Below, piece by piece: positions 1-64,000 of a DNA stretch of 64,000 bases. The stretch is taken from positions 1 through 64,000 of the forward strand of contig JAFTFX010000001.1 of NCBI GenBank assembly GCA_017458225.1, read 5' to 3'. Numbering within the stretch: the stretch's first letter is position 1; the number at the start of each line of letters is the position of its first letter. Under the pieces are notes generated by a model. That model did not search any database and was not told the origin of the DNA. It worked only from the letters and a program-made list of their open reading frames with translations. The DNA comes from Prevotella sp. GTDB taxonomy: Bacteria > Bacteroidota > Bacteroidia > Bacteroidales > Bacteroidaceae. The translations under genes were made by a program, and so were the position numbers.

Positions 1-1
1 A

Positions 2-118
2 AGCCTCTCGACCTTACGGGGTAAGGGGGAACTAGTTCATGTCCCGTCGGATTACGCGCTTGTATGGCAAAAAAAACAGACAGGCATGTCTCAAATGACG
101 GCAAGACTAGACCGTTGA
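2..118 (+). CDS. possible 3' end of an upstream gene (partial)
   Basis: One plus-strand frame is open from the window edge to a TGA at 116-118 and would encode about 38 residues with a basic C-terminus (...QMTARLDR). No family is recognised and the stretch is too short for codon-use judgement. A minus-strand frame is also partly open here. It may be the tail of a gene lying to the left of the window, or simply non-coding. Confidence 0.25.
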   Translation, partial: SLSTLRGKGELVHVPSDYALVWQKKQTGMSQMTARLDR

Positions 119-148
119 AAAATTATCTGCGGATTTTAGGATTAATTT

Positions 149-239
149 GAGTGCAAAAGTGCAATTATTTTTTCAAATACGGAAAGGTTTTTCCCTATTC
201 TTTCATAGAGTTTCCCCTTTTTTCCGTACTTTTGCACTC
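149..239. repeat. inverted repeat spanning the esterase promoter
   Basis: The 12-nt arms GAGTGCAAAAGT (149-160) and ACTTTTGCACTC (228-239) are exactly complementary. A second inner pair, ACGGAAA (179-185) and TTTCCGT (221-227), abuts the right arm. The right arm contains the -7 box of the downstream gene, so the dyad could be a regulator site or the remains of a duplicated promoter. Confidence 0.6.
227..234 (+). promoter_or_regulatory. Bacteroidetes -7 box for the SGNH esterase
   Basis: TACTTTTG matches TAnnTTTG and lies 26 nt before the ATG at 261. No convincing -33 TTG is seen at the expected distance. Confidence 0.6.
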
Positions 240-260
240 GAAATAGTAAAGCAAACAAAC

Positions 261-1673
261 ATGAAACGTCTACTGATTAGTCTTATCTTGATTTCTTTCA
301 GCGTTGTCTGCAGCTATGCACAGCGCAGCGCGAACATCGTGTTCATTGGCAACAGCATCACCTACGGCGCACTGCAAGAGCAACGGGAGCAGACAGCTCC
401 ACCGGCACAATGCGCCCTTTGGCTGTCGGCACAAGAGGGCATCGACACCGTTTATTTCAAAAACTGCGGACGCAGCGGACGCACCACCTATCACTTCCTG
501 CCCAACAAGGACGACGTGGTACCGGCAGGCGACAAGACCTACTTCGGCGATGTGGTGGCAAAGACGTGCGAACTGGTGAAGGCTCACCCCACGGCTCTGC
601 TGCTGTTCAGCATCATGCTGGGCACCAACGATACCGTGGAACGACCGAAGAACGCCCACACCACGCCTGACGACTACGCCCGTAACCTTTGTGCTATCAT
701 CGACTCGCTGCTCACGCTCTGGCCCGATGCCCATGTGGTGCTGAATAAGCCTATATACTACACCCCCGACTACCAGACCAAGGGCGGCTCTATTGCCACG
801 AAGAAGAGCCTAAAACTGCTGGACGAATATTATAAAATGTTTGCGCGAGTGGCAGAAAGCTGCAAGGCAGGTCATGTGCATGTGGGCGATGCCGATGCCT
901 ACGGCTATTTCGAGAAACACTGGGCAACGGATGTCTTCGCCGAGAAGGATGCACGCGGCAAGACCTACTACCTGCATCCCAACGAGCAGGGTGCCCAGAA
1001 ACTGGCGCAGTTTTGGGGCAAGGCTATCCTGCCTGTGCTGAAGAGCATGCCCAGCATCGACCCACTGAAAGGCAAAAAGATTGGCTTCCTGGGCGACAGC
1101 TACGTGAAGAACCACCGCGAGCCCGTAGAGAACACCTGGCACTACAAGTTCGCCCGTAAGCACCAGATGGAGTACTACAACTACGGACGCAACGGCAACT
1201 GCATCGCCCTCGACCTGAAGCAGTGGGGCACGGGCATGTATCAGCGCTACAAGGACATGCGTGACGATCTGGACTATGTGGTGGTGATAGCCGGCCACAA
1301 CGATGCCAGTCAGGGACGGCTCGACTCCATCGGTATGGACACGTTCAAGCAGCGGCTCCGCATCCTCTGCGAAGGGCTCATCGAGAAATATCCACGCGCT
1401 CAGATTTTCTTCTTCACCCCCTGGGCCTGCAAGGACTTCGTGGGCAATCCCCGTCAACTGGTCGTCGACGCGATGCTGGAGGTCTGCGGCAGCTACGGCA
1501 TCCCCGTCTTCGATGCTGCTCGCCACAGCAACATCTTTGCCACCAGTGAGCAGTTCCGCAAAATTTACTTCCAAGGCGGCAAGGGCACCGACACCGCCCA
1601 TCTGAACGCCCGCGGTCACGACCGCTTCCTGCCCGTGGCCGAGAACTTCCTGCTGCAATACGTAGCACAGTGA
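261..1673 (+). CDS. secreted tandem SGNH/GDSL hydrolase (esterase)
   Basis: A predicted extracytoplasmic esterase with two SGNH-hydrolase domains in one chain of 470 residues. The ATG at 261 is chosen because it follows the promoter and begins a signal peptide (MKRLLISLILISFSVVCSYA). Domain 1 opens with the block I serine motif GNSITYG near residue 29 and has a late LHPNEQG histidine region near 240. Domain 2 restarts with GDSYVKN near residue 277, has a GHNDAS block III motif, and ends with an H-x-N-A-R-G-H segment. Enzymes of this type often deacetylate plant polysaccharides, which fits the CAZyme operon 8 kb away, but the substrate is inferred. The tandem arrangement suggests internal duplication. 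Confidence 0.8.
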   Translation: MKRLLISLILISFSVVCSYAQRSANIVFIGNSITYGALQEQREQTAPPAQCALWLSAQEGIDTVYFKNCGRSGRTTYHFLPNKDDVVPAGDKTYFGDVVAKTCELVKAHPTALLLFSIMLGTNDTVERPKNAHTTPDDYARNLCAIIDSLLTLWPDAHVVLNKPIYYTPDYQTKGGSIATKKSLKLLDEYYKMFARVAESCKAGHVHVGDADAYGYFEKHWATDVFAEKDARGKTYYLHPNEQGAQKLAQFWGKAILPVLKSMPSIDPLKGKKIGFLGDSYVKNHREPVENTWHYKFARKHQMEYYNYGRNGNCIALDLKQWGTGMYQRYKDMRDDLDYVVVIAGHNDASQGRLDSIGMDTFKQRLRILCEGLIEKYPRAQIFFFTPWACKDFVGNPRQLVVDAMLEVCGSYGIPVFDAARHSNIFATSEQFRKIYFQGGKGTDTAHLNARGHDRFLPVAENFLLQYVAQ

Positions 1674-1716
1674 CTTATACTTTTTCCAAAAAATGACAAA
1701 GAAAAGAGTGGGAAAA

Positions 1717-1749
1717 TTTGGAAGATAGAAGAAAAAATGCCTATCTTTG
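1717..1749 (+). promoter_or_regulatory. promoter for the kinase-like pseudogene
   Basis: A -33 TTTG (1717-1720) and a -7 TATCTTTG (1742-1749) are separated by 21 nt, as expected for Bacteroidetes housekeeping promoters. The ATG at 1771 follows by 21 nt. Confidence 0.65.
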
Positions 1750-1770
1750 CGGCACGAATAAACAAGAAGG

Positions 1771-2429
1771 ATGAACAATGACAGCACTCAACAACTATCA
1801 TCGCAGGGTGACACAGGAAAAAATGAGCACCGTGGCCTACTGGCAGCAGCATCCGATTTCGCACGAAGCGTGCTTGAGTCAATTCAAGCGCTTGCGGGAA
1901 CAACGTCTTGCAAGGGAGTCCAAATTGCAAGACTGAAGGACTGGGCTATTTCCAACCATTGTTGGATAGACAGAACCACACTTGGTACATACTCTGACCG
2001 TGGATCGGAAAACGAAGTCTATGCTTCTTTGGATAGCAGATACGTGTATAAGTTGAACGACTTCCGTTATTCTGACGACAACCTCAATCCCTTTTTCGAA
2101 CGCATTCAGATTCACAACCAGTTATTCCCTGATTGTGCATATGAGTTCATAGGCTTTGCTGAAAACAGAGACGGCAAGGCTTGCGCCGTTTAGCCCTGCG
2201 TGAAGCCACACAAGAGGAAATTGACGAGGAAATGCAGCGATTGGGATTTCAAAAAGGGTTAGACGAGGGCTACTTCACTAATAATGACTATGACATTTTC
2301 GATGCTGTCCCAAACAATGTGTTGATAGGTGAAGATGGTCACCTGTTCTTCATCGATACCATTATCTTCAAATCAGAAACAGGTGGCCTTGACACCTATC
2401 GAAGCCTGTCACCGAGAGTAATCAAATAG
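1771..2429 (+). pseudogene. frameshifted polyvalent-kinase-like protein
   Basis: Two consecutive open frames make one protein. The first (1771-2193) contains GSENEVY...YVYKLNDFRY...ERIQIHNQLFP...EFIGFAENRDGKACAV. The second, one frame over, continues REATQEEIDEEMQRLGF...NDYDIFDAVPNNVLIGEDGHLFFIDTII and stops at 2429. The join needs one extra base at GTTTAG near 2190, so a 1-nt loss is the simplest explanation. The motifs resemble the small kinase-fold domain found in phage polyvalent proteins and in free-standing Bacteroidetes genes (D-x-x-x-N and FID blocks in the C-terminal part). A sequencing error cannot be excluded. It sits alone between two hydrolase genes with its own promoter. Confidence 0.6.
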
Positions 2430-2483
2430 TTTCTGTCGCTGCAACGGATATTGTTTTGCGGTACGAAACAGCATGGATTGCGG

Positions 2484-3317
2484 TCAATGGATAAAGCCTA
2501 TTATTTGCTGAATAGCCTCCTGACGTTCCTTGGGCTTGAAGCCGTGGCCGGCACCGGGGATGACGTGCAAGCGAGCCTGCTTGTAGGTCTTGACAGCACG
2601 GCGCGAGTCGTCCATCGACACCACTTGGTCGGCATCGCCCTGAATGATTAGTACGGGCTTCTTGAACTTCTTCATGGTCTTGAACGGGTCAATGGTGCGC
2701 ACCTCCTCGAAGAAACGGCGGCCCATGGGCACGTTCCACAGACGGGTAGTGTCAGGAATATCCTCCAACTTCGGATAGCGAGCGTTCCAGTTATCGGGGA
2801 TGCAGAGGGCTGGGTAGATCAGCACCAACTGGCTGACCTTCTTGTTCATCTGAGCTGCGGTGAGGGCCGAGACCAGTCCGCCCTGGCTCTCGCCAATGAG
2901 CATGATGCGGTCGGGGTCTACGTAGGGCTGATTGCGGAAGTAGTCGACGATGGCTTGCAGATCGCTCTGCTCGTCGAGAATCGACATGTTCATCGTGTTA
3001 GAGTCGCTGCGACTGTTCACCGAGCCGCAAGGGAAATCGAAAGCATAGGTCATCCAGCCCTGCTCGGCCAGCGGACCGAAATAGTCTTGGGCAAAGTGGT
3101 GGGTGCCATTGAAACCGTGACTGACGATGGCGAGGGGCAGACGGTCATTTTTCCCCTGCGGCCGGTTCAGCACGCCGTAGATATGTCGGTTGCCATTCTC
3201 TATCCAGAGTGTTTCCTGACCACTCCTGTCAATCACATTGTCTTTTTGTGGCTGTGCCACTACACTGAAAATGCTGATGGCTAAGAATGCCAGCATGAGC
3301 ATTGCTTTCTTTTTCAT
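2484..3317 (-). CDS. secreted alpha/beta hydrolase (esterase-like)
   Basis: A 277-residue enzyme with a signal peptide ending near AQP (residues 21-23) and an alpha/beta-hydrolase fold. The nucleophile elbow is GESQGG (Ser144), the acid is probably Asp228 or Asp230 in GDADQVV, and the histidine is His258 in GAGHGF. An oxyanion-type SHGFNGTHH segment lies near residue 66. This pattern is typical of cinnamoyl/feruloyl-esterase-like and acyl-esterase-like hydrolases of gut Bacteroidetes. A role in removing ester groups from plant cell-wall glycans is inferred from the family and from nearby CAZymes. It is transcribed alone from the minus-strand promoter at 3346-3353. Confidence 0.8.
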   Translation of the reverse strand: MKKKAMLMLAFLAISIFSVVAQPQKDNVIDRSGQETLWIENGNRHIYGVLNRPQGKNDRLPLAIVSHGFNGTHHFAQDYFGPLAEQGWMTYAFDFPCGSVNSRSDSNTMNMSILDEQSDLQAIVDYFRNQPYVDPDRIMLIGESQGGLVSALTAAQMNKKVSQLVLIYPALCIPDNWNARYPKLEDIPDTTRLWNVPMGRRFFEEVRTIDPFKTMKKFKKPVLIIQGDADQVVSMDDSRRAVKTYKQARLHVIPGAGHGFKPKERQEAIQQIIGFIH

Positions 3318-3345
3318 AGTGTCTGTTTATTATGATTTGTTGATG

Positions 3346-3353
3346 CAAAGGTA
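3346..3353 (-). promoter_or_regulatory. -7 box for the alpha/beta hydrolase
   Basis: The minus strand reads TACCTTTG, 28 nt upstream of the ATG at 3317. No clear -33 element was found. Confidence 0.6.
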
Positions 3354-3425
3354 CGAAGTTTTCTTGAAATTAATGGAAACAACTCAGACAAAGATGATCA
3401 CCAACCGGCTGACGGGAATCGCGCC

Positions 3426-4613
3426 TCATTCAAGCAGCCTGCCTATATCCCATGTGAGGAATTCTTCTATGGGAATACCGCCAGAGCCTACTACGAAAGA
3501 TTGGACAGGATGAAACTGCTCGCCAAACAATGGCAGACCATTATTGCTGGTTCTACGCCCACTTTTAACCTCTATGGCAATAAGTTGCCTGTCAAACTCT
3601 ATAACGAAATCCACCTCGTCATCCTTCTCACGCCAGAAGTAGAGCTTGTAGTTGTACTCGTCGGCCTGATTCAGCAGATGCACTCCCACGGCACTCTCCA
3701 CCCAGCGCCCCCAAAGATTAGGTGTGGTAAATGCCTTATTGAACGTCATACCACTCTGTACTGAAAAGAGGGCGGTATTGTAAACCATCAATTTTGGCAC
3801 AGAATTGTATTTGCGTGCATTGTCCGCGGCATATTTCTGCAGTCCACAGAGCAGTCGCGACTCGTCGAGCGTAGTCAGGTAACCTGCTAACGTCGTCACA
3901 TTGCCCGCATTCTGCAACTGGCCCAGCATTTTGTTTAGCGACAGCTCTTTGCTGGAATAGGCGCACCCCAGTTCAAACAACTGCTTCATCAAGGCTGGCT
4001 TATAGACCACCTTCGTCATCAGCACATCTTTCTCTATGGCAGGAGCCACAATGCTGTCCTTGATGTACCTGCGCCACCGTCGTTCGTCCTTAATATACAT
4101 CGCACCTCCAGGATAGCCGCCAAAGTAGATGTATTGGTCAGCATCCATATTAAATGCCTCGTGCATCTCTGCATAGCTCCAGTGAGGCATCCTTATGAGT
4201 TCGTACCTGCCAGCCAGCGATTCCGTCAGACCGTCTTTCAGGAGTAGCCTGGATGAACCGAGGATGACCACTTTCATATTGAGGTCTTTGAACGTATCCT
4301 CATCCCACTCTTTCTTAACAGCCTCGCTCCAGTTGTCTATCTTGTGTACCTCGTCAATCACGAGCAGGTATTCCTTTGCCCCTGCCACCTTCATGCGAGC
4401 ACGTGCCGTAGCCCACATTTCGCCAATCCAAGCCGTGTTGGAGTGGTCTATATTGTCGGCACTGACCAACATATAGGGAATGTCTATTTCCTGAAGCACT
4501 TGCTTCACCATCGTAGATTTACCCACCTGACGCGGCCCAGAGACGATTTGAATTTTATTTCTCGACTCTGAAAGCCTCGACTTTAATTCTTGGAATTGCG
4601 CTCTTTTAAACAT
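3426..4613 (-). CDS. AAA-type ATPase with C-terminal DUF4143
   Basis: A member of the large ATP-binding DUF4143 family, many of whose genes are scattered through Bacteroidetes genomes with unknown cellular role. From the ATG at 4613 it is 395 residues. Walker A is GPRQVGKST (about 26-34), Walker B is LLVIDEVHK (about 83-91), and a sensor-1-like ILGSSRLLL follows, as in AAA_14 proteins. The C-terminal half carries the DUF4143 pattern with a nuclease-like E-V-D-F-V and IEVKSGRR near the end. The frame stays open upstream to 4754 but that extension runs through a promoter and a repeat array, so the later start is preferred; ATG 4619 is also possible. A decayed relative lies at 54982-55927. Confidence 0.8.
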   Translation of the reverse strand: MFKRAQFQELKSRLSESRNKIQIVSGPRQVGKSTMVKQVLQEIDIPYMLVSADNIDHSNTAWIGEMWATARARMKVAGAKEYLLVIDEVHKIDNWSEAVKKEWDEDTFKDLNMKVVILGSSRLLLKDGLTESLAGRYELIRMPHWSYAEMHEAFNMDADQYIYFGGYPGGAMYIKDERRWRRYIKDSIVAPAIEKDVLMTKVVYKPALMKQLFELGCAYSSKELSLNKMLGQLQNAGNVTTLAGYLTTLDESRLLCGLQKYAADNARKYNSVPKLMVYNTALFSVQSGMTFNKAFTTPNLWGRWVESAVGVHLLNQADEYNYKLYFWREKDDEVDFVIEFDRQLIAIEVKSGRRTSNNGLPLFGEQFHPVQSFVVGSGGIPIEEFLTWDIGRLLE

Positions 4614-4710
4614 AACCATCTGATTTCCTGCTGACAAAGTTCGTGCAAGCCAAACGCAATGGAGCTTGCTCCTATTGCTGAGACGCAGCCGAACTTCGCA
4701 CGCTTGCGTG

Positions 4711-4718
4711 CAAAGATA
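4711..4718 (-). promoter_or_regulatory. -7 box for the DUF4143 ATPase
   Basis: The minus strand reads TATCTTTG, about 98 nt upstream of the ATG at 4613, leaving a leader of roughly 90 nt. A direct repeat array lies immediately upstream. Confidence 0.55.
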
Positions 4719-4723
4719 AGCGA

Positions 4724-4777
4724 AATTCTCAAATCTTCCAAGAAAAATTCTCAAAAGTTATTCGCAAAATTCTCAAA
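4724..4777. repeat. three AATTCTCAAA repeats phased at 22 bp
   Basis: AATTCTCAAA occurs at 4724-4733, 4746-4755 and 4768-4777, exactly 22 bp apart, directly upstream of the ATPase -7 box. Two helical turns between copies would put a bound protein on one face of the DNA. The array overlaps where a -33 element should be, so it may be an operator or activator site. Confidence 0.7.
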
Positions 4778-4918
4778 ATACATAATTTCATTACTTTTTG
4801 GACAAAGAGGAGGTTCTTGTATGCCTCCACCATCTCTCGCATCGATATGAGGTTGTCCGCTCCTCGCTCATGGCCAACTCTCTGTGAAGCATTGCTAGAT
4901 AACAGCAGAAATAAACGG

Positions 4919-6154
4919 CTAAAGGTTCGACTTGTGCTTTCGGCTCGGTAGCCGTCTATATAGTTCGCGTCTCCACTCTGGATTACGGAGTGCGGCGCGA
5001 TACTCGTATGTATGCTCATTACGCATCTGTGTCAGATTGCGGCTGGCATTGATTGCCGCTTCGATGTCATCCCAAGTGTAGTCTGCGTGCATTTTCATAC
5101 GTTCCAAATCCTTGAAACAATCATCTTCCAAGTGATGACGGCGTATGTAGTAATACAGAGCTGAGTTCTCTTGCATTAGTTTTGTTAGCGATGTATATTG
5201 ACGACATTCCTCAATGGCCGACTCTCTCGTTCTGTTTGTGTTTACTTTTCTTTTATTGCCAAAAAACTCCTCGATTCTGTCATATCTGCAAAGAGATTCA
5301 TAAGCACCGGGATATTTCTCCGCCAACGCTTTCTTTGAGTAGCCACATTCCTCTATAGCCTCATTTATCTTTTCGTCAGTCCAACGTAATGGCGGCATAT
5401 AGAATTTAGGCATCCACCCAAGCACCTCTTCAAGTAAGTCGTGATTTAGTAGGAACTCATACATGGATGGATATTTATCCTTAAACTCTTTTCTGCGACA
5501 GCAAGTGTGCGCTGCCGCTTTCAAATCGTCGATAGTATATAAAAGGTCGCGCTTCCTACCAAGCGAACCACCCTTTTTACTGTTAAGCATCTTCCATCCA
5601 GCAGCGGCATAAGTATTAATCATTTCGTCCTCATAGACCTGTGCTTCCCCCTTTTCTAACCAATCAGAAAGTATTTTTCTTTCTGGTTCCAATCCTGTTT
5701 TGTCAATATGGTCTTTTACTGGAGACTTCTCGTTCTTATGCTGATACTCGCGACGGTCAAGGTCATCAGTCAGTCCAACGTAAGCATAACCATCATCAAA
5801 CTCATAGACGTATATCTTCTTGCGGTTATAGTTGCCAGGAGCCTCCATGTCCTTAAACAAGGCATCAAGCATACCATGCCTGTAAGCCCAGCTATGAGCG
5901 CCTGCATTGCCTTGCCGAAAATTCTCCTTAGTCTTATAGCCATTCTCCCTGATTAGTTGCTCGCACATCTCACGGTTCCAATACGTCTTGTGTGGCAAAA
6001 TGGCCTTGATGTCATCTATCCACCCCATCGCTTGTGCTACACTCCTAACCTGTGGGTATTTCCTGCGAAACTCTGCAAAGTCTCTGCATGATGCCGCAAT
6101 CTCCATCACGCGCTCCTTGTTTCGGCAATAATAGCCATTAGGTAGTTTTCCCAT
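4919..6154 (-). CDS. GIY-YIG nuclease-domain protein with helical repeats
   Basis: A 411-residue protein with a central GIY-YIG-like endonuclease domain (about residues 110-190). The signature is IYVYEFDDGYAYVGLTDDL followed by RR and a histidine, and a later E-x-E-M-I-N-T-Y-A glutamate region. It is flanked by about six repeats of roughly 45 residues, two before and four after, each of the form A-x-x-C-x-x-x-x-E-F-x-x-K-Y-P...L-x-x, often ending in an aromatic near a turn. Such repeats occur in phage and mobile-element GIY-YIG proteins and probably bind nucleic acid. ATG 6154 is preferred over the in-frame TTG at 6160. A structured leader precedes it. The function, whether homing, defence or repair, is not determined. 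Confidence 0.7.
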   Translation of the reverse strand: MGKLPNGYYCRNKERVMEIAASCRDFAEFRRKYPQVRSVAQAMGWIDDIKAILPHKTYWNREMCEQLIRENGYKTKENFRQGNAGAHSWAYRHGMLDALFKDMEAPGNYNRKKIYVYEFDDGYAYVGLTDDLDRREYQHKNEKSPVKDHIDKTGLEPERKILSDWLEKGEAQVYEDEMINTYAAAGWKMLNSKKGGSLGRKRDLLYTIDDLKAAAHTCCRRKEFKDKYPSMYEFLLNHDLLEEVLGWMPKFYMPPLRWTDEKINEAIEECGYSKKALAEKYPGAYESLCRYDRIEEFFGNKRKVNTNRTRESAIEECRQYTSLTKLMQENSALYYYIRRHHLEDDCFKDLERMKMHADYTWDDIEAAINASRNLTQMRNEHTYEYRAALRNPEWRRELYRRLPSRKHKSNL

Positions 6155-6182
6155 ATCCAAAAATAAAAGACTACGCTTCGCG

Positions 6183-6276
6183 CTGTTCAGGCTTAGTAAG
6201 TCAAACCTTGAGGACGTTGTCCAATACCCTCACGCGGTTGCGTCTTGTATTTTGTCTTACTTGATAATTTGAACAG
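6183..6276 (-). promoter_or_regulatory. structured 5' leader of the GIY-YIG gene
   Basis: On the minus strand CTGTTCA (6270-6276) pairs with TGAACAG (6183-6189), and AGTAAG/CTTACT (6256-6261 with 6195-6200) forms a second helix inside it. An internal GGAC-aac-GTCC hairpin lies at 6212-6222. The 5' closing strand coincides with the predicted transcription start, as in riboswitch-like leaders. No Rfam family is recognised by eye. Confidence 0.5.
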
Positions 6277-6278
6277 TG

Positions 6279-6286
6279 CAAAGATA
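6279..6286 (-). promoter_or_regulatory. -7 box for the GIY-YIG gene
   Basis: The minus strand reads TATCTTTG; the transcript should begin a few bases later, at the first base of the leader helix. Confidence 0.6.
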
Positions 6287-6424
6287 CATTTTTTTCTGCT
6301 AAACAGCCAAATTCTATAGTTTTTATCTATACTACTCATATCCAAAGATCACGTTCAAGGACTATACCCTAACAAATTTGGATAGTTTAACTATTTAAAG
6401 CGGGATTCCCATTCATTTTCTTAC

Positions 6425-6520
6425 TATCTTTGTAACTAGATTTTGCATCAAGAGTGGCGAAAAGCCTACCAACCGGCCTACTGATGATCGTTGGCAGCGG
6501 TGGTAAAGAGATGCGAGTGA
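6425..6520 (+). promoter_or_regulatory. promoter plus structured leader, copy 1
   Basis: TATCTTTG (6425-6432) is followed by a leader in which GCATC (6445-6449) can pair with GATGC (6510-6514). Inside are a GTGGC-gaaaa-GCC(t)AC hairpin and a CCAAC...GTTGG hairpin. The 15-mer TGCATCAAGAGTGGC (6444-6458) and its spacing to the -7 box recur at 8189-8222. The ATCAAGAG start recalls the S-box P1/kink-turn entry, but the conserved S-box core is absent. Confidence 0.5.
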
Positions 6521-6551
6521 GAATGTTTTTACCCACTAAAAATAAACGATT

Positions 6552-6961
6552 ATGGAAATAAGAAGATTGAGAATTGTGACTATGTGATGTTCCCTCGCTT
6601 GCAGCGTCAGGGGCTTAAACCAAAGCATGTGGAGCGTGATGCTTTTCGTGCAGAGTTGAAGCACGTAGAAGGGCAATGTGACTACTGGCTATTGTACCAG
6701 CAAGCCAAGCCCCATCTGGTGGCCCACGTCCAACTGCCTAAGACGGAAGCGGAGTTTGACCATATCCTCGGCTGGTGCCTGGGACAGAACAAGTGGTGCG
6801 ACTACATCAGTGGCGACCTGTCCTTCATCTGTGTCATTGCAGGCTTCAATGCTGCAGAACTCACCCCAAAATATCCAGACTTCATCAAAGAGCGTGTCTA
6901 TGCCCTCTACGATGCCGTTTACTGGTGGTATGAGTATGGAAAAGATTTACTTCTTAATTAG
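6552..6961 (+). pseudogene. frameshifted hypothetical protein
   Basis: The natural start appears to be ATG 6552 (MEIRRL), behind a ribosome-binding region and the structured leader. After six codons the reading must shift by one base at TTGAGAAT (about 6567-6574) to enter the long frame ENCDYVMFPRLQRQGL, which continues to the TAA at 6961. A GTG at 6584 could start a shortened 125-residue product. The protein is Trp/Tyr-rich (CDYWLLYQQAKPHLVAH, DAVYWWYEYGKD) with no recognised domain. It converges with and overlaps the last codons of the BRCT gene by 15 nt. Sequencing error, decay and use of the internal start are all possible. Confidence 0.5.
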
Positions 6962-8059
6962 ACCAGATGTTGCGAGTCCTATAAGGCCGAGGGGGATCAG
7001 GAGACCAGTCTCGTAAATGGCACCAAGGGCGACTGAGGCGGCGATCAAACAGGCGAGGCCCTTGGCCCAGGTTGGGTATTCGCGTTTAGGCTTAGAGGTT
7101 TGCCTGTTGTAGCAGCGTTGCAGCTCCTTAACATCGCCCAATGGGCGTGTCTGTAGAGGGAAGGGGCGTTTCATTTCTGCTCTAGGTGAACTCTCGTAGT
7201 GTCGTGTAGATTTCCTTTCTGTAGCTAAAGCAGCATAGTTGGTTGCTACATCTGAAAAATCAGCACTCTCTCTTGCCTGATTGACGATTCTATTTATCTG
7301 GTCGAGAAAATCTTGTTCGTCTACCTCTTTATGGAAGATTTTCTTTTCGACATAAGGCTTGCATAGATTCATAATTTCGAGAATCTGAGAATAAGAAATA
7401 CGAGTAATATCTTTTCCTTGTTCGTAATATTCCCTTGCTCGTCGTAACTTTGAATAACCTGGATTGTCACCTGTCAAAACAAAGTTGGTTACAGAGGAAA
7501 TGTCTTGTCGCCTATGAGCACCCAGCAACTCTAAGAAATGTGCAATGTCATCACGCTCATGTTCATAGACTTTGCCTGTGATAACGAATATCTTGCCGAA
7601 AAATGGATTTTGTAAGGTCGCATCTACAGTTGTTTTCTCTTGTCCTTTTCTTGGCATCAGTTTGTAAGCTAACAACGTGGCCATAGCACGGGCATCGGTA
7701 GCCATTTCCGCAGTTTGTTCTATATCATCAGCAGATAAGATTTGGTTGGCATCCACAAGATTTGGGATGATAGGCATGGAAATCCTATGTTTGCTAAGTG
7801 TAGAACGGAATAATTGCAGATCTTTCTTTGAAGAAATGACTACCTGTTCTTCTTTCAGAATAAACTCCAAACTATTCCACTCCTCTATGAAAGACGGACA
7901 TTCTGCACCATCACCATTTTCAAAATACAGGTCGGCATTGTCAATCTTGACATCAATGACAGGGGCGATACCCACCTGAGAAATGGTTGTGGGATGGTCA
8001 TCCGATGAAACGAATGCCATCACATAAAAGCTGGGTTGTAGTCTGACTGCTTCTGTCAT
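6947..8059 (-). CDS. degenerate DnaQ-like exonuclease + BRCT + membrane tail
   Basis: A 370-residue protein in three parts. The N-terminal 1-140 region follows the layout of DnaQ-like 3'-5' exonucleases (ISQVGIAPVID near 27, ISSKKDLQLFRSTL near 75, ATDARAMATLLA near 120). The first two catalytic acidic blocks are missing and only the last Asp (D122) is plausible, so it is probably inactive. Residues about 152-225 form a BRCT domain (GKIFVITGKV...FLELLGAHRRQDISSVTNFVLTGDNPG...KLRRA). Residues about 330-368 hold two short hydrophobic segments before a KK terminus, suggesting membrane attachment. Exonuclease-BRCT fusions are known; adding a membrane tail is unusual. No functional partner is evident. 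Confidence 0.65.
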   Translation of the reverse strand: MTEAVRLQPSFYVMAFVSSDDHPTTISQVGIAPVIDVKIDNADLYFENGDGAECPSFIEEWNSLEFILKEEQVVISSKKDLQLFRSTLSKHRISMPIIPNLVDANQILSADDIEQTAEMATDARAMATLLAYKLMPRKGQEKTTVDATLQNPFFGKIFVITGKVYEHERDDIAHFLELLGAHRRQDISSVTNFVLTGDNPGYSKLRRAREYYEQGKDITRISYSQILEIMNLCKPYVEKKIFHKEVDEQDFLDQINRIVNQARESADFSDVATNYAALATERKSTRHYESSPRAEMKRPFPLQTRPLGDVKELQRCYNRQTSKPKREYPTWAKGLACLIAASVALGAIYETGLLIPLGLIGLATSGLIKK

Positions 8060-8087
8060 GATGTTTTTAGGATATGTTTATTATGTG

Positions 8088-8095
8088 CAAAGGTA
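8088..8095 (-). promoter_or_regulatory. -7 box for the BRCT gene
   Basis: The minus strand reads TACCTTTG, 28 nt upstream of the ATG at 8059. Confidence 0.6.
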
Positions 8096-8188
8096 CTCAA
8101 TTTTTCTGATTTGAGGTTACGATACATTCGAAAAGTGAAAAAAACGATGATCTTCCTCTATTCTTAATGGTCTATACAGGATTTTTTG

Positions 8189-8222
8189 TACCTTTGCATC
8201 TATATTCTGCATCAAGAGTGGC
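8189..8222 (+). promoter_or_regulatory. promoter plus leader start, copy 2
   Basis: TACCTTTG (8189-8196) is followed at identical spacing by the same TGCATCAAGAGTGGC 15-mer (8208-8222) seen in copy 1; similarity then stops. A leader of about 155 nt of AT-rich sequence separates it from the ATG at 8357. The GATGC pairing partner of copy 1 is lost here. Confidence 0.55.
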
Positions 8223-8356
8223 AATCATGATATGAAATGCTGTAATTGACAAAGTATTGGTATAAGGATACTTTATTTTGAAGAATAAAAAAAATAAATA
8301 ACAACTGGGTAAAAGTACATAGTCTTTCATAATAATAACAAAGATTTTTTCAATAG

Positions 8357-9037
8357 ATGAATAATACTTATATCTTCAATGTAAAAGGTAAAAAACTAGA
8401 AAAATCAATAATAGAAGAGGCTATTAATGCCTCAATGTCAAAGGTAATTAAGAATGAGACTATTTTGCAGCTTCTTACAAACCTCAAACTAAAAAGCCTT
8501 TCTCATTTGAAAATGCTTCATCCCATTGTGGTAGAGATATGCGAATGTCTTTATCTTGGGCACAATTATGCAGCCTTGACGTTAACAAACTATCTGTTTG
8601 AATCTATGTGTAAGATGTCGCTCATCCTATACTTTGGAAAAGATAAGGTGTTTGTTGAGTTCAATGACTTTGAAAAGTCCTATAAAGATGACATCGCAGA
8701 ATTCAGTGATAAAGTATTACATAACAATATTGAAAAATTATGTGCAATAGGAATGATAAATCAATGGGAAAAAGATAGACTCCTTGATTTGAAAGACCTT
8801 TATAGGAACCCCTTCTCCCATTCCTCTGATAATGATTACACAAAGAATGCTCAAAAGGAAGTTTGGTCTGTGGATTTTGGCAATCCAAAGTTTGAAGAAC
8901 AACATAAGATAGTAGGTGTAGACTCTAATCCTTATTTCCTTATGGAAACGAGATTAAGTTTTATGAAAGAAAATGCAATACCGTATTTCTGTGAAATTCA
9001 TAACTATTTGATGGCATTAGATAAACGCTTAGAATAA
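8357..9037 (+). CDS. HEPN-like protein, orphan, AT-rich
   Basis: A 226-residue, largely helical protein with no signal peptide. Its visible signature is R150-N-P-F-S-H155, an R-x4-H motif preceded by a helix (DRLLDLKDLYRNPFSH), as in HEPN domains, many of which are metal-independent ribonucleases in toxin-antitoxin and defence systems. An upstream helix with N-YLFESMCK (about 78-86) fits a HEPN four-helix bundle. Base composition is clearly more AT-rich than the neighbours, which suggests recent transfer. No cognate minimal nucleotidyltransferase antitoxin is adjacent; only degraded sequence follows. RNase activity is inferred from the motif alone. Confidence 0.55.
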   Translation: MNNTYIFNVKGKKLEKSIIEEAINASMSKVIKNETILQLLTNLKLKSLSHLKMLHPIVVEICECLYLGHNYAALTLTNYLFESMCKMSLILYFGKDKVFVEFNDFEKSYKDDIAEFSDKVLHNNIEKLCAIGMINQWEKDRLLDLKDLYRNPFSHSSDNDYTKNAQKEVWSVDFGNPKFEEQHKIVGVDSNPYFLMETRLSFMKENAIPYFCEIHNYLMALDKRLE

Positions 9038-9077
9038 AAATACAGGCATTAGTATCTGTGAACTAACCAATACTGAT

Positions 9078-9456
9078 ATGACAAACGAAAAGGAATCGAA
9101 TAAGTGTATCATGCAGAAGTGCCGGGATGAGACAATCAACACCAAGTTCAGAGAACTGCATATGAAGCTGGTGAATGAAGTTGAGGATAACGAAAAAGAG
9201 ATTTAACTTCAGCAAGGTGGATCAGGTGAAGCGTAGAATATTGAAATTGTATAAGGATGACTTTCAGAAGTATCCACTTCTCAAGGATATTGTGGCGCTA
9301 TTTGGTATACACAAAGGATTTCGCAAATGATCTGGAAACAACGATGATTCCGGCATACATGGTGCCTAAAGGCTATGATGATGCTTTGCGACGCACGTCG
9401 TGCAGGCCAGATTTGGAAAAGAAGACATTTTATTTGGCATTTCACTCACTTAATCG
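9078..9456 (+). pseudogene. decayed gene remnants
   Basis: ATG 9078 opens a 42-codon frame (MTNEKESNKCIMQKC... to TAA 9206). Directly after it another frame reads FSKVDQVKRRILKLYKDDF and QKYPLLKDIVALFG, ending at TGA about 9330. A third frame continues DDLETTMIPAYMVPKGYDDA. The pieces look like consecutive parts of one or more broken genes rather than three real ones. No family is recognised. The stretch runs up to the promoter of the two-component remnant. Confidence 0.4.
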
Positions 9457-9464
9457 TATCTTTG
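9457..9464 (+). promoter_or_regulatory. -7 box of the deleted two-component locus
   Basis: TATCTTTG lies 9 nt before the ATG at 9474 and was probably the promoter of the original response-regulator gene. Confidence 0.5.
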
Positions 9465-9473
9465 CGACACAAT

Positions 9474-9661
9474 ATGGGGAAGAAACGGATTCTGATAGTA
9501 GATGATGAGCAGGACTTGTGTGAGATTCTGCAATTCAATCTGACGGCACGGGCCTCGGTCTGGCTATCGTAAAGAATGCTGTGCAGTTGCATGGTGGACA
9601 AATCACGGTTAATAACGCAGACAATGGCGGACTACGATTTGATTTCACACTAAAGAAATAG
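9474..9661 (+). pseudogene. internally deleted two-component system (regulator start joined to kinase end)
   Basis: The first 24 codons (MGKKRILIVDDEQDLCEI then LQFNLT) are the start of a receiver-domain response regulator, with the conserved DD acidic pair. At about 9545 the sequence jumps, in another frame, to GTGLGLAIVKNAVQLHGG and ends RFDFTLKK, which is the G2 box and C-terminus of a histidine kinase ATPase domain. In Bacteroidetes such regulator-kinase pairs lie side by side, so a deletion from inside the first gene to near the end of the second explains the fusion. No functional product is expected, since the RR frame ends at TAA about 9572. Confidence 0.75.
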
Positions 9662-9752
9662 TACAATAATACATTTGTCGTATGCAAATAAAAATGAAGT
9701 AATTTGCCCTATTAGTAGTACTGACTATCATCACCTACGAAGTGAGAATACC

Positions 9753-10453
9753 TCATCTCTCCGAGAGAGACAGCGTAAAATTGCGTGTCAGCTCTACGTC
9801 GTCAATGAGACACCATGCATTGGCTCGGCCTTTGACGTGAAAGCCTATCTCGGCTCGCCCCTTTCGGATGGGGATATCCCTCAATTCTATCAACGTCCAT
9901 TGACTGTGTGGCGTAACGTGTAGCGTGTGCAACTGATTATCGGCATTGACAAAGACATCAAGTAGCTCGAAGTTCTTGCCTCCTCGCAGTTTGCACCGTA
10001 GGGTATACGTGTCGTTAGGCAGTGGTACAGAAGGTGTGGAGACCACTGTCTGCACAACGCGACGCTCGTAGGGCGTGAAGTCAAAGAAGTTCAGACAGTG
10101 ATTGCCTGTTACGTGGTCATGGTCTTCCTCCTGAGTGGCATAGTTTAGTCGGGGTGACAGGCGTGAGTCGACATCAATTTCATTGCCGCTGAGAAGTGTG
10201 GTCTCCCAGCCACGCAGAAACTCCTGGCGGGGCTTCTCGGGGTTGGGAATGATGCGGCGGTCGGCTTCGAAACTGCCATTGTGTACGTAGTTGTTGTCAT
10301 GCCCCACTTCCCAAAGTCCGGTCTTTGCATCTATTTGCCACGATGAGAGAGAGTTGAAAAAAGGCTTCTGCTCTGCATCGAAAGAGAGAGGCACCCACTG
10401 ATTGAAACCAAGTCCGTTACAAACAGTAGGAATAGTGTGGTTTGTCTTTTCAT
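9753..10453 (-). pseudogene. lipoprotein with carbohydrate-binding-like domain, frameshifted in a CT repeat
   Basis: ATG 10453 starts a lipoprotein signal with lipobox I-S-G-C (MKRQTTLFLLFVTDLVSISGC), 2 nt after the GH106-like gene. The frame soon stops, but the next frame encodes FDAEQKPFFNSLSSWQIDA then NGSFEADRR and a beta-sandwich-like region ending WCLIDDVELTRN, as in CBM4/9-type galactose-binding modules. Removing one CT unit from the minus-strand run CTCTCTCT (10383-10390) restores a continuous frame of about 230 codons. It is the last gene of the CAZyme operon and would be an outer-surface glycan-binding lipoprotein. Slippage-based phase variation, a fixed mutation or a sequencing error could each explain the shift. 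Confidence 0.6.
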
Positions 10454-10455
10454 CG

Positions 10456-11871
10456 TTAGTTTTTGATTTGTTCAGTATGCTTTCTGACGGTGACGGGATC
10501 CCATAGCTCCTGATGGCCGTCGGGGAAAGTAATCTCAAAAAGTGATTCGTTCGTGAAACGAATGATGGTTCCGTCGTTTAGGATGCGCTGGTCGGCAGCT
10601 CCCTGATAGGGCTTGCCCAGTTGCAGCATGAAATTGCAGCGGCGCAAGTATTCAACGAGTGGCTTTAGATCAGCAGCATGCTGACTGCGGCGGTCGAAGA
10701 AGGTGCCGAACCAAGGGCGCACGGCAGGCTCGTCAGGATTGCTAGGCTGAGAGATCATGACATGCAGGATGGTGGCGTTCACACCAGCATGGAAATAACG
10801 ATCGGCTATGGGCTTAAGTTTCTCGAAACTCCAGTCATCCTTGGCCAGTTCGGGCCATCCATCGGTAAAGCTCTCAGCCCATACACGGTTTTTGCCACTC
10901 TTGCGGGCAGCACCAACGGCAGCGTCGATCTCTTTCTTGCGGAATTTCTTGTCGCCTACCCAGAACTCGGCAGCTACCTCGTCGGCAGCACTGCCATAGG
11001 TGATGCTGTTGCCTGGGAACGGACTATGGGCATAGGGCTCGCACCACGTGCGCAGACCGTATTCGTGGGCTTTTTCAGTCAAACCGCCCATGTATTCCGA
11101 GGCTATCAGTTCGGCAATCAGTCGGTCGAGGTCTTTCTTACAGGCCTCGTTCTGGTAGTCGAGCTCATAGCCGAAACGCTTACGGAACTTCACAAAGATA
11201 GAATCGGTATAGTTCTGCTTGCCCCGTTCCCAGCTGTCCACAACCACAGTAGTCAGCGTGGGACGCTCTTTTGGGGGAATACGGCGCAGAATATCACCGA
11301 AGAATGCTTCAAAGTGTTTCTTTACGTGAGTCTTTGACAGCTTGTCAACCTCTAATCCTTCGGCTTCTGGCGAGCAGGGACTGCACACTACATTTGTGCC
11401 GCGTGTTGTCTTGCATACCTCGATGCCGTTAGGGGTCCAGTTGCGCATAGCTTCTTCAGGCCTAATCCACGGACCGCCCGACTGGCTCCATCCAGGACAG
11501 TTGAAGATGCCCATTTCGATGTCTAATTCGCCGGCCGTTTTTAGGGCTGTGCGCAGATTCTTCCACCACAGTTTACTCCTAAACTTGTTCTTGCCAAACA
11601 TCTGTCCCTTCCATGGATCGTCCCAGTTGAGACGGTTGCGTATGTCGGTAGCCAGAAAAGCCAGTGTGATGCCGTTGTCCTTCATCCACTGCAGATCTGC
11701 TTTCACCCCTGCGGGATCGACACGCTCGTTCACCCAGTAGTAGTAGCACCCTACGCGGATGCTGTCAGGCGGTGTGATAAACGACTGTCTGAGACGGTCG
11801 CGCGCATTGTCTTGAGCACTTATGCTCATGGCGTATAAGAATGCAAAGGTAAAAGTCAGTAGCTTGTTCAT
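10456..11871 (-). CDS. GH106-like glycoside hydrolase
   Basis: A secreted 471-residue enzyme with a signal peptide (MNKLLTFTFAFLYAMSISAQ). The sequence follows the catalytic region of GH106-type proteins: a YYWVNERVDPAGVKADLQWM segment, FNCPGWSQSGGPWI, an RTWCEPYA strand, WAESFTD with a candidate catalytic Glu, and a HAGVNATILHVMISQPSN region. It ends with PDGHQELWDPVT, normally an internal position in full-length GH106 proteins of about 1000 residues, so the C-terminal beta domains are absent. The following lipoprotein gene may supply a carbohydrate-binding part. Alpha-L-rhamnosidase activity is plausible for the family but the precise substrate is not shown. Confidence 0.6.
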   Translation of the reverse strand: MNKLLTFTFAFLYAMSISAQDNARDRLRQSFITPPDSIRVGCYYYWVNERVDPAGVKADLQWMKDNGITLAFLATDIRNRLNWDDPWKGQMFGKNKFRSKLWWKNLRTALKTAGELDIEMGIFNCPGWSQSGGPWIRPEEAMRNWTPNGIEVCKTTRGTNVVCSPCSPEAEGLEVDKLSKTHVKKHFEAFFGDILRRIPPKERPTLTTVVVDSWERGKQNYTDSIFVKFRKRFGYELDYQNEACKKDLDRLIAELIASEYMGGLTEKAHEYGLRTWCEPYAHSPFPGNSITYGSAADEVAAEFWVGDKKFRKKEIDAAVGAARKSGKNRVWAESFTDGWPELAKDDWSFEKLKPIADRYFHAGVNATILHVMISQPSNPDEPAVRPWFGTFFDRRSQHAADLKPLVEYLRRCNFMLQLGKPYQGAADQRILNDGTIIRFTNESLFEITFPDGHQELWDPVTVRKHTEQIKN

Positions 11872-11938
11872 TATCTTTCTTGGATTGCTGTTATGATATT
11901 TTTTTAGATTGTTTGTCGCGCTAACGTGTTAGCGGCGT

Positions 11939-13297
11939 TCAATTTATTCCCGTCTTCATCCACTGTAGGCATTTTTGCTGACTGCTGGGGAAGCGCCAGT
12001 GACCGCTTGAGGGCGTGATGTCTTTCTGCTTGGGAGCCTTGATCTCGTTCCATGCTGCCCATACAGAGGTGGGCGAACATGTGTCGTCGTTGTAGCCCCA
12101 CGACATGAAGGTGGGCACCTTCAGCAGACGTGCGAAGTTGATGACATCGAAATATTGCAGTGTCTCGACGGCTTGATCTTCATGAATATCGACGCGCCCG
12201 TCCTTATAGAATGTGGTGAGTCGTTCGGGCCCAGGCACAAGCTGTTCACCGAAGAATTTGGGCCAGCCGCCGGCACGCTCATGCAGGAAGCCCGTGAGAT
12301 CGCACAGGGCAGGGTAGAATGGAGCGCACAGCGTTACCTTGTCGTTCAGGGCGGCTGTGATGATGGTGAGGGCTCCGCCTTGCGATCCGCCCGTCACGAT
12401 GACGTTCTTGCCATCCCACTCGGGCAGCGAGCAGAGAAAGTCGACGGCACGCGCACTGCCCACATACACATCTTTATAATAATAGGTGTCTTTCGACTCC
12501 ATGCCCCGACGCATATAGCCATCGCACTTTTTCTGACGCATCAAGTTGTACTCATTGTCGGGGATGCGTGGGTCGTTGTCGTGAATCTCAATCTTCATGT
12601 AGATCATACCCTCCTGACCATAATAGTCGCTGGGGGTAACCTTGGTGCTGCCGGCTCCTGGGGGACAGAGCACAACGGGATATTTAGCAGAGAGATTGGA
12701 AGAACGGGGAATGGTGAGCATGCCGTAGATCCACTTGCTCTTTCCTACGTGCAAGCGGACAAGACGAGTCACGAATTTGTCGTTGGTGGCATCGGGCACA
12801 TCGAAATACTGTGGCTCGAGGTCTACCTTCCTTGCCTCTTTCAGGGCTTTCTGCCAGAATACCTCGAAGTCCTTCGGCATCGTGGCGAATGTTCTGATCT
12901 GCTCAGGTTCGTAAGCCACCTTCACCAGGTCGCGGTAGGTCTTGCCGTCGCTGGCCTTGAACTGGTAGTGGCAGGCCAGAAAGCCTGGCTGCTGCATGGT
13001 GCCCATGCAAATCTGGGCCTCTCCGTCGACGAATGTCGTGGAGTCGACGACCTCGGGAACCATCATCTCTGGTCCCACCTTATAGTAGAGCTTGGTGCCT
13101 TCGACTGGCATTCCGCCTTCACGGGCGATGATGCGCAGCGTGGCTGTCTGCCCCAGCAGATAATGGCTGTCGGCATGATTGGGCGTGGCCACTGTCTCGA
13201 CGAATACCTTTCGCGGATTGCCGAACTCCTGTTGGAACTGCTGGGCTATGGCCAGCTGAGTGCTCATCAACAGAGCGAGAAGAAAAAGATTTTTCAT
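11939..13297 (-). CDS. secreted CE7-type acetyl xylan esterase
   Basis: A 452-residue protein with a signal peptide (MKNLFLLALLMSTQLAIAQ), an N-terminal beta domain of about 130 residues, and an alpha/beta-hydrolase domain of the acetyl xylan esterase/cephalosporin deacetylase (AXE1, CE7) type. The nucleophile is Ser305 in GGSQGG, the acid is at Asp404/405 in WGYNDDTCSP, and the histidine is His433 in SSGHWRF. It would remove acetyl groups from decorated xylo-oligosaccharides in the periplasm, helping the GH115 and GH2 enzymes encoded upstream in the same operon (18-nt gap to GH2). Confidence 0.8.
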   Translation of the reverse strand: MKNLFLLALLMSTQLAIAQQFQQEFGNPRKVFVETVATPNHADSHYLLGQTATLRIIAREGGMPVEGTKLYYKVGPEMMVPEVVDSTTFVDGEAQICMGTMQQPGFLACHYQFKASDGKTYRDLVKVAYEPEQIRTFATMPKDFEVFWQKALKEARKVDLEPQYFDVPDATNDKFVTRLVRLHVGKSKWIYGMLTIPRSSNLSAKYPVVLCPPGAGSTKVTPSDYYGQEGMIYMKIEIHDNDPRIPDNEYNLMRQKKCDGYMRRGMESKDTYYYKDVYVGSARAVDFLCSLPEWDGKNVIVTGGSQGGALTIITAALNDKVTLCAPFYPALCDLTGFLHERAGGWPKFFGEQLVPGPERLTTFYKDGRVDIHEDQAVETLQYFDVINFARLLKVPTFMSWGYNDDTCSPTSVWAAWNEIKAPKQKDITPSSGHWRFPSSQQKCLQWMKTGIN

Positions 13298-13315
13298 AGA
13301 GTGGTGGGTAATATA

Positions 13316-16228
13316 CTATTCAGACTTAACAATATCCTGAAAGCGCATGAGGTAGGTGTCGTACTGCGTCAGGTAAGGATGGAAGGGGGCTGGAACGGCA
13401 TGAGGGCTGATGAACAGACGGCTCACTGCCTGTGGCACTTGCTTAGCGTTAATATGGTAGAGACGGAAGGAACCCGTTACGGTTTCTCCCTTTGCTGAGC
13501 CGGAGAAGTGAGTTCTGGCGAACTTCGGTCCCTGTCCGCTGACAGCAGCATTGACGGTAAGGACGATGCCGCGGTCAGTCTGCTCGAAATTAAGGTTGAG
13601 CGAGTCGCCAACAGCCAAAAGCCCGTTGCCATCCTTGTCAGAAAGCCAACAGGCATCGACACCTCCGTGGTTGCCCTCGAAGTAGAGGTCGTCCTTGTGC
13701 TTGGCCCAGAAACCGTAGCGATTGGCCTGGTGACGACCGGGGTAGGACGGGAAGGGACCATGGCCCATCCACTGCACGCGGTCAATAGAGGCATCAAGCA
13801 GATAAGCAAGTCCAAGTTCGGCACGGAATACATCAGCAGTGTCGGGAGTAAGGGTAAAGTCGACCTGTAGGCCACGGTCGTCTAATGCTGTCTTAGTGAT
13901 TTCTGCCTTTACCTCCTGATTCTTGCCATCTTGCTTTGGCAAGCGTCTCCTATCGTCGCCGAGCGGCAAGCGACCATAGGTCGAGCGGTCAAGCGGCAGC
14001 AGATAGCGTTCGGACAGCCGGTCTTTCTGTTTAAGCATCTCGGCCAGCGTAGGCTTGCGACCAGCACGCACCAGTGGTTCCTGCTTCACCCATTCCACGG
14101 CATAGTTGCTACCTTCCCACTCTATTGCAGGTTTATTCAGCACAAAACTCTGGTGCAAGAAAGTGTGACCTTGGGCATCCTCAATATCAAACTGAAGCAG
14201 GCTGAGTCCCTGTTGCTGAGGCAATGACAGTTGATAGGTGGTCGTTGCATGCGGCAGACAGTCAGGCGAGAACGCACCACGGAGCACCGTATCACGGTCG
14301 TTGGTCAACACCCAGTGGAAGGTGACATTGTCCTTTAGGTTCAGGAAATCGTAGCGGTTGCAGAGGGTTAGACAGACTGCGACACTGTCGCAGTTTACGG
14401 AACGGACAAAGGCGCGGGCGTAGTTGTGCTGTAACTCGTAATAGTTAGGCAGTGGCGTTCGGTCTGCATAAAGCAAACCATCAGTGCCCTTGTTACCATA
14501 CATCTCGAAGCCGCCATCGGGCGCTGTGAACACACGCTCTTCAAAACCATAGCGACTCCTCCCCTCGTTATTTCTTTCTTGGGGAAGTGTCCCGTTGGGC
14601 TGAGCGGAAGAGGGAGTGGGGATGAGACTAAAGGGCATGCCCTGGTCGGCCCATTCCCATACGGAGCCGCCGGCTATGCCAGGCGTGCGCTCTATGATCT
14701 CCCACTGGCGGTCGTGATCTTCAAACGAGATGCCTAGTGTGTGACAGTACTCTGTGAAGATGACGGGACGATCCAAGTGCTGATAGAAGCCGCCTATCTG
14801 TCCCGTTGTGGGATAGTGAGGGGCATAGATGGGAGCCTTCGAGGGGAAGGGATGCCTGCCTGCGGCTTTGTCTTCGTCCTTCTGATTTTCCCAGAAGCGG
14901 CGGAAATAGCTACCCACCTGTGGGAAACAATAGGGGCGCGAGGGGTCGAGCTGACCTACATAGTTGCCCACCTCCACACATGTTTGTGGTAGAGGGTTCT
15001 CGTTGCCCACGCTCCAGACGAGCACCGAGGGGTGGTTCTTGTCGCGAGTGACCGTGGCCAGAGCGCGTGTCTTCAGAATGTCTTGATAGCTGCGGCTACC
15101 CAAATGCTTGTCGCCATAGCCGAAAGGCACCTCGGAGACCAAATAGAACCCCAGCGAGTCGGCCAGTTCATAGAAGCGTGGTTCCCGGGGATAGTGTGAC
15201 AGGCGCATGTAGTTCACTGACGCTTCCTTCATCATACGCATGTCTTTCAGGGTAAGGGAATCGGAAATGACCTTCACCGTCTGCGGGTCGGTGCTGTGGG
15301 CATTCACGCCACGCAGTTTAATGGGCTGGCCGTTCAGTTTCAGGATTTTTCCTTCGATGGTCAGTTCCTTTATGCCGATCTTTTGAGTGAAGGTCTGCAA
15401 TGTCTTTCCCTTCTCCTTCACATACACCTTGAGTGTATATAAATAAGGTGTTTCGGCTGTCCAAAGATGCGGCTGAGCGACAATGCCATTCTCCTTCAGC
15501 ACCACCTTACCCTGAGCATCCAGCAATTCAAACTCGGTCTTGGTATGTTTCGTGGCATTGGCCACCTCGGTCTTCACCGTCACCTCGCCGTTCATCCGCG
15601 TGTTCACGGTCAGGTCGCTCAAGTGAATGTCGGGCACGGCAAAGACGGTTACATTGCGGAAAATGCCCATTGTGGCCCAGTCGTCAAAACAGTCGAACTC
15701 GTAACCCTTGAAGCGCGAATAGACGCGCATAGACAGCTGTTGCGGGCCTTTCTTCTTTATGTAAGGTGTAATGTCAAAGAGGCAGGTATTGTAGCCCGAC
15801 TCCCATGTGCCTACCAGTTGGTCGTTGATCCACAGGTCATAGCCACGCAACACGCCATCGAAGCGCAGCACGATGCGCTGGCCTTTCCACTCAGCTGGCA
15901 CGCTGAATTCTGTGCGATAGTAACCCGTCAACGAGTCTGGATAGTCGTACTTTGGCTCACAAAAGCCGTATACCTCCCAACAACCGGGCACGGGGATCGA
16001 CCCCCATGACGAATCGAGAGCAGGCACAGTGCGATTGGTGGTGATTTCATGTACCACTTTCAGGTTCCATGTGCCGTTCAAACTACGCATCATGGCATGG
16101 TCGGTAACGGGCCAGATACCCTTCTTGATAGAGTCAAGCGGCAAAGCCGAGCGGAAAGCATCGCCCACCTCGGCCCTCACACCCACGATGGTGAGCATGA
16201 AGGCAAAAAGCAGCGAGAATCGTTTCAT
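13316..16228 (-). CDS. GH2 beta-galactosidase-type glycoside hydrolase
   Basis: A 970-residue periplasmic or secreted GH2 enzyme with a signal peptide (MKRFSLLFAFMLTIVGVRA). In order it has the sugar-binding jelly-roll domain (SLNGTWNLKV..., TGYYRTEFSVP), an immunoglobulin-like domain, the TIM barrel, and a C-terminal beta-galactosidase small-chain-type domain (QWMGHGPFPSYPGRH). The acid/base glutamate is in SVGNENP near residue 411 and the nucleophile in FTEYCHTLG near 492. Length and the final domain match LacZ-like GH2 proteins, but in a GH115 operon the target may be another beta-linked side chain. The stop is 4 nt before no overlap with the upstream GH115 gene, indicating tight co-transcription. 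Confidence 0.82.
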   Translation of the reverse strand: MKRFSLLFAFMLTIVGVRAEVGDAFRSALPLDSIKKGIWPVTDHAMMRSLNGTWNLKVVHEITTNRTVPALDSSWGSIPVPGCWEVYGFCEPKYDYPDSLTGYYRTEFSVPAEWKGQRIVLRFDGVLRGYDLWINDQLVGTWESGYNTCLFDITPYIKKKGPQQLSMRVYSRFKGYEFDCFDDWATMGIFRNVTVFAVPDIHLSDLTVNTRMNGEVTVKTEVANATKHTKTEFELLDAQGKVVLKENGIVAQPHLWTAETPYLYTLKVYVKEKGKTLQTFTQKIGIKELTIEGKILKLNGQPIKLRGVNAHSTDPQTVKVISDSLTLKDMRMMKEASVNYMRLSHYPREPRFYELADSLGFYLVSEVPFGYGDKHLGSRSYQDILKTRALATVTRDKNHPSVLVWSVGNENPLPQTCVEVGNYVGQLDPSRPYCFPQVGSYFRRFWENQKDEDKAAGRHPFPSKAPIYAPHYPTTGQIGGFYQHLDRPVIFTEYCHTLGISFEDHDRQWEIIERTPGIAGGSVWEWADQGMPFSLIPTPSSAQPNGTLPQERNNEGRSRYGFEERVFTAPDGGFEMYGNKGTDGLLYADRTPLPNYYELQHNYARAFVRSVNCDSVAVCLTLCNRYDFLNLKDNVTFHWVLTNDRDTVLRGAFSPDCLPHATTTYQLSLPQQQGLSLLQFDIEDAQGHTFLHQSFVLNKPAIEWEGSNYAVEWVKQEPLVRAGRKPTLAEMLKQKDRLSERYLLPLDRSTYGRLPLGDDRRRLPKQDGKNQEVKAEITKTALDDRGLQVDFTLTPDTADVFRAELGLAYLLDASIDRVQWMGHGPFPSYPGRHQANRYGFWAKHKDDLYFEGNHGGVDACWLSDKDGNGLLAVGDSLNLNFEQTDRGIVLTVNAAVSGQGPKFARTHFSGSAKGETVTGSFRLYHINAKQVPQAVSRLFISPHAVPAPFHPYLTQYDTYLMRFQDIVKSE

Positions 16229-16232
16229 TTTT

Positions 16233-18794
16233 TTATTTGACAGGTATTACGTAGAACTTACGACCAGCCTTGAAGTCAAGCATCCATTGGTCGGCAATGA
16301 TATGGTCATCCAGAGCTTTAATGGTCAGTGTGTGCTTGCCTTTCGACACCTTCACGGGAGTCTCTTTCAAAGCCTGACCGCGTAACACGCTCTTTTTCCA
16401 GAACTCTGAACGGTACTTTTCTTTCAGTGAGATGGTGACAGGGGCCTGACCGTCGAGGCAGACTTGATAGCGCAGGTCTCCCTTGTCGTTAGGCTGAGTG
16501 GGAATCATGGCGGTATAGAGCGTGGCATCGCCCTCCTTCTCGGTCTCGAACTCGAAGGTCAGACTGCCGCCCTTGGGAATAGAGACGGCATTCATTGAGT
16601 GGCCGAGCATCTGGATGGGCTGAGAACCTGCCGTGGCCTGCCGATAGTCGCATGCGTTCTTGGCAACGATGTCTGCACGTGAGAAATCGTTGCTGTATTT
16701 GAGTGACACAAGGTTGATGTACTTCGTGTCCTTGACTTCCTCGTCGGTGGGCAGATAAGGCAGCAGGGGCGGACAGAACACCGGTAGGTCGCGAGGCATC
16801 ATGTTCATAATGCCCTGCCACTTGCCATCGCCCATTTGGTTGTAGCGCTGTGTGAACTCCTGAATCTGGCGATAAGCATTCATGCTGGCCCACGACATGG
16901 AGTGCATGTAGTCCTGTCGGCCCTCCATGGCCTTGTCGGTTTGTCCTAAGTATTTTGAACGGGCCTTCTGGGCAAAGAGCATCTTGTCGGTCATGGCCTT
17001 GGCGGCATTCACAGGATAGACAACGGCTGCAAAATAGGCCTCTTTCAGTTCAGGACGCACGTAGCGACCTGCATCGCTAATCTGTTGGCTGATATAGTCG
17101 TAGGCGGCTTGGTAGCGGTTCAGCTCGTTGCCGAACTCACTCTCCGAGAACTCGGTATCGATGACCTGTGAGCGGCCACGCGGATGCAGTTTCTTGTCGA
17201 GCTCTACCTGTGTCCATCCCATAAACTCGGGACGACGAATGCCGCACAGACGGTAGAACTCCTGCATGGCAGGGGCGATTTGCTTGCCCACTTTCTCGCC
17301 AAACTGGGTGCAGAGCCAACGCTCAAGGTGTTGGGAGATGGTGACTGGTGACGGGTGAGTAGAGGTGGCCTTACACCCCTCGTTAGGAACAATCGAGTTG
17401 ATGTCCCATGCCATGTCAAGGAAGAACTCCAAGTCGTAGGCAGCCACTTTCGGATCGTGCACGTTGACAATCCATAGCTTGCGTGCATTGTACTCATAGG
17501 CGGCCTTCATCTCCGAGTAAATGAGGCCTGGTTGAGTGGTGGTGAGCCACAAATAGTCGTGGGGGCGGCCCCAGTAGCTGAGGTGATAGTAGACACCGCC
17601 GCCGCCACTGCGCTTTTGCTGTTCGGCATCAGAGAGACGGGTCATGTAACCATAGTTGTCGTCGCACCACATCAGCGTTACGTCGTCGGGCACCCGCAGA
17701 CCACTCTCCATGATTTCCAGCACCTCCTTGTAGGGGATGAACACCTGCGGAACCTTTTCTACGTCTTTGCTGTAATATTTCTTGATAAGTTCGCGCTGGT
17801 CGTCGATGACCTGCTGCAGACCCTCCAACTTCTCCTGATTGGTATGAACGCCTTCCATCGAGCCGTCGTGGATGCCGCGCATACCGATGGTGAAGAACTC
17901 TTCGCTGCCTTTCACTTCCTGCAGACGCTCAATCCAATATTGTTGCACCTGCTCGCGGTTGGTAATATAGTTGTAGGCACCACGCTTGCTGTGGTCCCAT
18001 TCAGCTACGTTGTTGCGAAGCAGAGGCTCGCAGTGACTGGTTCCGATAAGAATGCCACACGAGTCGGCCATCTCCTTATTGCCGGGAATGGTGAAGAATC
18101 CTGGCGTTCCGGTGTGCATGCCTGGCCAGATGGCGTTGGCACGCAGTCGAAGCAACAATTGGAAGATGGCCTTATAGGTCTTGGGACCCATAGCGCCAAA
18201 TTGATTCGTCTTTTCGTAGTTCTTCCACGCCCAGTTGCGCAGGCTCCAGTCTTCGTCGTTGATGAAAATGCCGCGATAGGCCACCGAGGGAGCCTGGAAT
18301 GTCTCAAACGTGTCGTCGATGGTCAGACGGTCTTTCTTGACAGGGACCACGTCGCCCCACCATATCCAAGGCGATACACCGGCCATGCGGCTCAGTTCCA
18401 GAATGCCGTAAGCGCAGCCACGGCCGTTATTGCCGGCAATGATGATTTTTCCGTCACGCACGCCCAGCCAGAAGGCATCCATCTGCGCATTCAACTTGTC
18501 AATGGGTACTCCCTGCTTCTGCAGACGCTTGGCAACCGACGAGCCAGACTTGTCAAGTTGGACGATATGAATTGTGGCATTCTTTGCCTGTGTGGCTTTC
18601 TGTCCGGTGACCTGCTGGATATCGCTTGTAAACATGTCGAGGGCGATAGTTACAACGGGAGCCGTTTTGCTTTCCAATGAGTAAGTGACTGGGCGATTGT
18701 TGTCGAACCACACCAGTTCAGCAGCCTTCACTGAGGACACTGATGAGAAAAGACAAGAAAGAAAAACGCTTGTCGTGAGAAGTTTTTTGAGCAT
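16233..18794 (-). CDS. GH115 xylan alpha-glucuronidase
   Basis: An 853-residue secreted enzyme with a signal peptide (MLKKLLTTSVFLSCLFSSVSS). Conserved GH115 segments are present: GVSPWIWWGDVVPV, a strongly conserved PSVAYRGIFINDEDW block, LRANAIWPGMH, TSHCEPLLRNN, the VTLMWCDDNYGYMTRL strand, YYHLSYWGRPHDYLWL, and a C-terminal beta domain. GH115 enzymes remove 4-O-methyl-glucuronic acid from glucuronoxylan, including internal positions. It is the first gene of the minus-strand operon GH115-GH2-CE7-GH106-like-lipoprotein, and with CE7 it marks the operon as directed at acetylated, glucuronidated xylan or a similar glycan. Confidence 0.88.
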   Translation of the reverse strand: MLKKLLTTSVFLSCLFSSVSSVKAAELVWFDNNRPVTYSLESKTAPVVTIALDMFTSDIQQVTGQKATQAKNATIHIVQLDKSGSSVAKRLQKQGVPIDKLNAQMDAFWLGVRDGKIIIAGNNGRGCAYGILELSRMAGVSPWIWWGDVVPVKKDRLTIDDTFETFQAPSVAYRGIFINDEDWSLRNWAWKNYEKTNQFGAMGPKTYKAIFQLLLRLRANAIWPGMHTGTPGFFTIPGNKEMADSCGILIGTSHCEPLLRNNVAEWDHSKRGAYNYITNREQVQQYWIERLQEVKGSEEFFTIGMRGIHDGSMEGVHTNQEKLEGLQQVIDDQRELIKKYYSKDVEKVPQVFIPYKEVLEIMESGLRVPDDVTLMWCDDNYGYMTRLSDAEQQKRSGGGGVYYHLSYWGRPHDYLWLTTTQPGLIYSEMKAAYEYNARKLWIVNVHDPKVAAYDLEFFLDMAWDINSIVPNEGCKATSTHPSPVTISQHLERWLCTQFGEKVGKQIAPAMQEFYRLCGIRRPEFMGWTQVELDKKLHPRGRSQVIDTEFSESEFGNELNRYQAAYDYISQQISDAGRYVRPELKEAYFAAVVYPVNAAKAMTDKMLFAQKARSKYLGQTDKAMEGRQDYMHSMSWASMNAYRQIQEFTQRYNQMGDGKWQGIMNMMPRDLPVFCPPLLPYLPTDEEVKDTKYINLVSLKYSNDFSRADIVAKNACDYRQATAGSQPIQMLGHSMNAVSIPKGGSLTFEFETEKEGDATLYTAMIPTQPNDKGDLRYQVCLDGQAPVTISLKEKYRSEFWKKSVLRGQALKETPVKVSKGKHTLTIKALDDHIIADQWMLDFKAGRKFYVIPVK

Positions 18795-18829
18795 AGTTTG
18801 TTCGTTATTAGTTATTATGTTTCTATTTG

Positions 18830-18860
18830 CAAAAGTAACTAATTAATATCGAATCACAAA
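18830..18860 (-). promoter_or_regulatory. CAZyme operon promoter
   Basis: On the minus strand TTTG (18857-18860) and TACTTTTG (18830-18837) are 19 nt apart, a good -33/-7 pair. The GH115 ATG follows 35 nt downstream. Confidence 0.7.
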
Positions 18861-18919
18861 ATATACTGCCACAAAACACGGCAAATGTACATGAAAAAAT
18901 AGAATTTTACATGTTCGGT

Positions 18920-19210
18920 TCAGCAAAAACGAATGTCGGAAATGATTTGTGCACCAACATGTTCGTTCAGTTGTTTCACAAAATCCATGCGGCGCATGCT
19001 CAGATCGGAACGCAGTGCTGGCATGCTAATGCGGACAAAGAGTGTCTGGTTGGAGAGGGTGACTGCTGTGGTATAGCGCGCAATAGCCTCACCGGCAATG
19101 ACGGGCCACGAGTCAACCAGACGCTTTTGCAGCAGTGGAGTCTCAAGTCCCTGTATGCGGAGGTTGCGCATCACGAGGTCTTTTATGGATTGTACTTCGC
19201 GCCTGAACAT
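18920..19210 (-). CDS. dciA: DUF721 protein, DciA-like helicase loader
   Basis: A 96-residue DUF721 protein. The core LQKRLVDSWPVIAGEAIARYT and LFVRISMPALRSDL match the family, which includes DciA, the ancestral loader of the replicative helicase DnaB. ATG 19210 is chosen because it follows the recF stop by only 4 nt; the frame extends upstream inside recF. Pairing of DUF721 with recF is common in Bacteroidetes and supports a replication role. The gene symbol rests on family membership, not direct evidence. Confidence 0.75.
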   Translation of the reverse strand: MFRREVQSIKDLVMRNLRIQGLETPLLQKRLVDSWPVIAGEAIARYTTAVTLSNQTLFVRISMPALRSDLSMRRMDFVKQLNEHVGAQIISDIRFC

Positions 19211-19214
19211 ATAC

Positions 19215-20315
19215 TTAAAGTTTAATCTCTCCGTCATCAACGTGGAACAGTTGATGATCGAAATGTCCTCGGCTGAGAATCTGGTCGAGATGGTCGCGAT
19301 TGGTGTCGGTGATGAAAATCTGACCAAATCCGGGACCGGAAACCAACTGCACGATTTTCTCCACACGGGTGGCATCGAGCTTGTCGAAGATGTCATCGAG
19401 CAAAAGCAAGGGCATGGTGTGTCCTTGGGCTTGTTTGAGAAATTCGAACTGCGCCAGCTTGAGGGCTATGACGAAGGTCTTCTGCTGTCCTTGCGACCCT
19501 TCACGGCGCATGGGATGACCGCCAATCATGATTTCCAGGTCGTCGCGATGGATGCCGTGCAAGGAATAGCCCACAGCACGGTCTTTCAGGCGGTCGCGCT
19601 GTATCACCTCCAGCAGTGGACCTCGTTGGCAGTGCGAGATATAGCTGAGCGACACCTGTTCGTGTCCACCCGAAATGGTTTCGTAGAATTGTTGGAAGAG
19701 GGGAATGAGACGAGTCACGAAGTCATTGCGCTTCAGATAGACAGTCTCGCCTTCGGTGGCCATTTGCTCTTCGATGATAGCCATGATTTCTGGGTCGGGC
19801 TCTACGTCTTCGTTCTTCAGCATGCTGTTGCGTTGCTGCAGGGCTTTGTTATAGCGGTTCAGCGTGTCTAAATAGTTATGATCCAATTGCGAAATGACCA
19901 TGTCCATCAGTCTGCGGCGCTCTTCGCTGCTCCCTTCAATAAGCAATATGTCGGCTGGTGCCACCATCACGATGGGAATCAGTCCGATGTGCTCTGATAG
20001 TCGGCGATACTCTTTCTTGTCGCGCTTGAAGTGCTTCTTGGTCCCTCGCTTCATGCCGCAATAGATGTTCAGCGCATGCTCGTCGTCTTCCATGTAGTCA
20101 CCCTCCAGCACAAAGAATTGTTCGTCGTGGAGTATTACCTGTGAATCTTGATTGGTATAGGCAGAATGACAGAAAGACAGAAAGTGGATGGCATCGAGCA
20201 CGTTGGTCTTCCCCACGCCGTTGGGACCGATGAAGCAATTGAATTTCGGCGACAAGAGAAGGGTGGCCTCGCGTATGTTTCTATAATTTAATATGGAGAG
20301 TCTGTTGAGAATCAT
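19215..20315 (-). CDS. recF: DNA replication and repair protein RecF
   Basis: A 366-residue SMC-like ATPase that helps load RecA at single-strand gaps. Walker A is GPNGVGKTN near residue 30, the ABC-type signature lies in EGSQGQQKTFVIALKLAQ, Walker B is MPLLLLDDIFDKLD, and an FITDTNRD D-loop/switch region follows. Length matches RecF. It is co-transcribed with the dciA-like gene downstream and diverges from the TPR membrane protein gene. Confidence 0.93.
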   Translation of the reverse strand: MILNRLSILNYRNIREATLLLSPKFNCFIGPNGVGKTNVLDAIHFLSFCHSAYTNQDSQVILHDEQFFVLEGDYMEDDEHALNIYCGMKRGTKKHFKRDKKEYRRLSEHIGLIPIVMVAPADILLIEGSSEERRRLMDMVISQLDHNYLDTLNRYNKALQQRNSMLKNEDVEPDPEIMAIIEEQMATEGETVYLKRNDFVTRLIPLFQQFYETISGGHEQVSLSYISHCQRGPLLEVIQRDRLKDRAVGYSLHGIHRDDLEIMIGGHPMRREGSQGQQKTFVIALKLAQFEFLKQAQGHTMPLLLLDDIFDKLDATRVEKIVQLVSGPGFGQIFITDTNRDHLDQILSRGHFDHQLFHVDDGEIKL

Positions 20316-20403
20316 TCTGCTAAATTTCTTGCAAAATTAATGCTTTTGGAACTGAAAAACGAAAAAAGTTTGAAATAAATTTCAGTATATGCAAGAATTT
20401 CAG

Positions 20404-20411
20404 TAATTTTG
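20404..20411 (+). promoter_or_regulatory. -7 box for the TPR-ribH operon
   Basis: TAATTTTG lies 66 nt before the ATG at 20477; the promoter region is shared with divergent recF. Confidence 0.55.
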
Positions 20412-20476
20412 CGCCGCAAATGTCAAATTGCACGCTCATTCGTAGCAAAACAGAAATATAAAAGATAATTACAATA

Positions 20477-21151
20477 ATGGCAGAACAAAAGAACAATCAG
20501 GCTGCTCCTTCAATGGAAGAGGCCCTGAATCAGAGTGAGGCTTTTTTCCTCAAGTACAAGAACGCTATCATCGGCTGTGTAGTTGCATTGGTAGTTATTA
20601 TCGGTGGTGTTACATTGTATAAGACCTATGTGTCAGGTCCTAATGAGCAGAAAGCAAGCACCGCTATTGCAAAGTGTCAGGAACTGTTCCAGAACCAGCA
20701 GTTCGAACAGGCCTTGAACGGTGACTCGCTGACAGCAGGCTTCTTGGCTATTGCTGATCAGTACAGCTCTACTGATGCAGGCAATTTGGCTAACCTCTAT
20801 GCAGGACTTTGCTTTGCCAATCTTGACAAGTGGCAGGAGGCTGCCCAGTATCTTGAGAAGTTCGATGAGGCTGGCGACCTGATGATTTCACCTGCAGCAC
20901 TGGGTGCTCTTGGCAATGCATACGCACACCTCGACCAACTGGACAAAGCTGTCAGCACACTGACAAAGGCCGCTGAGAAGGCAGACAATAATTCTTTGTC
21001 ACCCACTTTCCTGATTCAGGCTGGTCAGATTCTTGAGAAGCAGGGCAAGAAGGCAGATGCCTTGAAGCTCTACAAGCAGATCAAGGAGAAGTATTTCCAG
21101 TCGATGCAGTATCAGACTATCGACGAGTATATTGAGCGCGTCAGCGAGTAA
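20477..21151 (+). CDS. TPR-containing single-pass membrane protein
   Basis: A 224-residue protein with a short cytoplasmic N-terminus, one membrane segment (about residues 32-50, IIGCVVALVVIIGGVTLY) and a periplasmic helical part with tetratricopeptide-like units (GNLANLYAGLCFANLDKWQEA, AALGALGNAYAHLDQLDKA). The architecture resembles YfgM-type periplasmic chaperone-associated proteins and the Bacteroidetes tetratricopeptide proteins usually encoded just before ribH. Only 9 nt separate it from ribH, so the two are co-transcribed. The exact role is unknown. Confidence 0.7.
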   Translation: MAEQKNNQAAPSMEEALNQSEAFFLKYKNAIIGCVVALVVIIGGVTLYKTYVSGPNEQKASTAIAKCQELFQNQQFEQALNGDSLTAGFLAIADQYSSTDAGNLANLYAGLCFANLDKWQEAAQYLEKFDEAGDLMISPAALGALGNAYAHLDQLDKAVSTLTKAAEKADNNSLSPTFLIQAGQILEKQGKKADALKLYKQIKEKYFQSMQYQTIDEYIERVSE

Positions 21152-21160
21152 TACGATAAA

Positions 21161-21637
21161 ATGGCTACTGCACTCCACAATCTTTCTGATTACGACTTCT
21201 CGAAAGTTCCCGATGCCTCAAACATGATTTTCGGCATCGTGGTTGCCGAGTGGAACCCTGAGATTACGGGTGCCCTGCTTGAGGGCTGTGTCACTACGCT
21301 CGAAAAACATGGCGCACTGCCCGAGAATATTCATGTGAAGACGGTGCCGGGATCGTTTGAGCTGATTTATGGCGCACGCCAGTTGACGCTCAATGATGGC
21401 TATGATGCTGTGATCATTCTCGGTTGCGTCATCAGAGGTGAGACCCCCCATTTTGACTATATCTGTCAGGGCGTGACAGAAGGCATTGCCCGATTGAACG
21501 CTACAAACAACATCCCCGTTGTTTATGGTCTGCTGACAACAAACGACTTGCAGCAAGCTAAGGATAGGGCTGGGGGACGGCTTGGCAACAAAGGCGACGA
21601 GTGTGCCGTTGTAGCTATCAAGATGGCAAAGTTCTAA
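21161..21637 (+). CDS. ribH: 6,7-dimethyl-8-ribityllumazine synthase
   Basis: A 158-residue riboflavin biosynthesis enzyme that condenses 5-amino-6-ribitylaminouracil with 3,4-dihydroxy-2-butanone 4-phosphate. The conserved core [14 protein letters not shown] contains the catalytic histidine, and [14 protein letters not shown] and [15 protein letters not shown] complete the substrate site. Length is normal. It is the second gene of the operon and ends before a clear terminator. Confidence 0.95.
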
Positions 21638-21664
21638 GAAAAAGAGAAAGCAAACAATACGAAG

Positions 21665-21708
21665 AGACTCTGTCGGCTGCATGAAAGCAGCAGGCAGAGT
21701 CTTTTTTT
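21665..21708 (+). terminator. intrinsic terminator after ribH
   Basis: AGACTCTG (21665-21672) pairs with CAGAGTCT (21695-21702), with an inner GCTGC/GCAGC helix, followed by a T run. Confidence 0.85.
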
Positions 21709-21787
21709 GATTATTTTTTTTACTATAATATAATAAAAGGTGGGGTATGAGCGTTTCAATCATATAAACAACCAATCAAGATTGCCT

Positions 21788-21901
21788 ATGCAAATATTTA
21801 CACGCGAAGAAACAACCCCAAGTGAAAAGGTGTTGAAGTTTATCAAGGAATTGGCCTATACCTATCGTGTGGCTAACGGACAGGCATACTGTTTGAATTA
21901 G
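21788..21901 (+). CDS. small conserved-type protein upstream of rpe
   Basis: A 37-codon frame beginning MQIFTREE, with a helix-like middle (KVLKFIKELAYTYRV) and ending AYCLN before TAG. Short proteins of this form occur in Prevotella and relatives, by recollection of the pattern. The stop is 6 nt before the rpe ATG, so translation may be coupled. Function unknown. Confidence 0.6.
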   Translation: MQIFTREETTPSEKVLKFIKELAYTYRVANGQAYCLN

Positions 21902-21907
21902 AGTAAT

Positions 21908-22576
21908 ATGGCATTAGTTTCACCTTCACTTCTTGCTGCCGATTTCCTGCATCTCGACCGTGAGATAGACATGATTAACAACAGTGAAGCTGACTGGCTC
22001 CACTGCGATGTGATGGACGGTTCGTTCGTTCCCAATATTTCGTTTGGCTTCTCCGTTTTGGAAGCAATAGCCCCTGTTTGCAAAAAGCCGCTCGATGTCC
22101 ACTTCATGATTGTGAACCCTGAACGCTATATCAAGCAGACGGCTCGGCTTGGCGCTATGATGATGAATGTTCACGCAGAGGCTTGTACCCATCTGCACCG
22201 TACCGTACAGGAAATCCATGATGCAGGTATGAAGGCTGGTGTCACCCTGAATCCAGCCACCCCCGTGTCGGTGTTGGAAGATATTATCGGCGATGTAGAC
22301 ATGGTGCTGCTGATGAGTGTCAATCCAGGCTTCGGCGGACAGAAATTCATTGAGAATACCATCAAGAAGACACGTCAGTTACGCCAGCTGATCACTGAAA
22401 GCGGCAGCCATGCCTTAATAGAAGTAGACGGCGGTGTACAAGGCGAGACGGCTCCACGTTTGGTTGAAGCAGGTGTCGATGTGCTCGTTTCGGGCAGCTA
22501 TGTCTTCAAAAATTCCGCTCCCGAGAGGATTATCAAGGAACTGAAGAATCTTGGTCCTGCAACGAAGACGTTTTAG
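21908..22576 (+). CDS. rpe: ribulose-phosphate 3-epimerase
   Basis: A 222-residue TIM-barrel enzyme of the pentose phosphate pathway that interconverts ribulose-5-phosphate and xylulose-5-phosphate. Visible motifs are SPSLLAADF, the metal-binding HCDVMDGSFVPNISFG, VHFMIVNPERY, LLMSVNPGFGGQKFI and IEVDGGVQ. Its last bases overlap by 4 nt with the end of the convergent sigma-factor gene. Confidence 0.95.
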   Translation: MALVSPSLLAADFLHLDREIDMINNSEADWLHCDVMDGSFVPNISFGFSVLEAIAPVCKKPLDVHFMIVNPERYIKQTARLGAMMMNVHAEACTHLHRTVQEIHDAGMKAGVTLNPATPVSVLEDIIGDVDMVLLMSVNPGFGGQKFIENTIKKTRQLRQLITESGSHALIEVDGGVQGETAPRLVEAGVDVLVSGSYVFKNSAPERIIKELKNLGPATKTF

Positions 22577-23172
22577 TCTTGCAGAACCAATTCGATGTTG
22601 TGGGCTTTGGCCATGCGGCGCAAGTTGATGAGTGCATAGCGCATGCGTCCCAGTGACGTGTTGATGCTGACACCCGTCAGTTCTGCAATTTCCTTGAAGG
22701 ACAGCTGCTGATAGAAACGCATGTAGACCACCTCGCGCTGAGGGGCGGGCAGGGCGTTCATCAGTTTTTTGACATCCAGCAATACCTGTTCGTTGACAAT
22801 CTCTGTCTCTCTGTATGTGTCAAGAACCGATGCTCCGCGCAGATTGGTCAGGTCGTTGTCTTCTGTAGGCTCAATGATATGCTCGTTCTTCTGGACTCTG
22901 TACCAGTCCATGATGACATTATGGGCAATACGGGTGAGCCAGAACTGGAACTTGCCAGAGTCGGTGTACTGACCGTGCTGTAGTTTGGTAATCACCTTGA
23001 CGAAGGTCTCCTGGAAAATGTCGTCGGCAATATCATGGTCGCGAACCACGAACATAATATAGGTAAACAATTTCGACTGCGTGCGATTTAATAACTCATC
23101 GAACGCTTTGTTGTCTCCACCAACATAAAGTAATGCCAACTCTTCATCGGTCATTCCTTCAAATCTCTTCAT
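22573..23172 (-). CDS. ECF-type RNA polymerase sigma factor
   Basis: A 199-residue sigma-70-family factor. Region 2 includes FDELLNRTQSKLFTYI and DDIFQETFVKVITKL with W-Y-R-V-Q-K; region 4 includes ALPAPQREVVYMRFYQQLSF and an HTH with EIAELTGVSINTSLGRMR. No anti-sigma gene is adjacent, so its control is not visible. It has its own minus-strand -7 box (23259-23266) and an 87-nt leader. Confidence 0.88.
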   Translation of the reverse strand: MKRFEGMTDEELALLYVGGDNKAFDELLNRTQSKLFTYIMFVVRDHDIADDIFQETFVKVITKLQHGQYTDSGKFQFWLTRIAHNVIMDWYRVQKNEHIIEPTEDNDLTNLRGASVLDTYRETEIVNEQVLLDVKKLMNALPAPQREVVYMRFYQQLSFKEIAELTGVSINTSLGRMRYALINLRRMAKAHNIELVLQD

Positions 23173-23258
23173 ATTTCAATTGTTTTTGTTATGAAGTAAA
23201 TTTTTGTCGATAGGCAATAAAGTTTAAAGTTTTGAGTTATTAATTGAATTATCGTCGG

Positions 23259-23266
23259 CAAAAGTA
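23259..23266 (-). promoter_or_regulatory. -7 box for the ECF sigma gene
   Basis: The minus strand reads TACTTTTG, 87 nt upstream of the ATG at 23172. Confidence 0.55.
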
Positions 23267-23330
23267 GGTAAAAAATATATAACTGCCAAACTTTTCGCTA
23301 AAAAAATGTTATTTTGTCATTGAAATGTGG

Positions 23331-23338
23331 TAATTTTG
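23331..23338 (+). promoter_or_regulatory. -7 box for thrS
   Basis: TAATTTTG lies 32 nt before the thrS ATG. A leader this short argues against a T-box or operator-type leader. Confidence 0.6.
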
Positions 23339-23369
23339 CACCTGTTAAATTTAAACATATATTGTAAAT

Positions 23370-25313
23370 ATGATCAACATTACTTTTCCAGACGGATCTG
23401 TTCGCTCGTATGAACAGGGCGTGACTGGACTCGAGATTGCCGAAAGCATTTCGCCAGCTTTGGCACGCAGCGTATTGGCCTGCGGAGTGAATGGCGAGAC
23501 CGTGGAGTTGAACCGTCCTATCACGGAGGACGCAAAAATCGAACTTTATAAGTGGGATGACGAGCAAGGCAAGCACACCTTCTGGCACACCAGTGCACAC
23601 TTGCTGGCCGAGGCTCTGCAGGAGCTCTATCCTGGCATCCAGTTCGGCTTTGGACCTGCCGTTGAGAGTGGATTTTTCTACGATGTGCTGCTGCCTGGTG
23701 GCGAGAGCATCAAGGAAAGTGACTTCCCGAAGATTGAGCAGAAGATGAAGGAGCTGGCCTCGAAGAAAGAGCCTGTTGTACGCCGCGAGGTGGCCAAGGC
23801 TGATGCTTTGAAGGCATTTGCTGCTGATGGTCAGACCTACAAGTGCGAGCACATTGAGCAGGACTTGGAGGATGGCAGCATCACCACCTATACACAGGGT
23901 AACTTTACCGACCTTTGCCGTGGTCCGCACCTCGTGGATACAGGCGAGATCAAGGCAGTGAAGCTGACCTCTGTGGCCGGTGCTTTCTGGCGTGGCGATG
24001 CTACCCGTGAGCAGATGCAGCGCCTGTACGGCATCACCTTCCCCAAGAAGAAGATGCTCGACGAGTATCTCGTCATGCTCGAGGAGGCCAAGAAACGCGA
24101 CCACCGCAAGATTGGTAAGGAGATGGAACTGTTCATGTTCTCCGACAAGGTTGGCAAGGGCCTGCCCATCTGGCTGCCGAAGGGTGCAGAACTGCGCCTG
24201 CATTTGCAGGATCATCTGCGCAAGATCCAGAAGCGCTTCGGCTATCAGGAGGTTATCACTCCGCATATCGGCTCGAAGAATCTCTATATCACCTCTGGCC
24301 ACTGGGATCACTATGGCAAGGATTCGTTCCAGCCCATCACTACTCCCGAGGAGGGCGAAGTCTACATGCTGAAGCCCATGAACTGTCCTCACCACTGCGA
24401 AATCTTCGCTTGGAAGCCCCGTTCTTATCGCGACCTGCCCTTGCGCATCGCTGAGTTCGGCACAGTCTATCGCTACGAGCAGAGTGGTGAGCTGCATGGT
24501 TTTACCCGTGTGCGTTCGTTCACACAAGATGATGCTCACATTTTCTGCCGTCCCGATCAGGTGAAGCAGGAGTTCCTGAACGTGATGGACATTATTAATA
24601 TTGTGCTTTCTGCTTTCGGCTTCGACTTCGAGGCTCAGATTTCGCTGCGCGACCCCAACGACCACGACAAGTACGTGGGCACCGACGAGGACTGGGCACT
24701 GGCTGAGAAAGCCATTGTTGAGGCTTGTCAGGAGAAAGGTCTGCCTGCCAAGGTGGAATATGGCGAGGCTGCCTTCTATGGCCCGAAGCTCGACTTTATG
24801 ATCAAGGATGCCATCGGTCGTCGCTGGCAGCTGGGCACCATTCAGGTGGACTACAACCTGCCCAAGCGCTTCCAGCTGGAGTATACCGACGAGGACAACA
24901 CAAAGAAGACTCCTGTGATGATTCACCGTGCACCTTTCGGTTCGATGGAACGCTTCACCGCCGTGCTCATCGAGCACACCAGCGGTCACTTCCCCCTGTG
25001 GCTTACCCCCGATCAGGTGGCCATTCTGCCGCTGTCAGAGAAGTACAACGACTATGCCAAGAAGGTGCTCAAGGAGTTCGACCTGCAAGGCGTTCGCGGC
25101 AGTATCGACCTGCGCAACGAGAAGTTGGGCCGCAAGATTCGCGACAACGAGCTGAAGCGCATCCCCTACATGGTGATTGTAGGTGAGAAAGAGGAGGCTG
25201 AAGGAAAGGTCTCCATGCGTCAGCAGGGTGGTGGCGAGCAGGCCACGATGACCATTCAGGAGTTCATCGACAAGGTGAACGCTGAGGTCAAGGAGCAGAC
25301 CAAGAATTTCTAA
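23370..25313 (+). CDS. thrS: threonyl-tRNA synthetase
   Basis: A 647-residue class II synthetase of normal length. The N-terminal TGS domain ([17 protein letters not shown]) is followed by the editing domain with [11 protein letters not shown], then the catalytic core with [16 protein letters not shown], whose Cys and His ligate zinc, motif 2 [17 protein letters not shown], and motif 3 [13 protein letters not shown]-terminal anticodon-binding domain ends the protein. In many Bacteroidetes thrS is followed directly by infC-rpmI-rplT; here about 6.6 kb of other genes separate them. Confidence 0.96.
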
Positions 25314-25319
25314 GAAACT

Positions 25320-25380
25320 CGGGGGTACGGAGGTACGGTCTATTCTCGTACTTTCGTACCCCCGTACTTTCATACCCCCG
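25320..25380. repeat. GTAC-rich imperfect palindrome between thrS and dcu
   Basis: CGGGGGTACG (25320-25329) pairs with CGTACCCCCG (25355-25364), and a further CATACCCCCG follows at 25371. There is no T run, so it is more like an intergenic palindromic repeat than a terminator. Confidence 0.6.
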
Positions 25381-25410
25381 ATCAAGTGTTAACCTAAAAA
25401 CAATCGTCCT

Positions 25411-26853
25411 ATGTTTCTAATGATTCTTCAACTTTGCATAGTGTTGCTGGCCCTCTATGTGGGCTCGCGCTATGGCAGTCTGGCACTGGGTGCCATCTCT
25501 GGTATTGGTCTTGCCCTGCTTGTCTTCGGCTTTGGGCTGAAGCCGGGCAATCCTCCTACCGACGTCATCTATATTATTATTGCAGCCGTGACCTGTGCTG
25601 GCATCTTGCAGGCATCGGGCGGCATGGACTGGCTCATCCAGATAGCCGAGCGACTGCTGCGCAAGCATCCCGACCGCATCACATTCCTGGCTCCCCTGTG
25701 CACCTTCTTTCTGACGGTGCTGGTAGGCACGGGCCACGTGGTCTATACGCTCATGCCTATCATCGTAGATATCGCCATCAAGAAAGGTATTCGTCCTGAG
25801 CGCCCCTGCGGTGTGGCCTCTATCGCCTCGCAGGTGGGCATCACCTGTTCGCCCATTGCGGCTGCCGTGGTGGCCTTCGTCACCATATCGAATGCCAACG
25901 GCTTTGATGTCACCATCCCCGGCGTGCTCATGATCAGTATTCCTGCCTGTCTGTGCGGACTGATGGCTGCCGCAGCCTGTTCCTATCATCGTGGATTGGA
26001 TCTCGACAAAGACCCGGAGTTTCAGAAGAAGTTGCAGGATCCCGTTCAGCGTCAGTACATCTACGGCGATTCGGCCACTACGCTCGACAAGGAAATCCCT
26101 GCCTCGGCCAAGCGTGCCGTCTATGTGTTCCTGGCTGCCCTCTGCGTCATTGTAATGTTTGCCGCCTTCCCCGATCTGCTGCCTGAATATAAGACCGTAA
26201 AGGCCACGAGTGGCGCTGAAGACCTGACGCTGATCAGCGGCGTGACTATCACGGCGAAGGAGCTGGCCAAGGCTGGTGTGGTGGTGAGTGGCTTCACCGA
26301 GCATGGCATGGTAGACCTGAAGATGAACATCGTCATCCAGATTGTGATGATCTCGGCAGCCGCCCTGATGATCATTTTCTGCAAGGCCCAGCCCAAGAAA
26401 GCCGTAGCCGGACCAGTGTGGCAGAGCGGCATGGTGGCCGTCGTGGCCATCTATGGTATAGCCTGGCTGGCCGATACCTATTTCTCGAATTATATGGACC
26501 AGATGCAGCTGATGCTCGTAGATGTGGTCAGGGAGTATCCGTGGAGCATTGCCCTGGTGTTCTTCCTCGTCTCGGTGCTCATCAACTCACAGGGTGCTGT
26601 CGTCGTGGCCATGCTTCCACTGGCCTATTCGTTGGGCATCTCGGGCGTGGTGCTCTTAGGCGTGCTGCCCTCTGTCTACGGTTATTTCTTCATTCCCAAT
26701 TATCCCAGCGACATTGCCACGGTGAACTTCGACCGAACGGGAACAACCGTCATTGGCAAGTATCTGCTGAACCACTCGTTCATGATGCCAGGCTTGGTCT
26801 GTGTCACGGTGTCAACCATCGTGGCCTACCTGCTCACCATGATTTTCTATTAA
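25411..26853 (+). CDS. dcuB: anaerobic C4-dicarboxylate transporter (DcuA/DcuB family)
   Basis: A 480-residue inner-membrane transporter with about 10-12 hydrophobic helices. Family signatures are GLKPGNPPTDVIYIIIAAVTCAGILQASGG, VGTGHVVYTLMPIIVDIAIKKGIRPERP and ASIASQVGITCSPIAAAVV. Members exchange succinate, fumarate, malate or aspartate; in a succinate-producing Prevotella it would export succinate. It is about 40 residues longer than the usual DcuB because of a soluble loop around residues 260-305 (EDLTLISGVTITAKELAKAG). The choice of dcuB over dcuA is not settled by sequence alone. Confidence 0.85.
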   Translation: MFLMILQLCIVLLALYVGSRYGSLALGAISGIGLALLVFGFGLKPGNPPTDVIYIIIAAVTCAGILQASGGMDWLIQIAERLLRKHPDRITFLAPLCTFFLTVLVGTGHVVYTLMPIIVDIAIKKGIRPERPCGVASIASQVGITCSPIAAAVVAFVTISNANGFDVTIPGVLMISIPACLCGLMAAAACSYHRGLDLDKDPEFQKKLQDPVQRQYIYGDSATTLDKEIPASAKRAVYVFLAALCVIVMFAAFPDLLPEYKTVKATSGAEDLTLISGVTITAKELAKAGVVVSGFTEHGMVDLKMNIVIQIVMISAAALMIIFCKAQPKKAVAGPVWQSGMVAVVAIYGIAWLADTYFSNYMDQMQLMLVDVVREYPWSIALVFFLVSVLINSQGAVVVAMLPLAYSLGISGVVLLGVLPSVYGYFFIPNYPSDIATVNFDRTGTTVIGKYLLNHSFMMPGLVCVTVSTIVAYLLTMIFY

Positions 26854-26883
26854 ATCATTTTTCTGTTGTCGCGACTCCCTACA

Positions 26884-27088
26884 ATGAAAAATATTCTGTT
26901 ATCGGCCATTTTGGTTACGGTGTGCTACACTTTATTAAAAAGTTAAGAGTTATCACGTCTACTTCAACCCTTATGGCTACAGCAGTTTCCGCTTCGACGT
27001 AACCGACCAGCTCGTGGAGGGCGACAACATCCTGCTGGCACCGCAGACCATCACCATCAAAACCTCAAAAAAAGTGAGGCGTAAATAA
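26884..27088 (+). pseudogene. remnant of a GH2 glycosidase gene with internal deletions
   Basis: ATG 26884 opens a signal-peptide-like start (MKNILLSAILVTVCYTLLKS) that stops at once. From 26945 another frame reads YHVYFNPYGYSSFRFDVTDQ, a GH2 N-terminal jelly-roll segment, and then jumps to APQTITIKTSKK, typical of the C-terminal end of DUF4982-bearing GH2 proteins, before TAA 27088. At least two deletions are implied, since full-length relatives exceed 800 residues. Confidence 0.6.
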
Positions 27089-27110
27089 AAGCGGTGGCGG
27101 CCTGTCCTCA
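27087..27110 (-). repeat. direct repeat flanking the MazF module, left copy
   Basis: 24 nt identical to 27812-27835; the core is GCGGTGGCGGCC. It is one arm of the cassette-A 3' hairpin, here lacking the partner arm. The MazF-type toxin-antitoxin genes lie between the two copies. Confidence 0.7.
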
Positions 27111-27129
27111 TAGACACAGCCTTAAAAAG

Positions 27130-27456
27130 TTATTCGCAAAACATTTGTTTTAGTATGTTTTGGAGCAAAGCCTGTTCGTCGGGAGCCAGCCTGGCAATTC
27201 TGTTTTTCAGTCTGGTCTTATCAACTGTACGAATTTGATCCGTAGCGATTTCACCATCTCTCCCGTCAACTTGGCAGGCCACGCGATAGGGATAGCCGTG
27301 GATGGCCGACGTAATAGGAATGATGATGACCGTGGATAGATGCTGGTTAAGCTCATTGGGACTTACAACTACACACGGTCGTATCTTTTGCATTTCTGCT
27401 CCAATAGTAGGATTCAGATTAACCCAGTAAACATCAAACTGCTTTACCATTACCAT
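27130..27456 (-). CDS. MazF/PemK-type toxin endoribonuclease
   Basis: A 108-residue PemK/MazF-family toxin. Conserved segments are FDVYWVNLNPTIGAEMQKIRPCVVVS at the N-terminus, VIIIPITSAIHGYPYRV, and DQIRTVDKTRLKNRIARL toward the end, matching the substrate-binding and catalytic surface. Such toxins cleave mRNA at short motifs. ATG 27456 overlaps the antitoxin stop by 7 nt; ATG 27450 is an alternative. Gene order, antitoxin then toxin, is the usual one. Confidence 0.88.
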   Translation of the reverse strand: MVMVKQFDVYWVNLNPTIGAEMQKIRPCVVVSPNELNQHLSTVIIIPITSAIHGYPYRVACQVDGRDGEIATDQIRTVDKTRLKNRIARLAPDEQALLQNILKQMFCE

Positions 27457-27689
27457 TCCTCCACTTTGTCATCTTCAAAAATGTCTTCAGCAATTAGCTG
27501 GTCTTGCCCATTAATATGTGCTTGCTTTGCAGCAGCTGCCCAACCTTGGCGGACCAAATTACTGGACTTTGCCTTCTTGGTCAAAACAAGAGACCTGACA
27601 AAGGTAAGCATCTTCTCCATAGCAACCTCGCTATCGAGGAGTGGATTCATTTCGCGGAAGAGTTCCGCACGCAACTGTACTGTCGTCAT
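27450..27689 (-). CDS. antitoxin of the MazF-type pair
   Basis: A 79-residue protein from ATG 27689 (MTTVQLRAELFREMNPLL), a type found next to MazF homologues in Bacteroidetes. The N-terminal helix region would bind DNA or dimerise, and the acidic end (IAEDIFEDDKVEEW) would neutralise the toxin. The open frame extends to 27719 but ATG 27689 sits better behind the promoter at 27717-27724. Assignment as antitoxin rests on size, order and overlap. Confidence 0.75.
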   Translation of the reverse strand: MTTVQLRAELFREMNPLLDSEVAMEKMLTFVRSLVLTKKAKSSNLVRQGWAAAAKQAHINGQDQLIAEDIFEDDKVEEW

Positions 27690-27716
27690 AATCCTAATAC
27701 ATTTTATTCTTGGGCG

Positions 27717-27724
27717 CAAAGATA
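27717..27724 (-). promoter_or_regulatory. -7 box for the toxin-antitoxin operon
   Basis: The minus strand reads TATCTTTG, 28 nt before the antitoxin ATG. Confidence 0.6.
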
Positions 27725-27811
27725 CAATAAATTAACGAATAAAACAAGACATAAGAGGAGAAAACTATTATCTACAGACGCAAAGACCATATAGACCATG
27801 TGGCATTCAGC

Positions 27812-27965
27812 AAAAGCGGTGGCGGCCTGTCCTCACGGAGGGGCCGCCACCTTACAACTATATTAATTTTACTTTTCGGCCAGCATTCCCGTCCTCACGG
27901 ACACCGCCAGACCGCTAACAAACTGATTAGGCACGCAAGGTGCCAAAAATGAGTTTCAAAAAACT
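27812..27965 (-). other. cassette A conserved 3' element with strong hairpin
   Basis: Starting just after the small-peptide stop codon, the minus strand matches 52610-52776 at most positions. It contains a GGCAC/GTGCC hairpin (27930-27944), a GTCC/GGAC region, and a near-perfect hairpin GGTGGCGGCC...GGCCGCCACC (27818-27851) followed on the minus strand by CGCTTTTG. The last is probably the transcription terminator of the cassette. Confidence 0.7.
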
Positions 27966-27987
27966 ACATTTAATATATCCTTGGAGT

Positions 27988-28164
27988 TTAATCCTCGTCG
28001 CTCCAAAAACCGCCGCGACTGTTCCAACCGCCATCTTTGGTTTCATCGCTTGCATTTTCAACATCAACTGTAAGGTCATAAGTGCCCGGACTACCAGCAA
28101 GCAACTGGAATTGCATATTCAGGTGCATCTCTATGGTGTTGGGGTTCATATATATCTTTTTCAT
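27988..28164 (-). CDS. cassette A small peptide ending FWSDED
   Basis: A 58-residue peptide (MKKIYMNPNTIEMHLNMQFQ then LLAGS) with a Gly/Asp-rich second half ending SRGGFWSDED. It is the counterpart of the cassette-B peptide at 52426-52605: both start MKK-Y-NP, have a hydrophobic middle and end SR(R)GG...FW-DED. It has no convincing signal peptide. It lies 18 nt after the large secreted protein gene, so the two are co-transcribed. Short MKK-Y-NP proteins recur in Prevotella and Bacteroides; the function is unknown. A precursor peptide with a leader-like N-terminus is one possibility. Confidence 0.75.
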   Translation of the reverse strand: MKKIYMNPNTIEMHLNMQFQLLAGSPGTYDLTVDVENASDETKDGGWNSRGGFWSDED

Positions 28165-28182
28165 TGCTTTGTCCTCCTTTGC

Positions 28183-30552
28183 TTATTTTATGATTACTTT
28201 CTTACCATTTAAAATATACAGGCCCTTAGTGGGGGCTGCGACGGACTGTCCCTGTAAATTATAGAAACGAACGTTCTTTTTATCAACATTCACGCTACCA
28301 ATGCCCGTTGCCTCACCATCAAGGCTGTAGAGGGCCAAACGTGCACCAGGAGTCGACGTTGTCAGGTATGCACGGAACGGATTCATCGTGCCGCTGCTGG
28401 CAGTTACAAGATTGCCCGAAGAAGCAAAACCGTAAATAGTGCTGCTGATGGTGCTTGATGCAATGGAGCCGTTAAGTGTTACACCTCCCTCGGTCTGTGC
28501 GGTCACGTCGCCAGCGGCAACGAACTCTGTACAAGCAGGGATCGTGATTGTTCCAGTTGCGGCAGGAACGAACAGATAGGGCTTCAAGGCATCGGTGAAC
28601 TCTACTTCCTCGAACACTACATTGTCGGTCGTAGTTGTGCTCTTCAGCTGATAGAACTTACCCAGCGTGGCAGCGGTCTCTGCATTGATTGCGAAGGGCA
28701 GACAGATGGTGCTTACAACGTCTTTAGTAAAAGAACGGTCGTAGGTTGCAGCTGTTGCTGTGAAGGCGTTAGCAGCGGCATAGTCGTTTGCATCAGTAAG
28801 GGCATAGAGTGCAACGACACCGGTATTCGTGCGCAAGTTGGCAACATCTGCTGTTGTCTCAAAGAAAGAATTTGAGGGTAACTGAATAAACTCGCAGTTA
28901 GTTTTCGATGAGGGTATCATGAAATTAAGCTGAGTTGCTGTAACGCCATAGCCAACATGTCCAATCTTCACACTCTTTACTCCATCAAGTGCTGCTACAG
29001 CTGTAGCTATGGCCTCGATGTTGCCAGTCCAAAGAACTTTCGACGACAAGTCGACGACACCATTTGCATCTTTGACAACATCAGCGACTGTTGCTATGTG
29101 GTTTACTGGAGTATAAATATTATAGTCTCCAAGTCCTTGGTCTGTTCCGTTGCCATATCTGTCACGTGACGGATTAACGTTGTAGGGAGAAGTTAGAGCA
29201 TAACTAAAACTTCCCGATGCAGCTGAAGATTTGAAAGTTCTATATGCAACTACCTGGTTATCCACAGGAATAGCTACTGACCAATAGCCATTACTATTTC
29301 CAGCATAGTACGACAAGCCATAGTCCTTTTTAATAATAAGTTTATCGAATCCACTATTATTAACAAAGTTGATGCTGTTGATATAGCCGTATGCTGCCAT
29401 CCCACTTTCTGCGGTAAGCGAGATCGTCCCATCTGCAAAATCCATCTCTGATGTCATCTTGTATTCATAACTTGTTATTGAAACAGGATCCGAATCATCG
29501 CAGTTTTCCGCAACCGCCTTAACATAATATGTTCCTGCAGGACAAGTAAAGTCTGTACCGTCAATGTCACTCCAGCTTGACTGGTCAGTTGAATACTTGT
29601 ATGATATTGTCACATCGCCATCAATGTTGCTTACGTCTGTAGCCAAAGCAAACTTTTTATAGTAAGAACCACTAGATTCTACCATTGAAGAGAATGTAGC
29701 AGAAGGTGTATTTAGCTTGGGTGCTATAACCTCAAATTCGAATGAAACAACTTCCGACTCGGCACCGCCATCAATATATGAATAAGCATAAATAGTTCCT
29801 GAAGATGTCGGATTCAACACTTCTGTATATGTTGCGCCGTTGGACTTTACATCAGTGGCAGACGTATATGAGTACTTTGTGACAACAGTTCCTGTTCCAT
29901 TGCCTCTAATTGTTCCTGGAGTGATTGTTAATGCGGTGTACCCAACACCTGCGGCTGACGTTATACTTGGTTCTAAGATCGTGGGATTAGCCGTTGTAAT
30001 AGTCATTGAAGTAAGTGTAATTGCTCGGGAACCATAAAAGTCTACTGTTACTACTTCGTCGGCATCAGCAACAACAGTATATTCTGTTCCGCTTGTTAAT
30101 GCTCCTTCGGCAACCACATTCGTAACTACACTTTCAACCAGATATGTAGCATTGGCAGATTTGAACACAACACCATTTGTGGCGCTAAAATTAATCGTGA
30201 ACTTATCACCATTTTTCATGTTGCACAACGAAAAGTATTCATCTCGGTTACCACTTGCTTCTGTATACGAAAATCCTGAATATGGGCGTTCCGTCCAGCT
30301 ATGTTTTGTACTTACAGCCAATCGTTTGAAATAGGTCACAAAGTTGTTTGCGTCGCTCAAAACATACTTCATCGTGACAGTACTAACAGAAGGGTTTGAA
30401 AAGCTCTCCCCAAGTGTTAGGGCATAGTTGGTCTTGTCACTTCCACTTTTGAATGTGTAGGTTTCCGTGACGTCTGCCCACGCATTTGCCCACGTGCACA
30501 GCCCTGCGGCCACGAGGAGCACTCTCATAGATTTGAGTAGTTTCTTTTTCAT
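28183..30552 (-). CDS. cassette A large secreted repeat protein
   Basis: A 789-residue secreted protein. Its signal peptide (MKKKLLKSMRVLLVAAGLC) is almost identical to that of the cassette-B protein, while the bodies are diverged. Internal segments resemble chitobiase/hexosaminidase C-terminal or FN3-like beta domains (TKYSYTSATDVKSNGATYTE, ISYKYSTDQSSWSDIDG). The C-terminus RFYNLQGQSVAAPTKGLYIL then NGKKVIIK resembles the end of type IX secretion sorting domains common in Prevotella surface proteins. No catalytic motif is visible. Surface or extracellular location is likely; ligand unknown. Confidence 0.7.
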   Translation of the reverse strand: MKKKLLKSMRVLLVAAGLCTWANAWADVTETYTFKSGSDKTNYALTLGESFSNPSVSTVTMKYVLSDANNFVTYFKRLAVSTKHSWTERPYSGFSYTEASGNRDEYFSLCNMKNGDKFTINFSATNGVVFKSANATYLVESVVTNVVAEGALTSGTEYTVVADADEVVTVDFYGSRAITLTSMTITTANPTILEPSITSAAGVGYTALTITPGTIRGNGTGTVVTKYSYTSATDVKSNGATYTEVLNPTSSGTIYAYSYIDGGAESEVVSFEFEVIAPKLNTPSATFSSMVESSGSYYKKFALATDVSNIDGDVTISYKYSTDQSSWSDIDGTDFTCPAGTYYVKAVAENCDDSDPVSITSYEYKMTSEMDFADGTISLTAESGMAAYGYINSINFVNNSGFDKLIIKKDYGLSYYAGNSNGYWSVAIPVDNQVVAYRTFKSSAASGSFSYALTSPYNVNPSRDRYGNGTDQGLGDYNIYTPVNHIATVADVVKDANGVVDLSSKVLWTGNIEAIATAVAALDGVKSVKIGHVGYGVTATQLNFMIPSSKTNCEFIQLPSNSFFETTADVANLRTNTGVVALYALTDANDYAAANAFTATAATYDRSFTKDVVSTICLPFAINAETAATLGKFYQLKSTTTTDNVVFEEVEFTDALKPYLFVPAATGTITIPACTEFVAAGDVTAQTEGGVTLNGSIASSTISSTIYGFASSGNLVTASSGTMNPFRAYLTTSTPGARLALYSLDGEATGIGSVNVDKKNVRFYNLQGQSVAAPTKGLYILNGKKVIIK

Positions 30553-30599
30553 TGTTTTTAATTGTTAGTTTAATAGAATTAATAATTTGTATATCCCCT

Positions 30600-30858
30600 C
30601 TGCCTTGGCGGAAACTGGCACAAAAGTGTATATACACAGAAAATGCGCAGACCTGCCATATTTCCTGCCAGGCCTACCACAGCCACAAACTCATTATGGA
30701 AAAGTCTACGCATAATGCGCACACTCCAATATGAGTTTGGTCTTGCTCGTTAAATCCCTTGCGAGGTGGTAGTTCGGCAGGAAAATTGAGCAACAAAAAT
30801 GTCGTGCTCCTTACGACGTTTGGCCTTTATGGGCGCATCGCATGCATAGAAACACGGT
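30600..30858 (-). ncRNA. structured leader RNA of cassette A
   Basis: On the minus strand a long interrupted hairpin forms: TTTCCTGCC (30776-30784) with GGCAGGAAA (30661-30669), then CTACCAC with GTGGTAG (30766-30772 and 30674-30680), then a CAAACTCAT/ATGAGTTTG helix and a GGAGT...GCGCA tip. In cassette B the outer and third helices have different sequence but still pair, which is covariation. A downstream GTCTGCGC (30645-30652) can instead pair with the tip strand GCGTAGAC. It could be a cis leader or a free RNA. Confidence 0.7.
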
Positions 30859-30859
30859 G

Positions 30860-30867
30860 CAAAGGTA
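30860..30867 (-). promoter_or_regulatory. cassette A promoter -7 box
   Basis: The minus strand reads TACCTTTGCACCG, identical to the cassette-B promoter. Similarity to B continues about 290 bp further upstream. Confidence 0.65.
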
Positions 30868-31065
30868 AGAAGATTTTTTCAATCCTCCATCATTTTGAAT
30901 AAGAAAAAATATGCAGATTCTTACAAATTCATATTAAATTCGTATCGTTTGGCACAAAAACGTATGGATTCTTGTAAAAGAGTATTAATCGCAGTACGAA
31001 ATGGGTGCTTTTGCGGTACAACAGCATAGGGATTCTGGTGCAAAGTGTGTTGCTTTTCAACTTTT

Positions 31066-31153
31066 GCTTACAAGCAAAAGGCCATTCGCTTACAAGCAAA
31101 AGGCCATTCGGTTGTAAGCAAACGAGCATTCGCTTACAAGCAAAACCCGTTGA
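31066..31153 (-). repeat. four 22-bp repeats upstream of cassette A
   Basis: Units start at 31066, 31088, 31110 and 31132. The first two are identical over 22 nt and begin GCTTACAAGC, a dyad (GCTT-AC-AAGC); the other two are diverged. The mirror array for cassette B is at 48923-49010. The array lies between the divergent cassette promoter and mntP and may be an operator. Confidence 0.8.
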
Positions 31154-31177
31154 ATGTGTTTTTTGTGCTCCTTTTGC

Positions 31178-31207
31178 TTGGCGTTAAGCATATTTTTTGT
31201 ACTTTTG
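31178..31207 (+). promoter_or_regulatory. mntP promoter
   Basis: TTG (31178-31180) and TACTTTTG (31200-31207) are 19 nt apart; the ATG is at 31234. Confidence 0.6.
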
Positions 31208-31233
31208 CAGCCCAACAGAGGGGCAACAGCACG

Positions 31234-31812
31234 ATGATGGGCATTGTAGACATATTGTTTCTTTCGGTGGCACTGGCCATGGATTGCTTCACGGTGTCCA
31301 TAGTGAGCGGCGTTGTTTTGCGCCGCAGGGTGTGGGCGGTGATGCTGCAGACGGCCGTGCTCTTCGGGCTGTTTCAGGCCGTGATGCCGCTCCTGGGGTG
31401 GCTGGTCACCAGCGGTTTTCAGCAGTACATAGAGGACTACGACCACTGGATAGCCTTTGCCTTGCTGGCGTGGCTGGGCGTAGGCATGATTCGCGAGTCA
31501 AGAAAGCCTGAGGAGGCACCGCACAGCTTTAATCCGCTCAGTCTGCGCACGCAGCTGCTGCAGGCGGTGGCCACCAGTATCGACGCGCTGGCGGTGGGCA
31601 TCTCGATGGCGATGACGGGCTATACCAAGGCAGGACAACTGCTGCTGCCCCTCGTGGTCATAGGCTTGGGCTCTTTCTTCTTCAGCCTCTGGGGCTTCCT
31701 GCTGGGCATCCGCTTCGGTGCCAGTATTCGCCGGCGCTTGCGTCCCGAACTGTTTGGCGGCATCATTCTGCTTGCCATAGGCTTCAAAATTCTGTTTTCC
31801 CACCTATTTTAA
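31234..31812 (+). CDS. mntP: manganese efflux pump MntP
   Basis: A 192-residue inner-membrane protein with six hydrophobic helices that exports Mn2+. The two family repeats are visible: FLSVALAMDCFTVSI near the N-terminus and AVATSIDALAVGISMAM in the second half, each with the conserved Asp in a helix. ATG 31234 (or 31237) follows the promoter; the frame extends upstream only through the repeat array. No manganese riboswitch is recognised in the short leader. Confidence 0.88.
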   Translation: MMGIVDILFLSVALAMDCFTVSIVSGVVLRRRVWAVMLQTAVLFGLFQAVMPLLGWLVTSGFQQYIEDYDHWIAFALLAWLGVGMIRESRKPEEAPHSFNPLSLRTQLLQAVATSIDALAVGISMAMTGYTKAGQLLLPLVVIGLGSFFFSLWGFLLGIRFGASIRRRLRPELFGGIILLAIGFKILFSHLF

Positions 31813-31842
31813 TTATTAGAGAAAAAATATTGCAGAAAAAAC

Positions 31843-31873
31843 TTTGCTGATTGACTGAAATGTTGTACCTTTG
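31843..31873 (+). promoter_or_regulatory. infC operon promoter
   Basis: TTTG (31843-31846) and TACCTTTG (31866-31873) are 19 nt apart, 24 nt before the infC ATG. Confidence 0.7.
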
Positions 31874-31897
31874 CAGCCGATTTTCGAAAATTAGTTA

Positions 31898-32608
31898 ATG
31901 AAACCCGACAAAAAACAGAATCAGTATCGTATCAACGAACAGATACGAGTGCGCGAGGTCCGCATTGTAGGTGAGAGCGGATCATCGGTAATTCCTACAA
32001 GAGAAGCATTGGACATGGCTCGTCAGCAGGGTGTAGACCTTGTTGAGATTTCACCGAATGCCAATCCGCCTGTTTGTCGACTCATCGACTATTCGAAATT
32101 TCTCTACCAGCAGAAAAAGCGTGCTAAGGAAATGAAAGCCAAGCAGGTGAAGGTGGAGGTGAAGGAAATTCGTTTCGGGCCACAGACCGACGAACACGAC
32201 TATCAGTTCAAGCTGAAGCATGCCAAGGAGTTCCTGGAAGAGGGCAACAAAGTGCGTGCGTACGTGTTCTTCCGTGGCAGAAGTATTCTCTTCAAAGAGC
32301 AGGGCGAGGTGCTGCTGTTGCGTTTCGCCAACGATCTGGAAGAGTGCGGCAAGGTGGAGTCGATGCCTTCGCTCGAAGGAAAGAAGATGTTCCTCTACCT
32401 GGCACCGAAGAAAGCCGGTGTTGCCAAGAAGAGCCAGCAGGCCCGCGACCGTGAGGCCAACGAGGCTGAAATGAAGGAGAACGCCAAACTGCAGAAGCAG
32501 GAGGCTGTTGCCGACATAGATGTCGAGATGCCGGCAAATGGCGGACTCTTCGCCAATGCCAAGATCAGTGCCGATGCACTGAAGAAGCTGACGGAAGAGG
32601 CTGAATGA
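31898..32608 (+). CDS. infC: translation initiation factor IF-3
   Basis: IF-3 binds the 30S subunit and keeps it free for initiation. The N-domain [19 protein letters not shown] and the linker [20 protein letters not shown] are present, followed by the C-domain with [20 protein letters not shown] and [10 protein letters not shown]. At 236 residues it is longer than the 180-residue standard because of a Lys/Glu-rich C-terminal extension after [13 protein letters not shown], usual in Bacteroidetes. It heads the infC-rpmI-rplT operon. Confidence 0.95.
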
Positions 32609-32682
32609 GAAAAAAAGGTGCGCTGCGCCCGGTATATGCGTTGCCACCGCTTTATTAATAACAAATTAAACAAAACAAAACA

Positions 32683-32880
32683 ATGCCAAAAGTAAAGACA
32701 AACTCCGGTGCAAAGAAAAGATTTGCTTTCACTGGTACAGGTAAGGTTAAGAGACATCACGCTTACCACAGCCACATTCTGACCAAGAAGACCAAGAAGC
32801 AGAAGCGCAACTTGGTAGGCTACACCATCGTTGACAACACCAACATGAAGCAGGTTCGCGACCTGTTGTGTCTCCGTTAA
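32683..32880 (+). CDS. rpmI: 50S ribosomal protein L35
   Basis: A 65-residue basic ribosomal protein with the family start MPKVKTNSGAKKRF and the HAYHSHILTKKTKKQKRNL core. It lies between infC and rplT, the standard arrangement. Confidence 0.96.
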   Translation: MPKVKTNSGAKKRFAFTGTGKVKRHHAYHSHILTKKTKKQKRNLVGYTIVDNTNMKQVRDLLCLR

Positions 32881-32919
32881 TTAACCCTATTGTCTAACAT
32901 TTAAAGAAGTAAGAAAACT

Positions 32920-33270
32920 ATGCCAAGATCAGTAAATCACGTTGCATCACGCGCAAAACGTAAGAGAATTCTGAAGCTCACTCGCGGCTACTTTGGTGCC
33001 CGCAAGAATGTATGGACAGTAGCCAAGAACACATGGGAGAAGGGTCTGACCTACGCCTATCGTGACCGCCGCAACAAGAAGCGCAACTTCCGCGCACTGT
33101 GGATTCAGCGTATCAATGCTGCCGCTCGTCTGGAGGGCATGAGCTACTCGAAGCTGATGGGTGCTCTGGCAAAGGCCGGCATCGAGATCAACCGCAAGGT
33201 GCTCGCTGACCTCGCCCTGAACAACCCCGAGGCTTTCAAGGCCATCGTTGCAAAGGTTGCGGGCAAGTGA
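32920..33270 (+). CDS. rplT: 50S ribosomal protein L20
   Basis: A 116-residue assembly-initiating 23S rRNA-binding protein ([54 protein letters not shown]). L20 represses its own operon in several bacteria. A perfect 22-nt palindrome and a terminator follow the stop codon. Confidence 0.97.
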
Positions 33271-33273
33271 GCG

Positions 33274-33295
33274 AAGTGCGAATGCATTCGCACTT
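33274..33295. repeat. 22-nt perfect palindrome after rplT
   Basis: AAGTGCGAATG followed by its exact complement CATTCGCACTT, starting 3 nt after the rplT stop. A small GAGCC-gta-GGCTC hairpin follows at 33314-33326. Confidence 0.6.
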
Positions 33296-33356
33296 CCGAG
33301 CGTAAGCAACTTCGAGCCGTAGGCTCAAGGTGAAGTAAACAACAAAAGAGCATAAA

Positions 33357-33393
33357 AAGGCTGCGCATCGTAATTGATTGCGCAGCCTTTTTT
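33357..33393 (+). terminator. intrinsic terminator of the infC operon
   Basis: AAAGGCTGCGCA pairs with TGCGCAGCCTTT, followed by a T run. It is A-rich on the left, so it can also serve the convergent minus-strand gene. Confidence 0.88.
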
Positions 33394-33430
33394 GTCTCTA
33401 TTCGTAAATTATTTATCCACTCTTCATTTC

Positions 33431-33871
33431 CTAAAAGCGCCACCAGGGTTTCTTCTTGGGATGGGCATCCTCGTAGGAAGTCAGGGAGGCACTCTTCACC
33501 TCTTCGTCAATCAAGTCGTTCCACGTCTTGTGGCGCGTCACCATGCGATAGATAGTGCCCCAGTCGGGCAGTCCTCCCAGGTTGCGGTCGTCAATCCACA
33601 CGTCGGCCTTGAGCTTGCGGCTGAAGTGGTTGTTGTTCTCTGGTCGTTCCTCGGGGTAGTCGTGATTGACGGCATAGAACTCGACACCGCGCTCGCGACA
33701 CCAGTTGACGGCATCTTCCAGATAGCGGCCCTCGCGTACCGTCCACAAGATAAGCCGATGATGCTCATTGATGAGCATCTTCAGCGTATCTGTGGCGAAA
33801 GGTATCTCCGGTCCTATCTCCGGATATCGGTCTTCAACGATGGTCCCGTCGAAATCAATTCCTATTGTCAT
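33431..33871 (-). CDS. HAD-superfamily hydrolase
   Basis: A 146-residue protein with the HAD motif I IGIDFDGTIVED, motif II-like LILWTVREGR, and a late VWIDDRNLGG acidic motif IV. It belongs to a short HAD group common in Bacteroidetes, without a cap domain. It starts 3 nt after the Wzc-like kinase gene and is last in the rfbA-wzc-HAD operon, so a link to exopolysaccharide production is possible but unproven. Confidence 0.75.
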   Translation of the reverse strand: MTIGIDFDGTIVEDRYPEIGPEIPFATDTLKMLINEHHRLILWTVREGRYLEDAVNWCRERGVEFYAVNHDYPEERPENNNHFSRKLKADVWIDDRNLGGLPDWGTIYRMVTRHKTWNDLIDEEVKSASLTSYEDAHPKKKPWWRF

Positions 33872-33874
33872 TGT

Positions 33875-36409
33875 TTACAACTTGATAGAATCGTCGGATT
33901 TGTTGCCGTATGAATTGTCAAGATTGCCGTATGTGCCGTATGAGCCGTAAGAGCCATAGTGGCCGTACTTGCCGTAGCTGTACTTGCCATAGCCATAGCT
34001 ATAAGTATAGCGGCCATACTTGCCGTACTTGCCGTAGCCATAATAGTAGCCGTACTTCTTCTTCGACATATCGATGCCGTTAATCAGTATGCAGAGGTTC
34101 GGCATCTTCTGCTCGGCAGCCAGCGTGTTGACAAGGCTGAAGCTTGACTTCGGCGTATAGTCGGCGCGGCACACATAGACGCTGACATCAGCGTGCTTGC
34201 CAATCTGCAGCGTGTCGGTGACCAGTCCGACAGGAGCCGTATCGAGAATGACGTAGTCGTAGTTGGCACGCAGCAACTCGATGGTCTGGCGCATGGTGTC
34301 GCGCGAGAGCAACTCAGTGGGGTTGGGTGGAATAGGACCAGCCAGCAGCAAGTCGAGGTTGGCATTGACACCCGACGGTTTGACTTGCGATTTCAGGTCG
34401 GCCCATGTCACGTTGTCGCGAACCAGCAAGGTAGAGACACCATTCTGGCGGTCGGCAATGTCGAACAGTCGGCCCAATGCAGGCTTACGGATGTCGAGAC
34501 CCACCAGAATGACCTTCTTGCCAAGCAGGGCGAAACTGACAGCCAGGTTGGCGGCGTTGAAGGTCTTACCTTCACCTGATGTTGACGAGGTGAAGAGAAT
34601 GACTTTCTGATTGTCCTTGAGCATGAACTGCAGGTTGGTACGCATAGAGCGGAATATCTCGTCGGTCTGGTTGTTCTTGTTCTCGTGAACCACGATACCT
34701 GCCGATGTCTTTGCCGCTTCGCTGGCAATGGCCACATCGGCAATGATGGGCAGGTTGGTCAGCTTGGCCACATCCTCATGGCCTTCTACCTTATAGCGCA
34801 GCATCTGTACCAGATAAGCGATGAGCAGCGGCAGAGCGAAGCCGAGAACGAAGGCTGCCAACAGAATGATGGGGCCTTTGGGGCTTACCTTTCCACCAAA
34901 GACGGGGTCGTCAATCAGCTTACCCTTGTCGGCAGTGGCTGCCAGCGAGATAGAGTTCTCCTCACGCTTCTGAAGGAGCATCAGGTACAGGCCAGACTTC
35001 ACCTCCTGCTGACGGCCAATCTGGGTTAGGATGCGCTCCTGTTCAGGTGTGTTGGCCACCTTGGTCTGGTAAAGATCGTATTGTGACTGTATACCCTGGC
35101 GCTGAATGTCAGCGGCTTTGCGAGCCTGCAACAGAGCGTCCTTGATACTCACCTGCAGACGGTCGAGCGTGTTGGTGAGTGTGAGCACCTGTGGCGAGTT
35201 TTCAGAAGCTGCTTCCAGCATTGTGTTGCGGTCCTGCACAGCTTTGTTGTAAGAATTGATAAGCGACGAAGAGATGGGGTCGGTAAGACCGACGTTCGAA
35301 GGAATGATCTGATACTTGTTCTCAGGACTTGCCACGTATTCGCGCAGATAGTCGAGCAACTGCATTTGGGTGTTAGCCTGTGCCAACTGGTTGGTGAATT
35401 GGTTAGACTGGTTCAGCAGTTGAGTAGCATCCAGGCGCAACTGTGTCAGGTTGTTGCGCTTCTTGTAGTTCTCCAGCTCGCCTTCGGTAATGCCCAACTC
35501 GGCATTAATCTTCTCCAAACGACTGTTGATAAATTCCTCCGTCTTGTAGGCAATCTCGTTTTTGTCGGCATTGGCCTGGCGGTTGTAGCACAGTGCCAAC
35601 TGCTTCAGATAGTCCTTGGCACGCTCAGCGCTTTGGTTGGTGGTGGTCAGCTGGGCGATAGACGTGAGCTTTGATGTGGGCGAAACACTCAATGAGTTGG
35701 CATATCTTGCAGCCGTTACGTCAGGAGAAGTAATCGTAGCATACATGATAGTGCCGTCTTCCATTCCTTCCAGATTGTTGGGGTTGGCAGTGAACGTCAG
35801 GCTGCCGTCTTCAATCTTCACCGTAGCAGGCAGCGTCTTGAACGTTGCTTCGAAGGGATTCAGTTTGTCGCGGCTAGTCAGAATGTACTTGTCGCCCTCG
35901 CGTGTCAGCTTGATGAGAATGGATTTTCTGAGAGGGTTCTTGTTGAGGTTCTCCAGTCCCTCTGGGTCAAGGTCAACATTGACGGGCTGCATTTTGTATA
36001 CCAGCTGCTCTTTGATTCGACCTTTCATGCGATACTCGGTGTACAGTTTCAGGTCCATGACTGCTTCCAGGGCCAGACGACGCGACTGCAGAATCTCAAT
36101 CTCGTTGTCGATACCGGCCGAGTTGGTGATGATGCCCAGGTCTTGCATGTTTGCCAACGCCTGATTGCTTCCTCTACGGTTGTTGACTTCGTCCTTGATC
36201 AGCATCTTCACAGACATCTGATAGACAGGGTCTGTATAGCGCAGGTAAATCAGGGAACCACACATGAAAATAAACATTGACAGCAGGAACCACTGCCAGT
36301 TAAGCACAACCAAGGTGAAAATGGTCCTGATGTCAAACGAAGAGCCCTCTTCTAATTGTGACACCGGATCAAACGCCTCTGGTGTTTCATTCTTTTTTAT
36401 TTCTTCCAT
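33875..36409 (-). CDS. Wzc-like polysaccharide co-polymerase and tyrosine autokinase
   Basis: An 844-residue inner-membrane protein controlling capsule or exopolysaccharide chain length. A Wzz domain follows the first membrane helix (about 30-55), then a long periplasmic coiled-coil region and a second helix (about 510-535). The C-terminal BY-kinase domain has Walker A TSSTSGEGKTF (about 610), Walker A' VILVGLDIRKPALG and Walker B YDYVILDTAP. From about residue 783 there is an exceptional tail: about 19 tyrosines in some 50 residues in a Gly-Lys-Tyr pattern (KYGKYGRYTYSYGYGKYSYG). Tyr-cluster autophosphorylation is known for Wzc, but this tail is longer and more regular. Confidence 0.9.
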   Translation of the reverse strand: MEEIKKNETPEAFDPVSQLEEGSSFDIRTIFTLVVLNWQWFLLSMFIFMCGSLIYLRYTDPVYQMSVKMLIKDEVNNRRGSNQALANMQDLGIITNSAGIDNEIEILQSRRLALEAVMDLKLYTEYRMKGRIKEQLVYKMQPVNVDLDPEGLENLNKNPLRKSILIKLTREGDKYILTSRDKLNPFEATFKTLPATVKIEDGSLTFTANPNNLEGMEDGTIMYATITSPDVTAARYANSLSVSPTSKLTSIAQLTTTNQSAERAKDYLKQLALCYNRQANADKNEIAYKTEEFINSRLEKINAELGITEGELENYKKRNNLTQLRLDATQLLNQSNQFTNQLAQANTQMQLLDYLREYVASPENKYQIIPSNVGLTDPISSSLINSYNKAVQDRNTMLEAASENSPQVLTLTNTLDRLQVSIKDALLQARKAADIQRQGIQSQYDLYQTKVANTPEQERILTQIGRQQEVKSGLYLMLLQKREENSISLAATADKGKLIDDPVFGGKVSPKGPIILLAAFVLGFALPLLIAYLVQMLRYKVEGHEDVAKLTNLPIIADVAIASEAAKTSAGIVVHENKNNQTDEIFRSMRTNLQFMLKDNQKVILFTSSTSGEGKTFNAANLAVSFALLGKKVILVGLDIRKPALGRLFDIADRQNGVSTLLVRDNVTWADLKSQVKPSGVNANLDLLLAGPIPPNPTELLSRDTMRQTIELLRANYDYVILDTAPVGLVTDTLQIGKHADVSVYVCRADYTPKSSFSLVNTLAAEQKMPNLCILINGIDMSKKKYGYYYGYGKYGKYGRYTYSYGYGKYSYGKYGHYGSYGSYGTYGNLDNSYGNKSDDSIKL

Positions 36410-36444
36410 ATATAAATAATGTATTTTTAGTAGTTGAATCCAGG

Positions 36445-37323
36445 TTACTTGCCGTTTGCCAATTGAATTAGGTATTGGCCATATTCGTTTTTCAGCATTG
36501 GCTTGGCCAGCTCAGCCAGTTGCTCTTTTGAAATCCATCCGCGCTTGAAGGCAATCTCTTCCAGGCAGGCCACTTTCTGACCTTGGCGCTTCTCAATGAC
36601 TTCAATAAAGGTGCTGGCTTCCGACAATGAGTCGTGGGTACCGGTGTCGAGCCAGGCAAATCCGCGCTGCAGTGTCTGCACCTTCAGCGACTGCTGCTTC
36701 AGGTATTCCTGGTTGACAGTGGTGATTTCCAGTTCGCCACGCGCACTTGGCTTGATGTTCTTGGCAATGTTGACAACGCTGTTGGGGTAGAAATAGAGAC
36801 CCACAACGGCATAGTTCGACTTCGGATGTTCCGGCTTCTCCTCAATGCTCAAACAGTTGCCGTCCTTGTCGAATTCGGCAACGCCGTAGCGCTCAGGGTC
36901 GTTCACATAATAACCGAAGACGGTTGCCAGATTGTTCTTCTCAGCATTTTCTACGCTTTGGCGCAATAAGGCACTGAAGCCTGAACCATAGAAAATGTTG
37001 TCGCCCAGAACCAGACAGGCACAATCGTTTCCAATGAACTCCTCGCCAATGATGAATGCCTGGGCCAGACCATCGGGTGACGGCTGCTCAGCATATTCAA
37101 ATCTGACACCGAAGTCCTTGCCGTCGCCTAACAGACGCTTGAAGCCAGGCAGATCGTGCGGGGTGGAAATAATAAGAATCTCGCGAATACCAGCAAGCAT
37201 CAGCACGGATATCGGATAATATATCATCGGCTTGTCAAAAATAGGGATTAGCTGCTTGCTGATTCCTTTTGTAATAGGGTAGAGGCGCGTACCGCTTCCT
37301 CCTGCTAAGACAATTCCTTTCAT
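36445..37323 (-). CDS. rfbA: glucose-1-phosphate thymidylyltransferase
   Basis: A 292-residue nucleotidyltransferase making dTDP-glucose, first step to dTDP-rhamnose. ATG 37323 begins [20 protein letters not shown] with the nucleotide-binding loop; [28 protein letters not shown] and [14 protein letters not shown] are also conserved. The open frame extends upstream to 37482 but through the promoter. The other rhamnose genes (rfbB, C, D) are not adjacent. It shares an operon with the Wzc-like kinase (35-nt gap). Confidence 0.93.
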
Positions 37324-37346
37324 AAAATATAACGTTATATGGGCTG

Positions 37347-37354
37347 CAAAGTTA
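37347..37354 (-). promoter_or_regulatory. -7 box for rfbA-wzc
   Basis: The minus strand reads TAACTTTG, 23 nt before the rfbA ATG, diverging from the promoter at 37419. Confidence 0.65.
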
Positions 37355-37393
37355 CGAAAAAAAAAGTGTTCCACCGAGTTTTTATTCGTAAAA

Positions 37394-37426
37394 TTGCATG
37401 TTTTTGAGGAATTTAGTGTAACTTTG
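37394..37426 (+). promoter_or_regulatory. promoter for the conserved hypothetical gene
   Basis: TAACTTTG (37419-37426) has a TTG 22 nt upstream (37394-37396); the ATG is at 37446. Confidence 0.6.
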
Positions 37427-37445
37427 CACAAAATTTTAAAGAAGT

Positions 37446-38075
37446 ATGGGATTTTTATCAAAATTGTTCGGTCGGAAAACAAATGAGGCCGAAGTGAAAA
37501 CAGGAGGAATGGAGGATTTCATGACCCTCATCAGAGTATATTTCCAGGCGGTGATGGCATCTGAACTGAATATTACGAATATCGCGGCACTGCCTGATTT
37601 GCGCGTTTTCAAAACTACGCTGCGTGTGCCCACTCAGGGCGGCAAGCTCGGTATTGGCGAAAAAGCGCGCTGCAAGAAGATGTTAAAAGAAATGTACGAG
37701 ATGGACGACGACTTCTTCAAGGAGATAGACTCCAGTATTCGCCACCGTTGCAAGAAATTGCAGGATGCCCAGCCCTATCTCTATCAGTTCCAGGGATTTG
37801 TGCAGGATATCATGATGCTGACGGGCAACTTGATGAAGTTCAAGCTCCGTTTGCCAGGATTCTTTAAAAAAGCCATCTATCAGATGACGGAAAAGACCGT
37901 TGGCGACATCTTCAACAAGAACGACTTCACCGATCCCGGCGTGGTGAAGACCGTCGTGGCTGTACGCGAGTACAACAAGCGCCTGGGCTTCTCGCAGAAA
38001 TGGACAACCGACTTCGTCTATCGTGTTGTCATGCTGGCCAAAAAGGAAAAGCAGCCGCAAACAGAGAACAAATAG
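37446..38075 (+). CDS. conserved Bacteroidetes hypothetical protein
   Basis: A 209-residue soluble, basic, mostly helical protein ([16 protein letters not shown] at the start, then [20 protein letters not shown]). No domain of known function is recognised. It has no signal peptide. It sits between the polysaccharide operon and the zapA region, each with its own promoter, so the context gives no function. Confidence 0.7.
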
Positions 38076-38105
38076 CCGTATTTTGATTAATAAATATTAA
38101 ATATG

Positions 38106-38152
38106 TGTCACAAAGATAGGCGGTTTATCGTTTTTTGCCTACCTTTGTGACA
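38106..38152. repeat. 16-bp inverted repeat with a -7 box in each arm
   Basis: Arms at 38106-38121 and 38137-38152 differ at one position. The right arm carries TACCTTTG (38140-38147) on the plus strand and the left arm carries TATCTTTG on the minus strand. Confidence 0.65.
38140..38147 (+). promoter_or_regulatory. -7 box for the zapA operon
   Basis: TACCTTTG, 18 nt before the ATG at 38166; it lies in the right arm of the inverted repeat. Confidence 0.6.
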
Positions 38153-38165
38153 TAAATATGTAGTC

Positions 38166-38462
38166 ATGACCGAAAGCGAGAAGGCTTTAGCAACATTTCA
38201 AACCCGTGTAAGGCAGATGATTCTCCGTTTTCAGGAATTGAAAAAGGAGAACGAGGAACTTTATGCAATGGTTGACAAGAATGAAAAAGACATTCGACTG
38301 TTGCAGCAAAAGCTGAATCAGAAAGATTATGACTACCAGTCGCTGAAAATGGCTAAGATGATGGAAATTACCGATGGCGACCTGACGGGGGCCAAAGAAC
38401 GATTGTCGAAGCTGATTCGCGATGTGAACAGATGCATTGCTATCCTAAGTGACGAAAAGTAA
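38166..38462 (+). CDS. coiled-coil protein upstream of zapA
   Basis: A 98-residue protein with a heptad-rich N-terminal two-thirds (FQELKKENEELYAMVDKNEK, DIRLLQQKLNQKDYD) and a helical end. Size, coiled coil and its position 10 nt before zapA suggest a ZapB-like division partner, common next to zapA in Bacteroidetes. This role is inferred. Confidence 0.65.
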   Translation: MTESEKALATFQTRVRQMILRFQELKKENEELYAMVDKNEKDIRLLQQKLNQKDYDYQSLKMAKMMEITDGDLTGAKERLSKLIRDVNRCIAILSDEK

Positions 38463-38472
38463 GGAGAAGGTG

Positions 38473-38775
38473 ATGGCAGAGGAAAACAAAGAGAAACTAA
38501 ATATCAGGCTGCATGTCTATGATGAGGATATCATGACGGTGCTCCATCATCGGGAAGACGAGGAGTACTATCGTGCTGCGGCCAAGCTGATTTCAGAGCG
38601 CTATGGTGCATACGCCCAGGTTTACAAGGGACGTAAGAGCGACCATACCATCGCTTTGATGACGCTCATAGAGATTGCCCTGCGCTACGAGCGCGAAAAG
38701 GCAAAGAATGATACGGTTCCCTATGATAATATTCTCTCTCAGCTGACTTCTGAAATTGAGGAAGCATTGAAGTGA
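38473..38775 (+). CDS. zapA: cell division protein ZapA
   Basis: A 100-residue ZapA-family protein that promotes FtsZ bundling. The N-terminal LNIRLHVYDEDIMTVLHHRE followed by YYRAAAKLISERYGAY and IALMTLIEIALRYEREK matches the family. ATG 38473 is chosen over the in-frame TTG at 38449, which overlaps the upstream gene. Confidence 0.8.
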   Translation: MAEENKEKLNIRLHVYDEDIMTVLHHREDEEYYRAAAKLISERYGAYAQVYKGRKSDHTIALMTLIEIALRYEREKAKNDTVPYDNILSQLTSEIEEALK

Positions 38776-38815
38776 CGAGCAGCAGAAAGAGAATATTAAC
38801 TATATATATTAATTT

Positions 38816-40357
38816 ATGGACATTATTTTTGTGATTCTAATTGCCGTTGCCGCACTTGTGTTAGGTGCGGTTGGCGGATATTTCGTTTTCCAGAAAGTCA
38901 TGACTGGAAAGCGTACAGCCATCCTTGAGGCTGCAGGGAAAGAAGCTGAAGTGATTAAGGAGAAGAAGCTGCTCGAAGTGAAAGAGAAGTTCCTGAACAA
39001 GAAAAGCGAACTGGAGAAAGAAGTTCAGCAGCGTAATCAGCACATTCAGCAGAGCGAGAACCGTCTGAAACAGCGTGAAATCTCGCTGAACCAGCGTCAG
39101 GAAGAACTGGGCCGCCGTAAGAACGATTTGGATAATCAGCAGCAGCGCATTGACAACGAGAAAAAGGCTTTGGCCATCAAACAGGAAGAACTCGACAAGA
39201 TGCAGCTTCGTGAGCGCGAAAAGCTGGAGGAACTGTCGGGACTGAGTGCTGAAGAAGCCCGTAATCGCTTGGTGGAAGCCATGCGCGATGAGGCAAAGAC
39301 ACAGGCTGCCAGCTACATCAATGAGATAATGGACGAGGCCAAGTTGAATGCAAACGCTCAGGCCAAGAAGATTGTCATTCAGACCATTCAGCGCGTAGCT
39401 ACTGAGACTGCCGTTGAAAACTCGGTCAGCGTGTTCCACATTGACAACGATGAGGTGAAAGGCCGCATCATTGGTCGTGAGGGCCGTAATATTCGTGCCT
39501 TGGAGGCAGCCTGCGGTGTTGAGATTGTCGTCGACGACACCCCTGAGGCCATTGTGATTTCTGCTTTCGATCCTGTACGTCGTGAGGTCTGCCGTCTGGC
39601 CCTTCACCAGCTGGTCAGCGACGGTCGCATTCATCCGGCACGCATCGAGGAAGTGGTACAGAAGGTGAAGAAACAGTTGGACAACGAGATTATCGAGACA
39701 GGTAAGCGCACAACTATCGACTTGGGTATTCATGGATTGCATCCTGAACTGGTGCGCATCATCGGCAAGATGAAATACCGCAGCAGCTATGGCCAAAACT
39801 TGCTGCAGCATGCCCGAGAGACCGCTAACCTTTGTGCTGTGATGGCCAGCGAGCTGGGCCTTAATCCGAAGAAAGCCAAGCGTGCTGGTCTGCTGCACGA
39901 TATTGGCAAGGTGCCCGATGAGGAGAGTGAACTGCCCCACGCACTCTATGGTGCCAAGATTGCAGAGAAATACAAGGAGAAACCCGATATCTGCAATGCC
40001 ATCGGTGCCCACCACGACGAAATGGAGATGCAGACCCTGTTGGCTCCCATCGTTCAGGTGTGCGATGCCATCAGTGGTGCCCGTCCTGGTGCTCGTCGCG
40101 AGATTGTCGAGGCCTATATCAAGCGTCTGAACGATCTAGAGGCCATTGCAATGAGCTATCCCGGCGTAACGAAGACCTATGCCATTCAGGCCGGTCGTGA
40201 ACTTCGAGTTATTGTCGGTGCCGACAAGATGGACGATGCTGAGACCGAGGCACTCAGCGGTGAGATTGCTACGAAGATTCAGAACGAGATGACCTATCCT
40301 GGTCAGGTGAAGATCACTGTTATTCGTGAGACTCGTTCGGTGGCTTACGCAAAATAA
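38816..40357 (+). CDS. rny: ribonuclease Y
   Basis: A 513-residue membrane-anchored endoribonuclease that starts mRNA turnover. It has an N-terminal membrane helix ([20 protein letters not shown]), a long coiled coil to about residue 190, a KH domain ([20 protein letters not shown]) and an HD domain with [14 protein letters not shown] and GAHHDEME. Length is normal for RNase Y. Confidence 0.95.
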
Positions 40358-40380
40358 GAAATAGTTTTTAAGTTCATATA

Positions 40381-40424
40381 AAAAACATCCGCGTCAGTAT
40401 TTTTACCGATGCGGATGTTTTTTT
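40381..40424. terminator. bidirectional terminator between rny and glyA
   Basis: AAAAACATCCGC pairs with GCGGATGTTTTT, giving T runs on both strands for the two convergent genes. Confidence 0.88.
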
Positions 40425-40471
40425 GAATAATTCTCTTACGTGATTATTTTTATTTGAAGGATGCGCTTCAA

Positions 40472-41752
40472 TTAGTATGCGAAGAGCGGATACTCTTTCA
40501 TCTTCTCGTTGACGCGCTGGCGAACGGAAGCAATCACTTGTTCGTTGGTCGGGTCGTTGAGCACTTCCTCAATCCATGCAGCAATCTGAATCATCAAATC
40601 CTCCTTGGCACCGCGCGTGGTGATGGCAGGCGTGCCCAGACGGATGCCTGAGGTCTGGAAGGCTGAACGGCTGTCGAAGGGCACCATGTTCTTGTTGACC
40701 GTGATATCGGCTGCCACCAGTGCATTCTCAGCAACCTTACCTGTCAGATCGGGATATTTCGAGCGCAGGTCGACCAGCATGGAGTGGTTGTCGGTGCCAC
40801 CGCTGACGATGCCGAAGCCGCGTTTCACCAGTTCCTCGGCCAGCACCTTGGCATTCTTCTGCACCTGCTTGGCCCACTCTTTGAACTCGGGTTGCAGAGC
40901 CTCACCGAAAGCAACGGCCTTGGCAGCAATCACGTGTTCCAGTGGACCGCCCTGCTGTCCGGGGAAGACGGCACTGTTGATGAGTGCCGACATCTTCTTG
41001 ATTTCACCCTTCGGGGTGGTGTAGCCCCAAGGATTGTCGAAGTCTTTGCCCAGCAGGATGATGCCGCCGCGAGGGCCGCGCAGTGTCTTGTGAGTGGTAG
41101 AAGTCACAATGTGTGCCCACTTCACGGGGTTCTCCAGCAGACCGGCAGCAATGAGACCAGCGGGGTGAGCCATGTCAATCATCAGCAGTGCGCCCACCTT
41201 GTCGGCTATCTCGCGCATGCGCTTATAGTCCCATTCGCGGCTGTAGGCCGAGCCGCCGCCGATAATCAGCTTGGGCTTGTGCTCCAAGGCCAGGCGTTCC
41301 ATCTCGTCATAGTCCACACGACCGGTCTCCTTGTTCAGGTTGTAGCCCACGGGCTTGTAGAGAATACCACTGGTGTTGACATGCGATCCGTGCGAGAGGT
41401 GACCACCGTGATCGAGATTCAGACCCATGAAGGTGTCGCCGGGTTTCAGCACGGCCAATAGCACGGCTGCATTAGCCTGGGCACCCGAGTGGGGCTGCAC
41501 GTTGGCATACTCGGCATCAAACAGTTTGCAGACACGCTCGATGGCCAGTTTCTCAACCTCGTCGACCACTTGGCAGCCGCCATAGTAGCGCTTGCCGGGA
41601 TAACCCTCAGCGTACTTGTTGGTCAGGTAGGAGCCCATAGCTTCCATCACTTGGTCGCTAACGAAGTTCTCACTGGCAATCAGCTCAATGCCTTTCAACT
41701 GGCGCTGATGCTCTTTTTCAATCAACTCGAAAACGGTGTTGTCTCTTTTCAT
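40472..41752 (-). CDS. glyA: serine hydroxymethyltransferase
   Basis: A 426-residue PLP enzyme converting serine and tetrahydrofolate to glycine and methylene-tetrahydrofolate. The PLP-lysine motif [14 protein letters not shown] (about 220-235), the [14 protein letters not shown] loop and [13 protein letters not shown]-type region are present. It works with FolD (58884-59762) in one-carbon metabolism. It has a minus-strand promoter at 41819-41826. Confidence 0.96.
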
Positions 41753-41818
41753 TGTTGGATTTGTTATTTATTGGGTTGGTTTAGTTTGAATCTGTAACAA
41801 TCTTTCTGAAAATCGCTG

Positions 41819-41826
41819 CAAAGTTA
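41819..41826 (-). promoter_or_regulatory. -7 box for glyA
   Basis: The minus strand reads TAACTTTG, 66 nt before the glyA ATG. Confidence 0.6.
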
Positions 41827-41897
41827 ACTATTTTTTCTGATATGACGAAAAATATGCGTTTTTTTCCTGTTTTTCCTTTTCTGTCAGTTTTTTTTCT

Positions 41898-41905
41898 TAT
41901 CTTTG
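41898..41905 (+). promoter_or_regulatory. -7 box for the small TPR gene
   Basis: TATCTTTG, 27 nt before the TTG at 41933. Confidence 0.6.
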
Positions 41906-41932
41906 CCAAGCTAATTTTAAAAACTGGATATT

Positions 41933-42247
41933 TTGGAAGCAGACAGACAAAATGAAGACGTGCTGATGATGACAGCACGATTGGCACATGCCAAGGGCGA
42001 AGATGATGTGGCTCTTACTATATATAATAAGGTGTTAGAGCAGAACCCCATGTTGGTGGAGGCCTATGCCGAGCGTGGAAAGATATGCTACGACCGTGGC
42101 GACTACCAGCAGGCACAGGCCGATATGGAGAAAGTGCTGGAACTGAATCCGCAGCAGATGGCAGCTGTCAGTGGCGACTATTCGGCAGAAGGAGTGGAGC
42201 ACAGAGCAAAGCAGAGCCGCTCAAATTTGAATCCTTTAGGGCTGTAA
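41933..42247 (+). CDS. small TPR protein
   Basis: A 104-residue protein with two tetratricopeptide-like helical pairs (ARLAHAKGEDDVALTIYNKV, AYAERGKICYDRGDYQQAQA). The TTG at 41933 fits the promoter distance; ATG 41966 is an alternative and would cut 11 residues. TPR units mediate protein contacts; the partner is unknown. Confidence 0.65.
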   Translation: MEADRQNEDVLMMTARLAHAKGEDDVALTIYNKVLEQNPMLVEAYAERGKICYDRGDYQQAQADMEKVLELNPQQMAAVSGDYSAEGVEHRAKQSRSNLNPLGL

Positions 42248-42322
42248 TTCTGACAAAAATGTTGTGTGCAGCGCTGTAAAAGAGAAAAAAGTAAGCAAAA
42301 CGACGAAAAAAGTTGCAAATTA

Positions 42323-42354
42323 TTTGTTCGGTTTGCAGAAAAGTGTTACTTTTG
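42323..42354 (+). promoter_or_regulatory. pheA operon promoter
   Basis: TTTG (42323-42326) and TACTTTTG (42347-42354) are 20 nt apart. Confidence 0.72.
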
Positions 42355-42384
42355 CACCGAAAACAATATAAATCGGAAACAAAT

Positions 42385-42462
42385 ATGTTGAGTCACAACG
42401 CATTTTATTACGGCTTTTACTTTTACTTTACAAGCAATTGTGAAGCGGTTGTTCGTGCATAA
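42385..42462 (+). CDS. Phe/Tyr-rich leader peptide of the pheA operon
   Basis: A 25-residue peptide containing the run FYYGFYFYF: nine residues with eight Phe/Tyr. It lies in the leader before pheA and just upstream of an attenuator, so a ribosome short of charged Phe- or Tyr-tRNA would stall there. It is too short for ordinary gene callers. Confidence 0.85.
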   Translation: MLSHNAFYYGFYFYFTSNCEAVVRA

Positions 42463-42526
42463 AGACTCATACATGGAACTATAGAATTCAGAACTCCGCT
42501 TCACACAAGTGAAAGCGGAGTTTTTT
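42439..42526 (+). promoter_or_regulatory. transcription attenuator of the aromatic operon
   Basis: The terminator hairpin is AACTCCGCTT (42492-42501) with AAGCGGAGTT, followed by a T run to 42526. TGTGAAGCGG (42439-42448), inside the leader peptide frame, is exactly complementary to CCGCTTCACA (42496-42505) and would form the antiterminator. Stalling on the upstream Phe/Tyr codons leaves it free to pair; a ribosome that reads to the stop covers it, allowing termination. Confidence 0.85.
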
Positions 42527-42537
42527 GTAGACAGATT

Positions 42538-43368
42538 ATGAAGCGAATAGCAATACAAGGTGAGATTGGGTCGTTCCACGACATAGCGGCCCATGAGTTC
42601 TTCAAGGGCGAGCAGATACAGCTGATTTGCTGTACTACGTTCGAACAGGTCTATGAGGCAGTGCGGCAAGACCCTACGGTGATTGCGATGGCTGCCATTG
42701 AGAATACAATTGCAGGATCGTTACTGCACAACTATGAGCTGTTGCGCGACAGCGGCACAAGTGTAGTGGGAGAGCACAAACTGCACATCACCCATTGCAT
42801 CTGCTGCCTGCCCGACGATGACTGGTCGACCATTACCGAGGTTCACTCTCACCCCGTGGCCCTGATGCAGACGCGCCACTATCTTGAACATCATCCCCAG
42901 CTTCGCATTGTGGAAGGTGAGGACACGGCAGGCTCGGCCAAAATGATTGCCGAGGGCCAGCACCATGGGTGGGCAGCCATCTGCCATGCCGAGGCCGCCA
43001 AGCTCTACGGACTGAAAGTGCTGGAGAACAATATCGAAGACAACAAGCACAACTTCACACGCTTTCTGGTTTGCTCGGCACCGCAGAAAGCCGACATGCT
43101 GCGCTCGCTGTTAGAGGCCGACAAGTCGAGTCTGGTGTTCTCGTTGCCTCACGAACAGGGATCGCTGTCTATGGTGCTCTCCATCCTGACGTTCTACAAG
43201 ATTAACCTCACGAAGATTCAGTCGTTGCCCGTCATTGGTCATGAATGGGAGTACCTGTTTTATGTCGATGTGACCTACGACAACCTGACGCGCTATCGTC
43301 AGGCCATCGATGCCATCATCCCACTCACGAAAGACTTGAAGATATTGGGTGAATATAAGGGGAATTGA
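42538..43368 (+). CDS. pheA: prephenate dehydratase
   Basis: A 276-residue enzyme converting prephenate to phenylpyruvate. The catalytic domain begins IAIQGEIGSFHDIAAHEFF and includes AAIENTIAGSLLHNYELL and the conserved DNKHNFTRFLV-type threonine-arginine-phenylalanine motif. A C-terminal ACT domain (SLVFSLPHEQGSLSMVLSIL) senses phenylalanine. There is no chorismate mutase domain; that activity is fused to DAHP synthase two genes downstream. First gene behind the attenuator. Confidence 0.93.
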   Translation: MKRIAIQGEIGSFHDIAAHEFFKGEQIQLICCTTFEQVYEAVRQDPTVIAMAAIENTIAGSLLHNYELLRDSGTSVVGEHKLHITHCICCLPDDDWSTITEVHSHPVALMQTRHYLEHHPQLRIVEGEDTAGSAKMIAEGQHHGWAAICHAEAAKLYGLKVLENNIEDNKHNFTRFLVCSAPQKADMLRSLLEADKSSLVFSLPHEQGSLSMVLSILTFYKINLTKIQSLPVIGHEWEYLFYVDVTYDNLTRYRQAIDAIIPLTKDLKILGEYKGN

Positions 43369-43408
43369 TATTCGATCATTGAGAATTGATAATTGAAAAT
43401 TGGCAATT

Positions 43409-44569
43409 ATGATACAACCAGCAGAAAGACTTAGCTTAGTACAGGAATACTACTTCAGCCGCAAACTGAAGGAGGTGGCACAGCTGAATGCCGAAGGCAA
43501 GAACATTATTTCGTTGGCCATAGGCAGCCCCGACATGCCACCGTCGGAACAGACAATCCAGAAGTTGTGCGAAGTGGCACACGAGCCGACAGCCCATGGC
43601 TATCAGCCCACACAAGGCACACCTGAGTTGCGCGAGGCGATGGCAGGCTTCTACAAACGTTGGTATGGCGTAGAGCTCGATGCGAAGAGCGAACTGCTGC
43701 CGCTGATCGGTTCAAAGGAGGGCATCCTGCATGTCACGCTTGCTTTCGTCAATCCCGGCGACGAGGTGTTGGTGCCTAATCCCGGCTATCCCACCTACAC
43801 GTCGCTCAGCAAGATCCTGGGTGCAAAGATAGTGAACTACAACCTGCGTGAGGACAACGGCTGGCAGCCTGATTTCGACCAGTTGGAACAGATGGACCTC
43901 TCGCGTGTCAAACTGATGTGGACCAACTATCCCAATATGCCCACGGGTGGCCGTGCCCGTCGCGAGACCTATGAGCGACTGGTTCGGTTCGCCATAGACC
44001 ACAACATTGTCGTGGTGAACGACAATCCATACTCCTTTATTCTCAGCGAAGAGCATCTCAGCATCCTGCAAGTACCGGGAGCCAAAGACTGCTGCATTGA
44101 GTTCAACTCCATGTCGAAGAGCCACAACATGCCCGGCTGGCGTGTGGGCCTCTGTGCTTCGAACGCACAGTTCATCCAGTGGATATTGAAGGTGCAGTCG
44201 AACATTGAGAGCGGCACTTTCCGTGGCATCCAGTTGGCAGCCGCCGAGGCTTACAAGAATGATGAGGCCTGGCATCGGGAGTTCAACATCAACACCTATG
44301 CCCGTCGCCGCCAGTATGCCGAACAGATCATGGACGTGCTGGGCTGCACCTACGACAAGCAGCAGGTGGGCATGTTCCTGTGGGGAAAGATACCTGCTAA
44401 ATATAATAATGTGGAAGACCTGACCGAGCGCGTGCTCCACGAAGCCCGTGTCTTCATCACTCCCGGCTTCATCTTCGGCAGCAACGGCGAGCGATATGTA
44501 AGAATCTCGCTTTGCGCCAAGGAGGAGAAAATGAAAGAAGCACTTGAAAGAATTAAAAAAACGATATAA
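43409..44569 (+). CDS. class I/II PLP aminotransferase of the aromatic operon
   Basis: A 386-residue fold-type I aminotransferase. The PLP lysine is in EFNSMSKSHNMPGWRVG, the substrate and PLP loops are AIGSPDMPPS and NPGYPTYTSL, and the NYPNMPTGG motif and C-terminal arginine (YVRISL) are present. It resembles LL-diaminopimelate and aspartate aminotransferases, but its place between pheA and the DAHP synthase suggests it transaminates phenylpyruvate, 4-hydroxyphenylpyruvate or prephenate. ATG 43409 is preferred to the TTG at 43400. Confidence 0.85.
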   Translation: MIQPAERLSLVQEYYFSRKLKEVAQLNAEGKNIISLAIGSPDMPPSEQTIQKLCEVAHEPTAHGYQPTQGTPELREAMAGFYKRWYGVELDAKSELLPLIGSKEGILHVTLAFVNPGDEVLVPNPGYPTYTSLSKILGAKIVNYNLREDNGWQPDFDQLEQMDLSRVKLMWTNYPNMPTGGRARRETYERLVRFAIDHNIVVVNDNPYSFILSEEHLSILQVPGAKDCCIEFNSMSKSHNMPGWRVGLCASNAQFIQWILKVQSNIESGTFRGIQLAAAEAYKNDEAWHREFNINTYARRRQYAEQIMDVLGCTYDKQQVGMFLWGKIPAKYNNVEDLTERVLHEARVFITPGFIFGSNGERYVRISLCAKEEKMKEALERIKKTI

Positions 44570-44571
44570 TT

Positions 44572-45636
44572 ATGGAACTGGAATTAGCACCACTGAACTT
44601 ACCGAGTGACAATGAACGTCCCTTCGTGATTGCCGGCCCCTGCTCGGCTGAGACCGAAGAGCAAGTGATGACCACCGCCCTGCAGCTGGCCATGAAGGGC
44701 TGCCACAACTTCCGCGCCGGCGTGTGGAAGCCGCGCACCAAGCCCGGCGGCTTTGAAGGCAATGGCGAGAAAGCCCTGCCCTGGCTGGAACGGGTGAAGA
44801 AGGAGACTGGCATGCTGGTCTCTACCGAAGTGGCTACCCCCGAGCATGTAGAACTTGCCTTGAAGTATGGCATCGACATTCTGTGGATTGGAGCCCGCAC
44901 AAGTGCTAATCCCTTTGCCATGCAGGCTTTGGCTGACTCACTGAAAGGTGTCGACGTGCCCGTCTTCGTGAAGAACCCCGTGAATCCCGATCTTGAGCTC
45001 TGGATTGGAGCCTTGGAGCGCATCAATCAGGCAGGCATCAAGCGTCTGGGTGCCATCCATCGCGGCTTCTCCAGCTATGACAAGAAAATCTATCGCAACC
45101 TGCCCATGTGGCAGATACCCATTGAGTTGCACCGCCGCATTCCCGATCTGCCCATCATCAGCGACCCCTCTCATATCGGCGGTCGTCGCGAACTCATCGC
45201 ACCGCTGTGCCAGCAGGCCATGGACTTGGGCTTCGACGGTCTGATTGTTGAGAGCCACTGCGAGCCAGACAAGGCCTGGAGCGATGCAGCCCAACAGGTG
45301 ACGCCCGATGTGCTCGACTATATCCTGTCGCTGCTGGTTATTCGCGATGAGCACGTGACGACGGAAGACATTCAGCAGTTGCGCAAGCAGATTGACGAAC
45401 TGGACAATCAGCTGATGGACCTCCTGGCTAAGCGCATGCGCGTATGCCGCGAAATCGGCCAGTACAAGAAAGAGCACAACATGACCGTGCTGCAGGCCAA
45501 CCGCTACAGTGAGATTCTCTCCAAGCGCGGTGCCCAGGGTGCACTGTGCGGCATGGGAGCCGAGTTTGTGGCTCATGTATTTGAAAGCATTCATGAAGAG
45601 TCGGTGCGTCAACAAATGGAGATTATTAACAAGTAG
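44572..45636 (+). CDS. bifunctional DAHP synthase / chorismate mutase
   Basis: A 354-residue fusion. Residues 1-260 are a type I-beta 3-deoxy-7-phosphoheptulonate synthase (FVIAGPCSAETEEQV, GVWKPRTKPGGFEG, IWIGARTSANPF, SDPSHIGGRR, VESHCEPDKAWSDA), the entry step of the shikimate pathway. After about residue 265 an AroQ-type chorismate mutase follows (LRKQIDELDNQLMDLLAKRM, IGQYKKEHN). The order is opposite to the mutase-first fusions of Bacillus and typical of Bacteroidetes. It starts 2 nt after the aminotransferase gene. Confidence 0.93.
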   Translation: MELELAPLNLPSDNERPFVIAGPCSAETEEQVMTTALQLAMKGCHNFRAGVWKPRTKPGGFEGNGEKALPWLERVKKETGMLVSTEVATPEHVELALKYGIDILWIGARTSANPFAMQALADSLKGVDVPVFVKNPVNPDLELWIGALERINQAGIKRLGAIHRGFSSYDKKIYRNLPMWQIPIELHRRIPDLPIISDPSHIGGRRELIAPLCQQAMDLGFDGLIVESHCEPDKAWSDAAQQVTPDVLDYILSLLVIRDEHVTTEDIQQLRKQIDELDNQLMDLLAKRMRVCREIGQYKKEHNMTVLQANRYSEILSKRGAQGALCGMGAEFVAHVFESIHEESVRQQMEIINK

Positions 45637-45638
45637 AA

Positions 45639-45781
45639 GACTCTCCCCCGACCCCTCCCTGTGAGGGAAGGGAGTAGTTTGTTCTGCTGCTAAATAGATA
45701 ATATACCAACAAATGAAGTAGATATTTCCCCGTTAAAACTATCTACTCCCCTCCCTCACAGGGAGGGGTTGGGGGAGAGTC
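45639..45781. repeat. long imperfect palindrome, MITE-like, before tyrA
   Basis: Arms at 45639-45677 and 45743-45781 begin GACTCTCCCCC and end GGGGGAGAGTC; they pair over about 38 nt with few mismatches around an AT-rich 65-nt centre. Such GC-rich palindromes recur between genes in Bacteroidetes. It interrupts the aromatic operon between the DAHP synthase and tyrA genes. Confidence 0.75.
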
Positions 45782-45785
45782 TGTT

Positions 45786-46580
45786 ATGAAAATATTAGTC
45801 ATGGGCGCAGGCAAGATGGGGAGTTTCTTCATCGACCTGCTGAGCTTCGACCACGAAGTGGCCGTCTACGAGAAAGATGCGAAGCGCATGCGCTTCACCT
45901 ATAACTGTCAGCGTTTCACCGATTTGGAAGAGGTGCGCACGTTCCAGCCTGAGCTGGTCATCAACGCCGTCACGCTGAAGTACACCATCCCCGTGTTCCG
46001 CGAGCTGATACCCTATCTGCCCAAGGAGTGCATCATCAGCGATATAGCCTCGGTGAAGACCGACCTGAAGGAATTCTACGAGTCGACGGGTATGCGCTAT
46101 GTGTCCACGCACCCCATGTTCGGTCCTACGTTTGCCAACCTGCAGCAGCTCTCCGAGGAGAATGCCATCATCATCAGCGAGGGCGACTATATGGGGCGTA
46201 TCTTCTTCAAGGACCTCTACCAGAAGCTGGGCCTGAACATCTACGAGTACACCTTTGAGGAGCACGACAAGACGGTGGCCTATTCGCTCTCCATCCCCTT
46301 CGTCTCGACCTTCGTCTTTGCGGCCGTCATGAAGCATCAGGACGCGCCGGGCACCACCTTCAAGCGCCACATGCGCATTGCCAAGGGCGTGCTCAACGAG
46401 GACGACTACCTGCTGCAAGAGATACTCTTCAACCCCTACACCCACGATCAAGTGTCGCAAATTCGCACCGAGCTGAAGGAACTCCTTGAGATTATCGACC
46501 ACAAGGATGCCGATGGCATGAAGGGCTACTTGACGAAGATTCGCGACAATGTGCGCCGCGACATTGAGATTAAGAAGTGA
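45786..46580 (+). CDS. tyrA: prephenate dehydrogenase
   Basis: A 264-residue NAD-dependent enzyme converting prephenate to 4-hydroxyphenylpyruvate. The Rossmann loop is MGAGKMGSFFIDLL, followed by ISDIASVKTDLKEF and the catalytic-site STHPMFGPT, with H-D-x-x-V near LSIPFVSTFVF. Slightly short and without an ACT domain. It ends in a 4-nt overlap with the transporter gene and closes the pheA-tyrA cluster. Confidence 0.9.
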   Translation: MKILVMGAGKMGSFFIDLLSFDHEVAVYEKDAKRMRFTYNCQRFTDLEEVRTFQPELVINAVTLKYTIPVFRELIPYLPKECIISDIASVKTDLKEFYESTGMRYVSTHPMFGPTFANLQQLSEENAIIISEGDYMGRIFFKDLYQKLGLNIYEYTFEEHDKTVAYSLSIPFVSTFVFAAVMKHQDAPGTTFKRHMRIAKGVLNEDDYLLQEILFNPYTHDQVSQIRTELKELLEIIDHKDADGMKGYLTKIRDNVRRDIEIKK

Positions 46581-47497
46581 AGAGTGAGAACTTCCTGTAC
46601 CACGTAGTGGCTTTTGTGACTGTAGCCATCTGGGGCAGCACGTTCGTGTTTACGAAACTGCTGCTCCTCAATGGTTTGTCGCCTGCCCAGATTTTCACGC
46701 TTCGCTTCCTGATTGCCTATGTGCTGCTGTCGGGCTATGAGCTTTTGTTCCTGCGCCGTCATCATCGCTGGTTGGCTGACAGCTGGCGCGACGAGCTGCT
46801 GATGCTGTTGCTGGGCGTGACGGGCGGTTCACTCTATTTCCTGACCGAGAACGAAGCCCTGAACTACACCGCCACCACCAATGTCTCGCTTATTGTCTGT
46901 TCGTGTCCGCTGGTGGCAGCATTGCTCATAGGCCTGTTCTATCGGTCGCAGCGCATGCGCCCCCTGCAGATTGTCGGAACGCTGATGGCAGCCTGCGGCG
47001 TGGCTATGGTGGTGCTCAACGGCCATTTTGTGCTCCATCTGTCGCCGGTGGGCGACGCGCTGGCGCTGACGGCCAATGTCTGCTGGGCGGTCTATTCGCT
47101 GCTGATGATTCCAGCCAACAAGCGCTACAGTGCCGTGTTCGTCACACGCAAAGTGTTCTTCTACGGTCTTCTCACCATGATTCCCTATTATGTGTTGCGC
47201 CCTGCCGAACTGCCCCTCGCGTTGGGAGGCGAACTGAATCTTGCCGTACTGCTGCGTCCGCAGGTCGTGGGCAACCTCCTGTTCCTCGGCGTGGTGGCTT
47301 CGTGCATCTGCTTCCTGGTGTGGACATGGGTGATGGACAAGCTTGGAGCACTCATTGCCACCAACTATGTCTACGTCAATCCGCTCAGCACCATCGTTGT
47401 GGCCAGCTTGGTGCTCAACGAGCAGATCACGGCCTTCTTCCTGCTGGGTGCCCTGCTCATTCTGGCAGGAATGGCACTTGCCGACCGAAAACGATAG
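46577..47497 (+). CDS. EamA/DMT-family transporter
   Basis: A 306-residue inner-membrane protein with ten hydrophobic segments and two EamA repeats (AIWGSTFVFTKLLLLNGLSP at the start, ALTANVCWAVYSLLM in the middle, NPLSTIVVASLVLNEQ near the end). Members export amino acids or other metabolites. The GTG start overlapping the tyrA stop indicates translational coupling, so export of an aromatic compound is conceivable, but the substrate is unknown. Confidence 0.82.
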   Translation: MKSENFLYHVVAFVTVAIWGSTFVFTKLLLLNGLSPAQIFTLRFLIAYVLLSGYELLFLRRHHRWLADSWRDELLMLLLGVTGGSLYFLTENEALNYTATTNVSLIVCSCPLVAALLIGLFYRSQRMRPLQIVGTLMAACGVAMVVLNGHFVLHLSPVGDALALTANVCWAVYSLLMIPANKRYSAVFVTRKVFFYGLLTMIPYYVLRPAELPLALGGELNLAVLLRPQVVGNLLFLGVVASCICFLVWTWVMDKLGALIATNYVYVNPLSTIVVASLVLNEQITAFFLLGALLILAGMALADRKR

Positions 47498-47537
47498 AAA
47501 ACACAGAATAATTTTCGTGTTTCTGTTTTTTTCTTTG

Positions 47538-47545
47538 TACCTTTG
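47538..47545 (+). promoter_or_regulatory. -7 box for the DnaJ-domain gene
   Basis: TACCTTTG, 24 nt before the ATG at 47570. Confidence 0.6.
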
Positions 47546-47569
47546 CGGCCAATTAACGTCAATTTGATT

Positions 47570-48343
47570 ATGAAAACATCAACTTGGATTGGAGGCTTCC
47601 TCGGCTGGATTGTTCTGGGGCCTATCGGTGCAGCCATCGGGGCATGGATAGGTTCAATGATAGGGGAAGACGACAACAACGGGTCTTTCAGTGGCAACAA
47701 TGCCTATTCCACCATAGGCGGCCCTGCAGAAGAGGGCAATCGCAACAGCTTCCTTATGTCGATGCTGGTGCTGGCCTCTTACATCATCAAGGCCGACGGC
47801 CGCATCATGCACTCCGAGATGGAACTGGTGCGCCAGTGGCTGCGTGCCAACTTCGGCGAGGTGGCCGTGCAGCAAGGCGACCAGATTCTTCGCCGTCTGT
47901 TCGAGGCCTCCAAGTTGCAAGGCGAGGCCAGATATCGCCAGAACATCAAGGATGCCTGTCTGCAAATCAGCATGAACATGGACTATAGCGAGCGTCTGCA
48001 GCTGCTGGGCTTCCTGGTGATGATTGCCCAGGCCGACGGAGTGGTCGATGCCACTGAAGTCGCTGCCCTGAAGGAGGTGGCCGAGTGGATGCAGGTGTCG
48101 GCCGACGAGATCGACACCATGCTGAACCTGGGTCACGACGACCTGGAGTCGGCCTATAAGGTGCTGGGCGTTTCGCCCGAGGCTACCGACGACGACTTGC
48201 GCCGTGCCTATCGCCGTTTGGCCCTTGAGCACCATCCCGACCGTGTGGCTGCGCTGGGCGAAGACGTGCGCAGGGCTGCAGAAAAGAAGTTCCAAGAAAT
48301 CAACGATGCCAAAGAGCGTATTTGGAAAGCCCGAGGACTGTAG
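47570..48343 (+). CDS. DjlA-like TerB/DnaJ-domain protein
   Basis: A 257-residue protein with a glycine-rich membrane-inserting N-terminus (WIGGFLGWIVLGPIGAAIGA), a TerB-like helical domain (residues about 60-180, MLVLASYIIKADGRIMHSEM) and a C-terminal J domain from about 195 with ALEHHPDRVAAL carrying the HPD motif. This is the DjlA layout, a membrane J-protein that stimulates DnaK. ATG 47570 is chosen because the upstream frame crosses the promoter. Confidence 0.85.
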   Translation: MKTSTWIGGFLGWIVLGPIGAAIGAWIGSMIGEDDNNGSFSGNNAYSTIGGPAEEGNRNSFLMSMLVLASYIIKADGRIMHSEMELVRQWLRANFGEVAVQQGDQILRRLFEASKLQGEARYRQNIKDACLQISMNMDYSERLQLLGFLVMIAQADGVVDATEVAALKEVAEWMQVSADEIDTMLNLGHDDLESAYKVLGVSPEATDDDLRRAYRRLALEHHPDRVAALGEDVRRAAEKKFQEINDAKERIWKARGL

Positions 48344-48884
48344 TGAAGTGCTGCTGCATGCCTGTTGCGCTCCCTGCTCATCTGCCATTGTTGAATGGCT
48401 GATGCAGCATGAGGTGCGTCCCACCATATTCTATTATAACCCCAACATCTGGCCGCTTGAGGAATACGAAATCCGCAAGCAGGAGAGCAAGCGCCATGCC
48501 GAATCGTTAGGCATCCGCTGGATTGACGGCGACTACGACCACGAACAGTGGCGTTGCGACGTGAGCGGCATGGAGAACGAGCCTGAACGAGGGGCCCGCT
48601 GTGAGCTCTGCTTCCGCTTGCGGCTGCTGGCCACAGCACGGAAAGCCCAGGAGTTGGGCATCCGCTACTTCGCCACCACGCTGGCCTCCAGTCGCTGGAA
48701 AAGTCTGGAACAAATCAGCCAAGCCGGTCTCGCTGCACAGGAAGCCGTGCCCGGAACGGAGTTCTGGGCGCAGAACTGGCGCAAGGGTGGCCTGCAAGAC
48801 CGCCGCAACCAGTTGCTCCGTGAGTACAATTTCTACAACCAGCAATACTGCGGCTGCGAGTTCTCAGCACGCAGCAGGACCTGA
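48306..48884 (+). CDS. queH: epoxyqueuosine reductase QueH
   Basis: A 192-residue enzyme of queuosine tRNA modification, replacing QueG. The N-terminal LLHACCAPCSSA motif, the YYNPNIWPLEEYEIRK segment, RCELCFRLRL and the C-terminal QQYCGCEFS supply cysteines that ligate an iron-sulfur cluster. ATG 48306 overlaps the DnaJ-domain gene by 38 nt in another frame; GTG 48348 is an alternative start. Confidence 0.88.
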   Translation: MPKSVFGKPEDCSEVLLHACCAPCSSAIVEWLMQHEVRPTIFYYNPNIWPLEEYEIRKQESKRHAESLGIRWIDGDYDHEQWRCDVSGMENEPERGARCELCFRLRLLATARKAQELGIRYFATTLASSRWKSLEQISQAGLAAQEAVPGTEFWAQNWRKGGLQDRRNQLLREYNFYNQQYCGCEFSARSRT

Positions 48885-48922
48885 TATTGTCATTCCTTGT
48901 GACTACAGAGTAACGAGCTTTT

Positions 48923-49010
48923 GCTTGTAAGCAGATGATCGTTTGCTTGTAACTGAATGGCCTTTTGCTTGTAAGCGAATGGCCTTTTGCTTGTAAGCAA
49001 AAGCTGAAAA
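48923..49010 (+). repeat. four 22-bp repeats upstream of cassette B
   Basis: GCTTGTAAGC or close variants begin at 48923, 48945, 48967 and 48989, exactly 22 bp apart and reverse-complementary to the array at 31066-31153. Each core is a GCTT-nn-AAGC dyad, degraded in the second unit. Confidence 0.8.
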
Positions 49011-49197
49011 GCAATACACTTTGCACCAGAATCCCTATGCTGTTGTACCGCAAAAGCACCCATATCGTACTGCGATTAATACTCTTTTATAAGAATCCAT
49101 ACGTTTTTGTGCCAAACGATACGAATTTAATATGAATTTGTAAGAATCTGCATATTTTTTCTCATTCAAAATGATGGGGGATTGAAAAAAAATTTCT

Positions 49198-49205
49198 TAC
49201 CTTTG
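49198..49205 (+). promoter_or_regulatory. cassette B promoter -7 box
   Basis: TACCTTTGCACCG, as in cassette A. About 190 bp of conserved AT-rich sequence separate it from the repeat array. Confidence 0.65.
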
Positions 49206-49429
49206 CACCGTGTTTCTATGCATGCGATGCGCCCATAAAGGCCAAACGTCGTAAGGAACACGACATTTTTGTTGCTCAAACCTCTGACACGAACTACCAC
49301 CTCGAATCAAGAGTTATTATGGGCAAAACCTAATCCAGTTTGGAGTATGCGCTTAATGCGCAGACTTCCATAATGGATTAGAGGCTGTGGTAGGCCTGTG
49401 TCAGAGTATGGACGGGTCTGCGCTTTTTT
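49206..49429 (+). ncRNA. structured leader RNA of cassette B
   Basis: After a GTCGT/ACGAC hairpin, a long interrupted stem forms: CTCTGACAC (49282-49290) with GTGTCAGAG (49398-49406), CTACCAC with GTGGTAG (49294-49300, 49387-49393), CTAATCCA with TGGATTAG (49330-49337, 49374-49381), and a GGAGT..TGCGC/GCGCA..ACTTCC tip. GTCTGCGC (49416-49423) followed by six T can pair with GCGCAGAC (49358-49365) as a terminator that competes with the tip helix. This suggests attenuation, or a discrete small RNA of about 220 nt. Confidence 0.72.
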
Positions 49430-49606
49430 GTGTTTATACACTTCTGCGCCAGTTTCCGCCACGACGATGAGGCAGAGAGAAGAACCATTTGATTAAGCGA
49501 GAGCAAAACAAGTGGGCTTGTTTTGCCGAGCGTGAAAATGGTCGAATGAAATTCAACGTATAACAACTACTAATAGCTCTAATTTTTAATCAAAACAAAA
49601 AAAGCA

Positions 49607-52342
49607 ATGAAAAAGAAACTACTCAATTCTATGAGAGTGCTCCTCGTCGCAGCAGGGCTGTGCGTGGGGGCAAGTGAATCATGGGCAGACTGGACTACGG
49701 TCTATTCCAATGACTACACAAATGCGAGTACCTATGATGCTGGTTGGACCAATGGCAATTCTGGACGAATATCATGGGGACAATGGTCAAGACCTGACCT
49801 AGCGGAGTCTGTTACAGATAAAACAGCTATGCGCGTATATATGAATAGTTCAAGCAACGGATCTTCTGCCACTTTCAATGGTTTGTCATCGGTTTCTGCC
49901 TATACCTCATCAGAACAGTATAAGATAGAATTTGATTTTGGACTTACAAGAGGAACAAACCAAAACCCCTCATTTGTGATATACGCCAGTGATAATAGCA
50001 CCGTTCTTGTCACTTTCCAGGCTACCACTTCTGCAGGAAAGAGAACATTCACTACAAAGGCAGGTAATGAAGGTACTTTCTACAGTGCGTCAGAAGTATA
50101 CAATTCTTTTAACTTAACAGATAACTCTCCTGCTGTTTTCAACCATGTCGTTATTGAGGCTGATGGAACAAATGGAACAAAAATCACGGTGAGTAGTGAT
50201 GGTGGTGGTACCGAAGCCAATGTCGTTGCCGAACATACTGTAGCTATTGATGCCAGTATGCTATATGTGGGAAAGATGGTCTACAATACGGGAAGATATA
50301 ACTCTAACTTCGCTATCGATAATCTGACCGTTAGCATCTACTCTGACACGGAGATTGTTCCTAACCCATCGGCAGCCATAACGGGTGTAGATGGATCTGA
50401 TCGCACTGTGACAATGACGCTTGGCACTGGTTCGTCGGAAGGTTCAGTTGTCAAATACTATACAGACGCGGATAACAAATCTGATCTTACGACCTATAGT
50501 GCACCGTTTACGGTTTCTTCTTCTTCAACCATATATTATTATACAGAATCTACTTCTGGTGCTACATCGGAAGTGCAAAGCATTGACGTAACCTGCGAGG
50601 CTCTTACACTCCATGCTCCAACGTTTAGTCGAAATGGCAATACCGTGACTATCACTTCAGACCAATCAGATTTGGATGCTTCGCCGATAGCTACCATATA
50701 TTATAAATACAACAGTGATAATTTTGCAGTTTACAACGATGCTCTAACCGTTACAGCCGATGCTACAATTACTGCATATACCGCTTACGACGGCTACACG
50801 CAGTCCTCTAATGTTACACGCGCCGTTGCTCTTCTTCCTACAGCAGGAGTTACCCAAATAGAGAACTCGCCATATACAACAGATTATTCTTCAAGTGCAT
50901 TTAGTGACGAAACAACAACCACAGATAAAGCTACATACGCAGCTTTAAATCTCACCAAGAACGAGACCACGACTCAATGGGGTACTAATGTTTATCTTCA
51001 GACCACTGGTTGGGGTATCAGAAATAATGGCGGATGGTACACCAATTCTGCATCTTCGGTATGGATTCTGATGAAGAGTATGAAAGCTGGCGATATCATC
51101 ATTGCACAACTTTCAAAGGCTGCCAGTGGAACTGTGAATGCGACTTATTCCGAAAAGTATTCTCGTGATGGTTACCATGCATATATAGTTGATGCTGATG
51201 GTGACGTTGAACTTGGATTTACACGCGTAAGCAGTAAGGACAACAATTACTTCAGTGGTATATATGCCTACACACACAATGTAACAGGTACACAGGTTGG
51301 TGCTTTTGACAATACTACCGAGTACATGGCTGCTACCAGTGAGAAGGTAACACTGAAACCTGGCGAGAGCTATCACTACAACTTCAAGAATTACAATTCA
51401 GGAGGCAATGGTAACTGGAACAATTTCTTGCTGGCTGCCTACGACGGCAGCGACAATGTAAAAGCTGTTGTTCGTGCCGACAACTTCGAGGTGATAGACT
51501 GGAAAAACACGGGTTGCACTAATGACTTCAACTGGACGAACTTTGTCAGCAAGATGAATGGTGCCACCGTTGATATGACCGTTAGCTATTCTGCAAGCAA
51601 TGTGCTCAGCATGGCTGCAACAATCACCACTAATGAGGAAACGCCGTCTACTTGGAGCTATTCCTACACTTCAGACTATACAGGTTCTGGTATTTCGTTG
51701 AGCGGTGATATCAAGATTGCTCTTTCTGTCGACCATGCTTGGTTGGATATTATTTCTGAGGGTAAGGGCAGCATTGCAACAACCATCACCTCTGCTGGTT
51801 GGGCAACTCTCTACACTCCGTATGCCCTTGACTTCTCTTCACTGAGCGAAGACCTGACAGCTTACACCGCCACCTGCTCTGAGAGCACTGTCACGCTGAC
51901 GAAGGTGAACAATGTGCCTGCTAGCACTGGCGTAGTGCTGAAAGGTGCAGCCAACACCTACAACATTCCTGTGATTGCCAGCTCTGAGACCGCCAAGGGT
52001 CATCTGCTTGGCTCGGCTACAGAGGCTACAGCCTACGATGCCTACACGGGCTATACCCTCTACATGCTGAAGATGGTGGGCGAGAATGCTCAGTTCGTGC
52101 CTATGAAGAGCGGCAGTCTGGCTGCCGGCAAGGCATACCTGAAGATTGCAAGCGGCAATTCTTCGCTGGCCCGCAGCCTGAACGTGGTGTTCGCCGACGA
52201 GGCCACTGGCATCCAGACGGTGCAGAGTGAAGGAGTTGCAGTTGATGGCTACTACAACCTCAGCGGCCAGCGCGTGAGCCAGCCCACGAAGGGACTCTAC
52301 ATTGTGAACGGAAAGAAGGTTCTTGTCAATGACAAGCGGTAA
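49607..52342 (+). CDS. cassette B large secreted repeat protein
   Basis: A 911-residue secreted protein, paralogue of the cassette-A protein. The signal peptide (MKKKLLNSMRVLLVAAGLC) and C-terminal tail (YYNLSGQRVSQPTKGLYIV then NGKKVLVN) match, while the body differs. The N-terminal part looks like a concanavalin/LamG-type beta sandwich (YKIEFDFGLTRGTNQNPSFV...FAIDNLTVSIY), followed by chitobiase-like repeats (VVKYYTDADNKSDLTTYSAP, TIYYKYNSDNFAVYNDA). Ser/Thr/Tyr-rich, with no catalytic motif recognised. The 5' UTR after the RNA element is about 110 nt longer than in A and includes an AAAACAAG/CTTGTTTT hairpin. Confidence 0.7.
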   Translation: MKKKLLNSMRVLLVAAGLCVGASESWADWTTVYSNDYTNASTYDAGWTNGNSGRISWGQWSRPDLAESVTDKTAMRVYMNSSSNGSSATFNGLSSVSAYTSSEQYKIEFDFGLTRGTNQNPSFVIYASDNSTVLVTFQATTSAGKRTFTTKAGNEGTFYSASEVYNSFNLTDNSPAVFNHVVIEADGTNGTKITVSSDGGGTEANVVAEHTVAIDASMLYVGKMVYNTGRYNSNFAIDNLTVSIYSDTEIVPNPSAAITGVDGSDRTVTMTLGTGSSEGSVVKYYTDADNKSDLTTYSAPFTVSSSSTIYYYTESTSGATSEVQSIDVTCEALTLHAPTFSRNGNTVTITSDQSDLDASPIATIYYKYNSDNFAVYNDALTVTADATITAYTAYDGYTQSSNVTRAVALLPTAGVTQIENSPYTTDYSSSAFSDETTTTDKATYAALNLTKNETTTQWGTNVYLQTTGWGIRNNGGWYTNSASSVWILMKSMKAGDIIIAQLSKAASGTVNATYSEKYSRDGYHAYIVDADGDVELGFTRVSSKDNNYFSGIYAYTHNVTGTQVGAFDNTTEYMAATSEKVTLKPGESYHYNFKNYNSGGNGNWNNFLLAAYDGSDNVKAVVRADNFEVIDWKNTGCTNDFNWTNFVSKMNGATVDMTVSYSASNVLSMAATITTNEETPSTWSYSYTSDYTGSGISLSGDIKIALSVDHAWLDIISEGKGSIATTITSAGWATLYTPYALDFSSLSEDLTAYTATCSESTVTLTKVNNVPASTGVVLKGAANTYNIPVIASSETAKGHLLGSATEATAYDAYTGYTLYMLKMVGENAQFVPMKSGSLAAGKAYLKIASGNSSLARSLNVVFADEATGIQTVQSEGVAVDGYYNLSGQRVSQPTKGLYIVNGKKVLVNDKR

Positions 52343-52425
52343 ACCGAGCAATCGTGAACTAATTCATGAGTAATTCATGGACATTTATGGTAATTCATGT
52401 TTAACAACAAAAAAGAAACAGAACA

Positions 52426-52605
52426 ATGAAAAAGACATATCAGAATCCTGAAATGAAGATTGTAAAGGTGCAGATGGCACAGATGATTGCCGTATCCAAC
52501 CCCGAAGGCTTCAACGGAGGCCTCGGTGGTGACGGCGATGGTGGCAGTGGCGACGAAGGACTCAGCCGTCGTGGCGGCGGTTCCTTCTGGGACGACGAGG
52601 ACTAA
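52426..52605 (+). CDS. cassette B small peptide ending FWDDED
   Basis: A 59-residue peptide starting MKKTYQNPEMKIVKVQ, with MIAVSNPEG, then a Gly/Asp-rich stretch (GGLGGDGDGGSGDEG) and the end SRRGGGSFWDDED. The cassette-A peptide shares the start and end but not the middle. It lies 83 nt after the large protein. The N-terminal half resembles a leader and the C-terminal half a variable, acidic core, but no processing enzyme is visible nearby. Confidence 0.78.
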   Translation: MKKTYQNPEMKIVKVQMAQMIAVSNPEGFNGGLGGDGDGGSGDEGLSRRGGGSFWDDED

Positions 52606-52609
52606 CCTC

Positions 52610-52776
52610 CACGATATACGAAATGTAGTTTTTAACTCATTTTGAGGCACCTTGCGTGCCCAATTAGTTTGTTAGCGGCTTGGCGGTGTCCGTGAGGATG
52701 GGAACGTCGGCCGGAAATAGAATTAATATAGTTGTAAGGTGGCGGCCCCTCCGTGAGGACAGACCGCCACCGCTGT
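52610..52776 (+). other. cassette B conserved 3' element with strong hairpin
   Basis: About 165 nt matching the minus strand of 27812-27965. It contains GGCAC...GTGCC, TCCGTGAGGA and a GGTGGCGGCC...GACCGCCACC hairpin (52738-52771), the probable cassette terminator. Confidence 0.7.
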
Positions 52777-52841
52777 GTATGGTTGAAACTTCTCGTAATG
52801 TTGTTGGCTATGTGTAAAAAGTTTACTTTTCTGTAAATAAA

Positions 52842-52873
52842 TTTGCATATATGAAAAGAAATGCCTATTTTTG
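52842..52873 (+). promoter_or_regulatory. higBA promoter
   Basis: TTTG (52842-52845) and TATTTTTG (52866-52873) are 20 nt apart; the higB remnant starts at 52895. Confidence 0.65.
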
Positions 52874-52894
52874 CACCGAATCAATAGAGACCGA

Positions 52895-52954
52895 ATGATT
52901 ATAGCTAATAAGGAACTTTTAGACGACTTCGTGCAAAATCATGCACAAGATTAG
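52895..52954 (+). pseudogene. truncated HigB-type toxin remnant
   Basis: A 19-residue frame, MIIANKELLDDFVQNHAQD, matches the N-terminus of HigB-type RelE-superfamily toxins (about 95 residues), then stops 13 nt before the antitoxin start. The rest of the toxin gene is deleted, so the antitoxin is an orphan. Confidence 0.6.
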
Positions 52955-52967
52955 GAGGATAAATAAA

Positions 52968-53360
52968 ATGGAAAAACTGACAACCCGCAAGCAATATGAT
53001 GACGCAAAGGACAGGGTGGAACAGCTCATCACGGAGGCAACCCAAAAGGGAATGTTGGAACCCGACATGGACAATTCTTATACTCAAGAGATTGCATTGC
53101 TGAGCAAGCAGATGGCACTCTATGAGGACGAATACCTAAATATTCTTCCACTACGGCAGAAGTCTCCTCTCATCGCTTGCATCGAAGACTATTTCTATGC
53201 TCACGGCATGAAACGGAAAGAAGGTGCAAAGCTTTTGGGAATCAATGAGTCGCAGTTCAGTCAGATTATGAGTGGGCAGCGTAGCATTTCCATGCCCTTC
53301 GCTAAGCGCCTTCGCTCCAAATTGGGTATTGATGCCAATCTTATTCTTGACTATGCATAG
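52968..53360 (+). CDS. HigA-type antitoxin with helix-turn-helix domain
   Basis: A 130-residue protein with an N-terminal helical region (DAKDRVEQLITEATQKG) and an XRE-like HTH (RKEGAKLLGINESQFSQIMS then GQRSISMPFAKRLRSKLGID). This is the HigA form common in Bacteroidetes, encoded after higB. ATG 52968 follows an AGGAGG-like site (52953-52958). With higB reduced to a fragment, it may persist as a repressor of its own promoter. Confidence 0.75.
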   Translation: MEKLTTRKQYDDAKDRVEQLITEATQKGMLEPDMDNSYTQEIALLSKQMALYEDEYLNILPLRQKSPLIACIEDYFYAHGMKRKEGAKLLGINESQFSQIMSGQRSISMPFAKRLRSKLGIDANLILDYA

Positions 53361-53408
53361 GAATCCTTGTGCTTTTTGCGATTTTTTTGCTCTTTAGAGT
53401 GTTTTTTC

Positions 53409-53439
53409 TTTGCATTTCACTCGATTCTTCGTACCTTTG
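53409..53439 (+). promoter_or_regulatory. ffh promoter
   Basis: TTTG (53409-53412) and TACCTTTG (53432-53439) are 19 nt apart. Confidence 0.7.
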
Positions 53440-53474
53440 CGCCCTGTTAATTGCAATTTGATAATATTATCTAT

Positions 53475-54821
53475 ATGTTTGAAAACCTATCGGAAAGACT
53501 TGAGCGGTCTTTCAAAATACTGAAAGGTGAGGGAAAAATCACCGAAATCAACGTAGCTGAAACTCTGAAAGACGTGCGCCGGGCCCTGCTCGATGCCGAC
53601 GTGAACTATAAGGTGGCCAAGACGTTCACCGACACCGTGAAGCAGAAGGCTATGGGCATGAACGTGCTGACGGCCATCAAACCCAGTCAGCTGATGGTGA
53701 AGATTGTGCACGACGAGCTGACTGAACTGATGGGCGGCAAGGCTACCGAGCTGAAACTGGAAAGCCATCCCGCCATCATCCTGATGTCGGGTCTGCAGGG
53801 CTCTGGTAAGACCACGTTCACAGGTAAGCTGGCCAACCTGCTGAAGACGCGACAGCACAAGAAACCACTGCTGGTGGCCTGCGACGTGTATCGTCCTGCC
53901 GCCATCGAGCAGCTGAAGGTGGTGGGCCAGACCGTCGGCGTGGATGTCTACACCGAGGAGGGCAACAAGAACGTTGTCGAGATTGCTCAGAACGCCATCC
54001 GCAAGGCCAAGCAGGAGAGCTACAACGTGGTGATTGTAGATACCGCCGGTCGTCTGGCCGTCGACGAGCAGATGATGCAGGAGATCAAGAACCTGAAGGA
54101 TGCCATACAGCCCGACGAGACGCTGTTCGTGGTCGACTCGATGACGGGTCAGGATGCTGTGAACACGGCCAAGGAGTTCAACGACCGTTTGGACTTCGAC
54201 GGTGTGGTGCTGACCAAACTGGACGGTGACACCCGTGGTGGTGCTGCCCTCTCGATACGCACCGTGGTGACCAAGCCCATTAAGTTTGTCGGTACGGGCG
54301 AGAAGATGGAAGCCATCGACGTGTTCCACCCGGAGCGTATGGCCGACCGCATCCTCGGCATGGGCGACGTGGTCTCACTCGTTGAGCGCGCCCAGATGCA
54401 GTTCGACGAAGAGGAGGCGAAGAAACTGGAGAAGAAGATCCGCAAGAACAAGTTCGACTTTGACGACTTCATGAACCAGATTCAGCAAATCAAGAAGATG
54501 GGCAACCTGAAAGACCTGGCCGGCATGCTGCCTGGCGTGGGCAAGGCCATCAAGGATGTAGACATCGACGACAATGCCTTCAAGTCGATTGAGGCCATCA
54601 TCCAGTCAATGACTCCGAAGGAGCGTCAGAACCCCGACATCATCAACCAGAGCCGTCGCCTGCGCATTGCCAAGGGCTCGGGCACGAAGATTGAAGACGT
54701 GAACCGCCTGATGAAGCAGTTCGACCAGACGCGCAAGATGATGAAGATGGTGACTGGCATGGACCGCTCGAAGATGGCTGCGGCCATGAAGAATATGAAG
54801 GGCGGCACGCCCAAGTTCTGA
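53475..54821 (+). CDS. ffh: signal recognition particle protein Ffh
   Basis: A 448-residue SRP GTPase that, with SRP RNA, targets nascent membrane proteins. It has the N domain, G domain motifs GLQGSGKTTFTGKLAN, DTAGRLAVDEQMM, TKLDGDTRGGAAL, and a methionine-rich M domain (MTPKERQNPDIINQSRRLRI, GSGTKIEDVNRLMKQF) ending MKNMKGG. ATG 53475 follows the promoter; the frame opens 24 nt earlier without support. Confidence 0.96.
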   Translation: MFENLSERLERSFKILKGEGKITEINVAETLKDVRRALLDADVNYKVAKTFTDTVKQKAMGMNVLTAIKPSQLMVKIVHDELTELMGGKATELKLESHPAIILMSGLQGSGKTTFTGKLANLLKTRQHKKPLLVACDVYRPAAIEQLKVVGQTVGVDVYTEEGNKNVVEIAQNAIRKAKQESYNVVIVDTAGRLAVDEQMMQEIKNLKDAIQPDETLFVVDSMTGQDAVNTAKEFNDRLDFDGVVLTKLDGDTRGGAALSIRTVVTKPIKFVGTGEKMEAIDVFHPERMADRILGMGDVVSLVERAQMQFDEEEAKKLEKKIRKNKFDFDDFMNQIQQIKKMGNLKDLAGMLPGVGKAIKDVDIDDNAFKSIEAIIQSMTPKERQNPDIINQSRRLRIAKGSGTKIEDVNRLMKQFDQTRKMMKMVTGMDRSKMAAAMKNMKGGTPKF

Positions 54822-54845
54822 TTTATCCGAGACAATCCCCAAAGT

Positions 54846-54875
54846 GCCCCATCGTCCCCCTGTCGGCGATGGGGC
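54846..54875 (+). terminator. hairpin after ffh
   Basis: GCCCCATCG (54846-54854) pairs with CGATGGGGC (54867-54875). The following T content is weak (ATTCTGT). Confidence 0.65.
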
Positions 54876-54907
54876 ATTCTGTCTGGAGGGGAGCGATTCT
54901 AAAGAAC

Positions 54908-54981
54908 AGTGACTTATACTGATATAGGTAGACACATTTAATTGTTACTAAATGTGTCTACCTATATCAGTATAAGTCACT
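54908..54981. repeat. perfect 33-bp palindrome with 8-nt loop
   Basis: Arms 54908-54940 and 54949-54981 are exactly complementary over 33 bp around ATTGTTAC. It stands precisely where the ATPase pseudogene loses homology. Its outer 13 nt, AGTGACTTATACT, also occur at 1669-1681 over the stop codon of the SGNH gene. It may be a small mobile palindrome or a rearrangement scar. Confidence 0.85.
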
Positions 54982-55927
54982 CTCATTTCCCGTGGGCAGA
55001 GTCGACTTCCTGCCGGTACGCCCCTGCTCATTCAAGGAGTTTGTGACTGCCATCGGCAAGGAGAGCCAGTTGGTTATGATGGACAGCCCGGAGGTGACCG
55101 TGGCTTTCCACGAGGAGTATATGTCGCTTTTCAACCAGTACTTCTTGGTGGGGGGCATGCCAGAGGCTGTCCAGCACTATGCCGACCGTCGCGACATCCT
55201 GTCCATGAACCACATCTATGCCCGCCTGCTGCGTGCCTATATGGATGATGTGGAGAAATACACGAAGACCAGCAAGATGACGGATACCGTGCGGTTTATC
55301 ATCCAAAACGGTTAGATGCAGGCAGGTGCCACCATCACGCTGGGCAACTTCTGCGGCTCGGCCTGCAAGTCACGCGAGGTGGGTGAGGCTTTCCGCCTGT
55401 TGCAGAAAGCCATGCTATTGGAGCTGGCCTATCCTACAACTTCGGCCATGCTGCCTGCCATACCCGAACACCAAAGGATGCCGAAACTTTTCTGGTTCGA
55501 CACGGGCTTGGTGAACTATGTGGGGAAGGTGCGAAAGGAGGTCATTGGCACCAATGCCATCCTGGACATGTGGAAAGGCCGTATCGCAGAGCAGGTGGTG
55601 GCGCAGGAACTGCTCACACTGAACACAGACATCAACCAGACGCGCACTTTCTGGACCAGGGGCAAAGGCACGCAGGGCGCTGAGGTCGACCTCCTATGGG
55701 TGGTCGATTCAGAACTTATCCCCATCGAGGTGAAAGCTGGTCACAACTCCCATCTGCGCTCCCTCCACTCTTTCATGGACGATTCGCCCGTCAGCGTTTG
55801 GTCTGGCCCCTTCTCTGTCGACGATGTGGTGACGACCAACAAACGGAAGCCTTTCCGGCTGATTAATCTCCCGTTCTATCTGGTGGGGAATCTGGAGCAA
55901 ATTGTCAGAAAGTACCTTTTTGTTTAA
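54982..55927 (+). pseudogene. 5'-truncated DUF4143 ATPase with an internal stop
   Basis: The sequence picks up in mid-gene after the palindrome (VGRVDFLPVRPCSFKEFV, FLVGGMPEAVQHY, YARLLRAYMDDVEKYTKTSK) and continues past a TAG at 55313-55315 to ATITLGNFCG, LFWFDTGLVNYVG, AEVDLLWVVDSELIPIEVKA and the stop at 55927. Walker A and B are missing. A TGG-to-TAG change is a likely cause of the stop. The ATPase subgroup differs from the intact gene at 3426-4613. Confidence 0.8.
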
Positions 55928-55929
55928 TG

Positions 55930-56141
55930 GATTAAACAAAAACAGCCAAATATTTGTAAATTCCTTAAGCAATTTTGCCGAGGACACCCGCAAACGCGAG
56001 ACGGAAGACCTGCAAAAACTGCCCAAGCGCGTGCCCTGCCGCCAACGGCTCATCCTGACCTACGACGAAGAGGATACCATCACCGACCAGCATGGCACCA
56101 TTGACATCATTCCCGTGTGGCGGTGGCTGCTGACGGAATAA
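55930..56141 (+). pseudogene. 3' fragment of another ATPase-type gene
   Basis: A frame ending RKRETEDLQKLPKRVPCRQR then LILTYDEEDTITDQHGTIDI and IPVWRWLL looks like the C-terminus of a second DUF4143-family ATPase, fused by deletion to the end of the previous pseudogene. No intact start is available. The 170 nt after it (56142-56310) hold nothing recognisable. Confidence 0.55.
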
Positions 56142-56310
56142 CATGAAAGACCTGTGACAGGGATGTGCTACTTCGCCAAGAATGTGATGAAGTTCTTCAG
56201 GGAGCTTTGTCATGACTTGATGGAATTATTGAGGTTTTTAACTTTGGTGGCCATTGCGAGTGCTGGACTGAGACCGGCCTGACGGATGGGAGCCAATTAA
56301 TCAGTGAACA

Positions 56311-57486
56311 CTAATTACATTGACCTACAATGGTATAATCATTGTATTCGGGAATCTTCTTTTTCATGTCGTTGAACAATTCTTGCTTATTTCTGGTGAC
56401 GGGTTCTCCCGTCTCATAACGACCTGTACCAATAAGTTCCCTCGCGTAGACAGATGCTTTCACTATATAGGACATCACAAACTCAGAATCCTTTGAGTAG
56501 GTAATTACGTAGTCAGCATGGTAGGGGCTATCACTTTCGTTATAGAAAATTTTTTCTCCTCGTTTGGGCATCTCTTCCTTCTTTGCCTTACAATAGAATC
56601 TTTCGCCTTCAAACACAACTTCGCTTTTACTATTGCTAATCCATTCTCTCTGGTCTTTCTCAAGTGGCATTTTTCCATGGGGCGGTATGGCGATTATCTG
56701 CTGCTTTGCATAGACTTTAGATACGGAGCTGTTACTCACACCACCGACATTAACTCCGTTGGCAAGCGTTCCTACTGCTCCCCCAATGCCTGTTGCTCCA
56801 GCTATGGCCCCCAAATTGATACTGGCACCAGAGCCATTGCCTTTATTGATAGTCGTTTGTGAGTTGTCATAATACACTTTGGAAGAACCATCCTTCATAA
56901 TCCTGAACGTGCTGCCTAAATCTATGTAAACAATCTGATCTGTCTTGTTGTATATCTGGACAAAGAAGTTGACGTATAATCCAAAAGTACGCATTCTGAG
57001 AACATTTTCTTCTGTAGGTTCTTGCCGAAACTCAACTGTCACATCCTCTGTTGACAAGACAGAATTCTCGCCGACTCCCAGAATACACAACCCCTTTTCT
57101 GCCTTTTTGTCCTTGTTTTTGATAGCTGTTCCATGCTCGTAGTCTCGATTATAACGGCTGATAATTTCGACGTTGTCGGCAGCGGGCGTAGCGGTGATGA
57201 CTTTTTGCTTGACTCCTTCTTGAACCGTAGCTTTGGGTGAATTCGCAAACGTCTCTTTCTCTCCGTTCTCGTAGTTGATGGAGAGGATGTCTGATTTCAG
57301 TATGGAGTATGTGGGGCCGTTCTGGTTGGAGAATTTCTTGTACTTCACTTCCGTCACGCCAATCTCGGTGACTTTGCTCAGAATGGTGCTACCGTCGTGC
57401 TTCACGATGACATCTTGTGCAAACGCAGTCGTTGTGCCTGTGAAGAGTGCTAACGATAATAATGCTTTTAATCTCATTTTGCTCAT
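56311..57486 (-). CDS. secreted Bacteroidetes protein of unknown function
   Basis: A 391-residue protein with a signal peptide (MRLKALLSLALFTGTTTAFA from the second Met). Residues about 25-85 form a small beta module (DVIVKHDGSTILSKVTEIGV then YSILKSDILSINYENGEKE) repeatedly seen in Bacteroidetes exported proteins. A central GSGASINLGAIAGATGIGGA glycine-rich hydrophobic segment could be a membrane contact. The C-terminal half is beta-rich. It has its own promoter (57735-57742) and a long structured leader. Function unknown. Confidence 0.65.
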   Translation of the reverse strand: MSKMRLKALLSLALFTGTTTAFAQDVIVKHDGSTILSKVTEIGVTEVKYKKFSNQNGPTYSILKSDILSINYENGEKETFANSPKATVQEGVKQKVITATPAADNVEIISRYNRDYEHGTAIKNKDKKAEKGLCILGVGENSVLSTEDVTVEFRQEPTEENVLRMRTFGLYVNFFVQIYNKTDQIVYIDLGSTFRIMKDGSSKVYYDNSQTTINKGNGSGASINLGAIAGATGIGGAVGTLANGVNVGGVSNSSVSKVYAKQQIIAIPPHGKMPLEKDQREWISNSKSEVVFEGERFYCKAKKEEMPKRGEKIFYNESDSPYHADYVITYSKDSEFVMSYIVKASVYARELIGTGRYETGEPVTRNKQELFNDMKKKIPEYNDYTIVGQCN

Positions 57487-57579
57487 TTATTTTTATTGGT
57501 TTGTACTAAATCCATGTCCTCGCGGCGAGCCAATACTCACTTTTGGGCATAAGGAAAGCAGGCATTCACCATACGCACG

Positions 57580-57690
57580 TCAGGTTTGGAACATACCTTC
57601 AATCAACTATGGGAGTACCTGCACTTGGAGCGCAAGTCTCGTGTTGATTGATATTGCCCATTCACTTTTCCGAGGTTCCAATTCGACGTG
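57580..57690 (-). promoter_or_regulatory. structured 5' leader of the secreted protein gene
   Basis: The strand folds by nested pairings: ACGTC/GACGT at the ends, TTGGAAC with GTTCCAA, TCAATCAAC with GTTGATTGA, ATGGG with CCCAT, and a CTTG-gagcg-CAAG tip. The transcript also starts with a GTGC...GCAC hairpin. No Rfam family is recognised by eye. Confidence 0.55.
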
Positions 57691-57734
57691 CGAATGAGCA
57701 AATAAGATGTGTGTGCCTCATGCGAAGCACTGTG

Positions 57735-57742
57735 CAAAAGTA
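57735..57742 (-). promoter_or_regulatory. -7 box for the secreted protein gene
   Basis: The minus strand reads TACTTTTG, about 250 nt upstream of the ATG. Confidence 0.6.
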
Positions 57743-57793
57743 AGAAAAAGTAACGGAACGGGCAAGAAAAGGGAAAAGATTTTCTTCTTTCTC

Positions 57794-57816
57794 AGATAAT
57801 ATTCGTAATTTTGCAG
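57794..57816 (+). promoter_or_regulatory. promoter repeat, left copy (DUF3791 module)
   Basis: A 23-nt stretch containing TAATTTTG (57806-57813), identical to 58833-58855. It serves as the promoter of the three-gene module. Confidence 0.75.
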
Positions 57817-57865
57817 GCAAATGTAGAAATCAATGTTATTGGGAACAAGACAAAATAGGGCAAGG

Positions 57866-58096
57866 ATGAAGAAGGAAAGTCGAATGATTTTCGCTTCTTC
57901 ATGCGTGGAGTCGGCAGCACGTCAGAGAAATATCTCTACAACGGAGATGTACCTTCGGATGAAGCGTGTGGGACTTATGGATGGCTTTATTTTGAAATGC
58001 TATGAGGGCCTGCATACCCAGAGCCGCCAGCATGTGACAGAGGATGTGCTTGGTGCTCTTGATATCTGGGAGGCTAAAAAGGGAGGTCAGCTATGA
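57866..58096 (+). CDS. DUF3791 protein, first gene of the DUF3990 module
   Basis: A 76-residue helical protein (FASSCVESAARQRNISTTEM, YLRMKRVGLMDGFILKCYEG then LHTQSRQHVTEDV) matching DUF3791, a family usually encoded beside DUF3990. ATG 57866 is preferred; the in-frame ATG 57833 would add 11 residues. Its stop overlaps the next start by 4 nt. Role as antitoxin or chaperone for the DUF3990 protein is inferred. Confidence 0.72.
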   Translation: MKKESRMIFASSCVESAARQRNISTTEMYLRMKRVGLMDGFILKCYEGLHTQSRQHVTEDVLGALDIWEAKKGGQL

Positions 58097-58584
58097 GAAC
58101 GGTTTTTCATGGTGCGGCGCAGGAAATTAAAGAACCACTGGTTCAAGTGGGACGTGATAATCTTGATTTTGGCAAGGGGTTCTATGTGACCGATATAAGA
58201 ACTCAAGCCAGGACTTGGGCAGTCATTAAAGCTCGCTACCAGATGGATGGCCAAGCTGTTATAAATGAATATCTCTTTGACTTCGGCCGTGCAGTCCAGG
58301 AGTTTCGTTATAAGATATTTGAACGATACGACAGCGAGTGGCTCCATTTCATAGTAGATAGCCGCGACGGTCTGAAGGTGTGGAAAAACTATGACATTAT
58401 AGAAGGTGGCGTGGCCAATGATCGTGTCATTGATACTGTAGAGGCGTTCAAGGCTGGGCAAATCAGCGAGGAGAAAGCCTTGGAGGAATTGTCGAAACAC
58501 CAGCCAAACAATCAGATCTGCATATTGAGGCAGGGAGTGGTAGACAAGTATCTTAAATTCGTGAAATCGGTAATAACGGAGTAA
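58093..58584 (+). CDS. DUF3990 protein, ADP-ribosyltransferase-like
   Basis: A 163-residue protein with the start VFHGAAQEIKEPL, then LDFGKGFYVTDIRTQARTWA, the G-x-G-F-Y-x-T-x-x-x-x-A-x-x-W-A signature of DUF3990, and later FDFGRAVQEFRYKIF. The HG and GFYVT-AxxWA pattern fits the His and strand-2 blocks of ADP-ribosyltransferase folds. With short partner genes on both sides it looks like the toxin of a toxin-antitoxin system. Catalysis and target are inferences. Confidence 0.7.
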   Translation: MRTVFHGAAQEIKEPLVQVGRDNLDFGKGFYVTDIRTQARTWAVIKARYQMDGQAVINEYLFDFGRAVQEFRYKIFERYDSEWLHFIVDSRDGLKVWKNYDIIEGGVANDRVIDTVEAFKAGQISEEKALEELSKHQPNNQICILRQGVVDKYLKFVKSVITE

Positions 58585-58589
58585 ATTCA

Positions 58590-58805
58590 ATGTTGAGCGA
58601 CCTGTTGATGTGGAACAAAATCGGGCGAATCGTAACGCTGTTGTCTGAACGTTTGGATATTTCGCCTGAAAGAGCCTTGGATCTGTTCTATACTTCAAAG
58701 ACCAATGAGCGACTGCACGATCCGTCTACGCTCCTCTACACCTTTGGTGACCTTTATATTGTTGACGAGGTGATAAGGGAATTGCAGAAGCAAAATTTTC
58801 CTTAA
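58590..58805 (+). CDS. second DUF3791-like protein of the module
   Basis: A 71-residue helical protein (IVTLLSERLDISPERALDLF, YTFGDLYIVDEVIRELQKQN) with the compact form of the DUF3791/HTH-like partner family. It starts 5 nt after the DUF3990 stop and ends just before the right-hand promoter repeat, so the module is exactly three genes. Confidence 0.68.
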   Translation: MLSDLLMWNKIGRIVTLLSERLDISPERALDLFYTSKTNERLHDPSTLLYTFGDLYIVDEVIRELQKQNFP

Positions 58806-58832
58806 TTACCCATGATTTCTTTCTTTTTTCTT

Positions 58833-58855
58833 AGATAATATTCGTAATTTTGCAG
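58833..58855 (+). promoter_or_regulatory. promoter repeat, right copy (folD)
   Basis: The same 23-nt sequence as 57794-57816, with TAATTTTG at 58845-58852, here driving folD (ATG 58884). Confidence 0.78.
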
Positions 58856-58883
58856 ATATAAACACGCAAGTCGTTAATGAATT

Positions 58884-59762
58884 ATGCAACTGATTGACGG
58901 AAAAGCAACGGCGGCGGCCATCAAGGCCGAGATTGCCGAGGAAGTGAAAGAAATAGTGGCTCGTGGCGGCAAGCAGCCCCATCTGGCTGCTGTGCTGGTG
59001 GGCCACGACGGCGGCTCGGAGACCTATGTAAAGAATAAGGTACTCGCGTGCGAGGCCTGTGGCTTCAAGAGTACGCTGATTCGCTATGAGGCCGATGTCA
59101 CTGAGGAAGAGCTGCTGCAGTGCGTGTCGCGGCTGAATGACGACGACGATGTGGACGGCTTCATCGTGCAACTGCCCCTGCCGAAGCATATCGACGAGCA
59201 GAAAATCATTGAGGCCATCGACTATCGCAAGGATGTAGACGGCTTCCATCCCATCAACGTGGGGCGCATGGCCATCGGTCTGCCTTGCTTCATCTCAGCC
59301 ACACCGCTGGGCATCATCACGCTGCTGAAACGCTATGGCATTGAGACCAGCGGCAAGAAATGCGTCATTCTGGGGCGCTCGAACATTGTGGGCAAGCCCA
59401 TGGCTCAGCTGATGATGCAGAAACAGTATGGCGACTCGACGGTGACCGTGTGCCACTCGCGCTCGAAGACCCTGAAGGACGAGTGCCGCCAGGCCGACAT
59501 TATCATTGCGGCAATAGGCAGCCCTGAGTTCGTGACGGCCGACATGGTGAAGGAGGGGGCTGTCATCGTAGACGTAGGAACCACCCGTGTGCCCGATGCA
59601 ACCCGCAAGAGCGGCTTCCGCCTCTGCGGCGACGTGAAGTTTGACGAGGTGGCACCCAAGTGTTCGTTCATCACTCCCGTGCCGGGTGGGGTAGGGCCCA
59701 TGACCATCTGCTCGCTGATGAAGAACACGCTGGCTGCAGGCAAGAAGGAGTACTATAAGTGA
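58884..59762 (+). CDS. folD: bifunctional methylene-THF dehydrogenase / methenyl-THF cyclohydrolase
   Basis: A 292-residue one-carbon enzyme. Motifs include [20 protein letters not shown]-type with the catalytic Lys, [28 protein letters not shown], the NADP loop [17 protein letters not shown] and the end [20 protein letters not shown]. It produces 10-formyl-THF from the methylene-THF made by GlyA. Confidence 0.96.
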
Positions 59763-59772
59763 AGAGTGAAAA

Positions 59773-59982
59773 GTGAAGAGTGAAGAATCGGCTTCCGCTG
59801 TAGAGTTGGCGGAAACACTCTACCAGCAAGGAAATGACTATCGCAGGGCAGGCAACTTTGCCGAAGCCATCAACTGCTACATAGAGGCTGCCCGTATGGA
59901 TCCGGAAAGTCCTGCCGTGGAGGCCAAGAAGATGCTCGATGACATCATGGCTTTCTACTGCAAGGATATGTACAATCCGTAA
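59773..59982 (+). CDS. small TPR-like protein after folD
   Basis: A 69-residue protein, GTG start 10 nt after folD. It carries one TPR pair (LAETLYQQGNDYRRAGNFAE then AINCYIEAARMDPESPA). Short direct repeats of GTGAAGAGTGAA lie around its start, so the exact start is uncertain. Function unknown. Confidence 0.6.
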   Translation: MKSEESASAVELAETLYQQGNDYRRAGNFAEAINCYIEAARMDPESPAVEAKKMLDDIMAFYCKDMYNP

Positions 59983-59998
59983 AAAAGCGGTGTTTTTC

Positions 59999-60029
59999 TT
60001 GTCAGTTAACTGATTATTTGCTAACTTTG
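59999..60029 (+). promoter_or_regulatory. promoter of the oxidoreductase operon
   Basis: TTG (59999-60001) and TAACTTTG (60022-60029) are 20 nt apart; the first ATG is at 60072. Confidence 0.65.
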
Positions 60030-60071
60030 CGCGTTGAAATTAAGTAAGCAAGAACAAACAAATACGATATT

Positions 60072-60302
60072 ATGGCAAAAATGAAAGGTGCTATCGTCAT
60101 TGACACCACCCGTTGCAAGGGATGCGTGCTCTGCGTGGAAGCATGTCCGCAGAACGTCATCGCCCTGGCTGGGAAGGTCAATGTGCATGGCTATCCGTAT
60201 GTGGAAGCAGTCAAGGAAGAAGCCTGCGTGGGCTGTGCCTCGTGTGGCATCGTCTGTCCTGACGGGTGTATAACGGTTTATCGTAAACGAGTGGAGGAAT
60301 AA
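60072..60302 (+). CDS. 2-oxoacid:ferredoxin oxidoreductase ferredoxin subunit
   Basis: A 76-residue 2[4Fe-4S] ferredoxin with two C-x2-C-x2-C-x3-C sets (CKGCVLCVEACP and CVGCASCGIVCPD). As the delta subunit it relays electrons from the TPP-dependent oxidation to external ferredoxin. It is first in a four-gene operon, 5 nt before the alpha subunit. Confidence 0.9.
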   Translation: MAKMKGAIVIDTTRCKGCVLCVEACPQNVIALAGKVNVHGYPYVEAVKEEACVGCASCGIVCPDGCITVYRKRVEE

Positions 60303-60307
60303 GAGCT

Positions 60308-61399
60308 ATGGCAGAAGAAAAAGAGGTTGTATTGATGAAAGGCAACGAGGCTATAGCCCGTGCTGCCATTCGTTGTGGCGTGGATGGCTATTTCGGCTAT
60401 CCCATCACCCCACAGAGCGAAGTGATTGAGACGCTGGCCGAGCTGAAGCCTTGGGAGACCACAGGTATGCAGGTGGTGCAGGCTGAGAGCGAACTGGCCA
60501 GTATCTATATGGTGTATGGCGCTGCCGGTGCTGGCAAGCGCGCTATGACCTCGTCGTCGAGCCCTGGCATCGCGCTGATGCAGGAGGGCATCACCTATAT
60601 GGCTGGTGCCGAACTGCCGGGCGTGTTTGTCAACGTGCAGCGTGGCGGTCCTGGTCTGGGCACCATTCAGCCCTCGCAGGGCGACTATTTCCAGGCAACC
60701 CGTGGCGGCGGCAATGGCGACTATAACGTCATCGTGCTGGCTCCGGCCTCTGTGCAGGAGATGGCCGACTTCGTCGATCTGGCCTTCGAGTTGGCTTTCA
60801 AGTATCGCAATCCGGCCATGATTCTCAGTGACGGTGTGATTGGTCAGATGATGGAAAAGGTGGTGCTGCCGCCGTTCAAGCCCCGTCGTACGGACGAGGA
60901 GATTATCCGCGACTGCCCCTGGGCCTCTACTGGCAAAAAGAAAGGACAGACACGCCGCGTGATCACTTCGCTTGAGCTGAAGCCCGAGGAAATGGAGAAG
61001 CGCAATTTGGCCTTGCAGGAGAAATACAAGAAAATCAAGGAGAACGAGGTGCGCTATGAAACCCAACAGTGCGACGATGCCGAATACCTGATTGTAGCCT
61101 TCGGCTCAGCAGCCCGTATTGCAGAGAAAGCCATCGAGATTGCTCGTGAGGAAGGCCTGAAGGTAGGTCTGTTCCGCCCCATCACGCTGTGGCCGTTCCC
61201 TGAAAAAGAGATTGCACAGATGGCAAAGGGCAAGAAAGGCGTGCTTGTGGCCGAGATCAATGCCGGCCAGATGGTGCAGGACGTTCGTTTGGCCATCAAC
61301 GGTGCAGTGCCTGTAGAGCAGTTCGGTCGTCTGGGAGGCATCGTGCCCGAGCCTGAGGAGATCGTTGGCGCACTCCGCACACGTCTCATGAAATCATAA
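60308..61399 (+). CDS. vorB: 2-oxoacid:ferredoxin oxidoreductase alpha subunit (VorB/KorA type)
   Basis: A 363-residue alpha subunit (MKGNEAIARAAIRCGVDGYF then GYPITPQSEVIETLA; AGAGKRAMTSSSSPGIALMQ). It belongs to the four-subunit group usually annotated as 3-methyl-2-oxobutanoate dehydrogenase VorB in Bacteroidetes, close to 2-oxoglutarate KorA. It oxidatively decarboxylates a branched-chain 2-oxoacid or 2-oxoglutarate to the acyl-CoA, or the reverse. The substrate cannot be decided by sequence reading. Confidence 0.85.
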   Translation: MAEEKEVVLMKGNEAIARAAIRCGVDGYFGYPITPQSEVIETLAELKPWETTGMQVVQAESELASIYMVYGAAGAGKRAMTSSSSPGIALMQEGITYMAGAELPGVFVNVQRGGPGLGTIQPSQGDYFQATRGGGNGDYNVIVLAPASVQEMADFVDLAFELAFKYRNPAMILSDGVIGQMMEKVVLPPFKPRRTDEEIIRDCPWASTGKKKGQTRRVITSLELKPEEMEKRNLALQEKYKKIKENEVRYETQQCDDAEYLIVAFGSAARIAEKAIEIAREEGLKVGLFRPITLWPFPEKEIAQMAKGKKGVLVAEINAGQMVQDVRLAINGAVPVEQFGRLGGIVPEPEEIVGALRTRLMKS

Positions 61400-61437
61400 T
61401 TACTAATTATTAATTTCTGATTATTAATTAAAAGATT

Positions 61438-62208
61438 ATGGAAGCAAAAGATATCATTTCGCAAGAGAATCTGGTCTATAAGAAGCCTACTCTCCTGAAC
61501 GACAATAACATGCACTATTGCCCCGGCTGTTCGCATGGCGTGGTGCATAAGCTCGTGGCCGAAGTCATCGAGGAAATGGGCATGGAGGAAAAGGCCATTG
61601 GCGTAAGTCCCGTGGGCTGTGCCGTGTTTGCCTATAACTATATTGATATTGACTGGCAGGAAGCCGCCCACGGACGTGCTCCCGCTATTGCAACGGGCAT
61701 TAAGCGCATGTGGCCCGACCGTCTGGTGTTTACCTATCAGGGCGACGGCGACTTGGCTTGTATCGGTACGTGTGAGACCATCCACGCCCTGAACCGTGGC
61801 GAGAACATTGTCATCATCTTCGTTAACAATGCCATCTACGGCATGACGGGCGGACAGATGGCCCCCACGACGCTCATAGGCCAGAAAACCTCTACCTGCC
61901 CTTACGGTCGCGATCCGCAACTGCACGGTTATCCTCTGAAGATGGCCGACATCGCTGCCCAGCTGGAAGGCACTTGCTACGTCACTCGCCAGTCGGTGGA
62001 GTCGGTGGCTTCGATCAATAAGGCCAAGAAGGCTTTGAAGAAGGCTTTCCAGGCCTCGATGGACGGCAAGGGCTCAAGCCTTGTGGAGTTTGTGTCAACG
62101 TGTAACAGCGGATGGAAACTCACGCCCGTGAAAGCTAATGAGTGGATGAAGGAGAACATGTTCCCCTTCTATCCGAAAGGAGACCTCAAAGACACCACGA
62201 GTCTTTGA
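61438..62208 (+). CDS. 2-oxoacid:ferredoxin oxidoreductase beta subunit (TPP-binding)
   Basis: A 256-residue beta subunit with the YCPGCSHGVVHK cysteine site, the GRAPAIATGIKRMWP segment, and the TPP/Mg motif GDGDLACIGTCETIHALN...NNAIYGMTGGQMAPTT. It holds the catalytic thiamine site with the alpha subunit. Confidence 0.9.
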   Translation: MEAKDIISQENLVYKKPTLLNDNNMHYCPGCSHGVVHKLVAEVIEEMGMEEKAIGVSPVGCAVFAYNYIDIDWQEAAHGRAPAIATGIKRMWPDRLVFTYQGDGDLACIGTCETIHALNRGENIVIIFVNNAIYGMTGGQMAPTTLIGQKTSTCPYGRDPQLHGYPLKMADIAAQLEGTCYVTRQSVESVASINKAKKALKKAFQASMDGKGSSLVEFVSTCNSGWKLTPVKANEWMKENMFPFYPKGDLKDTTSL

Positions 62209-62240
62209 AGTGAATAGTGAATAGTGAAAAGCGTATAGTT

Positions 62241-62786
62241 ATGAAGAAAGAAATCATCATAGCAGGATTCGGTGGCCAAGGCGTGCTCTCAATGGGTAAG
62301 ATTCTGGCCTACTCGGGTCTGATGGAAGATAAAGAAGTGACGTGGATGCCTGCCTACGGCCCTGAACAGCGCGGCGGTACGGCTAACGTGACCGTGATAG
62401 TGAGCGACACTCGCATTTCGTCGCCCATCCTCAGTAAGTACGACATTGCCATCGTGCTGAACCAGCCCTCGTTGGAGAAGTTCGAACCCAAACTGAAGCC
62501 CGGCGGCATTCTGATCTACGACAGTTACGGCATCATCAACCCTCCGCAGCGCAAGGACATCACCATCTACAAGATTGACGCAATGGACAAGGCTGCCGAG
62601 ATGAAGAACGGCAAGGTGTTCAACATGATTGTGCTGGGCGGACTGCTGAAGGTGGCCCCCGTAGTGGGCTTTGAAGGCGTGGAGAAAGCACTGAAGAAGA
62701 CGCTGCCCGAGCGCCATCATAACCTGATTCCCCTGAATATGCAGGCATTGGAAGAAGGTGGAAAGATTATAGAAGAGGTGAAATAG
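62241..62786 (+). CDS. 2-oxoacid:ferredoxin oxidoreductase gamma subunit
   Basis: A 181-residue gamma subunit (IIIAGFGGQGVLSMGKILAY, MPAYGPEQRGGTANVTVIVS, SLEKFEPKLKPGGILIYDSY) that completes the four-subunit enzyme and contacts CoA. ATG 62241 is preferred over the GTG-frame start at 62217. Confidence 0.9.
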   Translation: MKKEIIIAGFGGQGVLSMGKILAYSGLMEDKEVTWMPAYGPEQRGGTANVTVIVSDTRISSPILSKYDIAIVLNQPSLEKFEPKLKPGGILIYDSYGIINPPQRKDITIYKIDAMDKAAEMKNGKVFNMIVLGGLLKVAPVVGFEGVEKALKKTLPERHHNLIPLNMQALEEGGKIIEEVK

Positions 62787-62803
62787 AAACAAACGGAATC
62801 CGG

Positions 62804-64000
62804 ATGTACAAAACGCTCATAGTAGCTCTTTTGGCAATAGCATCATCGCTTACGTCGAGTGCACAGCAGTTGCAGGCCACATTGTCGCATTATACGATAG
62901 AAAACGGCCTGTGCTCGAATACCATATCCCACTTGGCACAAGACGACTATGGCTATATCTGGATTTCAACATGGAACGGACTGTCGCGCTTCGACGGTTA
63001 TGAGTTCTATAATTATCAGACGGGTGCAGGCAGTCACATCCCCAATCTGCACAACCGCGTCAAAGACATCTCCATCGATAACATGCAGAATATCTGGATG
63101 CAGATGTACGACGGGCGCGTGTTTGTCGTGAAGCGTTCCATAGACACCATTATCAATCCCTTTGAAGAAATCAGCGGCAGCGAAGACTTCCGCACGAACG
63201 ATCCCATCACCGTGACCAGCATCGGCGAAGTCATTGTCAACGTGACCGATGTGGGACTCTACAAGATGAGTGTAGGGCAGGACCATATTCAGGCACAGCT
63301 GATTACAACCAATGGATTGCATGTGACCTCGATGGCCGAAGGCTATCAAAACGATATCTGGCTGGGCACAGACAAGGGTGTGCATCGCATGGATGTCTCT
63401 AACCTCACGGTAGAGCAGAAAGGCTATTTTCTGGACCAGGAAATCACCAAACTCTATTCGAACGGATATAATATCTTCGTCGGAACAAAGTCGGGCAAGA
63501 TATTGTCGTTCTCGTATGGACAGAATCCTGCCGTCATACGAAGTGGTGGCAGCAGGATTACAGGTCTCTTTGTTGACAGTCACGGACTGGTGTGGTTCTC
63601 GGATGCCAATGCTGGTGTAGCACGCATCAAGCCAAACTCGATGGACGAGAAACGCTTCGTGCAACGTGTCGTCGTCCCCGATTATGACGGATTGGGGGCT
63701 GAGTTCAACGAAGCTAACGGCTATGTGTGGATGCGCATGTGTAAAGGCGGTTACGGCTACTACAACCGCGAGACTGACGAAGTGGAGTATTTCCATAACG
63801 ACCCGTCGAACAGTTGGAACCTGTCGAACACGGTGAATGCTCGGTTGGAAATGAACGAGGGCGTCGTTTGGGAGTCAACCAGTCGCAGAGCCTTGGAGAA
63901 ACTGGAAATCATGAGAAAAGTGATTGACCGTGTGCAAGTCTATCCGGGCGAAGAAAACTCCATGAACAACGAGGTGCGTGCCATGATCTACGATGCCAGC
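62804..64000 (+). CDS. hybrid two-component system sensor, N-terminal part (runs off the window)
   Basis: The first 399 codons of a long open frame. A signal peptide (MYKTLIVALLAIASSLTSSA) is followed by two-component-regulator propeller repeats: HYTIENGLCSNTISHLAQDD, YGYIWISTWNGLSRFDGYEF, NDIWLGTDKGVHRMD, SHGLVWFSDANAGVARI, NGYVWMRMCKGGYGYYN. This is the periplasmic sensor of a hybrid two-component system, which in Bacteroidetes usually controls a polysaccharide utilisation locus. The kinase, receiver and AraC-type output domains would lie beyond position 64000. It starts 18 nt after the oxidoreductase gamma gene. The ligand and target genes are not visible. Confidence 0.85.
   Translation, partial: MYKTLIVALLAIASSLTSSAQQLQATLSHYTIENGLCSNTISHLAQDDYGYIWISTWNGLSRFDGYEFYNYQTGAGSHIPNLHNRVKDISIDNMQNIWMQMYDGRVFVVKRSIDTIINPFEEISGSEDFRTNDPITVTSIGEVIVNVTDVGLYKMSVGQDHIQAQLITTNGLHVTSMAEGYQNDIWLGTDKGVHRMDVSNLTVEQKGYFLDQEITKLYSNGYNIFVGTKSGKILSFSYGQNPAVIRSGGSRITGLFVDSHGLVWFSDANAGVARIKPNSMDEKRFVQRVVVPDYDGLGAEFNEANGYVWMRMCKGGYGYYNRETDEVEYFHNDPSNSWNLSNTVNARLEMNEGVVWESTSRRALEKLEIMRKVIDRVQVYPGEENSMNNEVRAMIYDAS

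Follow-up and report, generated by a model that had tools for sequence, protein, structure and literature searches.

Two regions of a 64,000-nt stretch of a Prevotella sp. genome (contig JAFTFX010000001.1, assembly GCA_017458225.1; hereafter the window) carry the same kinds of elements on opposite strands, which raises the question of whether their repeats, RNA, secreted protein and peptide form a single selected system, and of what the RNA in front of each protein gene does.

Two cassettes with a shared part order

The identical part order claimed for the two loci is borne out: all of the listed parts were located at both A, on the minus strand, and B, on the plus strand. The window holds three copies of the leader RNA, of which the third precedes an exported-protein gene that differs from the A and B cargo.

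31061..31146, minus: cassette A, four-unit array of 22-bp GCTTGTAAGC-type repeats of a dispersed family, one unit with a changed arm
30868..31060, minus: upstream stretch A, from the alignment with B
30860..30867, minus: TACCTTTG promoter -7 element A
30636..30799, minus: leader RNA core A (PK1, P1, P2, P3, P4/PK2, U-run); R1 175.1 bits, fold z and covariation
28183..30552, minus: exported protein A, 789 aa, signal peptide and putative short T9SS-type C-terminal signal
27988..28164, minus: peptide A, 58 aa, ending in FWSDED
27812..27987, minus: 3′ element A with terminator-like hairpin
48918..49003, plus: repeat array B
49004..49197, plus: upstream stretch B
49198..49205, plus: TACCTTTG promoter -7 element B
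49266..49431, plus: leader RNA core B; R1 168.7 bits, fold z
49607..52342, plus: exported protein B, 911 aa, signal peptide and putative short T9SS-type C-terminal signal
52426..52605, plus: peptide B, 59 aa, ending in FWDDED
52606..52774, plus: 3′ element B with terminator-like hairpin
57735..57742, minus: TACTTTTG promoter element of the third RNA copy
57551..57707, minus: third leader RNA copy; R1 E 6.7e-15, R2 E 2.4e-20
56311..57486, minus: exported protein behind the third RNA, 391 aa, signal peptide; no peptide-profile match nearby

Counted over aligned bases, A and B are identical at 79/86 positions of the repeats, 186/194 of the upstream stretch up to the promoter, 80/81 of the promoter and 5′ hairpin, 21/23 of the PK2 strand with the U-run, and 153/170 of the 3′ element, compared with 83/176 for the peptide gene. 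The proteins are diverged homologues, as the sequence-only reading had proposed, with 115/384 identical columns at the start and 48/140 at the end. One correction to it concerns the RNA core (90/123), which is not among the best-conserved parts. Because seven of the nine base pairs of the P1 helix are changed on both sides between A and B and yet remain paired, we group the core with the variable block. We suggest that A and B arose by duplication: their outer flanks would have remained similar, and the intervening block, RNA core through peptide, would have diverged or been exchanged.

A structured leader RNA with covarying helices

The RNA had been described as structured, and both copies fold more stably than their shuffled counterparts (A, z -4.75; B, z -5.68; 0/200 shuffles as good for each); across the family, covariation is strong. 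In the core of ~160 nt, the helices P1, P2 and P3 follow one another directly, their internal loops are conserved, and P4 forms an apical hairpin; in addition, a pseudoknot (PK1) between UUGCUC and GAGCAA joins the 5′ end to the P2-P3 loop. In an alignment fitted to the model, with the structure taken from copy B, 93.5% of P1-P4 cells are paired (63.6% when shuffled), 726 cells are altered on both sides (219 when shuffled), and the score of 0.774 compares with a maximum of 0.103 when slid.

The evidence for PK1 is more modest. A free search without an anchor rule is weak, with 272/5000 permutations scoring as high, and PK1 was therefore tested with anchors, which took in 44 of 72 sequences (23 were ambiguous and the remainder lacked anchors); here the non-anchor position is paired in 43/44, compared with 32.8 when permuted (0/5000). 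The same anchored test is borderline in the pattern-selected set (86/90 versus 84.1, 281/5000). The bulge next to P2 contains a Y-R pair in 73/74 sequences, 24 of the 73 being U-G; the neighbouring pair, in a poorly aligned part, is present in only 39/74. Combined, the pseudoknot pairs are paired in 76.2% compared with 73.9% when shuffled (0/500 as high), an effect far below that of P1-P4. A competing pairing between the 5′ strand of P1 and the P2-P3 loop was rejected, the native value equalling those for swapped or permuted strands.

Mutually exclusive helices followed by a U-run

One strand of the core has two exclusive partners: it closes the local hairpin P4, or it pairs with a downstream strand to form PK2, which is followed by a U-run. 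PK2 comprises ~10 bp between the 3′ strand of P4 and the strand just after P1, and its native pairing of 9.32 exceeds the permuted 8.25 (0/5000). The 8-bp part is paired in 93.5% of cells, whereas the CCAUA-UAUGG extension, which is poorly aligned, is paired in only ~34–37%. When the whole core is folded without pseudoknots, P4 appears in 166 of 174 sequences and PK2 in one; when the 3′ part is folded in isolation, PK2 appears in 166/174. The 8 nt after PK2 contain on average 5.5 U. Upstream, a TAnnTTTG promoter precedes 158/173 RNA copies, as opposed to 318/3480 background windows. By computation, the RNA is a conserved structured 5′ mRNA leader with exclusive helices and a U-run after one of them, as in an attenuator. 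Among intrinsic terminators the PK2 stem would nevertheless be unusual, since it would close a ~40-nt loop containing the 3′ strands of P1-P3.

A new RNA family before exported-protein genes

The leader RNA is best read as a new cis-acting family of Bacteroidales, found in 146/299 genomes of the genus, about half of those sampled, in 101/301 at the family level and in 26/393 at the order level, 15 of the latter strongly. Its named carriers include Prevotella communis E15-14 and Segatella copri iAQ1173. A scan of the three copies against the 4227 families of Rfam 15 (E up to 5) gave no credible match, the sole hit being a chance match of SNORD98 at B (E 2, 16 bits against a cut-off of 50). A pattern scan, which selects for UUGCUCA, yielded at least 118 loci, 105 of which are matched by the model; a further 40 extra and 20 high-scoring loci were picked by hand from the genus and family match lists, and parsing lost 8/135 sequences in one set and 2/74 in another. 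Among virus contigs the pattern matched two, neither of them matched by the model at 1e-4.

The 140 model matches represent 137 distinct copies, from which 14 near a contig end and 10 with no ORF within 330 nt were removed to leave 113. The start codon lies a median of 70 nt past the RNA, and the core ends ahead of it in all but 2/113 copies. By a crude signal-peptide rule devised in this analysis and applied alike to both sides, 89/113 downstream genes pass and 24/113 fail; among complete ORFs with a minimum length of 200 aa, 43/56 downstream genes pass compared with 92/297 other ORFs (Fisher P 2.6e-10), or 42/56 and 82/297 when the first start codon alone is used. In a second sample the rule is passed by 33/39 genes at the family level and by 8/13 at the order level, where 5/13 fail. 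All seven copies in the own genome precede exported-protein genes or remnants of such genes. The compiled set of downstream proteins comprised 102, as 4 of the 113 were under 90 aa and 7 were doubtful ORFs. No pathway shared by the downstream genes was found from which a ligand could be named.

Secreted cargo paired with a W-acidic peptide

From their sequences, the A and B proteins resemble cargo of the type IX secretion system that carries a short C-terminal signal. Each has a signal peptide and, judged by eye against the motif text of PMC11969387, the C-terminal motifs B, D and E; the Prevotella intermedia short-CTD cargo presented in the main text of that paper share Y..G (motif B) and GxYI (motif D) in their tails, as well as the basic end (motif E) with T/GI before it. 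The tails match nothing in Pfam and NCBIfam at E up to 1, assignment of the proteins to known families was likewise rejected, and the genome encodes the PorU sortase (855 bits, cut-off 420).

The tail-bearing protein and the peptide are a real unit: in the own genome, a peptide gene stands behind a tail-bearing protein gene at 23/23 places, of which only two are preceded by the leader RNA. Searched with 13 own-genome members, the W-acidic peptide matches no known family in Pfam, NCBIfam or PADLOC and no PDB sequence, a weak match to Gp10_D3 (E 0.003) reaching 18.2 bits against a cut-off of 27. The terms 'peptide downstream' and 'small protein' are absent from the main text of PMC11969387, and the novelty here lies in the gene for the partner peptide.

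The cassette is not one indivisible system

Cassettes A and B are real, yet they do not constitute one indivisible system. The sequence-only reading saw RNA, repeats and peptide as a selected framework for variable cargo, and its view holds insofar as RNA, short-tail protein and W-acidic peptide recur together at 7 of 20 chosen high-scoring RNA loci in other genomes, a sample biased towards A/B-like copies in which two of the seven come from near-identical genomes. In a mostly pattern-derived set of 64 loci, each spanning 3500 nt or more and having a complete ORF, the three occur together at two; the expectation that all RNA matches would frame a secreted protein plus peptide fails at the other 62, which have no peptide. 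Likewise, the other five of the seven own-genome RNA copies have no peptide, and 21/23 peptide loci have no RNA. Matches to the 22-bp repeat number 30 and are spread over 14 places, of which 12 lie away from A and B; the repeat is absent from the 500 nt upstream of the 20 foreign RNA loci. The full 3′ element occurs in the own genome at A and B only. RNA, repeats and peptide thus mostly occur apart, the very finding set beforehand as refuting the framework, and they are not one selected framework. We accordingly regard a single framework of repeats, RNA, peptide and 3′ element as very improbable, and we give still less credence to a plain duplication with the RNA copied along as passive sequence: the upstream stretch and promoter region are indeed 96–99% identical between A and B, but the RNA core is conserved at the level of structure over an order, and the changed P1 pairs have kept their pairing.

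Discussion

Taken as a whole, the observations are best explained, with a probability of roughly 55%, by a new leader RNA that acts as a transcription attenuator, mostly before exported-protein genes. Transcription would begin just past the TAnnTTTG promoter, so that a short 5′ hairpin is made and then the core. Whenever the domain of P1-P2-P3-PK1, possibly in combination with a ligand or protein, tips the balance towards PK2 with its U-run, RNA polymerase would stop; if P4 is held instead, the gene behind would be transcribed. In cassettes A and B, the unit under control would be a two-gene operon of short-signal type IX cargo and W-acidic microprotein, and the latter, found in the own genome only behind such cargo, may help cargo secretion or anchoring. 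A broader version, in which the RNA is an order-wide orphan riboswitch-like class that places unrelated exported genes under one envelope or secretion signal, with the A/B microprotein as a T9SS accessory, is one we entertain only tentatively.

The association with exported proteins, the fairly constant distance to the start codon and the compact pseudoknot that PK2 would form with P1-P3 could also reflect a leader that acts after transcription, on mRNA translation, stability or membrane targeting, with the U-run strand part of a static pseudoknotted fold. We consider this rather doubtful, as a U-run right after PK2 together with the exclusivity of P4 and PK2 is the usual attenuator layout, and almost every copy of the core stops short of the start codon. 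Nor do the variable helices appear to be guides to their own mRNA: across 162 loci, pairing of P1, P2 and the mid-core with the next 200 nt does not exceed that of permuted controls. The promoter motif and U-run, along with the ten copies that lack a nearby ORF, would also suit a free small RNA that ends at the U-run, the gene behind being read by leakage or from elsewhere; this is unlikely given that the downstream gene mostly lies within a narrow range of distances, that the choice of gene is biased, and that all seven own-genome copies are followed by exported-protein genes or their remnants.

An attenuating leader of this type has much in common with riboswitches and other attenuating leaders (Rfam cis-reg), namely the 5′ leader position, a close upstream promoter motif, a pseudoknotted receptor-like domain, exclusive helices, a U-run before the gene and many copies before different genes; it differs in the lack of a credible Rfam match for three copies and in a terminator that would be a long-range pairing. 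To our knowledge, the c-di-GMP leaders of exported proteins are the nearest class by gene content, and few regulatory RNAs are known from Prevotella and its relatives. Bacteroidales-1, Bacteroides-1 and Bacteroid-trp RNAs come from the same order or phylum (PMC2864571) and are included in Rfam; none was matched in the Rfam scans of the three copies. The 3161 candidate structured RNAs predicted from human microbiomes (PMC8040213) come from mining the RNAs of gut bacteria, Bacteroidetes among them, and could contain fragments of the leader RNA; in the main text, on which this comparison is based, Prevotella is mentioned once, in connection with RNAs near uvrC. No description of the RNA or the peptide was found among the listed titles and abstract openings of a literature in which few subscription journals were covered.

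That a tiny protein so strictly accompanies type IX cargo suggests that this secretion system has a partner not yet on record. Both the leader RNA and the cargo peptide resemble regulators or partners of protein export that have escaped study. The leader RNA in particular would offer a direct route to how gut and rumen bacteria choose their surface proteins.

Conserved and variable parts of the paired cassettes

The sequence-only reading had proposed that the mirror-image cassettes A (31153–27812, minus strand) and B (48923–52776, plus strand) share the same parts in identical order, and every part was found when the sequences were read directly and then aligned. Identity is high in the four 22-bp repeats (79/86 aligned bases), the upstream stretch (186/194), the promoter with the 5' hairpin (80/81) and the 3' element (153/170). 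The intervening parts are the core of the leader RNA (90/123), the PK2 strand with the U-run (21/23), the stretch leading to the start codon (58/86) and the peptide gene (83/176). The cassette proteins are identical in 115 of 384 aligned columns towards the N-terminus and in 48 of 140 at the C-terminus. Along the alignment, the outer flanks are thus alike and the block from the RNA core to the peptide has diverged. The RNA core sits within this variable block rather than in the conserved framework proposed by the sequence-only reading.

Distribution of the leader RNA

The family, pairings and gene associations of the leader RNA were established computationally. With the leader of A as query, two relatives beyond B were found in the window's own genome (E 6e-8 and 0.06), and a covariance model built from these four copies (R1) retrieved seven copies there, all with E <= 1.2e-8. 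One lies in the window, where a SAM-I-IV riboswitch is also present:

57551–57707, minus strand: third leader RNA copy, matched by R1 and preceding the gene of a 391-aa exported protein
6440–6553, plus strand: SAM-I-IV riboswitch (51.3 bits)

Three leader RNA copies compared with Rfam 15 gave no credible match. At a threshold of 1e-4, R1 matched 146 of 299 genomes in the genus and 101 of 301 in the family, the latter spread over 13 of 30 genera, and a refined model used at order level (R2) matched 26 of 393 genomes. Fifteen of these 26 are strong (E < 1e-12): the window's own genome and 14 genomes that belong to nine other families. Chance may account for the remaining 11 (E 1e-7 to 4e-5). A DNA pattern located at least 118 stretches in named genomes, mostly of Prevotella, Prevotellaceae, Bacteroidaceae or Bacteroidales of ruminant guts. 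A model match was present in 105 of the 118 listed and absent from five listed stretches titled Chloroflexi, Lachnospiraceae, Clostridiales, Colwellia and plain Bacteroidetes. Among the named carriers, those whose titles do not mark them as metagenome bins comprise Prevotella communis E15-14, Segatella copri iAQ1173 and Prevotella sp. tc2-28.

Structure and switch-like layout of the leader RNA

The top-ranked pairs in a column-pair scan of 89 sequences, in an alignment pre-fitted to R1, corresponded to helices P1, P2, P3 and P4. Over 74 distinct rows of the alignment of leader RNA copies, standard pairs occupy 93.5% of cells compared with 63.6% after shuffling, 726 cells compared with 219 are changed on both sides, and the covariation score reaches 0.774 compared with at most 0.103 when partners are slid, counts that are biased by the fitted alignment and the B-derived structure. 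Within P1, both sides differ between A and B in seven of nine pairs, yet pairing is complete. The pyrimidine of the GGY located in the bulge by P2 pairs with the purine of RCC in 73 of 74 rows, 24 of these as U-G.

Pseudoknot PK1 joins UUGCUC with GAGCAA, and 43 of 44 sequences pair (through UA, AU, UG and GC pairs) in a test whose anchors exclude the tested position, compared with 32.8 when permuted (0/5000). The anchored test is borderline in the pattern-selected set (86/90 versus 84.1, 281/5000), and a free search without anchors gave a weak signal, with 272 of 5000 permutations as high. When the pseudoknot pairs are pooled, 76.2% are paired compared with 73.9% after shuffling (0/500 as high).

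The layout of the leader is switch-like. The 3' strand of P4 also pairs with a strand directly after P1 to form PK2 (native mean 9.32 versus 8.25 permuted, 0/5000; 9.45 versus 8.13 in the pattern set), and the 3' arm of P4 makes up most of the PK2 5' strand in 171 of 174 copies. Under nested folding of the whole core, 166 of 174 copies form P4 and one forms PK2; when the 3' part is folded alone, 166 of 174 form PK2. The 8-bp part of PK2 is paired in 93.5% of cells, the CCAUA-UAUGG extension in only about 34–37%, and directly 3' of PK2 lies the U-run, with a mean of 5.5 U per 8 nt. A TAnnTTTG promoter element is located within 140 nt upstream in 158 of 173 copies, compared with 318 of 3480 random windows from the same loci, at a median of 27 nt from the core.

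Genes downstream of the leader RNA

Reading into a downstream ORF was possible for 113 of 137 distinct matches (median distance 70 nt), and 89 of the 113 ORFs pass a strict, home-made signal-peptide rule applied identically to background ORFs. When only complete ORFs of 200 aa or more are counted, 43 of 56 pass compared with 92 of 297 other ORFs at the same loci (Fisher P 2.6e-10). Where loci were taken from model matches instead of the pattern, the rule is passed by 33 of 39 in the family and by 8 of 13 in the order; two and four such loci, respectively, have no ORF. The downstream proteins are varied: BspA-type leucine-rich repeats are present in 11 of 102, a small number are beta-barrels or Ig-like, and each of the remaining families listed has a small membership. 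Two order-level copies (L317 and L300) lie upstream of a putative EcoRI-type DNA methylase gene.

In the window's own genome, all seven copies lie upstream of exported-protein genes, as judged by eye, two of which are broken. On sequence C13 (locus L249, about 2264–2560), the RNA is upstream of a lipoprotein gene that is interrupted by an in-frame stop. On C19 (L250, about 2915–3270), it is followed by approximately the first 17 codons of a paralogue of the window gene 56311–57486, which is then interrupted by a GCTTGTAAGC repeat array. Since ACATTCAACG is found at this junction of gene and array and also precedes the array at A, the repeat arrays may be located at recombination joints.

Secreted proteins and the associated peptide

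The secreted, putative cargo proteins end in tails of the form YNLxGQRVxxPxxGLYIVNGKKV. These resemble the short C-terminal signals reported for Prevotella intermedia proteins exported by type IX secretion (PMC11969387), including, in A and B, the T/GI that precedes the tail. General tail models gave no match for A and B. The window's own genome contains PorU (855 bits) and 12 Por_Secre_tail matches, six of them above the cut-off.

The W-acidic microprotein encoded behind the cargo, which ends FWSDED in A and FWDDED in B, has no good match in Pfam, NCBIfam, PADLOC or PDB sequences. A profile built from 13 own-genome peptides has 23 members in that genome and, over 40 genomes, matches 20 of 24 from the same genus and 0 of 16 others. 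All 23 own-genome peptide genes lie 4–103 nt behind an ORF whose product carries such a tail (one tail being weaker and one ORF only 159 aa). In other genomes, 16 of 28 follow a tail protein as defined by a fixed expression, and approximately six more seem by eye to follow divergent tails. At L208, L216 and L231, the protein before the peptide has a seemingly rearranged tail, with an NGK-like part ahead of an NxAGQxxK-like end.

Association of the parts and proposed function

The cassette proposal was borne out in part, but RNA, repeats and peptide do not form a single framework. The trio of RNA, cargo and peptide recurs, in 7 of 20 foreign loci that we chose as high scorers (two of the seven from near-identical genomes) and in 2 of 64 complete downstream genes, but the RNA, peptide and repeats are mostly found separately. 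Of the 64 complete RNA-led genes, 62 have no peptide, and 21 of the 23 own-genome peptides have no RNA. For the 22-bp repeat, the own genome yielded 30 matches distributed over 14 places (reversed control, 3). Five of these matches belong to A and B, and a search of the 500 nt preceding each of the 20 foreign leader RNA loci gave none. Repeat arrays are also observed 3' of other peptide genes in the own genome (C35:140405–140447 and C42:26323–26387). In the own genome, the full 3' element was found at A and B only, and its terminator-like hairpin alone is found at other genes:

27087–27110 of the window: hairpin copy
C13:13780–13813: hairpin copy
C13:15179–15212: hairpin copy

The literature searched contained no account of the leader RNA or the peptide, but the 3161 microbiome RNA candidates of PMC8040213 may include fragments of this RNA.

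We take the leader RNA to be a probable transcription attenuator, in which P1-P2-P3 together with PK1 would form the receptor domain; its transcription, the attenuation, the signal and the role of the peptide are what we infer. The main rival explanation is that the leader acts on translation or on the fate of the mRNA. When the variable helices were compared with the mRNA that follows, no pairing between them was found. With the leader as an attenuator, A and B would represent two operons under its control, each encoding a type IX cargo and its partner peptide.
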